Shown: piece after piece, positions 1 through 64,000 of the stretch | Layout: each line of letters opens with the position of its first letter | How positions within the stretch are numbered: position 1 is the first letter of the stretch | Source: Lepiota brunneoincarnata | Lineage: Eukaryota > Basidiomycota > Agaricomycetes > Agaricales > Agaricaceae | DNA length: 64,000 bases | NCBI GenBank assembly: GCA_023014365.1 | Contig: JAEBUN010000016.1 | Coordinates: forward strand, 558,001 to 622,000 | Direction of reading: 5' to 3' | Made by a program: the position numbers and the translations under genes | The notes under the pieces: model-generated | Told to the model about the DNA's origin: nothing | Seen by the model: only the letters and a program-made list of their open reading frames with translations | Database searches by the model: none

Positions 1-646
1 TAAGAAATGTATGGAGACTTGAGTACTGCATATCCGTGATGCTCCATCGATATCAAACCGGCAACGAAGTGGGCTGGGTATATTTCCAGGGGGAACTAGG
101 AAGGAAGTTGATAGGTTAAGGCTATTCAACATGGCCGGTGGGGCTAGTCTCTCGCTTTCTAACATCACGCGACGGCCAAGTCAAGCCTTGGTGGGATGGG
201 CGGCGGAGAGTAGAGAAGGCGCGCACCGAGCGCTGATTGCACGTGTAAACTAGAAGAATCGGCGTCAATAGAGCGAATTTCTAGATTGTAGAGATGTCAC
301 CGAAATGTCCGCAATCCTTGAGAGGAGGGCAGTGCCCGCGTTGGCCGATGCACCTGAACCCTTGCATTGAAGTGTATTGAAGGGAGGGTGTCGCTTTGCG
401 AACAAACCTGGTGCGGAATAAGCACAGCCAGCCATAGTATACTAAGGGGCTATGTGTTTGTCTATGTTTGGCTCTTCCTGAGATCAATATGAGGCGCGCT
501 TTATCTTTGGCTGGGCCATCTGTCTCTTGCCCCTTGCCACACGTCGTTATACAGGTCTGTCTTCCTCATCGTGCACGCCGGCGAGCTCATCTGATTTTGA
601 CATTGTGCTCATCGCAGCACCCTTTTCCCATATCGCCTAGTTCGAC
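1..646. other. 5' flank of GFA1
   Basis: CpG-containing, moderately GC-rich DNA like the following gene and unlike the AT-rich transposons further right. I see no convincing gene on either strand; the short open frames here overlap each other and have no recognisable domain. The stretch before 647 is pyrimidine-rich, as is common upstream of fungal start codons. No clear TATA box or tRNA was recognised. Confidence 0.5.
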
Positions 647-3141
<2,495 letters not shown>

Positions 3142-3411
3142 AATACTCCATCTCAACTTTCACGCATTCCAGTCCACAATTCGCTTTACAACAGACTAGT
3201 GTACTATTGATCATCAACTCGGCCTCTGTAGATTGTTTAATGTCGGAACTAGTTACTTCCTTTTTCATACGGTTGAATCCTTTCGACTGGGAATCATGAA
3301 GTACTAGTTCTTTACCTCGATCCTCCCGAGGGCAAGTTTATGGCCATACTGAACCCAAATCGTTGTTGCCTCGTTCGCGCCTTCAGATCAATGATCAAGT
3401 ATAGTGTTAAG
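3142..3411. other. 3' flank of GFA1 up to the transposon boundary
   Basis: Contains the presumed 3' UTR and terminator of GFA1. Base composition stays host-like (CpG present) to about 3.4 kb and then falls abruptly to AT-rich, CpG-poor transposon DNA. No gene is seen. Confidence 0.5.
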
Positions 3412-4056
3412 GTACCAATCTCAACTGGAGAAACAAACACCACAACATATGTGGACATGCAAACTTTGATCAATATGACATGATCATTGGAATATCCTTC
3501 ATGAGAGAAAATAAGGTCAAATTAGACCTCAAACATAACACTATCACTGTGAATAGTGAAGTTATACCTGCACTATCAATTGCAGATGAAACAGACTCTT
3601 GGATTTGATGACATCAATCCACAGATAAAAAACAAGAATGACTCACTAATGAGCAAGCAAGGAGGGAGGGAATGAACACCCCTCAGAAAAATCATTGCAA
3701 TTACCTCATGGTAGAAGAAATAAAGGATGAAATGACACTTATCACCAACTGGGACTACCAGACACATGTCCACACATATTAATAGATACTAATGATTACA
3801 TTGAATCAACTAAAGCCACCAAAGGACCCAGTCTAGGGATCAACAATTCTCTAATATTTTGAACCAACAGGTTCAAAAGTAAATGTTGAAGATCTTATAA
3901 CTCAACCTACTAGAAAACAAAAACTAATGGGTACACCCATTAACCAGGATAAATACAGAATGTATCTTGATCCACAAATGCCAACTGAGTGGAATATCAT
4001 GGTCTCAGACCTATGGCCAACTAATAGAGGAATACCTCAACTCACTTACTGGAATA
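3412..4056 (+). pseudogene. Gypsy-type protease fragment and flanking remnant
   Basis: A plus-strand frame at about 3412-3606 reads QYDMIIGISFMREN followed by KVKLDLKHNTITV, which resembles the end of a Ty3/gypsy retropepsin, where a YD-x-I-L-G-TPF motif precedes a hydrophobic strand. The active-site DSG upstream is missing, so this is a fragment. The rest, to 4056, has short broken frames such as KYRMYLDPQMPTEW that I cannot place. The Tc1 element at 4059 interrupts it, and similar AT-rich sequence resumes at 5665. Confidence 0.55.
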
Positions 4057-4058
4057 TA

Positions 4059-5662
4059 CAGTGACCCACAAAACTGTTCCAATGTTTTGTACTTTTGACT
4101 TAAAGTAGGAATAGGTCAATGAATAAAATGGATAAATTTGTGAATATATTTATAGACATAGCCAAATATATCATATCTGACTCTGCCAAGTTGTGTTATG
4201 TAATACTTCCAAACAAGGCAATTATGAATTTTGTAAGCATTTTAAGTCATTGGAACAGTTTTGTCAATGATAATTTTTGATACTAATCCAAGCAATCACA
4301 TGACTCCATTGATTGTGAATCAACAAGATCATGTGACCATGTGTCTTTGACATATAAATAGATGTGCTGACAGCCATGTCCCATCATTCTTAACCCCCCC
4401 ACTTATCATGAAGCTATTATCTTCTACTCTAAAGCAAACCATCCTCTCTATGCTAAATTCTCATCATTCCTATACTAAAATTGAGGCAATTACTGGTGTT
4501 GGGCACAGAACCATATCCAGGCTAGCCTCTAAAATTTGTTCCAGCCTTACCAAATCACTTGGAGGATGTTCTTCAAAACTCTCTACCACTAATATCCAGC
4601 ATACTATCCATCTTATCTCTGCTGGCAAGGCTGAAACTGCTGTAGATATAGCCAAATCTCTTGCTCCCATCATTGGGACATCAGTCTCTTCACAGACTGT
4701 GGCAAGGCATCTCAAACAGGCAGGAATGAAGGCTGTAGTCAAGCAAAAAAAGCCTTTACTCTCTGACAAGCATAGGAGGGCTAGGCTGGATTTTGCTCTG
4801 ACACACCAGCATTGGACTGTGGGGACTGGAAGCTGGTTGTATGGTCTGATAAGACCAAAATTAATCATTTGGGGTCAGATGGGAGGAAGTGGGGATGGAA
4901 AAAGAAGGGAGAGGGGCTTAGTGAAAGATTGGTTAATGGAACTCTGAAGTATGGAGGAGGATCAGTGATGGTTTGCGGCTGTATGCTGTGGGATGGCCCA
5001 GGCTATGCAGTGAGGATTGATGGAAGGATGGATGCAGAGTTGTTTGTGCAAATTTTGGAGGAAGATCTGAAGAAGAGTCTCTGGTGGTACAAGCTTAAAC
5101 CCTGGATATCATCTTTTAGCAAGATAATGATCCCAAATACAAGAGTACACTGGCCAAAGAATGGTTTCAAAAAAATCATTTTAGGCTCCTCACCTGGCCA
5201 GCACAGTCACCTGACCTCAATCCCATTGACCACTTATGGGATTATGTGAAGAGAAAGCTGGGAGAGTATGAATCTCCTCCCAAGAGTATGGAGGAGTTGT
5301 GGCAGAGGGTAGAGAAGGAGTAGGATGCTATTCTAGCTTCTGAGTGTCAGAAGTTAATTGAAAGTATGCTTAGAAGAGTAGCAGCTGTACTCAAAGCCAA
5401 GGGGGGCTACTCTAAGTACTGGAAATAGTAGGATAGCTTAGTATAATATGTCATTGACAAAACTGTTCCAATGACTTAAAATGCTTACAAAAATCATAAT
5501 TGCCTTGTTTGGAAGTATTACATAACACAACTTGGCAGGGTCAGATATAACATATTTGGCCATGTTTATAAATATATTAACAGATTTATCCATTTTATTC
5601 ATTGAGCTATTACTACTTTAAGTCAAAGGTACAAAACATTGGAACAGTTTTGTGGGTCACTG
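4059..5662 (+). mobile_element. Tc1/mariner element Tc1-a
   Basis: A 1604 bp DNA transposon. Termini are CAGTGACCCACAAAACTG at 4059 and its inverted copy ending at 5662, flanked by TA at 4057-4058 and 5663-5664, the target duplication of the superfamily. The inverted repeats are long, about 215 bp each. Each arm ends on its inner side with a second inverted copy of the outer tip (around 4250-4270 and 5450-5475). One transposase pseudogene lies between the arms. It sits inside an older retroelement remnant. Confidence 0.9.
4408..5428 (+). pseudogene. Tc1-like transposase, frameshifted
   Basis: Would encode the DDE transposase of the surrounding element. The N-terminal frame from ATG 4408 shows a helix-turn-helix part (TGVGHRTISRLASK) and the linker ending KQAGMKAVVKQKK. 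The frame then shifts near 4810-4836 into WSDKTKINHLGSDGR, the first catalytic Asp region, and again near 5100 into QQDNDPK, the second Asp. The third catalytic position reads SPDLNPIDHLW with Asp where Tc1 proteins normally have Glu, 34 residues after the second Asp. The family ending KAKGGYSKYWK reaches the TAG at 5428. At least two frameshifts and one stop (5321 region) make it non-functional. Confidence 0.85.
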
Positions 5663-5664
5663 TA

Positions 5665-6301
5665 CATAATATTGTTGAAGCAGGAGCATTAAGGGACTGC
5701 TGATGTGTTCTAACAGTGAAGGAATGAGTGTATTGTGCATAGGGATCAACTAGAAATAAAGAAAAGAAGCTGTGGACAGCTGTGAGAGACTGGAAGTCCC
5801 AAAGGCATCCACAGGTGCAAGTCCATGTCTAGATCACATGACTAGCTACCACAAGCATCCAGGCCTATCTACAAGTCCACAAACATAATAACAAACAAGT
5901 GGGACTGTATAGAGCACAACAAGCATAGTGTATACTGCTTAGCATAGGAGTGCACATAGCACATCCTAGCATGTCACAGGACACTCCTAGTACCCCCCCT
6001 TGATCTGACATGTCCTACTGCATCAGACAGATCATTGTAAACCTAGCAAGGGTACAGTGGACTCCACAATTGCCACTGGTGATATGCCAATTTCATATTC
6101 ATGTATGGATTCTATATTCTGGAATGATTCTCTATATAGAATCATCAGCTATGTCATTAAGGAACTCTATAGAGGACTGATACTATATTTCATAGTAGCC
6201 AGTTCAACCCAATCCAGACTCCTTCCCAGGCACCAGAATGCTGATTATATAACATTTTTCTGAAGTTTAACCAAAGCTTCATAAGTTAACACATCCCAAC
6301 A
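5665..6301 (-). mobile_element. Degenerate minus-strand retroelement remnant (copia-type)
   Basis: No intact gene. On the minus strand a run AAGGGGGGGTA near 5991-6003 follows a frame ending SDQGGV, the usual 3' end plus polypurine tract of fungal copia elements, and the sequence to its left would be 3' LTR. The right end, read on minus, begins TGTTGGGATGTGTTAACT, a copia-like LTR start with a TTATATAAT box. The same sequence occurs in the opposite orientation at 57831-57910. Confidence 0.45.
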
Positions 6302-6303
6302 AC

Positions 6304-6665
6304 TGTAAGGGGAACTCCAGGTCATTGCTCACAACCTGTAAGGGGACTTGCAGTGATGCTCCCCTTTATGCAAGGTACATCTAGAGGTCTGCAGTTTGGC
6401 ATCTGGGCTCAGCCTCTCTGGCTGATGCCCAATGACTGAGCCTGGCCTTGGCCTTCGGCCACCCCTGTCCCCAAGCCCAATCTAGTGAATGATTGTATTA
6501 ACCAATGTTGTTGTGTATTGCTTGCATGTATTATTTCTAGTAGTCTATGTAGTGTTGGACTATCTGGTCTGTGTGCATACCTCTATGTACTTAAATAGTG
6601 CAGGTGTTGATTGCAATCAGCACCTGAATATCAACTTGGTTCTAGTGCCTTAAGCTCCCCTAACA
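6304..6665 (+). repeat. 5' LTR of N1 (LTR-B)
   Basis: 362 bp, beginning TGTAAGGGGAACTCC and ending GCTCCCCTAACA, the same termini as the solo LTR at 51297-51608 read on minus. A TATA-like region lies at about 6588-6598. About 35 nt further ACCTGAATAT (6622-6631) is complementary to ATATTCAGGT (6668-6677), two bases inside the element, a candidate self-primer site. Confidence 0.8.
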
Positions 6666-6748
6666 GAATATTCAGGTCTCTATGCAGACTTGCCCCCTCC
6701 TAGCTTTCTGCACCCCCCCTACCCTGCTAAAACAGCCCCACTGCTAGT

Positions 6749-8039
6749 ATGCCCTGTCAAAAATCCTCAGGCAAGCAGAAAGTGCCTGCACCCACTCTAC
6801 TGACAGCAGCCCCCATGTCTGTGGGACCCTCACATTCAGGTGAGGACACACAGGCCTTATTGGCCTGAATCAGTGAGCTTAACCACTTGATTGGTTTGCT
6901 CTTGGCTTGCCTCTGCACTATCAAGGATCATACCTCAACAGCTGCTGTCATGCCTTCTTCAGCTGTCATCCAGACAGCCACTACCCAGAAGGGCCACCAA
7001 TGGATCTCTGCAGGTGTCCCACGCACTCCCACACATTCAGGCCCCACTTGCCCTGCAGTTAAAGGTACCTCTACCACCCTCCTGCTCTCAGCTCACTACC
7101 TGTGGGATGACCAGGCTGATCACTATCAGGCTACCCTTGGCATCACCAACAATATGGGTGGGCATGTGGTTGGTTGTGGTGGCCGTGGCCTTAAACAGGT
7201 TGCAGACATTAGCAGTGCTCACCTCCAGGTCTATTCAGTAGCCACAGATGGTGCCAATGAGTGCCATGTCTCTATTAGGGGGACTGAGCAGCAACTCGGT
7301 GATGTCCTTGTGGTGTTAGGTAAGCAGATTGCACATAAGCACATCCACTGTCCAAAGACATAGAAGGAGAAGACAATGTGTTATCAGAAGTCCCCTTAAA
7401 CCCCCTTATCAGAAGCCTCACTGGAAGGAACTCTTATCAAAAGCACCCAAAGTATATAAATAGATAGAAGACCTGTCATCCTGAAACCATCAGAAGTACC
7501 ATCAGAACAATCTATACTTAGATAGATAAGGATATGACTCACTTACCTGGGTCCAGATATATATAGTAGGAGCACAGCCACACATAGTAGTATATAAGGA
7601 TACTGTACCATACCCTTGTATCCTTATCTTAGTGTTATAAAGTTCTTGCCTCCTATACCTCTTTGCCATAACAGGCTGGACTTATAGTACTCCATCATCT
7701 CCAAGTCATGCTCAGTAGGACAGGACCAAGTCTGTATAGACATCCTGTGTCAAACCCCGTGCTACTCAAGAGCGAACCCCTAACCTGGGTAACACAATGG
7801 TGGCTTCCAGCCCTGCCTCAGCAGCCCCCAGACCATCCACTCCTGTAGCAGTGTTGCACCACAAAATGATTTCATTTGTGAAATCACTAGCTAATAAAGT
7901 AACTAACTTTCCGTTACCAAATAATATCAGTATACAGTATGGCCATGGTCAGACACTGGGTGCAAGAGATTTAGAATACTATCTAAAATATGTGAAGGCA
8001 GACATCTCAGAAACAGAACAAGAACACCCAGACAAGTAA
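6749..8039 (+). pseudogene. KH-domain protein in the gag position of N1, split by a solo LTR
   Basis: Starts MPCQKSSGKQKV at 6749, about 80 bp after the 5' LTR. A stop at about 6868 replaces what is probably CGA. The clear domain is a type I KH fold at about 7140-7340: GGHVVGCGGRGLKQV carries the GxxG RNA-binding loop, followed by VSIRGTEQQLGDVLVVLGK. A TAG follows at 7361. The 416 bp solo LTR 7379-7794 interrupts; beyond it the same frame continues as TMVASSPASAAPRPSTP to a stop at 8039. Without the LTR and two stops the frame would be roughly 290 codons. KH domains bind single-stranded nucleic acid, so it may replace the nucleocapsid function, but this is inference. The 3' part has no recognised domain. 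Confidence 0.65.
7379..7794 (+). repeat. Solo LTR-A1 in N1
   Basis: 416 bp from TGTTATCAGAAG to CCTGGGTAACA, flanked by identical 5-bp duplications CAATG at 7374-7378 and 7795-7799. No internal region is attached, so it is the product of LTR-LTR recombination. Sense orientation is plus, with a TATATAAGG box inside. Confidence 0.95.
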
Positions 8040-8419
8040 AAGTGATGTTAACTAACTTATTAGTGATAAGGCTATGGAAGAATGACTCTGGTATGAATGT
8101 ACCTGAGCATTGTATCTGATACCATGTTAACTAAGATATTAGTTAAGATACTCATGACTGCACAAAAGACCCATTTCCTCACCTCTGCCTTAGAAAGCGG
8201 ATGAGTCACAACACCTATGTCATCCGGATGGTACCTAGTCATAATAACAGGTCTGGGAGTGAATCTTGACAAAAGAATGTAGGGATTAGCTAATGCCCTG
8301 ACAAGAATGTCCCCTTGGAACAGCTCTGATGGTATTGAAAGATAAAAGATCAGATGGGGGTATCCAAGAGGGTACTCAGGGATGGATGCTCCCTCATAAA
8401 TGAGTGACAGAATGACTGG
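8040..8419. other. Unassigned interior of N1
   Basis: Between the KH ORF and the integrase fragment. No frame resembles protease, RT or RNase H. An open minus-strand frame of 136 codons overlaps here but has no domain and opposes the element's direction. Most of pol seems to have been deleted at this point. Confidence 0.4.
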
Positions 8420-8947
8420 CATGACCTCCTTCCCCTGGTGGAGTTTCAGCACAACAACCACAATCATGCCTCCACCCAACACTCACCATTCATCTTAGAC
8501 ACTGGCTGAAACCTGAGGATGGGGTTTAAACCCTGCCAGCAACCATCTTAGCTGGAAACAGTCAACAAGTTCAAATCCTGGATGGAATCAGCATTGGAGG
8601 AGGCAAGATCAGCACTTGCAAAGTCTAAAGATGATATGGCAAGGTACTACAACCAACAGTGAACCCCAACTCCAGAGTTCAGGCCTGGAGACAGGGTTTT
8701 CCTAGATGCATCAGACATACAAACCACACAACCATCCAGGACACTCTCACATTGCTGGTTAGGACCCTATGCAATTGACAAACAGGTCAGCTCCAACACA
8801 TACTGACTGAAGCTACCAAAATTCATGAGACACCTCTATCTGGTCTTCAATGTGGTAAAGCTCACACTTGCTCCCACAGACCCTATTCTCAGATGCCATC
8901 CCAAACTACTGCCAGCGCCCATCATCATTGAGGATGAAGAAGAGTGG
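8420..8947 (+). pseudogene. Integrase C-terminal fragment of N1
   Basis: Plus-strand frame with PLVEFQHNNHNHASTQHSPF (end of the integrase catalytic core), then ARSALAKSKDDMARYYNQ and FRPGDRVFLDASDIQT, and LPKFMRHLYLVFNVVKL, the GPY/F-like region that precedes a chromodomain. It ends IIEDEEEW exactly at the N2 insertion. In-frame stops include one after YYNQQ, where related elements have Arg. The frame resumes at 55831 as KWEVEEILD. Confidence 0.8.
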
Positions 8948-9563
8948 TGTTATAGTGACACTGGTCTTCATGCTCAAAAGTGCAACTAGCATTGAGTGTA
9001 TCATTAACTTCACCCAAGTCAACAATCACTCTAAGAGACTCTTTGCGAGCTCTCAAGGTATTCCTCACTAACTTAGAGATTAAGGTTTTCAGAGGATGAC
9101 TCAAGAGTGCAAGCAAGTAAGTAAATCTCCACCAGATAACCAAGTAGAAACTTAAGAGTTTCTCTTGATTGACCAAAGGTCTTATATATTGTTCAAAGAT
9201 ACTATTAATACATGTTCCTATATCAAAGAAATATGAGAGAAGCCTAAGAAGTGTAAGAGAAGGATAAGAAGCATAAGAGAAGTTAGGAAGCATAAGATAA
9301 GTCAGAACTTCTCTTATGGACTATGTTTAACTATCTAAGAATAACTATCTAAACATAGTTATCTATTAATAGTTAATAGTATGAGAAAATATAACAAATT
9401 GAGAAAATATTATGTAACAGATCAAAATGAAGATGGTTACATAATAAAGAAACAAAACAAAGTAGAAAAGAAAAAGATATTCATAATGCTTTAGTATATT
9501 ACAACTAAAGACTTTTGGCATAATAAGTCCAATTGTAAGTCAAAGTAAGGATGTATTATAACA
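8948..9563 (-). repeat. 3' LTR of N2 (LTR-D)
   Basis: 616 bp. On the plus strand it runs TGTTATAGTGAC to TATTATAACA. It matches 52896-53134 plus 55448-55825 closely, which together make 617 bp once the Tc1 element is removed. The TATATAAGACC box is intact here (around 9180), giving the empty-site sequence for the Tc1 insertion in the other LTR. Confidence 0.9.
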
Positions 9564-9614
9564 TTATCCCCTTTGTACACTTGATGCCTCATCAACTACT
9601 ATCCGAACTATACC

Positions 9615-10201
9615 TCAAAATGTATTGTGAGGTTCTCCAATCATGTTAGATTTGGCATTGTCCCCAAAATTGACATCAACAAATTTGCGATTGAAATCCT
9701 CATAGTCATGGTCAAAACACCTGTTCACTCTGACTGACTGAGGGCTTGGCTTGTAATTGGGAATGCATCCTTGATAGTTACAATTGGTGGATGGACTAGT
9801 CAGGGGTCTGTGGTTGGGGTGTAAGCCCGTGAGAGACCAGGTATGTGCTGCACTTGCTCAGATGGGGAGAGAGGCTGTCAAGGAAAAGTGGGTCCAGTAA
9901 TGATTGTACTGGACTGGGTGACCTGTACATGGGTGGTGTTGGACTCAGAAGTGGGAACCTTGTTAGAACTTGGTACCCTGGTTGCTTGTCCTTGAACCAT
10001 CTTGATGTCTGCAATATCTCTTGCGGATAACATCCATCCAGGAGTTCCTTGATGAGGATTTTGGGTGCAAAATTTCTTGTAGTGACTGGGAGCTGTGGCA
10101 TGACAGTAGTGGCATTTGTATTGTACACACTGTGTCTTGAGATGACCCAGTCTACCACATAAAGAACATGGGTTGTATCAGGTTCAATGAATCATTGATG
10201 A
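9615..10201 (-). pseudogene. ORF3 zinc-knuckle accessory protein of N2, 3' part
   Basis: Minus strand, truncated at its 5' side by N3. One frame reads CSLCGRLGHLKTQC then CHYCHATAPSHYKKFC, a pair of CCHC/CCHC-like knuckles with the same spacing as in the ORF3 of N6. After frame breaks it ends AKSNMIGEPHNTF and a stop at 9615, matching the SNITGEP C-terminus of ORF3 in families A and C. The polypurine tract and LTR follow within 50 bp, so ORF3 is the last gene of the element. No function can be stated beyond probable nucleic-acid binding. Confidence 0.75.
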
Positions 10202-10617
10202 TGTTATCAGAATTCCCCAATCAGAAACCTGTCCAGAAGGAACTCTTATCAGAAGCACCAAGTATATAAATAGATAGAAGAACTGTCACTCTGAAACAAT
10301 CAGAAGTGCACATCAGAACAGTCTATAATTAGATAGATAGGACCTTGACTCAGTATGACTCACCTTACCTTGGTCCAGATATATATAGTAGGAGCATAGC
10401 CACACATAGTAGTATATAAGGATACTGTACTATACCTTGTATCCTTATCTTAGTGTTATACAGTTCTTGCCTCCTATACCTCTTTGCCCATAAACCGGCT
10501 GGGCTTATAGTGCTCCATTGTCTCCAAGTCACACCTAGTAGGACAAGACCAAGTCTGTATAGACATCTTGCCTCGAATGCCATACTACTCAAGAGCAAAC
10601 CCTTAACCTGGGTAATA
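10202..10617 (+). repeat. 5' LTR of N3 (LTR-A1) with priming region
   Basis: 416 bp, TGTTATCAGAATTCC to GGGTAATA (the usual GGGTAACA with one C-to-T). TATATAAG at 10413-10420; ATCTTAGTGT at 10447-10456, 35 nt downstream, is complementary to ACACTAAGAT at 10620-10629, two bases after the LTR. Confidence 0.88.
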
Positions 10618-10718
10618 AAACACTAAGATACTCTGCTGCTTATCTCTTGCTTGCCCTCTACTCTGCTGATGTACTGAACATGTAGAGGTACTCTGTTGAC
10701 TCTTCCAATGTACTGAAC

Positions 10719-11012
10719 ATGTTGAGGTACTCTGCGTTGTGGAATACAATGTTGTTGCCAATTGCGATGTTCTCTGTAGCTGTTGCTACATTCCTATCCT
10801 CCATCCTGCCTCTGCCAGCAGACCTGGCTCACCTATTGCTAGTGGCCTTCATCACCATAGCCATACTCTCAGCACACCACATCCTTATGGTCAAACTCAA
10901 ACTCATACATTGCTACTGCAACTGCTGTCGCATCAGATCTTGGAACTTGTACCTCAGTATACAAGTCATCCTCACCCAATTCTTCATACTTCTAGTGGTA
11001 ATTGATTGCTAG
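10719..11012 (+). CDS. ORF0: small hydrophobic leader ORF of N3
   Basis: 97 codons between the 5' LTR and gag, ending about 12 bp before the gag start. Two hydrophobic segments stand out: HLLLVAFITIAILSAHHI and a C-terminal ILTQFFILLVVIDC, with a CNCC cluster between. Homologous frames occupy the same place in N5 (38550-38879) and N4 (43227-43478), ending FFILLAIID. It looks like a small two-helix membrane protein. Alternatively it may be only an open stretch of leader RNA; the copies differ mainly by CpG transitions, so selection cannot be judged here. I recognise no family. Confidence 0.4.
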   Translation: MLRYSALWNTMLLPIAMFSVAVATFLSSILPLPADLAHLLLVAFITIAILSAHHILMVKLKLIHCYCNCCRIRSWNLYLSIQVILTQFFILLVVIDC

Positions 11013-11024
11013 ACAACTGCCACC

Positions 11025-13506
11025 ACACCACCAAAGAAATTCTCAGCCTGAGAATCCCCATCATCCCCTCCTCCCAAATCAAGAAACAGAATCTCAGGAC
11101 CAGGTATACAAAACCCAGACCCCAGAAGAAATCCCACACCATAACCCACTCAAACACCATCACCATTCTATCCTCTATCCCCATTTGATTCACCAACTCC
11201 ACATGCATCATCATCCACCCAAATTGTCACAAGAACCCCAACATCATCAAGTGTTTCAGCTGCATTAGCTGAAAGACAAAGACAATGTGAAGAACAAGAA
11301 AAGCGCGATATCATTGCAAACCAACTCACTGCCCAAGAACTCAATAGACTCCAACATGCAGTACAACAACCAAGAGAACTCACAGGTTCTGAAGAAAACC
11401 TCCTTGCAAGACACAAAGCTTTCATTGAATTCAACAAAGGAAAAATCCCAGATGATGACTTAGATGTCTATATCACAGATGACAACCAATCAGATCCCAA
11501 TCCACAACCACCTGCATTACCTGCACCAACACAACCCTTAGCCCTACTGGCACCACCCATACAACCACCAACACCACCACCACCAACCCCAGGACAAATA
11601 CAAATGGCTGCACAAACTCTGAAGGAACTAGGCCTCCTCAAACCCATTGCCTTCAATGGAAATAGAAGACTATTCAAAGATTGGATCTTCCAATGCAAAG
11701 TCTATGTACTCACCAATCAAACCACCTACAACACCAATCTTGCCAGGACCATATTTGTCCTCTCAACAATGCAATCAGGAGATGCCCAAGCCTGGGCCAG
11801 ACAATACCTCCATGAGAGGAATGCCCAAACCCAAGCAGGACAACCCATAGTCATGGAATCATGGGACAACTTCACTGCCCAGCTTAGAGCTGACTTCACC
11901 CTGGCAGATGAACATGCATATGCACACACTAGACTTCAAACCCTGCACCAAGCAGGCAAACTGATGACTGAATTCAATGCTCAATTCAAAGAACTTGTCC
12001 ATCAATCTGGACTCAATGAAGATTGCACATTGATTGATCTCTATCATAAAGCAATTGATTGCCATATTGCAATGAAGATCGATGAATTGGAGAACCCCCC
12101 GACAACCATCACTGCTTGGTATACCCAAGCCAACAAACTTGATGATAACTTCTGCAGAATCAATGCCCTTTATGGTACCCCCAGAAACACATTCCCTCAG
12201 AGGAACCAATACCAGCCCAACTGTGGACCAAACTGTCCAAACAACAATGTGCCCTACGCACAATTCTATCAGAGGAGTAACTGTTATGAACAGTCCAGAC
12301 TGAGAGGAACAAGAACAATTATTCAACTTTACAAGATGGGTACAGGAAACCACAGACCAGTTGCGAGCACAGGAATATGAAGATGAAGAAGGGGAATATT
12401 ACAATGCCATGCAGGACTTGGCAAGAGAAGCAGGAATGGAGATAACTCTGGAGGATATTCTGGAATACCCTGAGGATGAGGAAGATAGCCATGGATCAAC
12501 CAATCCAACCTCCGATACAGATGGAAGCACTGAGAGAATGAAGAGTGAGAATGGAAGAGAACCCATGGAGATAGAATCGGGAGAAGAGGATTATGAGTCA
12601 GAGGACAGCAATGGAACATCACACAGCAGTGGAATGGAGAATGAGGACACTGACTCATTGTAAGATATAAATAACAGTAGGATACCATCAGCTAGGATGC
12701 ACATCATGGTTGAGACTGCACAGGACAAGTAGAACAGCCCAATAACCTATAACGAGTATATAGTATCTCATAGGTATATAAGGCCTGTACAAGTAGAGAT
12801 TAAAGCCTCAAGCTTTAATCTTGTTAACAGCAGTTGTTAACCCTCTCTGCCTTAACTTGGTGTGTTCCCTCATTATATCATTGAGCGCAATCCACTAAGC
12901 TCTGCAAGGCCAACTGTCTTGGACACCTTGTAGAGTGATTGAAGGCTGTCTCCAGTTATCCTTGGATACAGAAGGAGCATGGATCATAACAGTAATGCTC
13001 CATGTTTCACCCCACGAGACCCACATGCCATGGAAATAGACCATGCTGCAATAGAAGAAGGATTTGAAGATCCTTATCCTGAAATCCCTCAACTGGAATA
13101 TACCAAAGAAGACTCTGCACAACAACCATTGGAATTAGATGCCATTGTCACTGGACAACAAATAAAATCATATCAGAATCAAGAATGCTTCTGATGCAGA
13201 GCTAAAGACCATTGGGTCAGTAAATGCCCACAACCACCACCAGCCAGACACTTCCCAGGAATGCACACCAACCCTCCTCACCCTGCAAGAAACCCTAACC
13301 ATCCCTTCCTTGGACAACAAAACACATGTCCCAGATTCCCAAACCGGAATGCCCAATGATCACTGTAATGCAAGTACTCCCTTGCCATTGCAGAAGTTGC
13401 ATCCCAGATGCACCAAATGGTTGATGAACTTGATCCCAAGTTACAACAAGAACTCCACTCCGCGCTAGCCAAAGATCCAGAGATGCATCCATTCCAGGAT
13501 TTTTAA
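11025..13506 (+). pseudogene. gag of N3, interrupted by solo LTR-C
   Basis: Structural protein. The start codon is ACA at 11025, where N4 has ATG. An N-terminal proline/serine-rich and coiled-coil part (LAERQRQCEEQEKRD) is followed by the capsid-like region GLLKPIAFNGNRRLFKDWIF to about 12276, then LTR-C (12282-12991). Gag resumes NAPCFTPRDPHAMEIDHAA, then a CCHC knuckle whose second Cys is preceded by TGA (13193), and ends PFQDF with TAA at 13504-13506. Stops at CGA positions show CpG decay. The end GAT TTT TAA is the proposed -1 shift site. Confidence 0.85.
12282..12991 (+). repeat. Solo LTR-C in gag of N3
   Basis: 710 bp from TGTTATGAACAGTCC to GGATCATAACA. Flanks are GTAAC (12277-12281) and GTAAT (12992-12996). 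Related copies read GCAACGCTCC here, so the right copy's C stood before G and became T while the left copy's C stood before the LTR and did not change. Contains an acidic open frame (12361-12663) and the TATATAAGG box. Confidence 0.93.
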
Positions 13507-16500
13507 AAGGGAATGCTGTCGATTGATGTGCCCCTGCACATTCCAGAACTCAGAAGGACATTTCATACTCTCACTCCCAGAAGGACATTTTCTTGATAAA
13601 CTCTGTACAATTACAACTATCCCCAAATAAACGATCCCGTTTCTTACCCATCGAGATTTGGAGTGAACAGATATCAAAACCTGTGGCCATCACCGCCCTG
13701 ATAGACTCAGGAGCCCAAGGAAATTTCATATCCCACAAAGTCGTTGAATGACATGGTTATCAAACCAAATGGCTGGACCAACCAATTCCTCTCAGTAACG
13801 TTGACGGAACTGACAATCAACATGGCAAAATCCATGAATATATCAAAATCAGAACCATCATTGATGGAAGAGATTGCATGCTAGAAGTGTATGTCACAAA
13901 CACTGGTGAGAAGGATCTCATCATCAGATTTCCCTGGTTGGAACAATACAATCCCGACATCAACTGGAAGACCAAGACATTCTCTTGGAAACCCCAAATC
14001 GACCACAAAGACTTCTCCATCACCATGGACATAATGGCTGGGAAAACCTCTCAACCTGAGGAAAACCCCGAAGAATACATCAACCTGTCAAATGTTGACC
14101 TTGACACCTTCTCTTTAGAAAGAGAAATGAATCCAATGCTTCTAACCCCATTAGAAGTAAATGCCAAAACGACACATGCCACAATGCTCCACAATGAGCA
14201 ACACAACCCAACAAAATCAGCAAACCAAAAAGGAAAACAACCAGAATCAAACAAGGAACCACCCAAGATCCCTCGGAGATTTGCCCAATGGGCTAAAATA
14301 TTCAACAAGAAAGCATCTGAACAATTCCCACCATCAAGAACATTTGATCACAAAATTGAACTAAAACTGACATTTAAAGCAAAATCGATGAAACCTTATC
14401 AAGTGGCACCTGCTGAAAAAAAAGCACTAAAAGAATTTATAGATGAAAACCTTCAAAAAGGGTACATCTACCCCTCAAAATCCCCTATGGCATCACCCTT
14501 CTTCTTTATTGCCAAGAAAGGAGGAGACCTCTGACCCTGCCAAGACTATTGTTATCTAAATGATCACAGAATCAAAAACGCCTACCCAATCCCCATGATT
14601 TCCTCTATCATGGATAAACTCAAAGGAGCTAAGTATTTCACTAAGCTCAATGTTTGCCTAGGATACAATAACGTCAGAATCAAAGATGGCGATCAATGGA
14701 AAGCAGCGTTCAAGACTCCTATGGGTCTTTTCAAACCAACTGTGATATTTTTCGGACTTTGCAACAGTCCTGCAACATTCCAACATATGATGGACACACT
14801 ATTCTCCAAAATAATGGAGAAAGGAGGAATCATCATCTATATGGATGATATCCTAATCTATGGTAAAACCCAGGAAGAAACCAACTGACTTATGGAAAAA
14901 GTACTGCAAATCCTGCAGGAAAATGACCTATACCTCAAAATGGAGAAATGCAAGTTCAACCTCCTATCAAAATCAAACAAATTTGAATGGAAAGAAGAAC
15001 AACAAAAGGCATTCGAAATGCCCAAGAATGAATTCTTAAAGGAACCGGTACTCCTCATGCCCGACTCCACAAAATCATTTGAAATAGAAGCTGATGCTTC
15101 CAAATTTGCATCAGGAGCTGTCTTGTACCAACATGACATCAACAGAATACAGAAACCCATATCATTCTATTCAAAAACATTTGGACCAGCAGAACGCAAT
15201 TACAATATCTACAACAGGGAACTCCTTGCTATTATCTGAGCCCTCAAAGAATGGTGCCACTACCTCCTTGGTAGCCCCCATACTGTCTGTATCAGAACAG
15301 ATCATCAAAACCTCACATACTGGTGTAAACCCCAGAAAATCAACTGCCAACAAGCACAATGGGTCCAGACCCTCACCAACTACAACTTTAAATTGGAACA
15401 CATCCTAGGATCAAAGATCCCTGCACCAGATGCTCTATCAAGACACCCAGACCACATCCCTGATGAGGATAATGACAACGAAGACGTCACCATGCTCCCA
15501 AACAACCCTCTTTGTCGCTGCAGCTGACATAAATGATCAAAACTTGATCACGGTACTCCCAGAACATCTGTTTATTGCCACCATCAATATGGAACTCCAA
15601 GAAAGAATCATGGAATCACCCAAATACGACACTAGAACTACCAAAGCATTCAAACTCCTGAAGGAAATCCACCCTAACGCCACCAATAAAGACTTTGGAA
15701 TAGTTCCAATCTCAAATGGTCCACTCCTCACGTTTCAAGAATGTGTCATCATTCCAGAAGACCTTCAACTCAGATGCAATGTCATATCTATGCCAACTCA
15801 GAGTCTAATCATTTAAACTTCAGCTTCTCAACCCCACATGTGCTCCATACAAGAGCCCTCTGCCCTCCAACTCAGCCCCGACCTGCTCCGACCACAATCC
15901 ATTGCCCTGATCATGTGACCACCTCCACATGTACCATGGTCACCTGACCATCAGTGTCTCTAGTTCCCAGTCTCCATTTCCCATCCGTAGTCAAGATACA
16001 TTATCAGTCTCCATACCTGTACCGGTTTCCATTCCATTCATAATCCATTTGTAATCCATTTGTAACTAGATCGGTCTCCGCTTTGCTCCACATGTAGTCA
16101 GTACGAGTCATAGTTTATAAGGCCGGTAGTATATATACCATAGGTATTTGGCTTGTACTCTTCAGTCTGATAATCAAATTGAGCAGTGGACCAGCTCCCT
16201 GTTCCATATCCTCTCCTCTCTTCTGCCTCACTCCACTTCAGCTCTGACTTCCTGAAATACAGACTGCGGGAGGGCACAGCACATAAGCTGAGGCTGCAAG
16301 TCCAACCCCCCACCCAAAGTACTCTGCCTCAGTTCTGAAGTCTACATACTGACTTTGCCCTGTCCCCCAGTTACCTTATATCAAGGATACCATCCTGACC
16401 CTCCGCTTTGGTCCCAACCCACACTGGCTCTAACATGCGATGTCATTGCAAGATACTATGACCCCCCTACATGTGGCCACCCTGGAGAACAAGAAACATA

Positions 16501-17770
16501 CTACCTCACCAAGAAAGAAGTATATTGGCCAGGAATGTCAACATTCATAAAGAACTATGTCAAAGGCTGTCCAGAATGTCAGCAACACAAAATCATACAC
16601 AGACTGGATCGTGCACCAACTCAACCGATTCTACCATCATCTTCCAAATGCCCATTTGCTCAGATCTCATGGGATCTTATCACTGGTCTACCACCTAGCA
16701 CCAGTCATAATGCAATATTGTCCATGGTGGACCATGGCCTTACAAAGGGGGTAATTTTCATCCCAACCTCAGATCGATCAAACACTGACGACATTGGATG
16801 ACTATTAATAGAAAAAGTCTTCACCAGGTTTGGATTACCCGACAAGATCATATCAGATTGAGACCCCAGTTTTGCCACCAACTCCCTCTGAGAGCTAGCT
16901 AAATGCTTAAACATCCAACAAGCATTCTTAACAGCATACCACCCCCAGACAGATGGTTCCACTAAACAATACAACCAGGAAATCAAAACCTACCTTGCCA
17001 TATACTGCACCAGGAACCCCCTTGACTGGTCAGAAACCCTCCCTATCACCGAGTTTGCACACAACTCCAAAATACATGCCTCAAGGCAGAAATCCCCATT
17101 TGAACTAATCATGGGATATAACCCTCCACCAATACCCATGGTAATGGAAACATCAAACTTTCCATCAGTAGACAAATGCATCAGACTCCTGGATGATGCC
17201 AGGAAAGAAGCACATGCAGCACATCAACTCTCCACCGATATTATGAAACAAAGAACCAGAAGAACTGTCAAACCCCTTGAAACATGTCAAAAAGTATGGC
17301 TAGAAGCCAAAAACCTCAAACTCCCCTTCATCTCCAACAAAATATCCCCAAAATGACTAGGACCCTTCCTTATCTCAGAAGTCTTATCACCACTAACATA
17401 CAAATTAAAACTCCCAATCAAATGGAAGATACACCTGGTATTCCACCAAAATCCTCTAACCCCATATACCAAAACAGAAGCATATGGATCTCATCTGACT
17501 CCACCACCACCAGACATCATCAACGAAGAAGAAGAATACGAAATACAAGCTATTCTTAATCACTGCCAATATCACGGAAAACTTCAATACTATGTCAAAT
17601 GGAAAGGATACTCCCACATGGAGAAAGAGTGGATCACCGATGAAACACTCCACGCAAATGCTGAAGAATACCTAACTGAGTATAAAGAAGCTCATGGAAT
17701 TCCCCAGAAAGATCAGGAACCCACCAGAACCTACCAAAGACAACTTTGTTCTCACATCAAACGCACTTAA
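13507..17770 (+). pseudogene. pol of N3 (first copy), degenerate
   Basis: Polyprotein in the -1 frame relative to gag. Protease: LIDSGAQGNFISHKVVE at about 13697. RT: stop at 14533 in the place of the conserved Arg of [11 protein letters not shown], then [13 protein letters not shown] and [10 protein letters not shown]. About 150 bp of the RT thumb is missing after KMEKCKFN (14960). RNase H: FEIEADASKFASGAVLY; a solo LTR-E interrupts the integrase (15780-16435). Integrase: GHPGEQETYYL with CPECQQHK of the HHCC finger, and later AYHPQTDGSTKQYNQE. A chromodomain (LQYYVKWKGYSH) leads to the TAA at 17768-17770. Many stops are CGA to TGA. Confidence 0.88.
15780..16435 (+). repeat. Solo LTR-E in pol of N3
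   Basis: 656 bp, TGTCATATCTATGCC to TGGCTCTAACA, with a GTAGTATATATAC promoter-like stretch. Flanks are TGCAA (15775-15779) and TGCGA (16436-16440). The undisturbed sequence in other copies supports an original TGCGA, so the left copy lost its CpG after insertion. Confidence 0.9.
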
Positions 17771-17774
17771 AATG

Positions 17775-18359
17775 ATGCCCATGAACCTTGACCTCAATCG
17801 CCCTCAAACCACTCCCCCTTACTCTACAACACCCTCCCCAACTTCCTCATCATCCTCTATCATCATCATTAATAATGCAAGTGTTAAACATACAACACTT
17901 CAAACAACTCCCATTCTGGCCCCATCTCCCAACACCCCCTCACACCTTCACCGCCACTTATGCCTCCCTCAGAGATAAGACCCCTGACCCTAATGCCACC
18001 CTAGAACCAACAATTGCCCCAGCCACCTCCCTTAGATACCATACAGCTGGAGTACAACCACATGGACCAGATCACCCTTCTGACAGAGATCTGTGCAAGG
18101 CTGCCACTGACAGAGCCTTTATGAATAACCCCCACAGAGGATAGAATTGAAAGTTTCCACTTCAGATGACTCCTATACAACATATTCTATCCAGGACAAC
18201 CCCCATCCCCAGAAACCACTGCAGTACTTGATCTCCACAGAACCCCTACCCCTACCTTTTCACCCGTCATTCCCCCTCAACCAGACTCCACTGACCAACC
18301 CCAAGTTGACTACTACAAACCAAATTATCTAGCCAAATACCCAGAAGAAGGAAACTAAT
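17775..18359 (+). pseudogene. ORF3/ORF4 remnant of N3 (first copy)
   Basis: ATG lies 4 nt after the pol stop. The N-terminus MPMNLDLNRPQTTPPYS matches ORF3 of N4 and N5. A deletion of roughly 750 bp removes the zinc knuckles and SNITGEP end and joins to the ORF4 tail (FYPGQPPSPETTAVLD... ending YPEEGN at about 18358). The polypurine region AAAAGGACCTAA precedes the LTR. Confidence 0.7.
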
Positions 18360-18396
18360 GAGTTGTAATGTAAAACAACTCTAGAAAAGGACCTAA

Positions 18397-18781
18397 TGTT
18401 ATCAGAAGTCTCATCAGGAGGACAGTTATTTTTAGTTTACATTCCCATGTCACTATGAAACCATCAGTAGTGTACATCAGAAGGACTATTCTTAGTTTAT
18501 GTCTCACATTCCTTATCTCTGACTCACAGTTACTCTGGTCTGGACTATTATAGTAGGAGTATAGCCACACTTAGAAGTATATAAGGATATAGTACATTAC
18601 CTTGTATCCTTATCTTAGTGTTATACAGTTCTTGCCTCCTATAACTCTTTGCCTCTAAACCGGCTGGACTATAGTGCTCTGTCATCTCCAAGTCACGCTT
18701 AGTAGGACAGGACCAAGTCTGTATAGACATCCTGTGTCGAAACCCATGCTACTCAAGAGCAAACCCCTAACCCGGGTAACA
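18397..18781 (+). repeat. 3' LTR-A2 closing the first N3 internal region
   Basis: 385 bp, TGTTATCAGAAGTCTC to CCCGGGTAACA. It belongs to the A2 subfamily and differs strongly in its first 150 bp from the A1 LTR at 10202, so these two are not a pair from one insertion. It is followed by 23 bp of RT (aagcttgatgtcc) that continues at 43969. Confidence 0.85.
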
Positions 18782-18804
18782 CACTAAGCTTGATGTCCAC
18801 CTAG

Positions 18805-19190
18805 TGTTACCCAGGCTAGGGGTTTGCTCTTGAGTAGCATGGCATTCAAGGCAAGATGTCTATACAGACTTAGTCTTGTCCTACTAGGCATGACTTGGAG
18901 ACGACAGAGCACTATAAGTCCAGCCAGTTTAAGGGCAAAGAGGTATAGGAGGCAAGAACTGTATAATACTAAGATAAGGATACAAGGTAGTGTACTGTAT
19001 CCTTATATACTTCTAAGTGTGGCTATACTCCCACTATAATGGTCTGGACCAGAGTAACTGTGAGTCAGAGATAAGGAATGTGAGACATAAACTAAGAATA
19101 GTCCTTCTGATGTACACTACTGATGGTTTCATAGTGACATGGGAATGTAAACTAAAAATAACTGTCCTTCTGATAAGACTTCTGATAACA
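18805..19190 (-). repeat. 3' LTR of N4 (LTR-A2)
   Basis: 386 bp, plus-strand TGTTACCCAGGC to TCTGATAACA. Compared with its partner at 43584, several of the differences are CpG transitions; for example CCCGGG became CCCAGG here and CCTGGG there. The PPT-like AAACGGACCTAA borders it at 19191-19203 on minus. Confidence 0.93.
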
Positions 19191-19472
19191 TTAGGTCCGT
19201 TTCTAGCGTTGTTTTCCATTACAACTTGTTAGTTTCCTTCTTCTGGGTATTTGGCTAGGTAATTTGGTTCATAGTAGTCTACTTGAGGTTGGTCAGTGGA
19301 GTCTGGTTGAGGGGGAATGATGGGGGAAAAGGTAGGGGTAGGAGTTCTGTAGAGATTGAGTACTGCAGTGGTTTCTGGGGATGGGAGTTGTCCTGGATAG
19401 AATATGTTGTATAGGAGTCATCTGAAGTGGGGACTTTCAATTCTATCCTCTGTGGGGGCAATTTGGTTTTCT

Positions 19473-20597
19473 TCAGAAAAAACCACATGGTTCTCCTGTG
19501 ATATTGGACTTGGCAACCTCATCATAACATTCCTCATAGTAGTCGTCATTAGTGAGGTCGATGTATTGATTGTGAGTGGAGGGAGTCATCATGGGACAGG
19601 CTGCTGGAGTTTGGGAGTAGGGGGTGTGTCAAGTCTTTTGATTAGGGCATTTGGTCCATTTATGGTGCGGTTGGAAGACAGCACAATGGGGGCATCCATA
19701 CTTGATGCAGTCATAAGAGTAGTGCCCTAGGGCATATTGCTTGCACCTGAGACAGGCAAATTGGGGGCAATCCATGGCCCAGTGTCTGATATGTCTGCAT
19801 TGGATGCAGACTGATCTGTTGGTGGTTCAGGGGTTGGTTTGTGCATGAATGGGATTGGGGGAGTTCCAAACCAGGATGTGGTTATTGGTGATGGTGTGGG
19901 TGGTGTTCCTAGTGGGGGTGAGATGTCTGAAAGGGTTTCTGAGATTGGCAGGCTTCTTTCCCTTATTGGGAGTGGGGGTGGTGATAGTGGTAGGGGTTGT
20001 CACAGCAATGGTGGTGATGGTTGTGGTGGAGGGCTGCAAGGTATGTATCTCATCTCGCTTGGGTAAGTTCTTCAACACCTTGGACATGAGGCTTGATCTT
20101 GAGCAGAGAAGTTGCTCAAGTGATTCTGCCCAGGTGCATTGCATATTGTATGCAGCAGTGAGAGCCTTAGTCTGTTGTACATGGTGGGTGTAGTCCAACC
20201 AGAGTTGTTGGTCATATTCTGAAATTGGAGAGTGTTCCAATTTATCCATAATGTTTCGGCTGGTTGCAGCCTCATGCAAATCTCCATCAGAAGGGTGATT
20301 TGGTCCATGTGGTTGTACTCCAGCTGTATGGAATCTAAGGGAGGCAGCTGGGGTGATTGTTGGTTCTGGGGTGGCATTGGGGTCAGGAGTCTTGTCTCTA
20401 TCAGTGGTGTAGGCTGTGGCAAAGGTGTGAGAGGAGGTGTAGGGAGATGGGGCCAGAATGGGAGTTGTCTGAAGTGTTGTATGTTTGACCTTCTGGTCAT
20501 TGATGATGATTATGGAGGAGGATGATGAGGATGGAGAGGGTGTGGTGGAGTAAGGGGGAGTGGTTTGGGGGTGAGTGAGGTTGAGGTTCATGGGCAT
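19473..20597 (-). pseudogene. ORF3 accessory zinc-knuckle protein of N4, nearly full length
   Basis: 374 codons from ATG 20597 (3 nt after the pol stop) to TGA 19473, with a few internal stops. The N-terminus is rich in Pro/Ser/Thr (MPMNLNLTHPQTTPPYSTTP), the middle has the conserved stretch LWLDYTHHVQQTKALTAAYN and CSRSSLMSKVLKNLPKRDE. Then come three knuckle-like units: CIQCRHIRHWAMDC, CLRCKQYALGHYSYDC and CPHCAVFQPHHKWTKC. YIDLTNDDYYEE follows, and the end is AKSNITGEPCGFF. Nothing like this third ORF is expected in Ty3/gypsy elements. It may act as a second nucleocapsid-like RNA- or DNA-binding protein; that is inference. Confidence 0.75.
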
Positions 20598-22235
20598 CTT
20601 TTAAGTACATTTGGTGTGAGAATGAAGTTGTCTTTGGTAGGTTCTGGTGGGTTCCTGATCTTCCTGGGGAATTCCATGAGTTTCTTTATACTTGGTTAGG
20701 TATTCTTCAGTGTTTGCGCAGAGTGTTTCATCAGTGATCCATTTGTTCTCTGTGTGGGAGTATCCTTTCCATTTGACATAATATTGGAGTTTTCTGCAAT
20801 GTCAGCAGTGATCAAGAATAGCTTCTATTTCATATTCTTCTTCTTGATTGATGATGTCTGGTGGTGGTGGAGTTGGATGAGATCCGTATGCTTCTGTTTC
20901 AGTATATGGGGTTAGAAGATTTCGGTGGAATACCAGATGTATCTTCCATTTGATTGGAAGTTTTAATTTGTATGTCAGTGGTGATAGGACTTCTGAGATA
21001 AGGAAAGGTCCTAGTCGTTTTGGGGATATTTGTTGGAGATGAAAGAGAGTTTGAGGTTTTTGGCTTCTAGCCATACTTTTTGATGTGTTTCAAGGGGTTT
21101 GACAGTTCTTCTGGTTCTTTGTTTCATAATGTTGGCAGAGAGTTGGTATGCTGCTTGTGCTTCTTTTCTGGCATTATCAAGGAGTCTGATGCATTTGTCT
21201 ACTGATGGAAAGTTTGATGTTTCCATTACCGTGGGTATCGGTGGAGGGTTATATCCCATGATTAGTTTGGGGATTTCTGCCTTGAGGCATGTATTTTGGA
21301 GTTGTGTGCAAATTCGGCAATAGGGAGGGTTTCTGACCAGTCAAGGGGGTTCCTGGTGCAGTATATGGTGAGATAGGTCTTGATTTCTTAGTTGTATCGT
21401 TCAGTAGAACCATTTGTCTGGGGATGGTATGCAGTTGAGAATGCTTGTTGGATGTTTAGTCATTTGGCTAGCTCTCAGAGGGAATTGGCAGTGAATCTGG
21501 GGTCTCAATCTGATATGATCTTGTTGGGTAATCTGAATCTAGTGAAGACTTTTTCTATTAATAGTTGTCTGATGTTGTCAGCATTTGATCAATCTGAAGT
21601 TGGGATGAAAATTACCCCCTTCATAAGGCCATGGTCCACCACAGACAATATTGCATTATGACTGGTGCTAGGCAGTAGACTGGTGATAAGATCCCATGAG
21701 ATTTGAGCAAATGGGTGTCTGGAAGATGATGGTGGAATTGGGTGAGTCAGGGCACAATCCAGTCTGTGTATGATTTTGTGTTGCTGACATTCGGGACAGC
21801 ATTTGACATAATTCTTTATGAACATTGACATTCCTGGCCAATATACTTCTTTCTTGGCAAGGCAATATGTTTCCTGTTCTCCAGGGTGGCCACGTGTAGG
21901 GTGGTCATGGTATCTTGCGATGACATTGTGTCTGAGTTGGAGGTCTTCTGGAATGATGACACGTTCTTGGAAAGTGAGGAGTGGACCATTTGAGGTTGGG
22001 ACTGTTCCAAAGTCTTTATTGGTGGCATTAGGGTGGGTTTCCTTTAGGAATTTGAACGCTTCAGTGGTTCTTGTGTCATATTTGGGTGATTCCGTGATTC
22101 TTTCTTGTAGTTCCATATTGACAGTGGCAATAAAGAGGTGTTCTGGGAGTACTGTGATCAGGTTTTGATCTTCTATGTTGACTGCAGTGACAAAGAGGTT
22201 GTTTGTAAGCATGGTGATGTCTTCATTATCGTTAT

Positions 22236-22618
22236 TGTTACCCAGGTTAGGGGTTCGCTCTTGAGTAGCACGGAGTTCGACACAGGATGTCTATACAGAC
22301 TTGATCCTGTCCTACTAAACATGACTTGGAGATGGCAGAGCACTATAAGTCCAGCCGGTTATGGCAAAGAGGTATAGGAGGCAAGAACTGTATAACACTA
22401 AGATAAGGATACAAGGTATTGTACTGTATCCTTATATACTTCTAAGCGTGGCTATACTCCTACTATAATAGTCTGGACCAAGGTAACTATGAGTCAGAGA
22501 TAAGAGACATGAGGCATGTGGTAAGAATCATCCTTCTGATGTACACTACTGATAGTTTCATAGTGACATGGGAAATGTAGCTAAAAATAACTGTCCTTCT
22601 GATGGAATTCTGATAACA
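22236..22618 (-). repeat. 3' LTR of N5 (LTR-A2)
   Basis: 383 bp. Differs from its partner at 38909-39291 mostly at CpG sites (for example CCCAGG versus CCCGGG and AAACATG versus AAACGTG near the start). On minus it is preceded by GAAACGGACCTAA as polypurine tract. Confidence 0.93.
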
Positions 22619-22655
22619 TTAGGTCCGTTTCTAGAGTTGTTTTCCATACAACTCA

Positions 22656-23306
22656 TTAATTTCCTTCTTCCGGGTATTCGGCTAAGTAGTGTGGTTCGTA
22701 ATATTTGATCTGAGTTTGGTCGGTGGAGTCTGGTCTGGGGGGAATGACTGGAGAGAAGGTGGGAGTGGGAGTTCTGTGAAGATCGAGTATAGTGGCGGTT
22801 TCTGGGGATGGGGGTTGTCCTGGATAGAAGATGTCGTATAGTAGGCATCTGAAATGGGGACTCTCTATTCTTTCTTCTGGTGGGGTGGTTGGGTTTTCTT
22901 CAGAAGGAACCGCATGGTTCTCCTGTAATGTTTGATTTGGCCACGTCGTCGTAGCATTCCTCATAGTAGTCATCGTGAGTGAGGTCGATGTATCTATGAT
23001 GAGTTGTGGGAGTGGTCGAGGGATGGGTTGTCGGATTTCTGGAGTAGGGGGCATGTTGAGTCTTTTGACTTGGGCATTCGGTCCATTTATGGCACGGTTG
23101 GAAAACAGCGCAATGGGGGCATCTATACTTGATGCAATCATATGAGTAATGCCCTGGGGCATATTGCTTGCATCCAAGGCAAGCAAATTGGGGGCAATCC
23201 ATGGCCCAGTGTCCTGTGTGCCTGCATTGGATACAGACTGATCTGTCGGTGGTTCGGGGGTTGGTTCGTGAGTGAACGGGATTGGGGGAGTTCCGAACCA
23301 GAACAT
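22656..23306 (-). CDS. ORF4: overlapping reading frame downstream of ORF3 in N5
   Basis: 216 codons, overlapping the last 130 or so codons of ORF3 in another frame and continuing past its stop to YLAEYPEEGN just before the polypurine tract. The part beyond ORF3 (FYPGQPPSPETATILDLHR, FSPVIPPRPDSTDQTQ) is kept open and similar in N3 and N4, and N6 has a frame in the same relation to its ORF3. It may be expressed by frameshift or splicing from ORF3 rather than from its own start. No domain recognised; Pro-rich and acidic. Confidence 0.5.
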   Translation of the reverse strand: MFWFGTPPIPFTHEPTPEPPTDQSVSNAGTQDTGPWIAPNLLALDASNMPQGITHMIASSIDAPIALFSNRAINGPNAQVKRLNMPPTPEIRQPIPRPLPQLIIDTSTSLTMTTMRNATTTWPNQTLQENHAVPSEENPTTPPEERIESPHFRCLLYDIFYPGQPPSPETATILDLHRTPTPTFSPVIPPRPDSTDQTQIKYYEPHYLAEYPEEGN

Positions 23307-24689
23307 TGTTACTGGCGATGGTGTGGGTGGCGTCCTTGGTGGGGGTGAGAAGTCTGAAGGGATTTCTGATACTGGTGGGCTTTCTTCCCTTATTGGGGAT
23401 GGTGGTGATGATTGCAGCAGTGGTCGTCATGGTAGTGGTGGGGATGGTTGCGGTGGGGGGCTGCGAGGTATGTACCTCATCTCGTTTGGGTAGGTTCTTC
23501 GACACCTCAGACATGAGGCTCGATCTTGAGCAGAGAAGTTGCTCAAGTGATTCTGCCCAGGCACATTGCGTATTGTACGCAGTAGCGAGAGCCTTAGTCT
23601 GTTGTACGTGGTGGGTATAATCGTACCAGAGTTGTCGGTCGTATTCTGAAATTGAAGTGTGTTCCAATTTAGTCGTAAAGGCTCCGTCGGTGGCAGCCTC
23701 GTGCAGATCTCTGTCAGAAGGGTGATCTGGTCCATATGATCGTACTCCAGCTGTATGGTATCTAAGGGAGGCGGCTGGGGCAGCTGTTGGTTCTGGGGTG
23801 TCGTTGGGGTCGGGGGTCTCGTCCCTGAGGGAGGGGTATGTTGCAGTGAAGGTGTGAGAAGGGGTGTAGGGAGACGGGGCCGGAACGGGAGTTGTCTGAA
23901 TGTCATATCCATGCCAACTCAGAGTCTAATCACTTAAACTTCGGCTTCTCGATTCCACATGTGCTCCACACAACAACCCTCTGCCCTCTGACTCGGCCCC
24001 GACTTGCTCCGACCGCAACCCACTGCCCCGATCACGAGACCACCTCCACACGTGCCGTGGTCACCTGACCCTCGGTGTCTCTAGTTCCAGTCTCCATTTC
24101 CCGTCCGTAGTCACGATACGTTATCGGTCTCCATACCTGTACCGGTTTCCATTCCATTCGTAATCTGTTCGTAATCCGTTGTAACTATATCGGCCTCCGC
24201 TTCGCTCCGCACGTAATCAGTACAAGTCATAGTTCGTAAGGCCAGTAGTATATATACTGTAGGTACTTGGCTTGTACTCCTCAGTCTGATAATCGATTCG
24301 AGCAGCGGACCAGCTCCCTGTTCTCTATCCTTTCCTCTCTTCTGCCTCGCTCCGCTTCGGCCCCGACTTCCTGAAATACGGACTAGGACAGTAGGAAGGC
24401 ACAGCACATACGCTGAGGCCACAAGTCCAACCCCCCACCCGACGTACTCCGCCTCGGTCCCGAAGTCTACGTACTGACTTCGCCCTGTCCCCCAGTTACC
24501 TTATATCAAGGTTACCACCCCGACCCTCCGCCTCGGTCCCGACCCGCACCGGCTCTAACACTGAAGTGTAGTATGTTCGATGCTTGCATTGTTTATGATG
24601 ACGACGGAAGATGATGAGGAAGTTGGCGAGGGTGTTGTTGAAAAAGGGGGAGTAGTTTGGGGGTGAGCGAGGTCAAGGTTCATGGGCAT
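22900..24689 (-). pseudogene. ORF3 accessory zinc-knuckle protein of N5, split by solo LTR-E
   Basis: Starts at ATG 24689, whose A lies 3 nt after the pol stop (24692-24694). The LTR-E at 23901-24560 interrupts EHTTLQ/TTPVPAP. Beyond it there are frame breaks, then an open run from 23667: YDRQLWYDYTHHVQQTKALA, CSRSSLMSEVSKNLPKRDE, and three knuckles CIQCRHTGHWAMDC, CLGCKQYAPGHYSYDC, CPHCAVFQPCHKWTEC, spaced as in N4. YIDLTHDDYYEECYDD and the final AKSNITGEPCGSF end at 22900. This is the best-preserved knuckle region of family A. Confidence 0.78.
23901..24560 (+). repeat. Solo LTR-E in ORF3 of N5
   Basis: 660 bp, TGTCATATCCATGCC to CCGGCTCTAACA, flanked by CTGAA at 23896-23900 and 24561-24565. 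Much richer in CpG than the copy at 15780, so younger. No LTR-E element with an internal region exists in this window. Confidence 0.95.
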
Positions 24690-24691
24690 CT

Positions 24692-27600
24692 TTAAGTAGG
24701 TTTGGTGTGGGAGCAAAGTTGTCTTTGGTTGGTTCTGGTGGGTTCCTGTTCTTTCTGGAGAATTCCATAAGCTTCTTTATACTCGGTTAAGTATTCTTCG
24801 GCGTTTGTGTGGAGTGTTTCATTGGTGATCCATTCATTCTCCATGTGGGAGTATCCTTTCCATTTGACGTAGTATTGGAGTTTTCCGCGGTGTTGGTGGT
24901 GATTTAGAATGGCTTCTATTTTGTATTCTTCTTCTTCATTGATGATGTCTGGTGGTGGTGGAGTTGGATGAGATCCGTATGCTTCTGTTTCAGTATATGG
25001 GGTTAGAAGGTTTCTGTGGAATACCAGGTGTATTTTCCATTTGATCAGAAGTTTTAGTTTGTAGGTGAGTGGCGATAAGACTTCTGAGATAAGGAAAGGT
25101 CCTAGTCATTTTGGGGATATTTTGTTGGAAATGAAGGGGAGTTTGAGGTTTTTGGCTTCTAGCCATACTTTTTGACGTGTTTCAAGGGGTTTGACAGTTC
25201 TTCTGGTTCTTTGTTTCATAATATTGGCGGAGAGTTGATGTGCCGCGTGTGCTTCTTTTCTGGCGTCATCAAGGAGTCTGATGCGTTTGTCTACTGATGG
25301 AAAGTTCGATGTTTCCATTACCGTGGGTATCGGTGGAGGGTTGTATCCCATAATTAGTTCAAATGGGGATTTCTGCCTTGAGGCATGTATTTTGGAGTTG
25401 TGTGCGAACTCGGCGATAGGGAGGGTTTCTGACCAGTCAAGAGGGTTTCTGGTGCAGTATATGGCAAGGTAGGTTTCGATTTCCTGATTGTATTGTTCAG
25501 TGGAACCATCTGTCTGGGGATGGTATGCAGTTGAGAATGCCTGTTGGATGTTTAGACGTTTGGCTAGTTGTCGGAGGGAGTTGGCGGCGAATCTGGGGTC
25601 TCAATCTGATATGATTTTGTCGGGTAATCCGAATCTGGTGAAGACCTTTTCTATTAATAATCGTCCGATGTCATCGGCATTTGATCGATCTGATGTTGGG
25701 ATGAAAATTACCCCCTTTGTAAGGCCGTGGTCCACCATGGACAATATCGCGTTATGGCCGGCCCTAGGCGGCAGACTGGTGATAAGATCCCATGAGATCT
25801 GGGCAAATGGGCGTTTGGAGGATGATGGTGGGATCAGTTGAGTTGGTGTGCGATCCGGTTTGCATATGATTTTGTGTTGCTGACACTCTGGACAGCCTTT
25901 GACATAGTTCTTTATGAATGTTGACATTCCTGGCCAATATACTTCTTTCTTGGCAAGGCGGTATGTTTCCTGTTCTCCAGGGTGGCCACGTGTAGGGTGG
26001 TCGTGGTATCTTGCAATGACATTGCATCTGAGTTGGAGGTCTTCTGGAATAATGACATGTTCCTGGAATGTGAGGAGTGGACCATTCGAGGTCAGAACTG
26101 TTCCAAAGTCTTTATCGGTGGTGTTCAGGTGGACTTCTTTCAGGAGTTTGAACGCTTTGGTGGTTCTAGCGTCGTATTTGGGTGATTCCGTGATTCTTTC
26201 TTGGAGTTCCATATCGATGGTGGCGATAAAGAGGTGTTCTGGGAGTATTGTGATCAGGTTTTGATCTTCTATGTCAGTGGTGGTGATAAAGAGGTTATTT
26301 GGAAGCATGGTGATATCTTCATTATCTTTATCCTCATCAGGGATGTGGTCTGGACGTCTTGAGAGAGCGTCTGGTGCAGGGATCTTTGATCCTGGGACGT
26401 GTTCTAATTTGAAGTTGTAGTCAGCGAGGGTCTGTACCCATCGTGCTTGTCGGTGGTTAATTTTCTGAGGTTTGCGCCAGAATGTAAGGTTTTGGTGGTC
26501 CGTTCTGATATGGACGATGTGAGGGTTGCCAAGGAGGTAGTGGCGCCATTCTTCGAGGGCTTGGATAATAGCGAGGAGTTCCCTGTCGTAGATATCGTAG
26601 TTGCATTCCGCTGGTCCGAATGTCTTTGAATAGAATGATATGGGTTTCCGTATTCCATTGATGTTGTGTTGATACAGGACAGCTCCTGATGCAAATTTGG
26701 AAGCATCGGCTTCTATTTCAAAGGATTTTGTGGAGTTGGGCATGAGGAGTACCGGTTCCTTTAAGAATTTGTTTTTGAGCGTTTCAAACGCTTTCTGTTG
26801 TTCTTCTTTCCATCAAATTTGTTTGATTTTGAAAGGAGTTGGTTCAGGGGTTTGGTGTGGTGTGAGTAGTTGTGGATGAACTTCTGGTAGAAGTTACAGA
26901 ATCCAATGAATTTCTGAATGTGTCAGACTGTTTTCGGCACTGGCCAGTCTTCTATTCCCTTGAGTTTTCCAGGATCCATTTTGATTTTGTCTGGCATGAT
27001 GATCATGCCGAGATATTCAAGTTGTTGTTTGTTGAACTTGCATTTCTCCGTTTTGAGGTAGAGGTTGTTTTCCTGCAGGATTTGTAGTACTTTTTCCGTA
27101 AGTTGGTCGGTTTCTTCCTGGGTTTTACCGTAGATTAGGATGTCATCCATGTAGATGATGATTCCTCCTTTCTCCATTATTTCGGAGAATAATGTGTCCA
27201 TCATATGTTGGAACGTTGCAGGACTATTGCAGAGTCCGAAAAACATAACAGTCGGTTCGAAAAGACCCATGGGAGTCTTGAACGCTGCTTTCCATTGATC
27301 GCCATCTTCGATTCTGATGTTATTGTATCCTAAGCGGACGTCGAGCTTAGTGAAATACTTAGCTCCTTTGAGTTTGTCCATGATAGAGGAAATCATGGGG
27401 ATTGGGTAAGCGTTTTTGACAGTGTGATCGTTTAGATAACGATAGTCTTGGCAGGGTTGGAGGTCTCCTCCTTTCTTGGCAACGAAAAAGAAGGGTGATG
27501 CCATAGGGGATTTTGAGGGTCGGATGTACCCTTTTCAGAGGTTTTCATCTATGAATTCTTTTAGCCCTTTTTCTTTGGCAGGTGCCACTTGATAAGGTTT

Positions 27601-28510
27601 CATCAATTTTGCTTCGAATGTCGGTTTTAGTTCGATTTCGTGATCAAACGTTCTTGATGGTGGGAATCATTCGGAGGCTTTTTTGTTGAATATTCTAGCC
27701 CATCAGGCAAATCTCCGAGGGATCTCAGGTGGTTCTTTATTTGATTCTGGTTGTTTCCCTTTTTGGGTTGCTGATTTTGTCAGGTTGTGTTGTTCATTGT
27801 GGAGCGTTGTGGCATGTGTCGCTTTGGCGTTTACTTCTAGTGGGGTTAGAAGCATCGGATTCATTTCTCTTTCTAAAGAGAAGGTATCAAGGTCAATGTT
27901 TGACAGATTGATGTATTCTTCGGGGTTTTCCTTGGGTTGAGAGGTTTTTCCAGCCATTATGTCCATGGCGATTGAGTTGAGTTCGACGGGTCGTTGTAGG
28001 GTTCTGAGGAGTTTGGAAAAGTCTTGGTGATCGATTTGTGGTTTCCAAGAAAATGTCTTGGTCTTCCAGTTGATGTCAGGATTGTGTTGTTCCAACCAGG
28101 GAAATCTGATGATGAGATCTTTTTCACCACTTCTAGCGTACAATCTCTTCCATCGATGATGGTTCTGATTTTGATGTATTCATGGATCTTGCCATGTTGA
28201 TTATCAGTTCCGTCAACGTTACTGAGTGGAATTGGTTGGTCCAGCCATTTGGTTTGATAACCATGTCGTTCAACGACTTTGTGGGAGATGAAATTCCCTT
28301 GGGCTCCTGAGTCTATCAGGGTGGTGATGGCCACAGGTTTTGATGTCTGTTCACTCCAAATTTTGATGGGTAAGAAAAGGGATCATTTATTCGGGGATAG
28401 TCATAATTGTACAGAGTTTATCGAGAAAGTGTCCTTCTGGGAGTGATAGTACGAAATGTCTTTCTGAGTTCTGGAATGTGTAGGGGCACACCGGTCGACA
28501 GCATTCCTTT
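24692..28510 (-). pseudogene. pol of N5, nearly open
   Basis: Minus strand, in the -1 frame after gag. Protease LIDSGAQGNFISHKVVERH (about 28320); RT with [15 protein letters not shown] and [10 protein letters not shown] (about 27150); RNase H FEIEADASKFASGAVLYQ (about 26705); integrase finger RGHPGEQETYRLAKKEVYWP with CPECQQHK (about 25900), core through YNQEIETYLA; chromodomain at about 24960-24820; stop 24692-24694. Long uninterrupted blocks (for example 26743-25601) remain, but TGA codons occur, one near 28398 where N3 has CAA, and one in NLQKGYIRPS (about 27535). It probably lost function recently. Confidence 0.88.
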
Positions 28511-29593
28511 TTAAAAATCCTGGAATGGACGCATCTCTGGGTCCTCGGCTAGCGCAGAGTGGAGTTCTTGTTGGAGTTCAGGATCAAGAACATCGACCAT
28601 TTGGCGCATCTGAGATGTGACTTCTGTGATGGCAAGGGAATACTTGCGTTGTGGTGATTGTTGGGCATTTCGGTTTGGAAATCCGGGACGAGTGTTTTGT
28701 TGTCCAGGAAAGGGACGGTTGGGGTTTCTCGCAGGGCGAGGAGGATTTGTGTGCATTCCTGGGAAGCGTCTAGCTGGTGGTGGTTGAGGGCATTTGCTGA
28801 CCCAATGATCTTTGGCTCCACATCGGAAGCATTCTTGGTTCTGGTATGATTTCATTTGTTGTCTGGTGACGATGGCATCTAACTCCAACAGTTCTTGTGC
28901 AGAGTTTTCTTCGGCATATTCTGGTTGTGGAATTTCGGGGTAAGGATCTTCAAATCCTTCTTCTATTGCGACATGGTCTATTTCCATGGTGTGTGGGTCT
29001 CGTGGTGTGAAATGTGGAGCGTTGCTCCTTTGGTAGAATTGTGCATAGGGTACATTGTTGTTTGGGTGGCTTGGTCCGCGGTTGGGTTGATATTGATTCC
29101 TTTGGGGAAACGTGTTTCTGGGGGTGCCGTAGAGGGCATTGATTTGGCGGAAATTGTCGTCGAGTTTATTGGCTTGGGTGTACCAAGCGGTGATAGTTGT
29201 CGGAGGGTTTTCCAATTCGTCGATCTTCATGGCAATGCGGCAGTCAATTGCCTTGCGATATAGATCGATCAAGGTGCGATCTTCGTTTAGTCCAGATTGA
29301 TGGACAAGTTCTTTGAACTGAGCATTGAATTCAGTCATTGGTTTGCCTGCTTGGTGCAGGGTTTGAAGTCTGGTATGCACATACGCATGTTTGTCTGCTG
29401 GGGTGAAGTCGGCTCTAAGCCAAGCGGTGAAGTTGTCCCATGACTCCATGGCTATGGGTTGCCCTTGTTGAGTTTGGGCATTTCTCTCGTGGAGGTACTG
29501 TCTGGCCCAGGCTTGGGCATCTCCTGATTGCATTGTCGAAAGGACAAATAGAGTCCTAGCGAGATTGGTGTTGTAAGTGGTCGTGTTGGCGAG

Positions 29594-30291
29594 TGTTATG
29601 ATCCGTGCTCCTTCTGTATCCGAGGATAACTGGAGACGGCCTTCAATCACTCTACAAGGTGTCCGAGACGGTTGGCCTTATAGAGCTTAGTGGATCGCGC
29701 TCAATGAGATAACGAGGGAAGACGCCAAGTTAAGGCAGAGAGGTAAACGACCGCTGTTAACAAGATTAAAGCTTAGAGCTTTAATCTCTACTTGTACAGG
29801 CCTTATATACCTATGAGGTGCTATATACTCGTTATAGGTTACTTGGCTGTTCTACTGGTCGTCCGCAGTCCTGACCATGATGCACATCCTGGCTGATGGC
29901 ATCCTAGTGTTATTTATATTACAATGAGTCAGTACTCTCGCTACTGCTGTGCGATGTTCCATCGCTTTCCTCTGACTCATAATCTCCTTCTCCCGATTGT
30001 ATCTCCATGGAGTCCTCTCCGTTCTCGCTCTCCATTCTCTCAGTGCTTCCATCCGTATCGGAGGTTGGATCGGTTGATCCATGGTTATCTTCTTCGTCCT
30101 TGGGGTATTCCAATATATCCTCCAAGGTTATCTCCATTCCTGCTTCTCTCGCCAGGTCCTGCATGGCGGTGTAGTATTCCCCTTCCTCGTCTTCGTATTC
30201 TTGTGCCCGTAGTTGGTCTGTAGTCTCCTGTACCCATCTTGTAAAGTCGAACAGTAATTCTTGTTCCTCCCGGTCTGGACTGTTCATAACA
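29594..30291 (-). repeat. 3' LTR of N6 (LTR-C), partly coding
   Basis: 698 bp. On minus it starts TGTTATGAACAGTCCAG directly after the polypurine tract CGAAGGGGATAA (30292-30303). Its first 370 bp encode the acidic end of ORF4. TATATAAGG box and a hairpin AGATTAAAGCT/AGCTTTAATCT lie further on. Confidence 0.95.
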
Positions 30292-31490
30292 TTATCCCCT
30301 TCGTAAGGTCTGATGTCCTCATCAGACATATCCTCAGTATAGTCCGACAGGCTCTCCTGTAATATTTGATTCGGCGATGGGGTCCCAGTCGAAGTATGGG
30401 TCGGGTTCTGGGGAGTCGCTTCGGTAGCTTGGTGGTCTGGGGATGGCGGGTCTTGGGTGAGGTCGATGACGATGGGTTCTCTGGAGTGAATGGTGGCGGG
30501 TGTGCCGAAGGATCGATTCAGGAAGTCGGTGGCTTCCACTAGCAGATGTGGTGGTGGCGTTGGTGGTCGGAATGACGACGGGGGCATTTTGAATTCGGGT
30601 GCGGAGGGGTCTGGCTGAAGCGGGGCGCTGCTCGGTGCTTGCAACAATGTGTCGAATATTGTTGTTTGTGGTTTCGCGTGTGAGGGATCGAGCTCTGCTT
30701 GGTATTCCTCGTGGGCGGCGATACAGGCCAGGTACCATACTTGCGGGTTGATGCTGGTAAGGGTTTCTCTCGCAGTGCTTCTCGTAATGGCCTGGGGCAA
30801 TCTTTCGACAATATCGACATTGGTAGCGCGGGCATCCTGCCTTGATATGGCCGAATCGACGGCAGCAATTGCAGCGAGTTCGGGTGGTGGATAAGTGAGT
30901 GGTGGTAGTCCCGATGGGGGCGTCATTAGAAGCAGATATAGCTTGTACAACACTTGATGGTTGGTTACTCGTATCCACCATGGGAGGGTTGGAAGGTTGG
31001 GTGGTGGTCCCGATAGGTAGGATAGGGCGGTCCTGACTTCCGCTTCCATTGCTCGGGCTTGGGATCGGACTCTCGAACGGGAATTCGGTGAGAGCGGTTG
31101 ATAGCATGGCAGAAATGGTGTTGCGGTCCTGTTCCTCTGTTGCGCTAGAAAGAATAGTGGCGCATAGTTCTTCGAATTCTGTTGTTCGGTCGTGGACGAG
31201 GCGCTTGTGATACAGAAGAGCAGTAAATGTCTTCCAGCAGGTGTCGACCAGGGGTACCATCGCTGGACTGCGTTTAAGACGGGTTCCGGTAATATGAAAG
31301 GGAACTTCGTGTAAAAGGATGGATCGTATCTCGGGTTGGTTGGAGGGAAGGAAGGTATGCCGGATGATATAAGGACTGTTGGTCCTGTCTGGTTGGTTGT
31401 CAGCGGTATCAGTGGCAGGGTTAGGTTGGCTATTTCCTTCGACGCGGTTCGCCAGGGATATGATTCTTTCCCGGATGAGAAGGCGTCCAT
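29919..31490 (-). CDS. ORF4 of N6: frame overlapping ORF3 and running into the 3' LTR
   Basis: 523 codons. It overlaps ORF3 for most of its length in another frame, then crosses the polypurine tract (codons IRPYEGDN) into the LTR and ends ESTDSL at 29919. The LTR-encoded tail of about 120 residues is very acidic (QEYEDEEGEYYTAMQDL, DILEYPKDEEDNHG). Upstream, EPIVIDLTQDPP resembles a SUMO-interacting motif. The N-terminal half may be only an incidental open frame, since this strand is A/C-rich and poor in stops. The tail frame is preserved in three of the four solo LTR-C copies and recognisable in the fourth, so the tail is more credible. Expression may be by frameshift or splicing from ORF3. 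Confidence 0.5.
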   Translation of the reverse strand: MDAFSSGKESYPWRTASKEIANLTLPLIPLTTNQTGPTVLISSGIPSFPPTNPRYDPSFYTKFPFILPEPVLNAVQRWYPWSTPAGRHLLLFCITSASSTTEQQNSKNYAPLFFLAQQRNRTATPFLPCYQPLSPNSRSRVRSQARAMEAEVRTALSYLSGPPPNLPTLPWWIRVTNHQVLYKLYLLLMTPPSGLPPLTYPPPELAAIAAVDSAISRQDARATNVDIVERLPQAITRSTARETLTSINPQVWYLACIAAHEEYQAELDPSHAKPQTTIFDTLLQAPSSAPLQPDPSAPEFKMPPSSFRPPTPPPHLLVEATDFLNRSFGTPATIHSREPIVIDLTQDPPSPDHQATEATPQNPTHTSTGTPSPNQILQESLSDYTEDMSDEDIRPYEGDNVMNSPDREEQELLFDFTRWVQETTDQLRAQEYEDEEGEYYTAMQDLAREAGMEITLEDILEYPKDEEDNHGSTDPTSDTDGSTERMESENGEDSMEIQSGEGDYESEESDGTSHSSSESTDSL

Positions 31491-31548
31491 CGTTGTCTGG
31501 TTCTGGGAGGTCTGGAGTGGTTGCTCGAGTGTTGGGTGGTTGGGTCAT
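30334..31548 (-). CDS. ORF3 of N6: zinc-knuckle accessory protein
   Basis: 404 codons, overlapping the pol end by about 119 nt in another frame. The N-terminal half carries a helical-looking region (VDTCWKTFTALLYHKRLVHD, TTEFEELCATILSSATEE). At about residues 226-258 come two knuckles, CNCCRRFGHIKAGC and CRYCRKIAPGHYEKHC, then an Arg/Pro-rich basic stretch and the end AESNITGEPVGLY. The knuckle spacing and the SNITGEP end match ORF3 of families A and D although the rest is barely alignable. Gag of the same element already has its own CCHC knuckle, so this is a separate nucleic-acid-binding candidate. Function unknown; a chaperone, silencing suppressor or export role are only ideas. Confidence 0.72.
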   Translation of the reverse strand: MTQPPNTRATTPDLPEPDNDGRLLIRERIISLANRVEGNSQPNPATDTADNQPDRTNSPYIIRHTFLPSNQPEIRSILLHEVPFHITGTRLKRSPAMVPLVDTCWKTFTALLYHKRLVHDRTTEFEELCATILSSATEEQDRNTISAMLSTALTEFPFESPIPSPSNGSGSQDRPILPIGTTTQPSNPPMVDTSNQPSSVVQAISASNDAPIGTTTTHLSTTRTRCNCCRRFGHIKAGCPRYQCRYCRKIAPGHYEKHCERNPYQHQPASMVPGLYRRPRGIPSRARSLTRETTNNNIRHIVASTEQRPASARPLRTRIQNAPVVIPTTNATTTSASGSHRLPESILRHTRHHSLQRTHRHRPHPRPAIPRPPSYRSDSPEPDPYFDWDPIAESNITGEPVGLY

Positions 31549-34500
31549 TGGTGGGGTTGTCTAGTTCGTGGGCCCTTTTATACTCTTCAATGACTTCCTT
31601 GGCGTTCTCCAGGTTTGCTTCTGGCTCCCAGGAATCCTCGGTGGGAAGGTATCCTTTCCATCTGACTAGGAATTGATACTTGTTCCGGAATTTTCTGTGG
31701 CGCAGTATTGACTCGACCTCGTATTCTTCTTCTCCATTTACAAGGTCGGGTGGTGGGGCTGTGTTGTATTCCCCATGTGTGTCGTTCTCTTCTGCAGGCA
31801 TTAGGAGGCTCGCATGAAACTTGTTGTGGATCTTCCATTTGATGGGTAATTTTAGTTCATAGGTAACGGGTCCAAGTTTTCTTGTTATGGTGAAGGGACC
31901 TTCTCGGCGTTGGGCCAGTTTCTTTGAGGCGTACTGAATTGGGAGGTTGCGGTTGTCGAGCCAAACCTTCTGTCCAACTTTTAGATAGATATCTGGCCGG
32001 TTATATCTTGCAGCCATTTTTAGTCTGGCTTGTTCATGCGCAGCTTGAGCTTCTTGGCGTATCTTGGCGAGGTATTTAAACTTCTCTCCTATTGCTGGAA
32101 TGTTCGTTGGCTCCTCGGAGGTCGGGAATCCTTTGGGGCTTGATCCATAGAGGAGTTCAAATGGGGTATGTTGGTGTTCGGCATGTGTTTTTGAGTTATG
32201 GACGTATTCCAGGAGTGGGAGTGCCTTTACCCATTTGTTCGGGTTCGATGAGCAATAGATGCCAAGGTAGAGTTCTATTTCTTGATTGAATCGCTCTGTT
32301 TGTCCGTCTGTCTGGGGGTGGTAGGCGGTAGAGAGTGCTTGTTCGATCCCGAGTTGTTTGTAGAATTCTTTCATGGATTTGGCAGCGAATCTGGGGTCGC
32401 GATCGCTGAGAACTTTCTCGGGAAGGCCAAATCTAGAGAATAGCCGTTTGATAAGAATTTCGGCGATCTTGTCCGCATTGGCGGTTTTCGCAGTAGGTTC
32501 TAGAATTATCCCCTTCGTAAGCTGGTCGACCACGACCAGTATAGAATCATGGGGTCCGTCCGGGGGTAGGTCTGTGATAAGATCCATCGAGATGTTCGAG
32601 AATGGACGGGTGGAACGGGGTCCAGGGATAGGTTGAAGCGGTGGTTTTAGGGGGTGGCGATTGATCTTGTATTGTTGGCAGGCGCCACATCCTTTGACGT
32701 AGTTTTTGACAAATGATCGCATCCCGGGCCAGTAGGCGTATTCCTGGAGTTTTCTAGTTGTTTCTGCGATTCCAGGGTGTCCTGCGGTAGGTGAGTCATG
32801 TACTCTTTGCAGTAAGCGGCGTCTGAGGTGTAGATCTTGTGGTATAAATAGCTTTCCTTGAACGCGTGGGTGTCCTGAGTCGTCTTCTTGGGCGATGTCG
32901 GTCTGTTTCTTTTTCTTCCACAGCTCTTTTATTTCCTTTTTAGTGTTTTCGTCGATAATATGGATATGTTGTGGCTGTTCTGGGGTGAAGAATTTGTCAG
33001 GGAGTGCAACGACCTGTTTATTGTCTCTTGTCTTGGGTTCATGATCGGGTCGTCTGGAAAGGGCATCTGCTGGTCCGTTTTTCTTTCCAGGGATATGTCG
33101 GATTTCGATGTCAAATCGTTGCATGTAGGCAATCCATCGGGCTTGTCTTCTGCTGAGGTCTTCAGGTTTTCTCCAGCGGCGAAGGTTGTCGTGATCTGAC
33201 CATACGATGGTCTTGTGTGATGATCCTTCTATGTGATGACGCCATTCTTTGAGTGCTCGGATGATGGCGAAGAGTTCCTGTTCGGAGCAATGATAGTTGC
33301 GTTCGGCTGGTGAGAATCCTTTCGAGAAGTATGCGACTGGGTGTTTAATTCCGTTGTTGTCGCGTTGAAGTAGGACTGCTCCTGATGCAAATAGTGATGC
33401 GTCGCATTCGATTTCGAAGGGTTTGTCTCGGTCGGGAACCATTAATACCGGTTCGCTTTGGAATTTTCTCTTGAGAGTATCGAAGGCGTTTTGGCATTCT
33501 TCTGTCCATTCGAATTTCTTGGTTTTGGACATTAGGGCATTGAGAGGTTTTGCCCATGTGGCGTATTGGTGTATGAATTTCCGGTAGAAGTTGCAGAATC
33601 CTATGAATTTTCGTACGTCGCGCGGGGTAGTTGGTGTTGGCCATTCAGCAATGCCTTTGAGCTTTGCTGGGTCCATCGAAACTGAGTCGGGAGTGATAAT
33701 AACTCCTAGATATTCGAGTCGTTGTCGTTCGAATTCGCATTTCTCGGTTTTGAGGTATAGATCGTTGTCTTTGAGTATTTTGAGTACTTCTCTTGTGAGG
33801 CGTCGAAGTTCTTGTTTTGTTTTTGCGTGAATGAGGATGTCGTCCATGTAAACGATTACTCCTCCATTGTCGATGAGTTTTCGGAATAATGAGTCCATCA
33901 TGGTTTGGAATGTTGCTGGGGAGTTACACATTCCAAAGAACATAACCGTGGGTTCGAATAATCCTCGGGGTGTCCTGAAGGCTCCTTTCCATTCATCTCC
34001 TTTGCGTATGCGGATGTTGTTGTATCCTGCTCGTACGTCGAGTTTGGTAAAGTATTTTGATCCTCGAAGTTTGTCGAGAATATGAGAGATGAGGGGGAGG
34101 TTGTATGCATTTTTGACGGTATGCTCGTTGAGGTACCTGTAGTCTTGACAGGGGCGTAGTTTTCCGTCTTTCTTTCCTACGAAAAAGAAGGGTGATGCCA
34201 TTGGCGATTCGGATGGTCGAATGTATCCCTTTTGAAGGTTTTCTTCTAGGAATGTGTCGAGTTCCTTTTCTTCATTGAGGGAGAGTCGGTAGGACTTCAT
34301 GGCAATTGGTTTGAATGATTCCTTGAGTTCAATTTTGTGATCCCATGGTCGTTGTGGGGGGAATCGTTCGGCTTGTTTCTTGCTAAATACTGGGAGGTAT
34401 TCGTGGAATTCCGTGGGTACAACTTTTCTTGGGTCGTCGTTTTTCTTTTCTCCGTGTTGTACGGCGAGGAATTGTGATGCGGAGGCTTTGAAGTTGATTT

Positions 34501-35097
34501 CTTCGAAGCTTGTGGGCTCTAGTGTAGAGATGTGGTTGAGTTGGTCGTTGTAGATCCAATCGGGTTCCATGGATTGGATGAGTTCTCGGAATATAGTGTT
34601 GTCCCAACGTTCGTTTCTCCAACGTAGTTGTTTGGCATCCCAGTCGATGTCTGGGTTGTGTTCTGCAAGCCAAGGGAATCCAAGGATGAGTCTTGGGCTT
34701 CCGAGGGAGACTACCTTTGGTTTGATCTCCATATTCTTCCCGTTAACCGTTAGGTTGAGGGTCGTGTAGTGGGTGGCTGTTCCATTTTCGTTAACAGATC
34801 CATCGGCATTTCGTACTTCGATGGGTCGATCGAGGGGTGTTGTTTTGAATGAATGTTGTTTGACCATTCCGGGGTCAATGAAGTTTCCTGCTGCTCCTGA
34901 GTCGAGTAGGGCGAGTAGTTCCACGCTTTCGGGTCCTTCCTTAGTGATCTTGTGTTTTCGGATTCGACAGGGTAGATGTATTACGCGTGCTGACGATTCC
35001 TGTAACTTTACAACATTAATATCATTTTGTGAATAGGAAAGGGAAGGAGGTCTTTGTGGAGGGCTAGACGTGGTGGCTAGTCTCCTTAGGCAAAATC
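31430..35097 (-). CDS. pol: pol polyprotein of N6 (protease-RT-RNase H-integrase-chromodomain)
   Basis: Open from the -1 shift point at about 35097 to 31430; counting from the first in-frame GTG at 34924 it has 1164 codons. Domains by that numbering: protease with LLDSGAAGNFID near residue 6; RT with FTKLDVRAGYNNIRI near 290 and YMDDILIHAK near 357; RNase H with FEIECDASLFASGAVLLQ near 500; integrase HHCC finger (AGHPGIAETTRKL ... CGACQQYK) near 710-750, catalytic Asp in SMDLITDLP near 778, second Asp in SDRDPRF near 835, Glu in FNQEIELYLG near 875; chromodomain EVESILRHRKFRNKYQFLVR near 1065-1110. All catalytic motifs are intact. Chromodomains of this class guide integration to modified histones, which fits its landing in heterochromatin-like repeats. 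Confidence 0.93.
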
Positions 35098-36210
35098 CTT
35101 AACCAGAGGGGCATCTGGGTGGTTGGATTCATTTGCAAAATGTTCGTAGATGTCCTCGACTTCTTCGTCGGTTGCATCTTCTAGTATGTTGTATAGCGAG
35201 TTCTTTTTCCTGTAGCTTGCTTGTCTTCTTCTGGATATCGCATTTGACCGGTTTCTGGCATCCAAATTGCGGGGTAATTCGGATCGGCGATATATTGTCT
35301 TCTTGGTGGGGCATTCGCGGGCGAAGTGTCCAGTCTTGCGGCAGTTGAAGCATCTTCTTTCTTTGAGATCCTTTCTTTGGGCGTCCGTGAGGATTGCATT
35401 GAGGGCTTCGCGGGTGCGTTCTTGTACCAACTGGTGGAGTCTGTCTTCTTCGGTCTCCTCGTCTTCATCAGCTTCCTCGGCGAGTAGATCTGGCTCGTCC
35501 TCAAAGTCGAGGTTGTAGACTGCTTCGGCGAGTTGGTCAATATCCATTGCGTTAGGGTCTGTTGCTTGATAGGGCAGTGGGACACGGCGCGTAAAAGCAT
35601 TTCTTTTCCCTTTAAATGGGCGAGTGCGCGAAGTCGTTGGAAACGAGGGAGTTCCTCGAGTTTGCATATAGTCGCGTTGAGTTTGTAGTATTTGATATGC
35701 TGTTCGAGCTTGCTTGAACCAGTCGCTGAGTTTGTTTCCTGGATTGAGGCTAATTGTCTTGATTGCGACGGGGCGATCCAGCCCGTTCTTGAAATAGTTG
35801 ACCGCCGCCACTCCATCTCCAAGGTCGGCCTGATAGGCAAGTATCTGGAACTGGGATATGTAATCATCGATATATCGTCCGTTCTGTTTGAGGTGGCGGA
35901 TTCTGTCCATTGCATCGGCGGGGACATTGTTTGGGGCGAAGGATGTATCGAGTCCTTCAAGAAATTTCTTCCATGTCGGAAGGGTCTGGCTTCCATCAAG
36001 TTCTTTGTTTGATTCCAAGAATGCTCCTCTCCATGTTGCGGCGGGGCCGGTGGACATGTATGAAAGGGCGAATTGTATCTTGGTCTTGTCATCGGAAAAG
36101 GCTCCTGGCTTTGCATCGATGTATAGTTGTACTGCATCCTTCCAGAGGCGGAAGTAGTCGGTCTCTCCATTAAAGGTTGGGGGTGTATTGATTTTTGCGG
36201 AGGAGGCCAT
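35086..36210 (-). CDS. gag: gag protein of N6
   Basis: 374 codons, MASSAKINTPPTFNGETDYF to VKDFA. The capsid-like retrotransposon gag region (FNGETDYFRLWKDAVQLYID, DYISQFQILAYQADLGDGV) is followed by an acidic linker (DEPDLLAEEADEDEETEED) and one CCHC nucleocapsid knuckle CFNCRKTGHFAREC at about residues 283-296. The same frame is open upstream to about 36695 with Ser/Pro-rich sequence but no ATG, so the N-terminus could be longer if an intron or non-AUG start is used. No disruption. Confidence 0.88.
   Translation of the reverse strand: MASSAKINTPPTFNGETDYFRLWKDAVQLYIDAKPGAFSDDKTKIQFALSYMSTGPAATWRGAFLESNKELDGSQTLPTWKKFLEGLDTSFAPNNVPADAMDRIRHLKQNGRYIDDYISQFQILAYQADLGDGVAAVNYFKNGLDRPVAIKTISLNPGNKLSDWFKQARTAYQILQTQRDYMQTRGTPSFPTTSRTRPFKGKRNAFTRRVPLPYQATDPNAMDIDQLAEAVYNLDFEDEPDLLAEEADEDEETEEDRLHQLVQERTREALNAILTDAQRKDLKERRCFNCRKTGHFARECPTKKTIYRRSELPRNLDARNRSNAISRRRQASYRKKNSLYNILEDATDEEVEDIYEHFANESNHPDAPLVKDFA
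35089..35100 (-). promoter_or_regulatory. Putative -1 frameshift window between gag and pol of N6
   Basis: Minus strand GGATTTTGCC followed by the gag stop TAA. The pol frame has its own TAA at 35101-35103, so the change of frame must occur within these few bases; tRNA-Phe on TTT could re-pair one base back on TTT. Family A ends gag with the same GAT TTT just before TAA. Confidence 0.55.
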
Positions 36211-36947
36211 ATTGTTAATGTCAGAGGTTGTGGATTCCTCGTCGGAAGTGTGAATAGACCCGGTAGTGGGGCTAACTTCGGATGGTTCGGATTGTACAGG
36301 GGAACTGGATCGAGGCGGTGAATGTACCGGTGATCCAAGTGGTGATGTGAGGGGTGAGAATGTTCTTGGGGGTTTCTGTTGCGAAGTGTTGTCGCTAGTT
36401 CTTGTACTTGTTGAGAGTTGAGGGCCGGAGGATGGGGTAGATGTTCTATGAATCGGCTCCCCGAGCTTTGAGCGGGTAGAGGTGGCAGTTCTTTCAGGTG
36501 GTGGTTGTTTAGGTAGGGATTGAAGAACTGATGCTGGGGGTGCTGGGTATCCTGGGTCTTCTGTTCGACGTTGAACTCTCTCGGTAGGTTGTGTAGGGTA
36601 CGGTGCGGAACCAGAGGGTGAACGAGTGAGGGGTATAGGTTTTGTTTTCTTTTTAGGGTCCGTGGTGGAGGGGGTGTGAAGTCGGGTTCGGAGTCGGTTG
36701 TCGACCAGTCAGAACTGTTGGATTCTTCGTAGTCGGTGGCAAGGGGGTCGTTTCGGTTTGTAGACAGGGTGAAGAGGGAAGAAGTCGAAGGTGAAGGTGA
36801 GGGTGAATAAACAACGCTTGCGGGTGCGTTATCCCAATCGACGCTTGAAGGTGCGGATGACCTGTATACAACGCTTACGGGTGCGTTATCCCAATCAACA
36901 CTTAAAGGTGTGGATGACCTATCAACGCTTTCGGTGCGTCTGACCAA
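35181..36947 (-). other. Long open frame overlapping the gag leader and gag of N6
   Basis: 588 codons from MVRRTESVDRSSTPLS, starting 190 bp inside the 5' LTR edge. The first part contains a 19-residue tandem repeat (SVDWDNAPVSVVYRSSAPS). The rest is Pro/His/Ser-rich and overlaps gag by about 1 kb in another frame. It could supply an alternative gag N-terminus by splicing. Equally, low T content on this strand makes stops rare, so the overlap part may mean nothing. Confidence 0.3.
36811..36930 (-). repeat. 57-bp tandem repeat in the N6 leader
   Basis: Two copies of a 57 bp unit beginning ACAACGCTT(G/A)CGGGTG at 36811 and 36868 and a partial third at about 36924. A second, looser repeat (GCGACAAGGCGT-like, three units) lies at about 36996-37100. 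Confidence 0.75.
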
Positions 36948-37123
36948 GGGTGCAGAGGGTATGGTGGCCTGCTCTACGGGGGTGTATCACCGGACAGCGA
37001 CAAGGCGTGTCGTCAGATACGGTTGGCACTCGGATAGCGATAAAGCGTATCGTCTGCCGGTGTGGAAGGGTAGCGACAAGGCGTACCGATACCACGGGGT
37101 GTACGATGGAGGTTGTCCAAAGG

Positions 37124-37135
37124 AAGCTTTAATCT
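37124..37135 (-). promoter_or_regulatory. Self-primer binding site of N6
   Basis: AGATTAAAGCTT on minus, two bases after the 5' LTR edge. It is perfectly complementary to AAGCTTTAATCT at 37307-37318 in the same LTR. No match to a tRNA 3' end (TGG-type) is seen at the junction. Confidence 0.7.
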
Positions 37136-37137
37136 AA

Positions 37138-37835
37138 TGTTATGATCCGTGCTCCTTCTGTATCCGAGGATAACTGGAGACGGCCTTCAATCACTCTACA
37201 AGGTGTCCGAGACGGTTGGCCTTATAGAGCTTAGTGGATCGCGCTCAATGAGATAACGAGGGAAGACGCCAAGTTAAGGCAGAGAGGTAAACGACCGCTG
37301 TTAACAAGATTAAAGCTTAGAGCTTTAATCTCTACTTGTACAGGCCTTATATACCTATGAGGTGCTATATACTCGTTATAGGTTACTTGGCTGTTCTACT
37401 GGTCGTCCGCAGTCCTGACCATGATGCACATCCTGGCTGATGGCATCCTAGTGTTATTTATATTACAATGAGTCAGTACTCTCGCTACTGCTGTGCGATG
37501 TTCCATCGCTTTCCTCTGACTCATAATCTCCTTCTCCCGATTGTATCTCCATGGAGTCCTCTCCGTTCTCGCTCTCCATTCTCTCAGTGCTTCCATCCGT
37601 ATCGGAGGTTGGATCGGTTGATCCATGGTTATCTTCTTCGTCCTCGGGGTATTCCAATATATCCTCCAAGGTTATCTCCATTCCTGCTTCTCTCGCCAGG
37701 TCCTGCATGGCGGTGTAGTATTCCCCTTCCTCGTCTTCGTATTCTTGTGCCCGTAGTTGGTCTGTAGTCTCCTGTACCCATCTTGTAAAGTCGAACAGTA
37801 ATTCTTGTTCCTCCCGGTCTGGACTGTTCATAACA
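37138..37835 (-). repeat. 5' LTR of N6 (LTR-C)
   Basis: 698 bp, TGTTATGAACAG to GGATCATAACA on minus. It carries the promoter and, unused in this position, the same acidic ORF4 tail as the 3' LTR. Confidence 0.95.
37347..37353 (-). promoter_or_regulatory. TATA box of the N6 5' LTR
   Basis: TATATAA on minus. Counting its first T as 1, the priming sequence AAGCTTTAATCT begins at 36 (37318), a sensible transcription start for a self-primed element. Confidence 0.65.
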
Positions 37836-38549
37836 GCGAGCATGTAAACTTCACATTGGAAGATCCAATCTTTGAACAGTCTTCTAGTTCCATTGAAGGC
37901 GATGGGTTTGAGGAGTCCTAGCTCCTTTGGGGTAGGTGCGGTGGCCATTATTTGTAATTGTCCAGGTGGCGGTGGCGGTGATGGTGATGGTGGTTGTGTT
38001 GGTCATAGAGGAGGAGCTGGTAGGGCTAAGGGTGCGATTGGTGCGGGTAGTGCAGGTGGTTGTGGATCAGGATCTGATTGGTTGTCATCTGTTATCTGGT
38101 GGGGGAGTTCTTCCCTGATTTACTGCGTATTCATGGCGTGTGAGTAAGTTTTCTTCTGATGTGGAGAGTCTTCTTGGTTGCTTGAGGGCGTTTTTAAGTC
38201 TTTGGAGTTCATAGTCGTTTAATGGGTCTACTTTGGCACGGTATTCTTCGGCTTGTTGGCGTCTTCTTTCTTCTTGTTTGTAGTGTTCTTTTAATTCTCT
38301 TTCGTGTTGTATTCTTTGTCGTTCTGCTAGTTCGTCAGCAAAACTTGTTCTTGTACATGTTGATGTACTTGGAGTGGGTGAGTCAAATGGGGATGGAGGA
38401 TAGAATGGAGACGGTGTCTGAGTGGGGATAGGGTTTCTTCTGGGATCCGGGTTTTGGGTTCCTGATCCTGAGATTCTACTTCTCGATTTGGGAGGGGGTG
38501 ATGGAGTTTCTCGGGCTGAGAACTTCTTTGGAGGCGTGGTGGCAGTTGT

Positions 38550-38879
38550 CTAGTGATCGATTATTGCTAGAAGAATGAAAAATTGAGTTGCTATGATGGA
38601 TATCCCTGAGTATAGGTTCCACGATCTGATGACGCAACAGTGACAGGGGCACATGATACGTTCGAGTTCTAGGGTGATAATTTGGTAGGCGATGAGGGTG
38701 GCGGTGGAGGTGAAGATGAAAATGAGTAGGTAAGCCAGGTCTTCTGGCAGGGAGAGGTTGAGGGACGTAGCGATGGCTACACAGAGAGGTGGTTTTCTTT
38801 CATACATCATTTTGAACAACCAGGGTACCTCAATGTGTTTAGTATGTCGGTAGAGCAGAGCAGAGTAGAGGGCGAGCAA
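38550..38879 (-). CDS. ORF0: small hydrophobic leader ORF of N5
   Basis: Up to 109 codons before gag; the first ATG gives MMYERKPPLCVAIATS. Two hydrophobic stretches, LAYLLIFIFTSTATLIAYQI and GISIIATQFFILLAIIDH, flank a CPCHCC cluster, suggesting two membrane helices. Its stop lies about 12 bp before the gag start position. Same place and sequence as in N3 and N4. No known family recognised; a fortuitous leader frame is the alternative. Confidence 0.42.
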   Translation of the reverse strand: MLALYSALLYRHTKHIEVPWLFKMMYERKPPLCVAIATSLNLSLPEDLAYLLIFIFTSTATLIAYQIITLELERIMCPCHCCVIRSWNLYSGISIIATQFFILLAIIDH

Positions 38880-38908
38880 GAGATAAGCAGCAGAGTATCT
38901 TAGTGTTT

Positions 38909-39291
38909 TGTTACCCGGGTTAGGGGTTCACTCTTGAGTAGCACAGAGTTTGACACAGGATGTCTATACAGACTTGGTCCTGTCCTACTAAACGTGACTT
39001 GGAGACGACGGAGCACTATAAGTCCAGCCAGTTATGGCAAAGAGGTATAGGAGGCAAGAACTGTATAACACTAAGATAAGGATACAAGGTATTGTACTGT
39101 ATCCTTATATACTTCTAAGCGTGGCTATACTCCTACTATAATAGTCTGGACCAAGGTAACTATGAGTCAGAGATAAGAGACATGAGGCATGTGGTAAGAA
39201 TCGTCCTTCTGATGTACACTACTAATAGTTTCATAGTGACATGGGAAATGTAGCTAAAAATAACTGTCCTTCTGATGGAATTCTGATAACA
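38909..39291 (-). repeat. 5' LTR of N5 (LTR-A2)
   Basis: 383 bp, TGTTACCCGGGTTAG to TTCTGATAACA on plus, with the self-primer region ACACTAAGAT directly inside (38897-38908) on minus. Confidence 0.93.
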
Positions 39292-41471
39292 GTTATCCTC
39301 ATCAGGGATGTGGTCTAGATGTCTTGATAGAGTGTCTGGTGCAGGGATCTTTGATCCTGGGACATGTTCTAATTTAAAGTTGTAGTCAGTGAGGGTCTGG
39401 ACCCATCATGCTTGTCAGTGGTTGATTTTCTGGGGTTTACGCCAGTATGTGAGGTTTTGGTGGTCCATTCCAATACAGACAGTATGGGGGCTGCTGAGGA
39501 GGTAGTGGCACCATTCTTCGAGGGCTTGGATAATAGCGAGGAGTTCTCTATCATAGATGTCATAGTTGCATTCCGCTGGTCCAAACATCTTTGAATAGAA
39601 TGATACAGGTTTCCATATTCCGTTGATGTTGTGTTGGTACAGGATAGCTCCTGATGCAAACTTGGAAGCATTGGCTTCTATTTCAAAGGGTTTCATGGAG
39701 TCAGGCATGAGGAGTACCAGTTCCTTTAAGAATTCGTTCTTGAGTGTTTCAAACACTTTTTGTTGTTCTTCTTTCCACTCAAACTTGTTGGATTTGGATA
39801 GGAGTTGGTTAAGGGGTTTGGTGTGGTGGGAGTAGCTGTGGATGAACTTCCAATAGAAGTTGCAGAATCCGATGAATTTCTGAATGTGTCAGACTGTTTT
39901 CAGCACTGGCCAGTCTTCTATTCCTTTGAGTTTTCTCCATTTTTATCTTGTCTGGCGTGATGATCATGCTGAGATATTCAAGTCATTGTTTGTTGAACTT
40001 GCATTTCTCTGTTTTGAGGTAGAGATCGTTTTCCTCCAGTATTTGCAGTACTTTTTCTGTAAGTTGGTTGGTTTCTTCCTGGGTTTTACTGTAGATTAAG
40101 ATATCATCCATATAGATGATAATTCCTCCTTTCTCCATTATCTTGGAGAATAGCATGTCCATCATGTGTTGGAACATCATGGGACTGTTGCAAAGTCTGA
40201 AAAACATCACAGTTGGTTCAAAAAGACCCATAGGAGTCTTGAACACTGCTTTCCATTGATCACCATCTTTGATTCTGACATTATTGTATCCTAGGCGGAC
40301 ATCGAGCTTAGTGAAGTACTTAGCTCCTTTGAGTTTATCCATGATAGAGGAAATCATGGGGAATGGGTAGGTGTTTTTGATGGTGTGATCGTTTAGATAA
40401 CGATAGTCTTGGCAGGGTCAGAGGTCTCCTCCTTTCTTGGCAACAAAGAAGAAAGGTGATGCCATAAGGGATTTTGAGGGGTGAATGTACCCTTTTTGGA
40501 GGTTTTCACCTATGAATTCTTTTAGTGGTTTTTCTTCAGTGGGTGCCACCTGATAAGGTTTCATCAATTTTGCTTCAAATGTCGGTTTTAGTTTGATTTT
40601 GTGATCAAACGTTCTTGATGGTGGGAATCATTCAGAGGCTTTCTTGTCAAATATTTTGGCCCATTGGGCAAATCTCCGAGGAATCTTGGGTGGTTCTTTG
40701 TTTGATTCTGGTTGTTTTCCTTTTTGGTTTGCCGATTTTGTTGGGTTATGCTGTTCATTGTGGAGTGTTGTGGCATGTGTTGCTTTGGTATTTACTTCTA
40801 ATGGGGTTAGAAGCATTGGGTTCATTTCTCTTTCTAAAGAGAAGGTGTCAAGATCAACATTTGACAAGTTGATGTATTCTTCTGGGTTATCCTCAGGTTG
40901 AGAGGTTTTCCCAGCCATTATGTCCATGGCAATGGAGTTGAGTTTGACAGGTCATTGTAAGGTTCTGAGGAGTTTGGAAAAGTCTTGATGACCAATTTGG
41001 GGTTTCCAAGAGAATGTCTTGGTCTTCCAGTTGATGTTGGGGTTGTATTGTTCCAACCAGGGAAATCTGATGATGAGATCTTTTTCACCACTTCTAGCAT
41101 ACAATCTCTTCCATTGATGATGGTTCTGATTTTGATGTATTCATGGATCTTGCCATGCTGATTGTCAGTTCTGTCAATGTTGCTGAGAGGGATTGGTTGG
41201 TCCAGCTGTTTAGTTTGATAAACATGTCCTTCAACGACTTTGTGGGAGATGAAATTCCCTTGAGCTCCTGAGTCTATCAGGGAAGTAATGGCCACAGGCT
41301 TTGATGTCCGTTCACTCCAAATCTCAATGGGAAGCAAAAGGGATTGTTTATTTGGGGATAATCATAATTGTACAGAGTTTATCAAGAAAATGTCCTTCTG
41401 GGAGTGAGAGTAGGAAATGTCTTTCTGAGTTCTGGAACGTGCAGGGGCACATCGATCAACAGCGTTCCTTT

Positions 41472-43214
41472 TTAAAAATCCTGGAATGGACACATCTCCA
41501 GATCTTTGGCTAGTGCAGAGTGGAGTTCCTGTTGGACTTCAGGATCAAGGTCATCAACCATTTGGCACATCTGAGATGCAACTTCTGCAACTGCAAGGGA
41601 GTATTTTCATTGCAATGATTGTTGGGTGTTCCAGTTTGGAAATCTGGGATGAGTGTTTTGTTGTCCAGGGAAGGGATGGTTGGGGTTTTGCACAGGGTGA
41701 GGGGGGTTTGTGCACATTCCTGGGAAGCATTTGGCTGGTGGTGGTTGTGGGCATTTACTGACCCAATGGTCTTTAGCTCTGCATCAGAAGCATTCTTGGT
41801 TCTGATATGATTTCATTTGTTGTCCAGTGATTATGGCATCTAACTCCAATGGTTCTTGTGTGGAGTTTTCTTTGGCATATTCTGGTTGCAGAATTTTGGG
41901 ATAAGGATCTTTGAATCCTTCTTCTATTGTGGCATGGTCTATTTCCATGGCATGTGGGTCTTGTGGGGTAAAACATGGAGCATTACTCCTTTGGTAGAAT
42001 TGTGCATAGGGCATGTTGTTGTTTGGATGGCTTGGTCCGTGATTGGGTTGGTATTGGTTCCTTTGAGGGAACATGTTCCTGGGAGTGCCATAGAGGGCAT
42101 TGATTCTTCAGAAGTGATCATTGAGTTTGTTGGCTTGGATGTACCAAGTGGTGATGGTTGTCGGAGGGTTCTCCAATTTGTCAATTTTCATTGCAATATA
42201 GCAATCGATTGCTTTGCAATAGAGATTGATCAAGGTGCAATCTTTGTTAAGTCCAGATTGATGGACAAGTTCCTTGAACTGAGTGTTGAACTCAGTCATT
42301 GGTTTACCTGCTTGGTGCAGGGTCTGGAGTCTGGTGTGTGTATATGCATGTTTGTCTGCCAGGGTGAAATCGGCTCTAAGCTGGGCAGTGAAGTTGTCCC
42401 ATGACTCCATGGCTATGGGTTGTCCTGCTTGGGTTTGGGTGTTCCTTTCATGGAGGTATTGTCTGGCCCAAGCTCAGGTATCTCCTGATTGCATTGTTGA
42501 GAGGACAAATAGGGTCCTAGCAAGGTCATTGTTGTATGTGGTGGCGTTAGCAAGCACATAAACTTCACATTGGAAGATCCAGTCTTCGAATAGTCCTCTG
42601 GTTCCATCAAAGGTGATGGGTTTGAGGAGTCCTAACTCCTTTGGGTTTTGTGCAGCAGCCATTATTTGTAGTTGTCTGGGTGGTGGTGGTGGTGGTGTTG
42701 GTGGTTGCAGTGGTTGTATGGGTTCTGATTGGTTGTCATCAGTGATGTAGACGTCTGAGTCATTGTCTACTGGAGGAGGTTTTCCTTGATCTACTGCATA
42801 TTTGTGATGCGTAAGTAGGTTTTCTTCAGATTGGGAAAGCTCTCTTGGTTGTTTGAGGGCATATTTGAGTTTTTGAAGTTCAAAATTGTTTAGTGGGTTT
42901 ACTTTAGTGCAATATTCTTCAGCTCTTTTTTGTTCCTTTTCTTCTTGTTCATAATGTTCTTTTAATTCTCTTTTGTGTTGTAATCTTTGTCATTCTGCTA
43001 GTTCTCCAGCAAAGCTTGTTTGAGTGCATGTAGATGTGGATGCACATGGAGTGGGCAAGTCAAATGGAGACAGGGGATAAAACAGTGATGGTGTTTGAGT
43101 GGGTAAAGGGTTTCTTCTGGGATCTGGATTTTGGGTTCCTGATCCTGAGATTCTACTTCTCGATTTGGGAGGAAGTGATGGAGTTTCTCAGGCTGAGAAC
43201 TTCTTTGGAGGCAT
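41472..43214 (-). pseudogene. gag of N4
   Basis: Starts at ATG 43214 (MPPKKFSA) with TGA at the ninth codon in a CGA position. Ser/Pro-rich head, coiled-coil-like stretch, VYITDDNQSEP linker, then GLLKPITFDGTRGLFEDWIF and the capsid-like core to about 42110. The knuckle reads CF-stop-CRAKDHWVSKCP (about 41790), again Arg CGA or similar lost. Ends CPFQDF before TAA 41472-41474. Internal TGA codons after DT and HF; no N6 insertion, so this copy shows the uninterrupted gag layout. Confidence 0.85.
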
Positions 43215-43226
43215 GGTGACAGTTGT

Positions 43227-43478
43227 CTAGCAATCAATTATTGCTAGAAGAATGAAAAATTGGGTTGCAATGATGGAGATTCCTGAGTATAGGTTCCACA
43301 ATCTGATGACACAACAGTGGCAAGGGCACGTGATGTGTTCAAGTTCTAGGGTGATTATTTGGTAGGTGATGAGGGTGGTGGTAGAGGTAAAGACAAAAAT
43401 GAGTAAGTAAGCCAGGTCTTCTGGCAGGGAGAGGTTGAGGGATGTAGTGATGGCTACACAGGGGTGGTTTTCTTTCAC
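43227..43478 (-). CDS. ORF0: small hydrophobic leader ORF of N4
   Basis: About 83 codons from the open start MKENHPCVAITTSLNLSLPE. The two hydrophobic segments (LAYLLIFVFTSTTTLITYQI, GISIIATQFFILLAIIDC) and CPCHCC match N5. Differences from N5 are largely CpG-type changes, so conservation may reflect shared ancestry only. Confidence 0.4.
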   Translation of the reverse strand: MKENHPCVAITTSLNLSLPEDLAYLLIFVFTSTTTLITYQIITLELEHITCPCHCCVIRLWNLYSGISIIATQFFILLAIIDC

Positions 43479-43583
43479 ATGTCATTTTGAATGACCAGGG
43501 TACCTTGACATGTTTAGTACATCAGCAGAGCAGAGCAGAGTAGAGGGCAAGCAAGAGATAAGCAGCAGAGTATCTTAGTGTTT

Positions 43584-43968
43584 TGTTACCTGGGCTAGGG
43601 GTTCGCTCTTGAGTAGCATGGCATTCAAGGCAAGATGTCTATACAGACTTAGTCTTGTCCTACTAGGCGTGACTTGGAGACAACAGAGCACTATAGTCCA
43701 GCCAGTTTAGAGGCAAAGAGTTATAGGAGGCAAGAACTGTATAACACTAAGATAAGGATACAAGGTAATGTACTATATCCTTATATACTTCTAAGTGTGG
43801 CTGTACTCCTACTATAATAGTCCAGACCCGAGTAACTGTGAGTCAGAGATAAGGAATGTGAGACATAAACTAAGAATAGTCCTTCTGATGTACACTACTG
43901 ATGGTTTCATAGTGACATGGGAATGTAAACTAAAAATAACCATCCTTCTGATAAGACTTCTGATAACA
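43584..43968 (-). repeat. 5' LTR of N4 (LTR-A2)
   Basis: 385 bp, TGTTACCTGGGCTAG to CTTCTGATAACA on plus, followed by the target duplication CCTAG. Confidence 0.93.
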
Positions 43969-46560
43969 CCTAGAATACAATAACGTCAAAATCAAAGATG
44001 GCAACCAATGGAAAGCAGCGTTCAAGACTCCTATGGGTCTTTTCAAACCAACTGTGATGTTTTTCAGACTTTGCAATAGTCCCACGATGTTCCAACATAT
44101 GATGGACACAGTATTCTCTGAAATAATGGAGAAAGGGGGAATCATCATCTATATGGATGATATCCTGATCTACAGTAAAACACAAGAAGAAACCAACCAA
44201 CTTATGGAAAAAGTACTGCAAATCCTGCAGGAAAATGGCCTCTACCTCAAAACAGAGAAATGCAAGTTCAATAAACAACAACTCAAATATCTTGGCATGA
44301 TCATCATGCCAGACAAAATCAAAATGGACCCTGGAAAACTCAAGGGAATAGAAGACTGGCCAGTGCCAAAAACAGTCCAACACATTTGGAAATTCATCAG
44401 ATTCTGTAACTTCTACTGGAAGTTTATCCACAGTTACTCCCACCACACCAAACCCCTTAACCAACTTCTATCCAAATCAACCAAATTTGAATGGAAAGAA
44501 GAACAACAAAAAGTGTTTGAAACACTCAAGAACAAATTCTTAAAGGAACTGGTACTCCTCATGCAGATGTTTCCAAATTCGCATCAGGAGCTGTCCTATA
44601 CCAACATGACATCAACAGAATATGGAAACCCATATCATTCTATTCAAAGATGTTCAGACCAGCAGAATGCAATTATGACATCTATTACAGGGAACTCCTC
44701 ACTATCATCCAAGCCCTCGAAGAATGGTGCCACTACCTTCTTGGCAGCCTGCATACTGTCCATATCAGAATGGATCACCAAAACCTCACATACTGGGGTA
44801 AACCCCAGAAAATCAACCACCAACAAGCACAATGGGTCCAGACCCTCACCAATTACAACTTCAAATTAGAACACATCCCAGGATCAAAGATTCCTGCACC
44901 AGATGCTCTATCAAGATGCCCAGACCACATCCCTTGATGAGGATAATGATAACAAAGACATCACCATGCTTCCAAACAACCTCCTTGTCACCACAACTGA
45001 CTTAGAAGATCAAAACATGATCACAGTACTCCCAGAACACCTCTTTATCACCACCGTTGATATGGAACTCCAAGAAAGAATCATGGAATCACCAAAATAT
45101 GACACTAGAACCACCAAAGCATTCAAACTCCTGAAAGAATCCCACCCTAATGCCATCAATAACGACTTTGGAACAGTCCCAACCTCAAATGGCCCACTCC
45201 TCACATTCCAAGAATGTATCATCATTCCAGAAGACCTCCAACTCAGATGTGATGTCATCGCAAGATATCACAACCACCCTACATGTGGTCACCCTGGAGA
45301 CCAGGAAACATACTGCCTCACCACAAAAGAAGTATATTGGCCAGGAATGTCAATGTTCATAAAGAATTATGTCAAATGCTGTCCAGAGTGTCAGCAACAC
45401 AAAATCATACACAGACCAGATCATGCACCAACTCAACCAATCCCACCATCATCTTCCAGATGCCCATTTGCTCAGATCTCATGGGATCTTATCACTGGTC
45501 TACTGCCTAGTGCCAGCCATAATGTGATATTGTCTGTGGTGGACCATGGCCTTACAAAGGGGGTAATTTTCATCCCAACATCAGATCAATCAAATGCTGA
45601 TGACATCAGACAACTATTGAGAAAGTCTTCACTAGATTCGGATTACCTGACAAAATCATATCAGATTGAGACCCCAGATTTGCTGCCAATTCCCTCTGAG
45701 AACTAGCCAAACGCTTGAACATCCAACAAGCATTCTCAACTGCATACCATCCCCAGACAAATGGTTCCACTGAACAATATAACCAAGAAATCAAAACTTA
45801 CCTTGCCATATACTGCACCAGAAATCCCCTTGGCTGGTCAGAAACCCTCCCTATTGCTGAATTTGCACACAACTCCAAAAAACATGCCTCAAGGCAGAAA
45901 TCCCCGTTTAAACTAATCATGGGATACAACCCTCTGCCAATACCCATGGTTATGGAAACTTCAAACTTTCCATCAGTAGATGAATGCATCAGACTCCTTG
46001 ATGATGCCAGAAAAGAAGCACATGCAGCACACCAACTCTCCACCAATATCATGAAACAAAGAACCAGAAGAACTGTCAAACCCCTTGAAACACATCAAAA
46101 AGTATGGCTAGAAGCCAAAAACCTCAAACTCCCCTTCATCTGCAACAAAATATCCCCAAAACAACTAGGACCTTTCCTTATCTCAGAAGTCCTATTGCCA
46201 CTCACATACAAACTAAAACTTCCAATCAAATGGAAGATACATCCAGTGTTCCACTGAAACCTCTTAACCCCTTATAATGAAACAGAAGCATGTGGACCTC
46301 ATCTGACACCACTGCCACCAGACATCATCAATGAAGAAGAAGAATACAAAATAGAAGCCCATTCTCAATCACTGCCGATACTGTGGAAGACTCCAATACT
46401 ATGTACATTGGAACAGATACTCCCACATGGAGAACCAATGGATATCTGAAGAAGAACTTTGCAACAACACTGATGAATACTTGGAAGAGTATGAAAAAGA
46501 ACATCAACTTAACAGCAATGACTAGGAACTACCCAGACCCTACCAGAAGCAACTTTGCTC
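43969..46560 (+). pseudogene. pol of N3 (second copy), 3' two thirds
   Basis: Resumes the RT at [20 protein letters not shown], with [10 protein letters not shown] (about 44152) and an RT thumb that is present here ([20 protein letters not shown]). RNase H has a small deletion after VLLMQMFPNSHQ (about 44565). Integrase finger CGHPGDQETYCLTTKEVYWP, CPECQQHK; core AYHPQTNGSTEQYNQEIKTY; ends with a frameshifted chromodomain around 46330-46450. Stops and frameshifts throughout; 5' part of this pol is represented only by the 23 bp stub at 18782-18804. Confidence 0.85.
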
Positions 46561-46581
46561 TACCACCAAACATACTCAAAA

Positions 46582-47512
46582 ATGTCCATGAACAACCTCA
46601 ACCTTGTCTGCCCCCAATCCACTCCCCCCTTCTCCTCTTCCTCCACCACTTCCTCTGTTGTTATCATCAATGACCCCAATATCGAAAGAAATTCCCCAAC
46701 TCCAATCCCAAGGCTGTCCCCTTTCACACCCTCCAATGCCTTCATCAACGTCAGAGACAAACACTAGCATAGAAGACTTACACATGATCACCTCCACCCA
46801 ATTCCTCACTGACAAAGTCAACAATGCTCCCATCAGCAACAACAACAGAGAAGTATGGGCAAACTACACCCATCATGTCAAACAAACAAAACTCCTCCAT
46901 GATGCCTTCCACACTCAATGAAAGTGGACTGAAAACTATGAGGCATTCCTCCTCACATGCCAAGGACTTATGTCCCAAATGTCAAGAAAGAAACAACCCA
47001 ATGTGGTACATCCCACCAACAAAATCATTCCAACTCCCACATCAGGAAGAAAGAACCCTGTTGGAACTAACAACCCCTTCCATAAAAACACCACCAAACC
47101 AACTCCACAACAGAACTCCCCTGCTCCTATCCAACAAGTTCCAAACCCCAAACCAAATGACAGATCCTGATGCATTCAATGCAAACAAATCAGACATTGG
47201 GCCATGGACTGCCCCCAATTTGCCTGCCTTGGTTGCAAATAATATGCCCCAGGCCACTATTCATATGACTGCATCAAATATAGATGCCCACACTGCAGAG
47301 TATTCCAACCTTGCCACAAACAAACCAAATACCCCTCAAAAGGACCAAGGCATACACCTTACAACAGACCTATGGCAGCTCAACCTCAAACCACCTCATC
47401 CCTCCATTACCAATACTCAGGACTCAAATACCCTGAAGAAGATGACTTCGATGATGGATACAACAACATCGCCATGTCCAACATATGCAGAGAACCAGTA
47501 GGAGATTTCTAA
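46582..47512 (+). pseudogene. ORF3 accessory protein of N3 (second copy)
   Basis: A more diverged ORF3 from ATG 46582 (MSMNNLNLVCPQSTPPFS) to TAA 47512. Conserved blocks: VWANYTHHVKQTKLLHDAF, then CIQCKQIRHWAMDC, CLGCK-stop-YAPGHYSYDC and CPHCRVFQPCHKQTKY, and a C-terminus AMSNICREPVGDF. The intervening linker differs from N4/N5, yet knuckles and C-terminal motif are retained. Broken by several stops. Confidence 0.75.
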
Positions 47513-47587
47513 AATACTCCACTTGAACTCAATAGAAGGAAAAAGATGTAACAGTTATAATGGAATATAACCTTAAAAATGGGGTAA

Positions 47588-48003
47588 TGTTATCAGAATT
47601 CCCCAATCAGAAACCTGTCTGGAAGGAACTCTTATCAGAAGCACCAAGTATATAAATAGATAGAAGAACTGTTACTCTGAAACAATCAGAAGTGCACATC
47701 AGAACAATCTATAATTAGATAGATAAGACATTGACTCAGTATGACTCACTTTACCTGGGTCCAGATATATATAGTAGGAGCATAGCCACACATAGTAGTA
47801 TATAAGGATACCATACTGTACCTTGTATCCTTATCTTAGTGTTATACAGTTCTTGCCTCCTATACCTCTTTGCCCTTAAAACCAGCTGGACTATAGTGCT
47901 CTGTCATCTCCAAGTCACGCCTAGTAGGACAAGACCAAGTCTGTATAGACATCTTGCCTCAAATGCTGTGCTACTCAAGAGCAAACCCCTAACCCAGGTA
48001 ACA
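47588..48003 (+). repeat. 3' LTR of N3 (LTR-A1)
   Basis: 416 bp, TGTTATCAGAATTCCCC to CCCAGGTAACA, preceded by the purine run AAAATGGGGTAA. Clearly the same subfamily as 10202-10617. The right flank TTTCT does not match the left flank GATGA of 10202. Confidence 0.9.
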
Positions 48004-49250
48004 TTTCTCTGTCTTGAGGTAAAGATCATTCTTGGCAAGGATTTCCAAAACCTTCATGGTTAGGTAATCCAATTGTTCTTTGGATTTAGCATGAATCAAT
48101 ATGTATGTTGTCCATGTAAATGATAACTCCTCCTTTTTCCATAAGTTCTTCAAATAAATTGTCCATCATACTCTGGAATGTTGCTAGTGAATTGATCATT
48201 CCAAAGAACATTACCATTGGCTCATAGAATCCATGTGGAGTTCTAAATACTGCTTTCCACTGATCTCCATCTTTAATTCAGATATTATTATATCCCATTC
48301 ATATGTCAAGTTTTGTAAAGTATTTTGATCCTTTTAACTTGTCCATAATTCTTCCAATACTTGGTATTAGATGTGCATTTTTAACTGTATTGTTGTTAAG
48401 ATATCAATAATCTTGACATGGTCATAAATCTCCTCTCTTTCCTACAAAAAAGAAAGAAGATGCCATCAGTGATTGTGAATTTCATATGTAACCTTTTTGA
48501 AGGTTTTCTTCTGTAAATTTCTTTAATTTTTCTTCTTCTTGTGGTGTTAATCTATATATTGGCATTTGTTTCGGTTTGAAATCAGGTAATAGTTTGATTT
48601 CATGATCCCATGGTCATGATGGTGGAAAGTTTTCTGATTGCTTTTTGTTGAAAACTTTGAGAAATTTATGGAATTTTTCTGCAACTGCTTTAACTGGATC
48701 CAATTCTCATTTTTGTGCTGACTTGTTATGGAGTTGTTGTGAAGTGTTTCCTTTAATTGTGTTAATGTAAACATTGTCTGCTGGTACTATTTTGCATTTG
48801 AGTACTGGTGATATTCTTGATTTTTCTTCATGCAATCTGAAATTTGTGTAAGTTCAATCAATATTTGGGTTATACTCTTATAACCAGTCTAAACATAAGA
48901 TCATCTTGTCTGATCCTAGTTTCATGAGATCTGGTTCTATCCACATTTTCTTCTTGTTCAATGTAAGGAGAATTCTTGTTGTATGCATGATATCTCCTCC
49001 AGAATTTCTTGTTCCATCTGCATTTCAAACTATTACTGGATTTTTCTTCTTGATAAGATTGAATTTCATTTGTTCAGTAAATTCTTTGTCAATGCAACAA
49101 CCACTTGCTCCTGAATCTATGAGAGCAAAGATTCATCTTGATCTATCATTCTTTGATTTTGTAACAAAGCATGGTGCTTTGAGTAATGAGTCAACTCATT
49201 GCTTTTGAAGTTGGATTAATTTCACATGTTCCTTGTCATTGCTCAAAAAT
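48004..49250 (-). pseudogene. pol of N2: protease and RT, truncated by N3
   Basis: Minus strand. Protease LIDSGASGCCIDKEFTEQM at about 49125; linker with DWLXEYNPNID; RT fingers and palm: MPIYRLTPQEEEKLKKF (about 48560), MASSFFFVGKRGDL (about 48465), KYFTKLDIXMGYNNI (about 48320), GGVIIYMDN in the catalytic box, where a frame break follows (about 48115). Ends LPQDREM at the N3 boundary. Two Arg positions (in PCQDYRYLN and KLDIRMG) are stops. RNase H and integrase are not present anywhere in N2. Confidence 0.82.
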
Positions 49251-49457
49251 TTCCATTTGAATTAAACTCATCAAGATAATCATTGTTGTTGGATTATTCT
49301 TGTGGGATATTATTTACAAATCACTGTCATCTGTTTCTTCTTCAATTCGATGAAGTTGCATTTCTGGTCCAATCATTTCATGGAATTTTGTTCTGCTTGG
49401 CATTCCATTGTCCTTTGGCTTTGGTATTATTCTTGTAATTATTTCTGGCTTTCTCTG

Positions 49458-50167
49458 TGTTATGAACAGTTCAGACTGAGAGGAACAAGAACAACTATTC
49501 AACTTTACAAGATGGGTACAGGAAACCACAGACCAGTTGTGAGCACAGGAATATGAAGACAAAGAAGGGGAATACTACAATGCCATGCAGGACCTGGCAA
49601 GAGAAGCAGGAATGGAGATAACTCTGGAGGATATTCTGGAATACCCCAAGGACAAAGAAGATAGCCATGGATCAACCAATCCAACCTCTGATACAGATGA
49701 AAGCACTGAGAGAATGGAGAGCGAGAATGGAAGAGAACCCATGGAGATAGAATTGGGAGAAGAGAATTATGAGTCAGAGGAAAGCAATGGGACATTGCAC
49801 AGCAGTGGAATGGAGAATGAGGACACTGACTCATTGTAATATATAAATAATGGTAGGATGCCATCAGCTAGGATGCGCATCATGGTCAAGACTGCGCAGG
49901 ACAAGTAGAACAGCCCAATAACCTATAACAAGTATATAGTATCTCATAGGTATATAAGGCCTGTACAAGTAGAGATTAAAGCCTCAAGCTTTAATCTCAT
50001 TAACAGTGGTCATTAACCCTCTCTGCCTTAACTTGGCATGTTCCCTCGTTATCTCATTGAGTGCGATCCACTAAGCTCTGCAAGGCCAACCATCTTGGAC
50101 ACCTTGTAGAGTGATTGAAGGCTGTCTCCAGTTATCCTCAGATACAGAAGGAGCATGGATCATAACA
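49458..50167 (+). repeat. Solo LTR-C in gag of N2
   Basis: 710 bp, TGTTATGAACAGTTCAG to GGATCATAACA, flanked by CTCTG at 49453-49457 and 50168-50172. Carries the acidic frame (49585-49839). Confidence 0.94.
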
Positions 50168-50191
50168 CTCTGGGCAATCTCTGGCATAATG

Positions 50192-50576
50192 TGTTACTCG
50201 GGTTAGGGGTTTGCTTGTGAGTAGCATGGGGTTCAACACAGGATGTCTATACAGACTTGGTCCTGTCCTACTGAGCGTGACTTGGAGACAACAGAGCACT
50301 ATAGTCCAGCCGGTTTAGAGGCAAAGAGTTATAGGAGGCAAGAACTGTATAACACTAAGATAAGGATACAAGGTGATGTACTGTATCCTTATGTATTCTA
50401 AGTGTGGCTATACTCCTACTATAATAGTCTGGACCAGAGTAACTACAAGTCAGAGATAAGGAACATGAGGCATAAAACTAAGAATAGTCCTTCTGATGTA
50501 CACTACTGATAGTTTCATAGTGACATGGGAATGTAGACTAAAAATAACCGTCCTTCTGAATAGATTTCTGATAACA
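50192..50576 (-). repeat. Solo LTR-A2 in gag of N2
   Basis: 385 bp, plus-strand TGTTACTCGGGTTAG to TTTCTGATAACA, flanked by TAATG at 50187-50191 and 50577-50581. Only 19 bp separate its left duplication from the LTR-C end duplication of the neighbouring insertion. Confidence 0.94.
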
Positions 50577-51296
50577 TAATGTCCTGGTTTCTTGCAATAG
50601 AAACATTCTCAATTTTGTAAATTCTGTTTTTGTTCTTCTGTGAAGACTGTGTTGATGAAAATCTGTAAGACATTTGGGTTGATTCTGCCATTGTTTCTGT
50701 TTGTATAGCCTTCTCAGCTGTTTCTGGTGACCTTATTGACATATTCTTCATCGTCTTCTTTGTCTTCTTCACTAAAATTGTTATCTTCCTCTGACTGTTC
50801 ACTATTAGTTTTGTCTTTGTCTTCTTCATCCATTGTAATGTTGTTGACTTGTTTTCCAATTTTGTCAATCTTCATATCCCATTCATTTCTTGTAGATTGA
50901 GGTAGTGGAGAATTGTAGATATTGGTATATCTTGGGTTGTATCATCCATTGTTCCTGTAGTTTCCTTTCCCTTTCCTTTGATTTCAGAAATTATTGTTTC
51001 AAGGGGTATAATTTCTACCCATGGCTCATCTTTGTTCTGTAATGACTTGATAGGCAAGTCTTGCTGCTGTTTTCCAATCTTCAATTGTTTGAGGATTCTG
51101 TCTGATAGCTTCAAGTCTGACATCTTGGTCGAGACCACTGGAGAAATATGCTTGCAATGCAGTAGTGTCTGTTGTGAGTGATGCCTACAATGCAAGTATC
51201 GAGAATCCACTGATGTATTCCTTGATGTACCTTCCATTTTGTTTGTAATTTCAGAGCTGTTGTTCTGCTTCAAATTTCTGTTGCATGGGGGCAAAG

Positions 51297-51608
51297 TGTT
51301 AGGGGAATAAGAGGGCTGGAACCAATTTAATATTCGAGTGCCAATTGTAATCACACTACTTAAGTACAGCAATGGTCTGCACACAGACTGGGTAACCAAA
51401 TACTACATAGACTACCAGAAATATCATGCACAAACAACATACAACAATATAGATTGTATGTGGGGTCAGACTTGGGGATGGGAGTGGCCAAAGGATGAGG
51501 CTGGGTTTGGTGTTGGGCATCAGCTAGAGTGGCCAAACCCAGATGCTTTACCACAGACCCCTAGACATACCTTGCATAAGGGGGGGCAAACCTGCCAGTC
51601 CCCTTACA
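51297..51608 (-). repeat. Solo LTR-B in gag of N2
   Basis: 312 bp, plus-strand TGTTAGGGGAATAAG to AGTCCCCTTACA, flanked by CAAAG at 51292-51296 and 51609-51613. Defines the true ends of the LTR-B family. Confidence 0.94.
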
Positions 51609-52117
51609 CAAAGGCTTGTTCAAGTGTGTTTTTGAACAAGTTCCAGCTTGGAAGTGTAGGATGTGTGCTGATGTACTCTTGTCTCCAATTTGCTGTTGAC
51701 TTGTTAAGTAGGGTAAGGGTGTATCAGACCTTGTTGTCTTTATTATACTCTTTAATGGAGTTGAGGTAGAGCTTGATGCTTGACATCCACTCTCTGTAAA
51801 TTCTTGGTTCTCCATTGTAGAATGGTGGTTTTGGAAACTTGATTTGAGATGTAGAGGTAGTGGTAGTGGTAGGATTGGACAGGTTAGAAACATTTCCAGT
51901 TCCTGACTCTTGAGCTGTTGTTGAACCCATGGTAATACTGGTGGTTGTAGGTTGTATTGTTTGCTTGATCAGTGACTGGATTGGTGGGAAGAGGGGGTGT
52001 GGTGGTGTGTCTCTTAGGAAAGAGTACTGTTGTTTCTTTCCTCTGTTTCCATTTCCCAAGTCAAGTTGCTCGATCTGTTGTCTGATGGACTCAGTGTCTG
52101 GGCTAGATTTCCTTCTT

Positions 52118-52447
52118 CTATTTCCTCAACAGAATACTGAGTAGTTCCTCAAACTGTTCCAGACTGAGTTTCACTGGTCCTTCTGTTATATTCACTTGTG
52201 ATGAGATCTGACTCAAGTTTGTTGTAGAAGCTGTTTCTTCTGTCTGTTCTACAGTACCAAATATTTTTGGATAGACTCCAATAAACTTTGCTGTTGGTGA
52301 AGACACACTTGTATTTGACTCTACTTGTTGGTCTGACTGGTATGAAGGTGTCTGCTGTGTTGTCTTCTTCAAAATATTTTTCTTCTGTAAAGGTTTTAGT
52401 AAACTTATGTGGTTACAAACCCTACAATTTTTGTGATTACACTCCAT
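52118..52447 (-). CDS. Leader ORF of N2 with Cys/His-rich start
   Basis: 109 codons upstream of gag, opening MECNHKNCRVCNHISLLK. The C-x-H-x2-C-x2-C-x-H arrangement could bind a metal ion. The remainder is Thr/Ser/Gln-rich and ends LSLEQFEELLSILLRK, a possible amphipathic helix. It may be the N-terminus of gag, separated from MGNGNRGKKQQ by one break, rather than an independent gene. No family recognised. Confidence 0.4.
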   Translation of the reverse strand: MECNHKNCRVCNHISLLKPLQKKNILKKTTQQTPSYQSDQQVESNTSVSSPTAKFIGVYPKIFGTVEQTEETASTTNLSQISSQVNITEGPVKLSLEQFEELLSILLRK

Positions 52448-52537
52448 TTTGAAATGACTTTTGACCTAAAGAGGTATAAGTTTATCAATGGTTAAACAAG
52501 GCACTCACAGTGGATATAGTTGTTCTGGGGCCAAATA

Positions 52538-52770
52538 TACTCAACAGATTTCACTCCTCCAGCAGGATCTCAACAGATATCTTTCCTCCAGCAGGATCTC
52601 AATGGATATAATTCCTCTGGCAGGATCTCAACAGATTTCACCTCTGGATAAGGGTCTTTGGATTTTAAACCTCTGGTAAGGTTCCTCAGATATTCTCAGC
52701 CTCTGGCTTATGGCTCTTCAGATTCAACCTCTGGAAAGAGTTCTTCAGATATGAAAGGTTATGAGCCTTT
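52538..52770. repeat. Degenerate tandem repeat in the N2 leader
   Basis: Units of about 29 bp of the type CTCCAGCAGGATCTCAACAG, three good copies at about 52540-52640 followed by decayed units sharing CCTCTGG and TTCAGAT to about 52750. Lies between the 5' LTR and the leader ORF. Confidence 0.7.
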
Positions 52771-52881
52771 AACAATTCTGGAACGTGAATGTTGCCTTGC
52801 AACAATAAAGTTGTGAATCCAACATTCACAAGACTTCTCTGGATTCAGCGAGGGGTACAACCTTGTAGCTGGCAAGGAGGG

Positions 52882-52893
52882 AAGTTTCTACTT
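52882..52893 (-). promoter_or_regulatory. Self-primer binding site of N2
   Basis: AAGTAGAAACTT on minus, two bases inside the 5' LTR. Complementary to AAGTTTCTACTT in the LTR, which starts at position 36 from the first T of TATATAAGACC. Confidence 0.68.
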
Positions 52894-53482
52894 AATGTCA
52901 TAGTGATGCCAGTATTCATGCTTGAAAGCACAACTAGTGTTGAGCATATCATTAACTTCACCCAAGTCAACAATCACTCTAAGAGACTCTTTGTGAGCTC
53001 TCAAGGTATTCCTTACTAGCTTAGAGATTAAGTTTTTCAGAGGATGACTCAAGAGTGCAAGCAAGTAAGTAAATCTCCACCAGATAACCAAGTAGAAACT
53101 TAAGAGTTTCTCTTGATTGACCGAAGGTCTTATACAGTAAGGGACAAAACCCTTCCAATGATTTTTATACTTCAACAAATATGTTAATAACTGCCCACTT
53201 ACTAAAGGTGAAACCTTCATATTTTAATTGTGAATACCTATATGGCTCATGTATCATCCTGCCAAACATCATTACATCATATGCCATTTTGGGAAGTCAG
53301 TGAATTAAACAATCATTCAAGGTCATTGGAAGGGTTTTGTCCATCTCTACTCTAATCACATGATTTTGTTTATTACAGCCAAATAAGTGCAAATAAATAA
53401 CATGTGACTGGTTGGAATAATGTATAAATATAGCTGCTCACTCTCCTAGCTCACACCGCCCCCCCAACCTCATTTTGCTAAT

Positions 53483-54492
53483 ATGCAATCTCTCTCTATA
53501 ACTCAATACAACCATATTCTTTCTATTTTGGACAAAGGCCACTCTGCATATTGCTTTTACTACTGGTCTGGGCCTCAGCACTATATCTTGTCTTTGCTCC
53601 AAACATTGTTCAACACTTTCAAAGTCACTTGGTGGCCACCCAACCAAGCTTTCTGTTGGCAATATCAAATATGCCACTCATCTTATCACATCCCACAAGG
53701 CTGAAAATGCCTCCCAAATCACCAGAACCCTTTGTACTGTCATTGACCAATGTCTATCCTCCAAAACAGTTTGCAGAGCACTCAAAAAAGCTGGAATGAA
53801 GGCTGTAGTCAAGTGGAAAAGGCATAAACTCTCTGTTATACACAAGAGGAAAAGATTGGAGTGGGCAGAGGCACATGCAGACTGGACCCTGGAAGACTGG
53901 AAGAGGGTGGTTTGATCAGATGAGACCAAAATCAATTGCTTAGGGTCAGATGGCAGGGTTTGGGTCTGGAAAAGAGCAGGGAAGAGGCTTAGTGATAGGC
54001 TGGTGTAGGAAACCACAAAGTTTGGAGGAGGTTCTATCATGGTATGGGGCTGTATGCTGTGGGAGGGTCCAGGGTTGGCAGCCAAGATTAACAGTAAGAT
54101 GGATGGTAATCTATTTGTCACCATTTTGGAGGATGAACTCAAGGGGAGCCTGGAGTGGTATGACAGAGGTGGAGGATATTGTCTTTCAACAAGATAATGA
54201 TCCCAAACATAGGTGCATCAAGGCTCAAAAATGGTTCAAAGCAGCTGAAATGGAGGTTATGGTATGGCCCCCACAATCTCCAGACCTTAATCCAATTGAA
54301 TATCTGTGGACTCACCTTAAAATCAAGTTAGGGGAGTATGACACTCCACCTCAGGGAATAAAAGAATTATGGGATAGGACACAAAAGGAATGAGATCAGA
54401 TTCCAGCAGAAGTGTGTCAGAATCTGATAGAGAGTATGCCTGATAGGGTTCAAGCTGTCTTGGATGCTAGGGAAGGGTATACAAAGTACTAA
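53483..54492 (+). pseudogene. Tc1-like transposase of Tc1-b
   Basis: Starts MQSLSITQYNHILSILDKG, with frameshifts near 53540 and 53680. KKAGMKAVVKWKRHKLSV leads to SDETKINCLGSDGRVWVWK (first Asp), FGGGSIMVWGCMLWEGPG, FQQDNDPKHRC (second Asp) and SPDLNPIEYLW (Glu, 34 residues later: DD34E intact). Ends AREGYTKY at the TAA 54490-54492. Stops near 53915 and 54009 and a frameshift near 54160 inactivate it. Confidence 0.86.
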
Positions 54493-54536
54493 AAGTGTAA
54501 TTATTGGTAATTTCTTAGAGATAGACTGTTATGAAC

Positions 54537-55236
54537 AGTCCAGACTGAGAGGAACAAGAACAACTATTCAACTTTACAAGATGGGTACAGGAAACCACAG
54601 ACCAGTTGCAAGCGCAGGAATATGAAGATGAAGAAGGAGAATATTACAATGCCATGCAGGACTTGGCAAGAGAAGCAGGAATGGAGATAACTCTGGAGGA
54701 TATTTTGGAATACCCCAAGGATGAAGAAGATAGCCATGGATCAACTGATCCAACCTCCAACATGGATGGAAGCACTGAGAGAATGGAGAGTAAGAATGGA
54801 AGAGAATCCATGGAGATAGAATCAGGAGAAGAGAATTATGAGTCAGAGGAAAGCGATGGAACATTGCACAGCAGTGGAATGGAGAACAAGGATACTGACT
54901 CATTGTAACTTATAAATAACAGTAGGATGCCATCAGCTAGGATGTGCATCATGGTCAAGACTGCGCAGGACAAGTAGAACAGCCCAATAACCTATAACAA
55001 GTATATAGTATCTCATAGGTATATAAGGCCTGTACAAGTAGAGATTAAAGCCTCAAGCTTTAATCTTGTTAACAGTGGTCATTAACCCTCTCTGCCTTAA
55101 CTTGGCATGTTCCCTCGTTATCTCATTGAGCGTGATCCACTAAGCTCTGCAAGGCCAACCATCTTGGACACCTTGTAGAGTGATTGAAGGCCGTCTCCAG
55201 TTATCCTTGGATACAGAAGGAGCATGGATCATAACA
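54537..55236 (+). repeat. Solo LTR-C inside Tc1-b
   Basis: 700 bp, TGTTATGAACAGTCCAG to GGATCATAACA, flanked by TAGAC (54532-54536) and TAGAT (55237-55241); one C-to-T separates the duplications. Contains the acidic frame 54606-54908. Confidence 0.92.
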
Positions 55237-55825
55237 TAGATAAAACCCTTCCAATGACCTTAAATGATTGTTTAATTCACTGACTTCCCAAAATGGCATA
55301 TGACATAATGATGTCTGGCAAGATGATACATGAGCCATATAGGTATTTCCAATTAAAATATGAAGGTTTCATCCTTAGTAGGTGGACAGTTATTAACATA
55401 TTTGTTGAAGTATAAAAATCATTGGAAGGGTTTTGTCCCTTACTGTATATTGTTCAAAGATACTATTAATACATGTTCTTATATCAAAGAAATATGAGAG
55501 AAGCCTAAGAAGTGTAAGAGAAGGATAAGAAGCATAAGAGAAGTTAGGAAGCATAAGAGAAGTTCTGACTTCTCTTATGGACTATGTTTAACTATCTAAG
55601 AATAACTATCTAAACATAGTTATCTATTAATAGTTAATAGTATGAGAAAATATAACAAATTTAGAAAATATTATGTAACAGATCAAAATGAAGATGGTTA
55701 CATAATAAAGAAACAAAACAAAGTAGAAAAGAAAAAGATATTCATAATGCTTTAGTATATTACAACTAAAGACTTTTGGTGTAATAAGTCCAAGTTGTAA
55801 GTCAAAGTAAGGGTGTATCATAACA

Positions 55826-56414
55826 AGTGGGAAGTTGAGGAGATCCTGGATAAGCCACATCCATCAGAGGAGACTCCAGTTCCTAGTAAAATGGAAAGAC
55901 TTTGGGATTGAAGAAAACTCCTAGGAATTGGCCAAAAACATCCATACTGTTATCAGAAGTCTCATCAGAAGGACTATTATTAGTACATGCCTCATGTTCC
56001 TTATCTATGACTCATAGTTACTCTGGTCCAAACTATTATAGTAGGAGTACAGCCACACTTAGATGTATATAAGGATACAGTACAATACCTTGTATCCTTA
56101 TCTTAGTGTTATAAAGTTCTTGCCTCCTATACCTCTTTGCCACAACTGGCTGGACTTATAGTGCTCCATCATCTCCAAGTCACGCTCAGTAGGACAGGAC
56201 CAAGTCTGTATAGACATCCTGTGTCAAACCCCGTGCTACTCAAGAGCAAACCCCTAACCCGGGTAACACATACCCCCAACTGTATAATGGAATTCTATCA
56301 ACAACACCCAGGAGCCCCAGGACAGATTAGGAGTCTTGCATTTGGCTCAATCCCCTTCCATGCCCTCAATCCAACCATTGTGCAAAGTCATTACAACTTT
56401 GAAGGGGGGGTAGG
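55826..56414 (+). pseudogene. Chromodomain end of N1 pol and polypurine tract
   Basis: Begins KWEVEEILDKPHPSEE, the continuation of the integrase frame broken at 8947. A solo LTR-A2 interrupts at 55948-56268. Another frame then gives EFYQQHPGAPGQIRSLAF and SHYNFEGGV, the usual C-terminal tail of fungal chromoviruses. GAAGGGGGGGTAGG at 56401-56414 is the polypurine tract. At least one frameshift. Confidence 0.75.
55948..56268 (+). repeat. Solo LTR-A2 with internal deletion in N1
   Basis: 321 bp instead of 385, TGTTATCAGAAGTCTC to CCCGGGTAACA, flanked by CATAC at 55943-55947 and 56269-56273. About 60 bp is missing from its first third. Confidence 0.93.
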
Positions 56415-56919
56415 TGTAAGGGGAACTCTGGGTCATTGCTTACAACCTCAGATTCGGAATTCTGATCCCCAGACTCCCTGCATTTGGAAATCTGATTCCC
56501 AGCCTCCCAATGCTTGGAAATCCAACTCCCAGCCTTCCTGCATCCAGAAATCCGATCTCCAGCTTCCCTGGACCTGGAAATCTGTCCCCCAGCACCCTAG
56601 TGCTTGGAATTCCCTCCTACACCCCTCTGATGCAGATGTGAACCCTCACTAGCATGCACAACCCTATCCCAAGCCCATTCCTGACCATACTCACTTTAGG
56701 CATCCCTGACACCTCACAGCCATAGAGTAGATTACTTAACTTGGACCTTACAGCAGGTAGTATAAGTATAGTAGGTAAGCTCAGAGAAACCTTACTTGAT
56801 TCTCTAAGGTTTCTCCCTGCTCAGGTACATATGTACTTGGTAGATGTCCAGAAATGACACTAAGGTTTCTCCTTGCTCAGCTGATGCAACTTGGCCACCA
56901 AGTTGCCCTTTTAACAAAT
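56415..56919 (+). repeat. Divergent 3' LTR-B of N1 and adjoining sequence
   Basis: Begins TGTAAGGGGAACTCTGGG directly after the polypurine tract and matches the 5' LTR for about 33 bp, and again weakly at CCCTATCCCAAGCCCA. Between them lies a 30-bp tandem array not found in the 5' LTR. The end is unclear. A perfect hairpin GCAACTTGG-CCA-CCAAGTTGC occurs at about 56887-56907. Confidence 0.5.
56456..56635 (+). repeat. 30-bp tandem array, six units, frame-preserving
   Basis: Units of the type GGAAATCTGATTCCCAGCCT, each 30 bp, so the overlapping open frame repeats every 10 residues (WKSDSQPPNA, WKSNSQPSCI, QKSDLQLPWT). Units are 60-80 percent alike by eye. The open frame ends 56652. Confidence 0.75.
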
Positions 56920-57827
56920 GGCACAAAATGTAGTGTATGTTTATTTTCCAATACCATCCATTGCCTGGCCATCATATTTTGATTGATGCCACCAGCCCCC
57001 AGACAGCCATCATATAGCCATCACTAAGCCATCAGCATGCCATCACCAATGACCTCAGATGCATGGGAACTGTACTCACTACTGCCAAATTGAGAAGGGT
57101 ATGCACATATTGTTTGTGGATTGGTTCCTGTTCCATGCCTTTGAAAGTCTGGCCAAGCATCCAAACAGTGATTGATTAATTTCCAAGTTGAGGGAGCAAG
57201 TGATCATACTTTTAGAGTGGCATCTTTCATGAATGACCCCTCCATATCTGACATGTCTGCAATTGTTGCATGGAAATGTAGACCATGACCTTGCTGCAAC
57301 AACTTGTAGATTTCCTTGTGAAGCTTCTTAACAACTAAATTGAAGGCCTATGAGAAAACATCATCAGTATGATGATTGTTCAGGCTTCTTAGGACATTCT
57401 CAACCTCTCCTTTTGATACAAGTTCCAGCCCCCTTATGGTGGCCCTCCTTTAAGGCCTCAGAGATGAATTGGGGTATGGTGATTGCATTATGCTCCATTG
57501 AAGCAAGCACAATGGAGAAGGGATTTGTGGAGGTCATTGAGTAGGTCTTTGAATCATTCACAAGTATGTGGGTTTACATTTTTCTGATAAGAGTTTATCC
57601 TTTCCTATCACAGATGCAGGAGGATTTATCATTTTATCATTGCAACAGTAACACCAGGTCTCATTTTGGCAAGTGATGGTGCATGCCCTTCTCAATTTGG
57701 TAGTGGCAAGTGTGGTTCCTGCACATCTGAGGTCATTGGTGATAGTGCACTGATGGCTTAGTAATAGCTATATGATGGCCAGGCAATGGATAGTATTGGT
57801 AAATAAATGTACACTACATTTTGTGCC
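56920..57827. mobile_element. 0.9 kb terminal-inverted-repeat element, non-autonomous
   Basis: GGCACAAAATGTAGTGTA at 56920 and its inverse ending 57827, with inverted repeats of about 180 bp (both arms contain CATTGCCTGGCCATCATA and CACCAATGACCTCAGATG). No transposase frame in the roughly 550 bp between. No convincing target duplication, so superfamily is unassigned. Confidence 0.75.
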
Positions 57828-58971
57828 AGTCGTTGGGATATATTAACTTATGAAGTTTCAGTTAAACTTTGGAAAAATGTTATATAATCAGCATCCTAGC
57901 ACCTGGGAAGGAGTCTGAACCCAATCAAGGATATTTGAGCCTCAGAAGTGTTCAAACCAGTTTATTATTACAGGCATAGCTTGTTGTGCCTTCAGCACAC
58001 CCAGTTTGTGCAACTTTGGCATTGTTTGACAAAGCACACTGGACCTTCGGCCTGTGCGTTGGAATAAAGGGAACAACTGCTGACATAATTAAAAAAGCTG
58101 ACAAATTCTGACTAATCCTGACTAATTCTGACTAAGCTTACAAATTGTACAAACAGGCTCCACTTATGGCAGCCTGCCCTTCCTTAGAGATTAAGCTTAG
58201 TGAACCAAGTTATCAGAACACTCTCCAGAGGGATTCAGGACTCTACATAGCCTATTGAATATACTCAGGTTGCATCAGGAGACTTTATAAGCAGTTTTCT
58301 AATGAACTTGGATGTGTTCAAGTATAGAGAATATAACTAGTGGCTGTAGCAGATGTATTATACTTATAACAAGTCCATTAATGATGACCAGACTACGGAA
58401 CAGACTGTCCAACATTCAGGAGGCAACAACTAATGCCTAATGCCCTAGAAATACCAACGATTTCACAATTAACAGGTGCTTTGTGGGTCCCAGTACCTCA
58501 GCATACTGCCTAGCTGAGATTAATTATACTGGATCAAGGAAATGTCCATTTGCTATATATCTGATTATAAATGATCTGGATGCTTAACACACTCAGTTGG
58601 ATGCAGAATAATGCAGCTGTGCATGGAATATGTCTGGCTGGATTACCATTCATCAATTAGAGACAAATACATAACTTAGGGCAAGGCAGGAATGCTGCTG
58701 AACCTTCCAAAATATTCTACAGTGCCTGTAGCAACTAGGCTAATTGTTTATATTTCATATTTATTACATATATTTGTATGTAGTTACAATAATATAAAAG
58801 CAGTTGCACTTGTTCATGGAGAAGCAAGAGGTCTCATCCCCACTTTCACATACAAGTCTGCAAGCCATGATCAAGAACAGTTTCAAAGGGCTATTTAGTG
58901 TGAGTTGTAAAGTATAAGTTCTTCAGTCATAGACCAACACAGAGATAGAGAACAGAGTTCCAGAGTACTTT
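57828..58971 (+). other. Copia-type LTR-like sequence and unassigned AT-rich DNA
   Basis: GTTGGGATATATTAACTTATG at 57833 and the next 80 bp are the reverse complement of 6220-6301, including the TTATATAATCAGCATCCT box. The remainder (58000-58971) has no gene I can support; TTCTGACTAATCCTGACTAA short repeats occur near 58110. Confidence 0.4.
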
Positions 58972-59199
58972 CACTGTGAACCCCTACAGGTTGTAATTTA
59001 CATCAGAAATAGTCAAAAAGTAATAATTCCACCAGATAGTGCTGTTTTAGGAGAGTATGTAATAATGACATTTTGAGAATCCTACCAGATAATACTGTTT
59101 TTCTGAATAAAGGTCATAATTCTTTAATAATTCAATGTGAATTATGATACAGCCCCCATAATTTCCAACATAAATTACAACCTGTAGGGGTTCACAGTG
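58972..59199. mobile_element. MITE, 228 bp
   Basis: Perfect or near-perfect inverted ends CACTGTGAACCCCTACAGG (about 29 bp) at 58972 and 59199. Internal direct repeat ACCAGATAGTGCTGTTTT / ACCAGATAATACTGTTTT. No coding capacity. Flanks TTT on both sides are too short to call a duplication. Confidence 0.8.
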
Positions 59200-59379
59200 T
59201 TTAGAGATAGAGACAGAGACCAGAGACCCCACACTTTGACTTAATAGGGATTGTCATTTCACAGTTGCATCTGTACAGCTAAGATAACTTCAATAGATGT
59301 TCATTAAAACCTTTATACCATTTACTCTCTTGAATTTCACTGTCAGAACACACCTCTAGAACACTCCAAAAGATGAAAC

Positions 59380-60088
59380 TGTTATGATCCTTGCTCCTTC
59401 TGTATCTAAAGATAACTGGAGAAGGCTTTCAATCATGCAATAAGATGTCCAAGATGGTTGGCCTTGTAGAGCTTAGTGGATCACACTCAATAAAATAATG
59501 AGGGAATATGCCAAGTTAAGGTAGAGAGAATTAATGATTGCTGTTAACAAATTAAAGCTTGAAGCTTTAATCTCTACTTGTACAGGCCTTTATATACCTA
59601 TGAGACACTATATACTTGTTATAGATACTAAGACTACTCTGCTATCCTGTGCAGCCTTTGGCTACAATGCCCATCCTAGCTAATGGCATCCTGTCATAAA
59701 TATATCTTACATGAGTCAATCATCCTCATTTTCCATTCCACTACTGAGTGATGTTTCATTGCTTTCCTCTGACTCATTTTCCTCTTCTCTCAATCCTATC
59801 TCCATAGCTTTTTCTTCATTCCTGCTATCTACTCTCTTAGTATCTCCATCTGTATTGGAGGTCAGATTTACCAGTTTGTCATTATCTCCTTTCTCTTCAG
59901 GGTACTCCAGAATATACTCCAGCATTATCTCCATTCCTGCATCTCTTGCCAAGTCCAATATGGCATAGTAATATTTCTCTTCCTCATCTTCATGTTCCTA
60001 CACCCATAACTGGTCTGTAGTCTTCTGTATCCATCTTTTATAATTGAAGACTAGCTCCAACACCTCCTTGCCTGGACTGTTCATAACA
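59380..60088 (-). repeat. Solo LTR-C near the copia remnant
   Basis: 709 bp, plus-strand TGTTATGATCCTTGC to GGACTGTTCATAACA, flanked by GAAAC at 59375-59379 and 60089-60093. The acidic frame is still open for 80 codons (59716-59958, MDLARDAGMEIMLEYILEYP). The 180 bp to its left (59200-59379) shows nothing recognisable. Confidence 0.94.
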
Positions 60089-60093
60089 GAAAC

Positions 60094-61291
60094 TGTTCAT
60101 TATCTACTTTATACACCTTGAATTAGCTTAAGCTTCTTAAAATCTGATTAAGCTTAATGAAAATAAGCCCTCCATTTGAATTATAAAAACCCAAATGTTT
60201 CTACCTTTTCACCAGGACAGGCTTGGTAAGAATGTTAGCCAACTGCTCAGTGATTGGCACATGTACTGGTTCAATCATTCTTGCTTCCACTATGTCATGG
60301 AGCCAGTAAAGTCAAAGGTCCAGGTACTTCATGTGTCCATGGTGTTCTGGATTCTTCACAACCTGTATTCCTGACTTGTTATCAATGTAGAGTATCAAAG
60401 GGTAGGGAATAATGTGTCCAATGTCAGGGCAACCTGAGGGTCTCAAGCTACTCATGGATCCAAAACATCACTGCAGGGAAATCCTAAGAGAATAGGATGA
60501 GGAAACCCCTGCAGGTGAAAACTATGTATATACCTGACTTATATAATCAATATAAGTCAAATAGAGCTTGGCTGTGGTGTCTGGGTGTTATACAAGGCCA
60601 ACTATGATTAAAACGAGTGTAGGGGATGAAGATAGCAGTCTGAGGTTTATAGAAATGAAAGGGAACAAGAGAGGAATAAGGAAGGTGTGGAGAGTGAGGG
60701 GGGTGTTTATCTGGACAATGAGGGAGCATCTATTGTGTTCTGGCTATGCTTGGAGTGCAAGCATCTGAAAGGGGGGATGCACAGTGTGTTGGGAGGCCCA
60801 GGGGTGTTTGGATGGAGTTGGGTGTCTATACAGTTAATGGGGGTGTTGCTGAGGTGTCTGGAGTATCCCCTTATGTACATCCAATTGATGAAAGAATGTT
60901 CCTCATCCACATAATCTCCTTACTTGCCTCTACTACTGCAACATACTCAGCTTTAGTGGTAGATAGTGTCACAAGCCCCTAACACTTTGAGGACTATCCT
61001 ATAGCATCATCACACACTAGAGCTACATATCCACCTGTAACTTGCCCAGTTTCCTTGCAATCACCATGAGAGGTATCTGAGTATATTACAAACAACTCCT
61101 TGTCATCATTGCCCTTACACACAAGCTTGTAGTCAGTTGTGCCCTTAAGACAGCAAAAGAGGTGTTTGACAGCTACCTAGTGCTGAAGGCCAGGATTGTG
61201 GTTGAAATGCTCCAGATACAAAATAGCAAATGCAATATCAGAATAAGTCATGGTGGCTAAGTACTGGAGTGCACCAACAGCACTGAGATAG
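60094..61291 (-). pseudogene. Copia RNase H domain, interrupted
   Basis: Minus strand. From right: YLSAVGALQYLATMTYSDIA (61290-61230), LVCKGNDDKELFVIYSDTSH, TGGYVALVCDDAIG, LSTTKAEYVAVVEASKEIMW (about 60950-60905). About 440 bp of unrelated sequence follows (60450-60890, no gene seen). The domain then resumes LYIDNKSGIQVVKNPEHHGH and ends with ITEQLANILTKP (about 60210). These are the standard Ty1/copia RNase H motifs including the ADxxTK-like end. Stops and frame breaks present. Confidence 0.85.
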
Positions 61292-61438
61292 CAGCCTTAA
61301 TAATTTGCTGTACATAGTACTGCCACCTACTACTCACTACCACCACTTTATTGCAAAATCTATTACCACCTACTATAATATATACACTATATACTATTAT
61401 AAATGATTTCAATACCTTCCAATGAGCACTCATTGCTA

Positions 61439-63027
61439 TAGTGGGTCAAAAAACTGTCCCAAGGTTTTCACCATTTGGAAAGATTAGCTAATAGTGGACC
61501 AAGGTGATTATGTAAATACTTGGGAAAATAGACAATGATGATATAGCATATTGGAATCCTGATTCCGTTTAAATCACGTGATCTGTCTGAGAAGTAATGG
61601 ACCAATTAATCATTTAAAATATTAACTCATTGGGACAGTTTTTTGACCCTCTGTCATTTTCCTAATTAATACATTGTATAGTCTCCTTTTGCCTTGATAA
61701 CTGCCTTGAGCCCTCTGGTCATGCTTTCCTTAAGTTTTTGACACCTTTCTGCAGCAATCCCATTCCACTTTACCACCAACCTGTCCCATAATTCATATAC
61801 TCCCTCAGGTAGTTTTCATATCCCTTCAATCAGTCCTTTGGGTATGTCCAGAGGTGTTCAATGGAATTGGGGTCAGGGGATTGTGCAAGCTATAGTAGAA
61901 TTTGCATATTTTTATCTTCAAACCACTCTATTGCCATTTTAGACTTGTATTTTGGGTCATTGTCCTACTGGAATACCTACTCTTCCTCCTCCATCTTCAA
62001 AGTTTCAAAGCTGTTCACCATTCTATACTCCAAAATCTCATAGTACTGCTCTATATCTATAATCCCCTCAACCTCCACTAGCATTCCTACTCCTTTCCAT
62101 CTCATAGCTGGCCATACCATAATATTACTACCACCTCCATACTTAACAGTAGGAATAATAGTCTTGTCTGAGTCCTTCCCCCCTTATACATCTTTTTATA
62201 TGACCCAAGCTTGTTGATTTTTGTTTCATCTGTGCATAATATCATTTTGCAACTTCTACTGTCCAATCCTTGTGCTTGTAGGCAATTTGAAGTGAGCAAT
62301 TTGGTGTTGCTTCTTAAGAGGAGACTATTTAGTCTTAACAACAAACCAGAAATTGTCCTTCTTGAGCATATTTTAGATTGTTTGAAGTGTGACAGGAGTA
62401 GGAAAGATAGGCTTGATGAATTGGGTAGCTTGAACAGCATTGTCCAGCTTCCCAGGAGCGATCTAGTCAATTATTGATTATTTATTCTGAGAAGATAGTA
62501 TGGAAAGTTGTCCCCCTTTATTGTTTTCCTCATCTTGATCAACGTCTTTCATAATGTGCTCAACAGTACTCCTGCCTAGACCAGTTTGGACTGAGTTTGT
62601 TGCAGGGAATAGCTATTCTGAAAAAGAAAAATGACTTGAGAGCACTAGGTAAAAGATATAGTTTTTATGATGTAATGGTAAGATGAAAAGATAGTAAAAG
62701 TGATTTCAATATGATCATGTGATATAAAAGAGGTCACATGACAATTTTTGTTATCCCCACACTTGATTTGGTATTGATTTGGCCTGTCCAACACCAGATT
62801 TTAGGAAAATGACAGAGGATCAAAAAACTGTCCCAATGAGTTAATATTTTAAATGATTAATTGGTCCATTACCTCTCAGGCAGATCACATGATTTAAATG
62901 GAATCAGGATCCCAATATGCTATATTATCATTGTCTATTTTCCCAAGTATTTATGTAATTGCCTTGGTCCATTATTAGCTGATCTTTCCAAATGGTGAAA
63001 ACATTGGGACAATTTTTTGACCCACTG
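61439..63027 (-). mobile_element. Tc1/mariner element Tc1-c
   Basis: 1589 bp; ends TAGTGGGTCAAAAAACTG and inverse of CAGTGGGTCAAAAAATTG, with TA at 61437-61438 and 63028-63029. Inverted arms of about 215 bp with inner copies of the tip (61640-61660 and 62815-62840). Confidence 0.9.
61676..62620 (-). pseudogene. Tc1-like transposase of Tc1-c, badly decayed
   Basis: Minus-strand remnants: QMKQKSTSLG around the first catalytic region (about 62230), GLRQDYYS, then many stops. The C-terminal end is clear: GVYELWDRLVVKWNGIAAER, CQKLKESMTRGLKAVIKAKG and DYTMY, with TAA at 61676-61678. The second Asp and the Glu segments cannot be read in one frame. Confidence 0.75.
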
Positions 63028-63650
63028 TATGCTAATACTACTGGACTAATATAATCTAATGATCTATTGTATATTACTAGAGGAAAAGAGGGAGAGAAGA
63101 CTTCAAATATGGATTAAGCTTTGTGAATTAAATAAGGTCCCTACAAAATACATACATAGAGTATTTACACTCTACTGATAGTGGAGCTCATGTATGCTCT
63201 ATAAATATTACAAGAATATTAAAGAAAGTAGTGGAGAGAGGAGAAATATGAGGATGATGGAATACAAGAATAATAGAAATTGCTAGCTACTATTTATCTA
63301 AAATATCCTACAGTCCTTCAATATTCTCAGCATATGCTCAGATTAATTACCAAAAAATAGAGAGAGAATGAATTCAAGTTGGAAGAAGGGGATATTGTCA
63401 ATCCAAGGGCTTTGATCTGAGTTTTTGACATTTCTCTGAAGTATGTCATGTAGGAGTAGTTAGTTTAGCCAATAAACAGCTACTATACTACTGTATACTG
63501 TACTTATATTATTGTACACTACTACTACATTATGATACATTACTACCACATTACTGCAAATTACTGCCCAATTACTGTGGCACTGCTGTAACACATATGT
63601 GCAGTAGTATGGTAGGGTACAGTAATGGTAGCAGCAAATGTACTATGCCC

Positions 63651-63867
63651 CTGAGATAGGGAATGTGATGCATCTGTTCCTATTCTTCAGGGGATACTGT
63701 GGTATTAGTGAGATCAATTTCTGGACTCATAGAAGTCTTCATAGGATTACAGTCATCCATCCCAAACTGTTTAAGCATAGAGTTGACATAGTGTGATTGG
63801 AAAAGGGAGATAGTATGATTGGGAATGCTCTGAGTCATCTAGATATTGAAAAGGAAGGTGAGGCCAA
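63651..63867 (-). pseudogene. Copia RT C-terminal fragment
   Basis: Minus strand: LFQSHYVNSMLKQFGMDDCN, PMKTSMSPEIDLT and QMHHIPYLR, the end of Ty1/copia reverse transcriptase that continues into YLSAVGALQYL at 61290 once the inserted element is removed. A stop follows VSPEE. The upstream part of RT is cut by LTR-B at 63868. Confidence 0.8.
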
Positions 63868-64000
63868 TGTTAGGGGAAATTAAGAGCACCAGAACCAAGT
63901 TGATATTTGGGTGGCAAATACAATTGACACCCACACTACTTATATACATAGAGTACTGCGCACAGACCAGGTAGCCAAACACTATGTAGCTACTAGAACA
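63868..64000 (-). repeat. LTR-B, cut by the window edge
   Basis: Begins TGTTAGGGGAAATTAAG, matching the solo LTR-B at 51297 and the inverse of the N1 5' LTR end. Its TATATAAG box and the ACCCAAATAT stretch are visible on minus. Solo or full-length cannot be decided. Confidence 0.75.

Follow-up and report, generated by a model that had tools for sequence, protein, structure and literature searches.

Zinc-knuckle gene ORF3 and a likely overlapping second frame between pol and the LTR of Lepiota brunneoincarnata chromoviruses

Several Ty3/gypsy elements of Lepiota brunneoincarnata carry a reading frame with zinc knuckles (ORF3) after pol. Whether this frame is a gene, whether it is a copy of gag, and whether it is the only gene in that place are the questions raised by the window, i.e. 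the whole 64,000-nt stretch of contig JAEBUN010000016.1 that was analysed (Table 1).

The LTRs of the family D element N2 differ at 1 of 698 sites, and the element is flanked by a 5-bp target-site duplication (CTCGC). Its LTR ends (TGTTAT...ATAACA, with the TG..CA of Ty3/gypsy chromoviruses), the PPT GAAGGGGATAA ahead of the 3' LTR and the Pfam domain order of pol (RVP_2, RVT_1, RT_RNaseH, H2C2, rve and Chromo, the last with E 1.3e-15) are those of a chromovirus. Other copies are decayed: N4 has two in-frame stops, one on either side of the knuckles, N6 has three within the stretch examined, and in N3 copy-specific indels put knuckles and tail in different frames. The initial annotation had placed N3 in family A, but the chromodomain of a copy of its family (L040, 61 residues) is closer to D (52% identity) than to A (45%), and the placement was abandoned. 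With the +1 frame of the N3 knuckle stretch as query, this family was found at 5 places in the genome.

Table 1. Elements, frames and motifs; coordinates are positions within the 64,000-nt window.
Feature	Position	Strand	Basis or remark
Family D element N2 (698-nt LTRs, gag, pol, ORF3/ORF4)	29594..37835	-	LTR pair, target-site duplication
D 5' LTR	37138..37835	-	
D 3' LTR; first ~370 nt in ORF4 frame	29594..30291	-	
D gag frame: Retrotrans_gag, one CCHC knuckle	35086..36708	-	Pfam; first Met is codon 167
D pol: protease, RT, RNase H, integrase, chromodomain	31430..35098	-	Pfam
D ORF3, 404 aa from ATG, two knuckles and SNITGEP tail	30334..31548	-	multicopy matches, dN/dS
D ORF3 knuckle 1 CNCCRRFGHIKAGC	30832..30873	-	
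D ORF3 knuckle 2 CRYCRKIAPGHYEKHC	30772..30819	-	
D ORF3 tail AESNITGEPVGLY	30337..30375	-	stop codon to LTR, 42 nt
D ORF4 (likely), +1 frame over ORF3, 523 aa, end within 3' LTR	29919..31490	-	conserved ATG, dN/dS
A (N5) ORF3, 3' part; 5' end broken by insertion	22900..23925	-	
A (N5) knuckle 1	23194..23235	-	
A (N5) knuckle 2	23134..23181	-	
A (N5) knuckle 3 CPHCAVFQPCHKWTEC	23074..23121	-	coordinates hand-counted from translation
A (N5) ORF4 (likely), open part; 22656-22899 past ORF3 stop, +1 coding	22656..23426	-	dN/dS, regression
A (N4) ORF3, decayed, two in-frame stops	19473..20600	-	
C (N6) +1 frame over ORF3, open 225 codons	46824..47501	+	no selective constraint seen in family
C (N6) ORF3, mid-region to tail, decayed copy	46763..47512	+	family under selection
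N3 ORF3 knuckles and tail, decayed	9615..10168	-	lineage closer to D
D-like LTR (87%), 119-codon stretch of LTR frame	12281..12993	+	
D-like LTR (87%), LTR frame open 98 codons	49458..50167	+	
D-like LTR (88%), LTR frame open 119 codons	54527..55236	+	
D-like LTR (75%), LTR frame open 93 codons	59380..60089	-	

A post-pol frame with CCHC knuckles and a conserved C-terminus, as initially described, is present in five frames. The tail (A[KEM]SN..[GR]EP) lies at 9630-9656(-), 19488-19514(-), 22915-22941(-), 30349-30375(-) and 47471-47497(+). Its third codon positions differ between copies (AAA/AAG, TCA/TCC/TCT, AAC/AAT, ATT/ATC, GAA/GAG, CCA/CCT) while the residues are mostly kept, so conservation is at the protein level, and a conserved DNA signal was rejected as an explanation for the tail. 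The expected two or three knuckles per ORF3 were found, two in D and three in A, where the third (CPHC...H...C) is seen in the translation. ORF3 is basic (pI 8.7-9.5; 10.5 for the D knuckle part). That the rest of the protein hardly aligns holds for A against D (24%) but not for A against C, which by eye share a segment ahead of the knuckles (W..YTHHV.QTK...). Pro, Ser and Thr are abundant in the third-gene product.

The 55.6 Mb genome holds 103 scored ORF3 matches of family D, 92 of them free of internal stops, and 118 of family A. Pairwise dN/dS was computed between copies, without any consensus, for 28 copies of D and 30 of A that ranked best by similarity in the ORF3 frame (of the 103 and 118), a ranking that favours low dN in that frame; 12 further D/D' copies were hand-picked among 150 listed matches. 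In addition, a regression that took one real copy as its reference was fitted to all changes or, in restricted fits, to those found in at least two copies. From the knuckles to the tail, dN/dS is 0.11 in A, 0.12 in C, and 0.17 (D x D) or 0.39 (D x D') in D, and the regression agrees (for C ORF3, z -4.6 and -6.1). Selection on knuckles and tail, as proposed, is therefore purifying in all three families; values near 1 in every family, which had been named as evidence to the contrary, were not obtained. The copy numbers of A and D, above 100 in either family, and the low ratios in all three families put the pattern beyond chance, and it is near certain that ORF3 is a genuine gene. Ahead of the knuckles the D ORF3 frame is weakly constrained (0.64-0.65).

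A coding region in the +1 frame, overlapping and following ORF3 in A and D, was absent from the initial annotation. In D, +1 dN/dS ahead of the knuckles is 0.11 (D x D) and 0.26 (D x D'), and over the initial 370 nt of the LTR it is 0.10 and 0.09, against 0.63-1.80 in the other frames. Regression over the N-terminal half of D gives z -5.3 for +1 and -3.3 for ORF3; for the D' LTR (all changes) +1 has z -4.4. In A, the 240 nt past the ORF3 stop code in +1 among the 30 copies (dN/dS 0.14, z -4.8; ORF3 frame 1.40), with constraint reaching to 37 nt ahead of the LTR. Both frames are constrained at once in the D N-terminal half, though ORF3 weakly so by its dN/dS there, and in A 1620-1900 (all changes; ORF3 z -4.0, +1 z -3.5); A 1900-2160 is not significant in the fit restricted to changes found in at least two copies. 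No +1 constraint was detected in family C (z -1.3 and 0.1). Judged by these substitution patterns, purifying selection acts on a +1 frame in A and D, within part of ORF3 and past its stop, but not in C.

The ATGs of both frames are kept in all covered copies, 58 nt apart in D (40/40) and 100 nt apart in A (29/29). Between ORF4 ATG and end, 33/40 D copies have no +1 stop (indels ignored; one copy partial), the frame being open through the PPT and LTR start. The predicted D ORF4 is acidic, with pI 4.4 and a net charge of -43, and that of A mildly so (pI 5.8); the two do not align. ORF4 is likely real. With a probability of roughly two in three, these are chromoviruses with overlapping accessory genes, namely a basic knuckle protein, ORF3, and an ORF4 reaching toward or into the LTR. 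A selected 3' accessory region would then lie between pol and the LTR, and the +1 segments would form one continuous protein opened by the conserved ATG. Constraint in both frames does not extend along the entire overlap: across the knuckles ORF4 dN/dS is 0.98 in A and 0.95 (D x D) or 0.57 (D x D') in D, so continuity there is argued from openness.

This last pattern would also fit a single third protein that switches frame by programmed frameshifting or introns, with no separate ORF4. Such a protein would in D join an ORF4-frame N-terminal half to ORF3-frame knuckles, perhaps returning to the LTR frame, and in A prolong the ORF3 frame into +1 past the tail. It accords with the strongest constraint in D lying in +1 ahead of the knuckles, in the ORF3 frame over them and in +1 again in the LTR, and with the ORF4 dN/dS near 1 across the knuckles. 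However, the simultaneous constraint of A 1620-1900 is not what one frame-switching protein would produce. In the middle segment (A 1620-2160), pS is about 0.09 in both frames against 0.15-0.29 elsewhere, as expected if the synonymous sites of each frame are constrained by the other. Neither does the retention of both ATGs suit a single protein, and no right-phase intron candidate was found ahead of the D knuckles (D 2200-2760) under narrow criteria (GT[AG]NG donors, lengths 35-300, CTNAY branch motif). The single protein is therefore unlikely.

It is rather improbable that ORF3 is a second, diverged gag that donates a nucleocapsid and is not a regulator. The elements' gag does have its own knuckle, as initially noted (one CCHC knuckle in the D gag frame). 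ORF3 shares this motif, and its best PDB sequence matches are nucleocapsid and Air2 knuckles (E 0.007-0.012). But noteworthy BLASTP similarity between ORF3 and the elements' gag is confined to the knuckles, and Pfam detects no Retrotrans_gag or capsid domain in ORF3. The capsid domain plus homologous knuckle that would mark a duplicated gag, an outcome considered adverse in the initial annotation, is thus not what was found. AlphaFold models are poor (pLDDT 40 and 35) and give no usable fold. A protein database search with D ORF3 matched the D family itself only, and protein searches with the A/D ORF3 alignment and with D ORF4 gave no match.

Lentiviral nef and MMTV sag are 3' genes whose coding sequence terminates within the 3' LTR. 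D ORF4 is likened to them by layout alone: its selected frame (dN/dS 0.09-0.10) terminates within the 3' LTR, and the four D-like LTRs keep the same frame, with third-position excess there only and indels in-frame or compensating. Three of the four share a TGA early in this frame. Since D and all four D-like LTRs start TGTTATGAAC and have an ATG in this frame, 5 nt inside the LTR, the stretch might instead be a separate LTR gene and not the end of ORF4. This has a low probability, as the counterpart coding stretch in A precedes the LTR and cannot begin inside it, and in D the frame is open over the PPT and LTR start, with 33/40 copies lacking a +1 stop.

Openness is weak evidence, because the D gag +1 frame is open in 8/8 copies across the ~1.3 kb compared yet unconstrained, and pol +1 is stop-poor. 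Codon shuffling of D ORF3 gave as few +1 stops in 0/5000 shuffles, but so did gag in 0/2000, and pol is depleted too (P 0.0005 and 0.0085). Openness and shuffling were therefore rejected as proof of ORF4, as was a stop-avoidance test, whose expected counts are too low. In the pol windows that served as null, fitted to all changes, off-frame z never falls below -1.2 in A (34 values) or -0.4 in D (20 values). Restricted fits can yield strongly negative off-frame z: -4.1 for +2 in the D main LTR, -3.0 (ORF3) and -2.8 (+2) in the D' LTR, and -2.2 for +2 in both the A knuckles and the A LTR. That ORF3 alone is real and the +1 signal an artefact of base composition or copy choice is very unlikely: the unconstrained openness of D gag and the few events in some fits, with off frames negative there too, would suit it, but +1 dN/dS outside ORF3 (A post-ORF3, D LTR) is 0.09-0.14 with significant regression, off-frame pol windows, gag core +1 and family C lack such a signal, and ranking by ORF3 similarity should not produce +1 constraint outside ORF3.

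If ORF3 and ORF4 are two genes, both proteins may be made from one subgenomic or reinitiating mRNA by leaky scanning. The conserved ORF4 ATG lies 58 nt (D) or 100 nt (A) past that of ORF3, so that one mRNA could yield both, and in A the ORF3 ATG follows the pol stop after 2 nt (TAAAGATG), which suits reinitiation. ORF3 would be a basic accessory protein that binds nucleic acid and acts on the element's RNA (in its export, translation or packaging), in a role distinct from that of the gag nucleocapsid, and ORF4 could be its partner or regulator.

In the deltaretrovirus pX region, tax and rex overlap in different frames at the 3' end and share an mRNA with different start codons; overprinting is described as a source of new genes (PMC3744397). 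The likeness is in layout alone, i.e. 3' genes overlapping in different frames: here no env is seen, the host is a fungus and ORF3 is a zinc-knuckle protein. CERV of the C. elegans element Cer1 is a Cys-rich, fast-evolving extra gene, also separate from pol; it is expressed from a five-exon spliced mRNA with its first exons in the frame of gag, and acts in gRNA export (PMC10309623). Bdelloid rotifer LTR elements have lineage-specific third ORFs in the same post-pol place, of other protein types (env-like, GDSL esterase, DEDDy exonuclease or TM/CC); the main text of that paper contains neither the word zinc nor the word overlap (PMC5408684). Fungal Ty3/gypsy chromoviruses have gag, pol and a chromodomain integrase, as D does, and LTR elements usually encode two ORFs, according to a survey that lacks the words zinc, envelope and downstream (PMC3248453). 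The initial annotation placed a post-integrase nucleic-acid-binding ORF outside the usual Ty3/gypsy plan; third ORFs as such are known in LTR elements elsewhere (PMC5408684, PMC10309623). A literature search covering few subscription papers returned neither a fungal gypsy ORF3 with knuckles nor an overlapping gene in an LTR retrotransposon.

It is characteristic of complex retroviruses that accessory genes overlap one another and extend into the LTR. It is conceivable, though on balance doubtful, that fungal chromoviruses independently evolved this layout, with a Rex/CERV-like RNA-binding ORF3 overprinted by an acidic ORF4 ending in the LTR, and with gain or loss visible between related families (A with, C without). 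A selected, overlapping 3' module in fungal LTR elements would show that such a layout needs no infectious life cycle with env in order to arise. With a young D element (1/698 LTR sites), a multicopy family and a related family without the second gene, the birth of a gene by overprinting and its function should be directly testable in a laboratory fungus. Annotation of transposons by longest ORF may overlook selected frames and credit unselected ones.

The post-pol gene ORF3 of the Ty3/gypsy chromovirus families A, C and D was described in the initial annotation as carrying zinc knuckles and a SNITGEP-type tail that appear to be under selection. All five tails, with their knuckles, were located where it had placed them, and pooled pairwise Nei-Gojobori dN/dS ratios bear out the selection claim. 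From knuckles to tail the ratio is 0.11 for A (435 pairs from 30 copies) and 0.12 for C (11 sequences); for D it is 0.17 within a set of 34 copies and 0.39 when D is compared with five diverged D-related copies (D'). The A pol ratio, for comparison, is 0.14. In the tail, third codon positions vary while the residues hold, so the conservation is of the protein. The 30 A copies and 28 of the D copies are the top of ORF3-similarity rankings (from 118 and 103), and this sampling is therefore biased toward ORF3. Hand-picking among 150 rows of a pol search added six D and six D' copies, of which one (L065) was excluded from the tests for its small coverage. The ten C copies came from a DNA search across the ORF3 region, which favours no frame.

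ORF3 proteins of A and D align with an E-value of 4e-6 and 24% identity, and the clear common blocks are the knuckles and the tail. Pfam gave no domain match for D ORF3 and a sub-threshold knuckle for A. A duplicated gag, which the annotation had considered, probably does not account for ORF3: similarity to gag is confined to the knuckle. In the 55.6 Mb assembly, D ORF3 has at least 103 scored matches (96-100% identity, 92 with no internal stop) and A ORF3 at least 118 (82-100%); the N3 family, searched with the N3 sequence in its +1 frame, is found in at least 5 places. These are lower bounds because scoring was limited to the best candidates. Stops within the copies are mainly TGA, which fits C-to-T change at CGA, with methylation- or RIP-like decay as a candidate cause.

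Families A and D have a +1 frame relative to ORF3 (ORF4) that stays open beyond the ORF3 stop. Codon shuffles were as open as observed in 0/5000 cases for D and at a frequency of 0.02 for A. Indels ignored, no stop lies between the ORF4 ATG and the end of ORF4 in 33/40 copies of D (L065, among these 40, is partially covered) and 13/30 of A; ORF3, scored from the point where ORF4 begins, is stop-free in 32/40 and 12/30, and the +2 frame in none. Openness was nevertheless rejected as proof of ORF4: the D pol +1 frame is likewise short of stops, and the D gag +1 frame is open yet has a ratio of 1.05 versus 0.16 for gag itself (8 copies, compared stretch). In the gag core this +1 frame is not under selection; upstream of the first Met in the gag frame, 13 events give no clear sign of constraint either way. 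Nine of the 11 C sequences contain 2-6 stops in the +1 frame, and each of the remaining two contains one; in the window copy that one is the end of the frame itself, at the tail.

The evidence for the second frame is selection. In the 240 nt past the A ORF3 stop the +1 ratio is 0.14 versus 1.40 for the ORF3 frame. In the first 370 nt of the D LTR it is 0.10 among D copies and 0.09 between D and D', against 0.63-1.80 for the other frames, and before the D knuckles it is 0.11 and 0.26, with 0.65 and 0.64 for ORF3. In the middle of A (1620-2160) the ratios are 0.46 (ORF3) and 0.47 (+1), pS being about 0.09 in both. A frame in the A LTR, used as a control, gives 0.56.

Each possible change was also related to its effect in three frames by logistic regression, taking a real copy as the reference and including every change. 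The +1 frame has z -4.8 past the A ORF3 stop, -5.3 in the D N-half (ORF3 -3.3) and -4.4 in the D' LTR. ORF3 and +1 give -4.0 and -3.5 in A 1620-1900, and -2.0 and -2.7 in A 1900-2160, where neither is significant when limited to changes seen in at least 2 copies. The six pol-picked D copies alone give +1 z -2.8 in the N-half and -2.8 in the LTR (+2 there -2.2). Off-frame pol windows stay at z >= -1.2 (34 values, A) and >= -0.4 (20 values, D), and +1 is -0.2 in the A LTR and +1.6 in the D LTR beyond the frame. This pol null was computed on all changes; with changes in at least 2 copies, off-frame z reaches -4.1 (+2, D main LTR), -3.0 and -2.8 (ORF3 and +2, D' LTR) and -2.2 (+2, A LTR). At the knuckles, all changes included, ORF3 and +1 have -6.6 and -2.4 in A and -2.3 and -0.7 in D. 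In C (ORF3 -4.6, -6.1; +1 -1.3, 0.1) constraint is in the ORF3 frame only.

The window contains four D-like LTRs, sharing 87, 87, 88 and 75% identity with the D LTR; they retain 119, 98, 119 and 93 codons of the LTR frame, and their indels there are in-frame or compensating. Counted by codon position, the differences are 14/6/26, 15/9/20, 13/10/27 and 34/24/37 in the frame part, and 9/14/11, 11/13/8, 7/9/10 and 18/20/18 in the remainder. A TGA soon after the ATG, common to three of the four, counts against intact translation in those copies.

Over the knuckles ORF4 is almost unconstrained, with ratios of 0.98 for A and 0.95/0.57 for D; one protein switching frame, with no separate ORF4, could therefore be envisaged, but we consider this unlikely. 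Both ATGs are kept in 29/29 covered A copies (one uncovered) and in 40/40 D and D' copies. The ORF4 ATG lies 100 nt (A) or 58 nt (D) downstream of that of ORF3, which in A follows the pol TAA by 2 nt; the D ORF3 start overlaps the pol end by about 119 nt.

ORF3, which is basic and has two or three knuckles, is probably an accessory protein that binds nucleic acid; it could plausibly act on the element's RNA as Rex or CERV do. D ORF4 is acidic (charge -43; -34 across the 123 residues of the LTR-coded part), A ORF4 mildly so, and it may be a partner or regulator. The two ORF4 proteins do not align with each other; they represent either a single fast-evolving gene that C has lost or two separate origins. 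The IDLT encoded by a short DNA stretch common to D ORF4 and A ORF3 (see table) resembles a SUMO-interaction motif, perhaps by chance. The layout of ORF3 and ORF4 resembles that of pX, and no relationship is claimed. CERV acts in gRNA export (PMC10309623), and Tax and Rex use one mRNA with separate starts, overprinting being the probable origin of Rex (PMC3744397).

The D element N2 is young: a single difference in 698 sites separates its two LTRs, and it is flanked by a CTCGC target duplication. Its pol includes a chromodomain (Pfam). N4, N6 and N3 are decayed. The annotation had assigned N3 to family A; the chromodomain of a copy of its family (L040) is 52% identical to D versus 45% to A, and by this comparison N3 is closer to D. 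Priming of D may be by Tf1-like self-priming.

Features of the family D element and its surroundings
Feature	Position	Strand	Observation
N2 element	29594-37835	-	LTRs, gag, pol, ORF3/ORF4
Shared motif	~30470	-	ATCGACCTCAC in D ORF4, also in A ORF3 before the tail; IDLT in the D +1 and A ORF3 frames
gag/pol overlap	35060-35110	-	~12 nt, pol in -1 frame (..AAGGATTTTGCCTAA..); suggests -1 frameshifting or reinitiation
gag +1 frame	35181-36986	-	601 codons over nearly all of gag; open in 8/8 copies (~1.3 kb compared)
After 5' LTR	37108-37137	-	TTAGATTAAAGC...; without the usual TGG-type primer site
Insertion site	37836-38002	-	another frame, gag-like by eye (FNGTRRLFKDWIFQCEVYM)
D-like LTR pair	49458-55236	+	94% identical, same orientation, 5 kb apart; another element may lie between them
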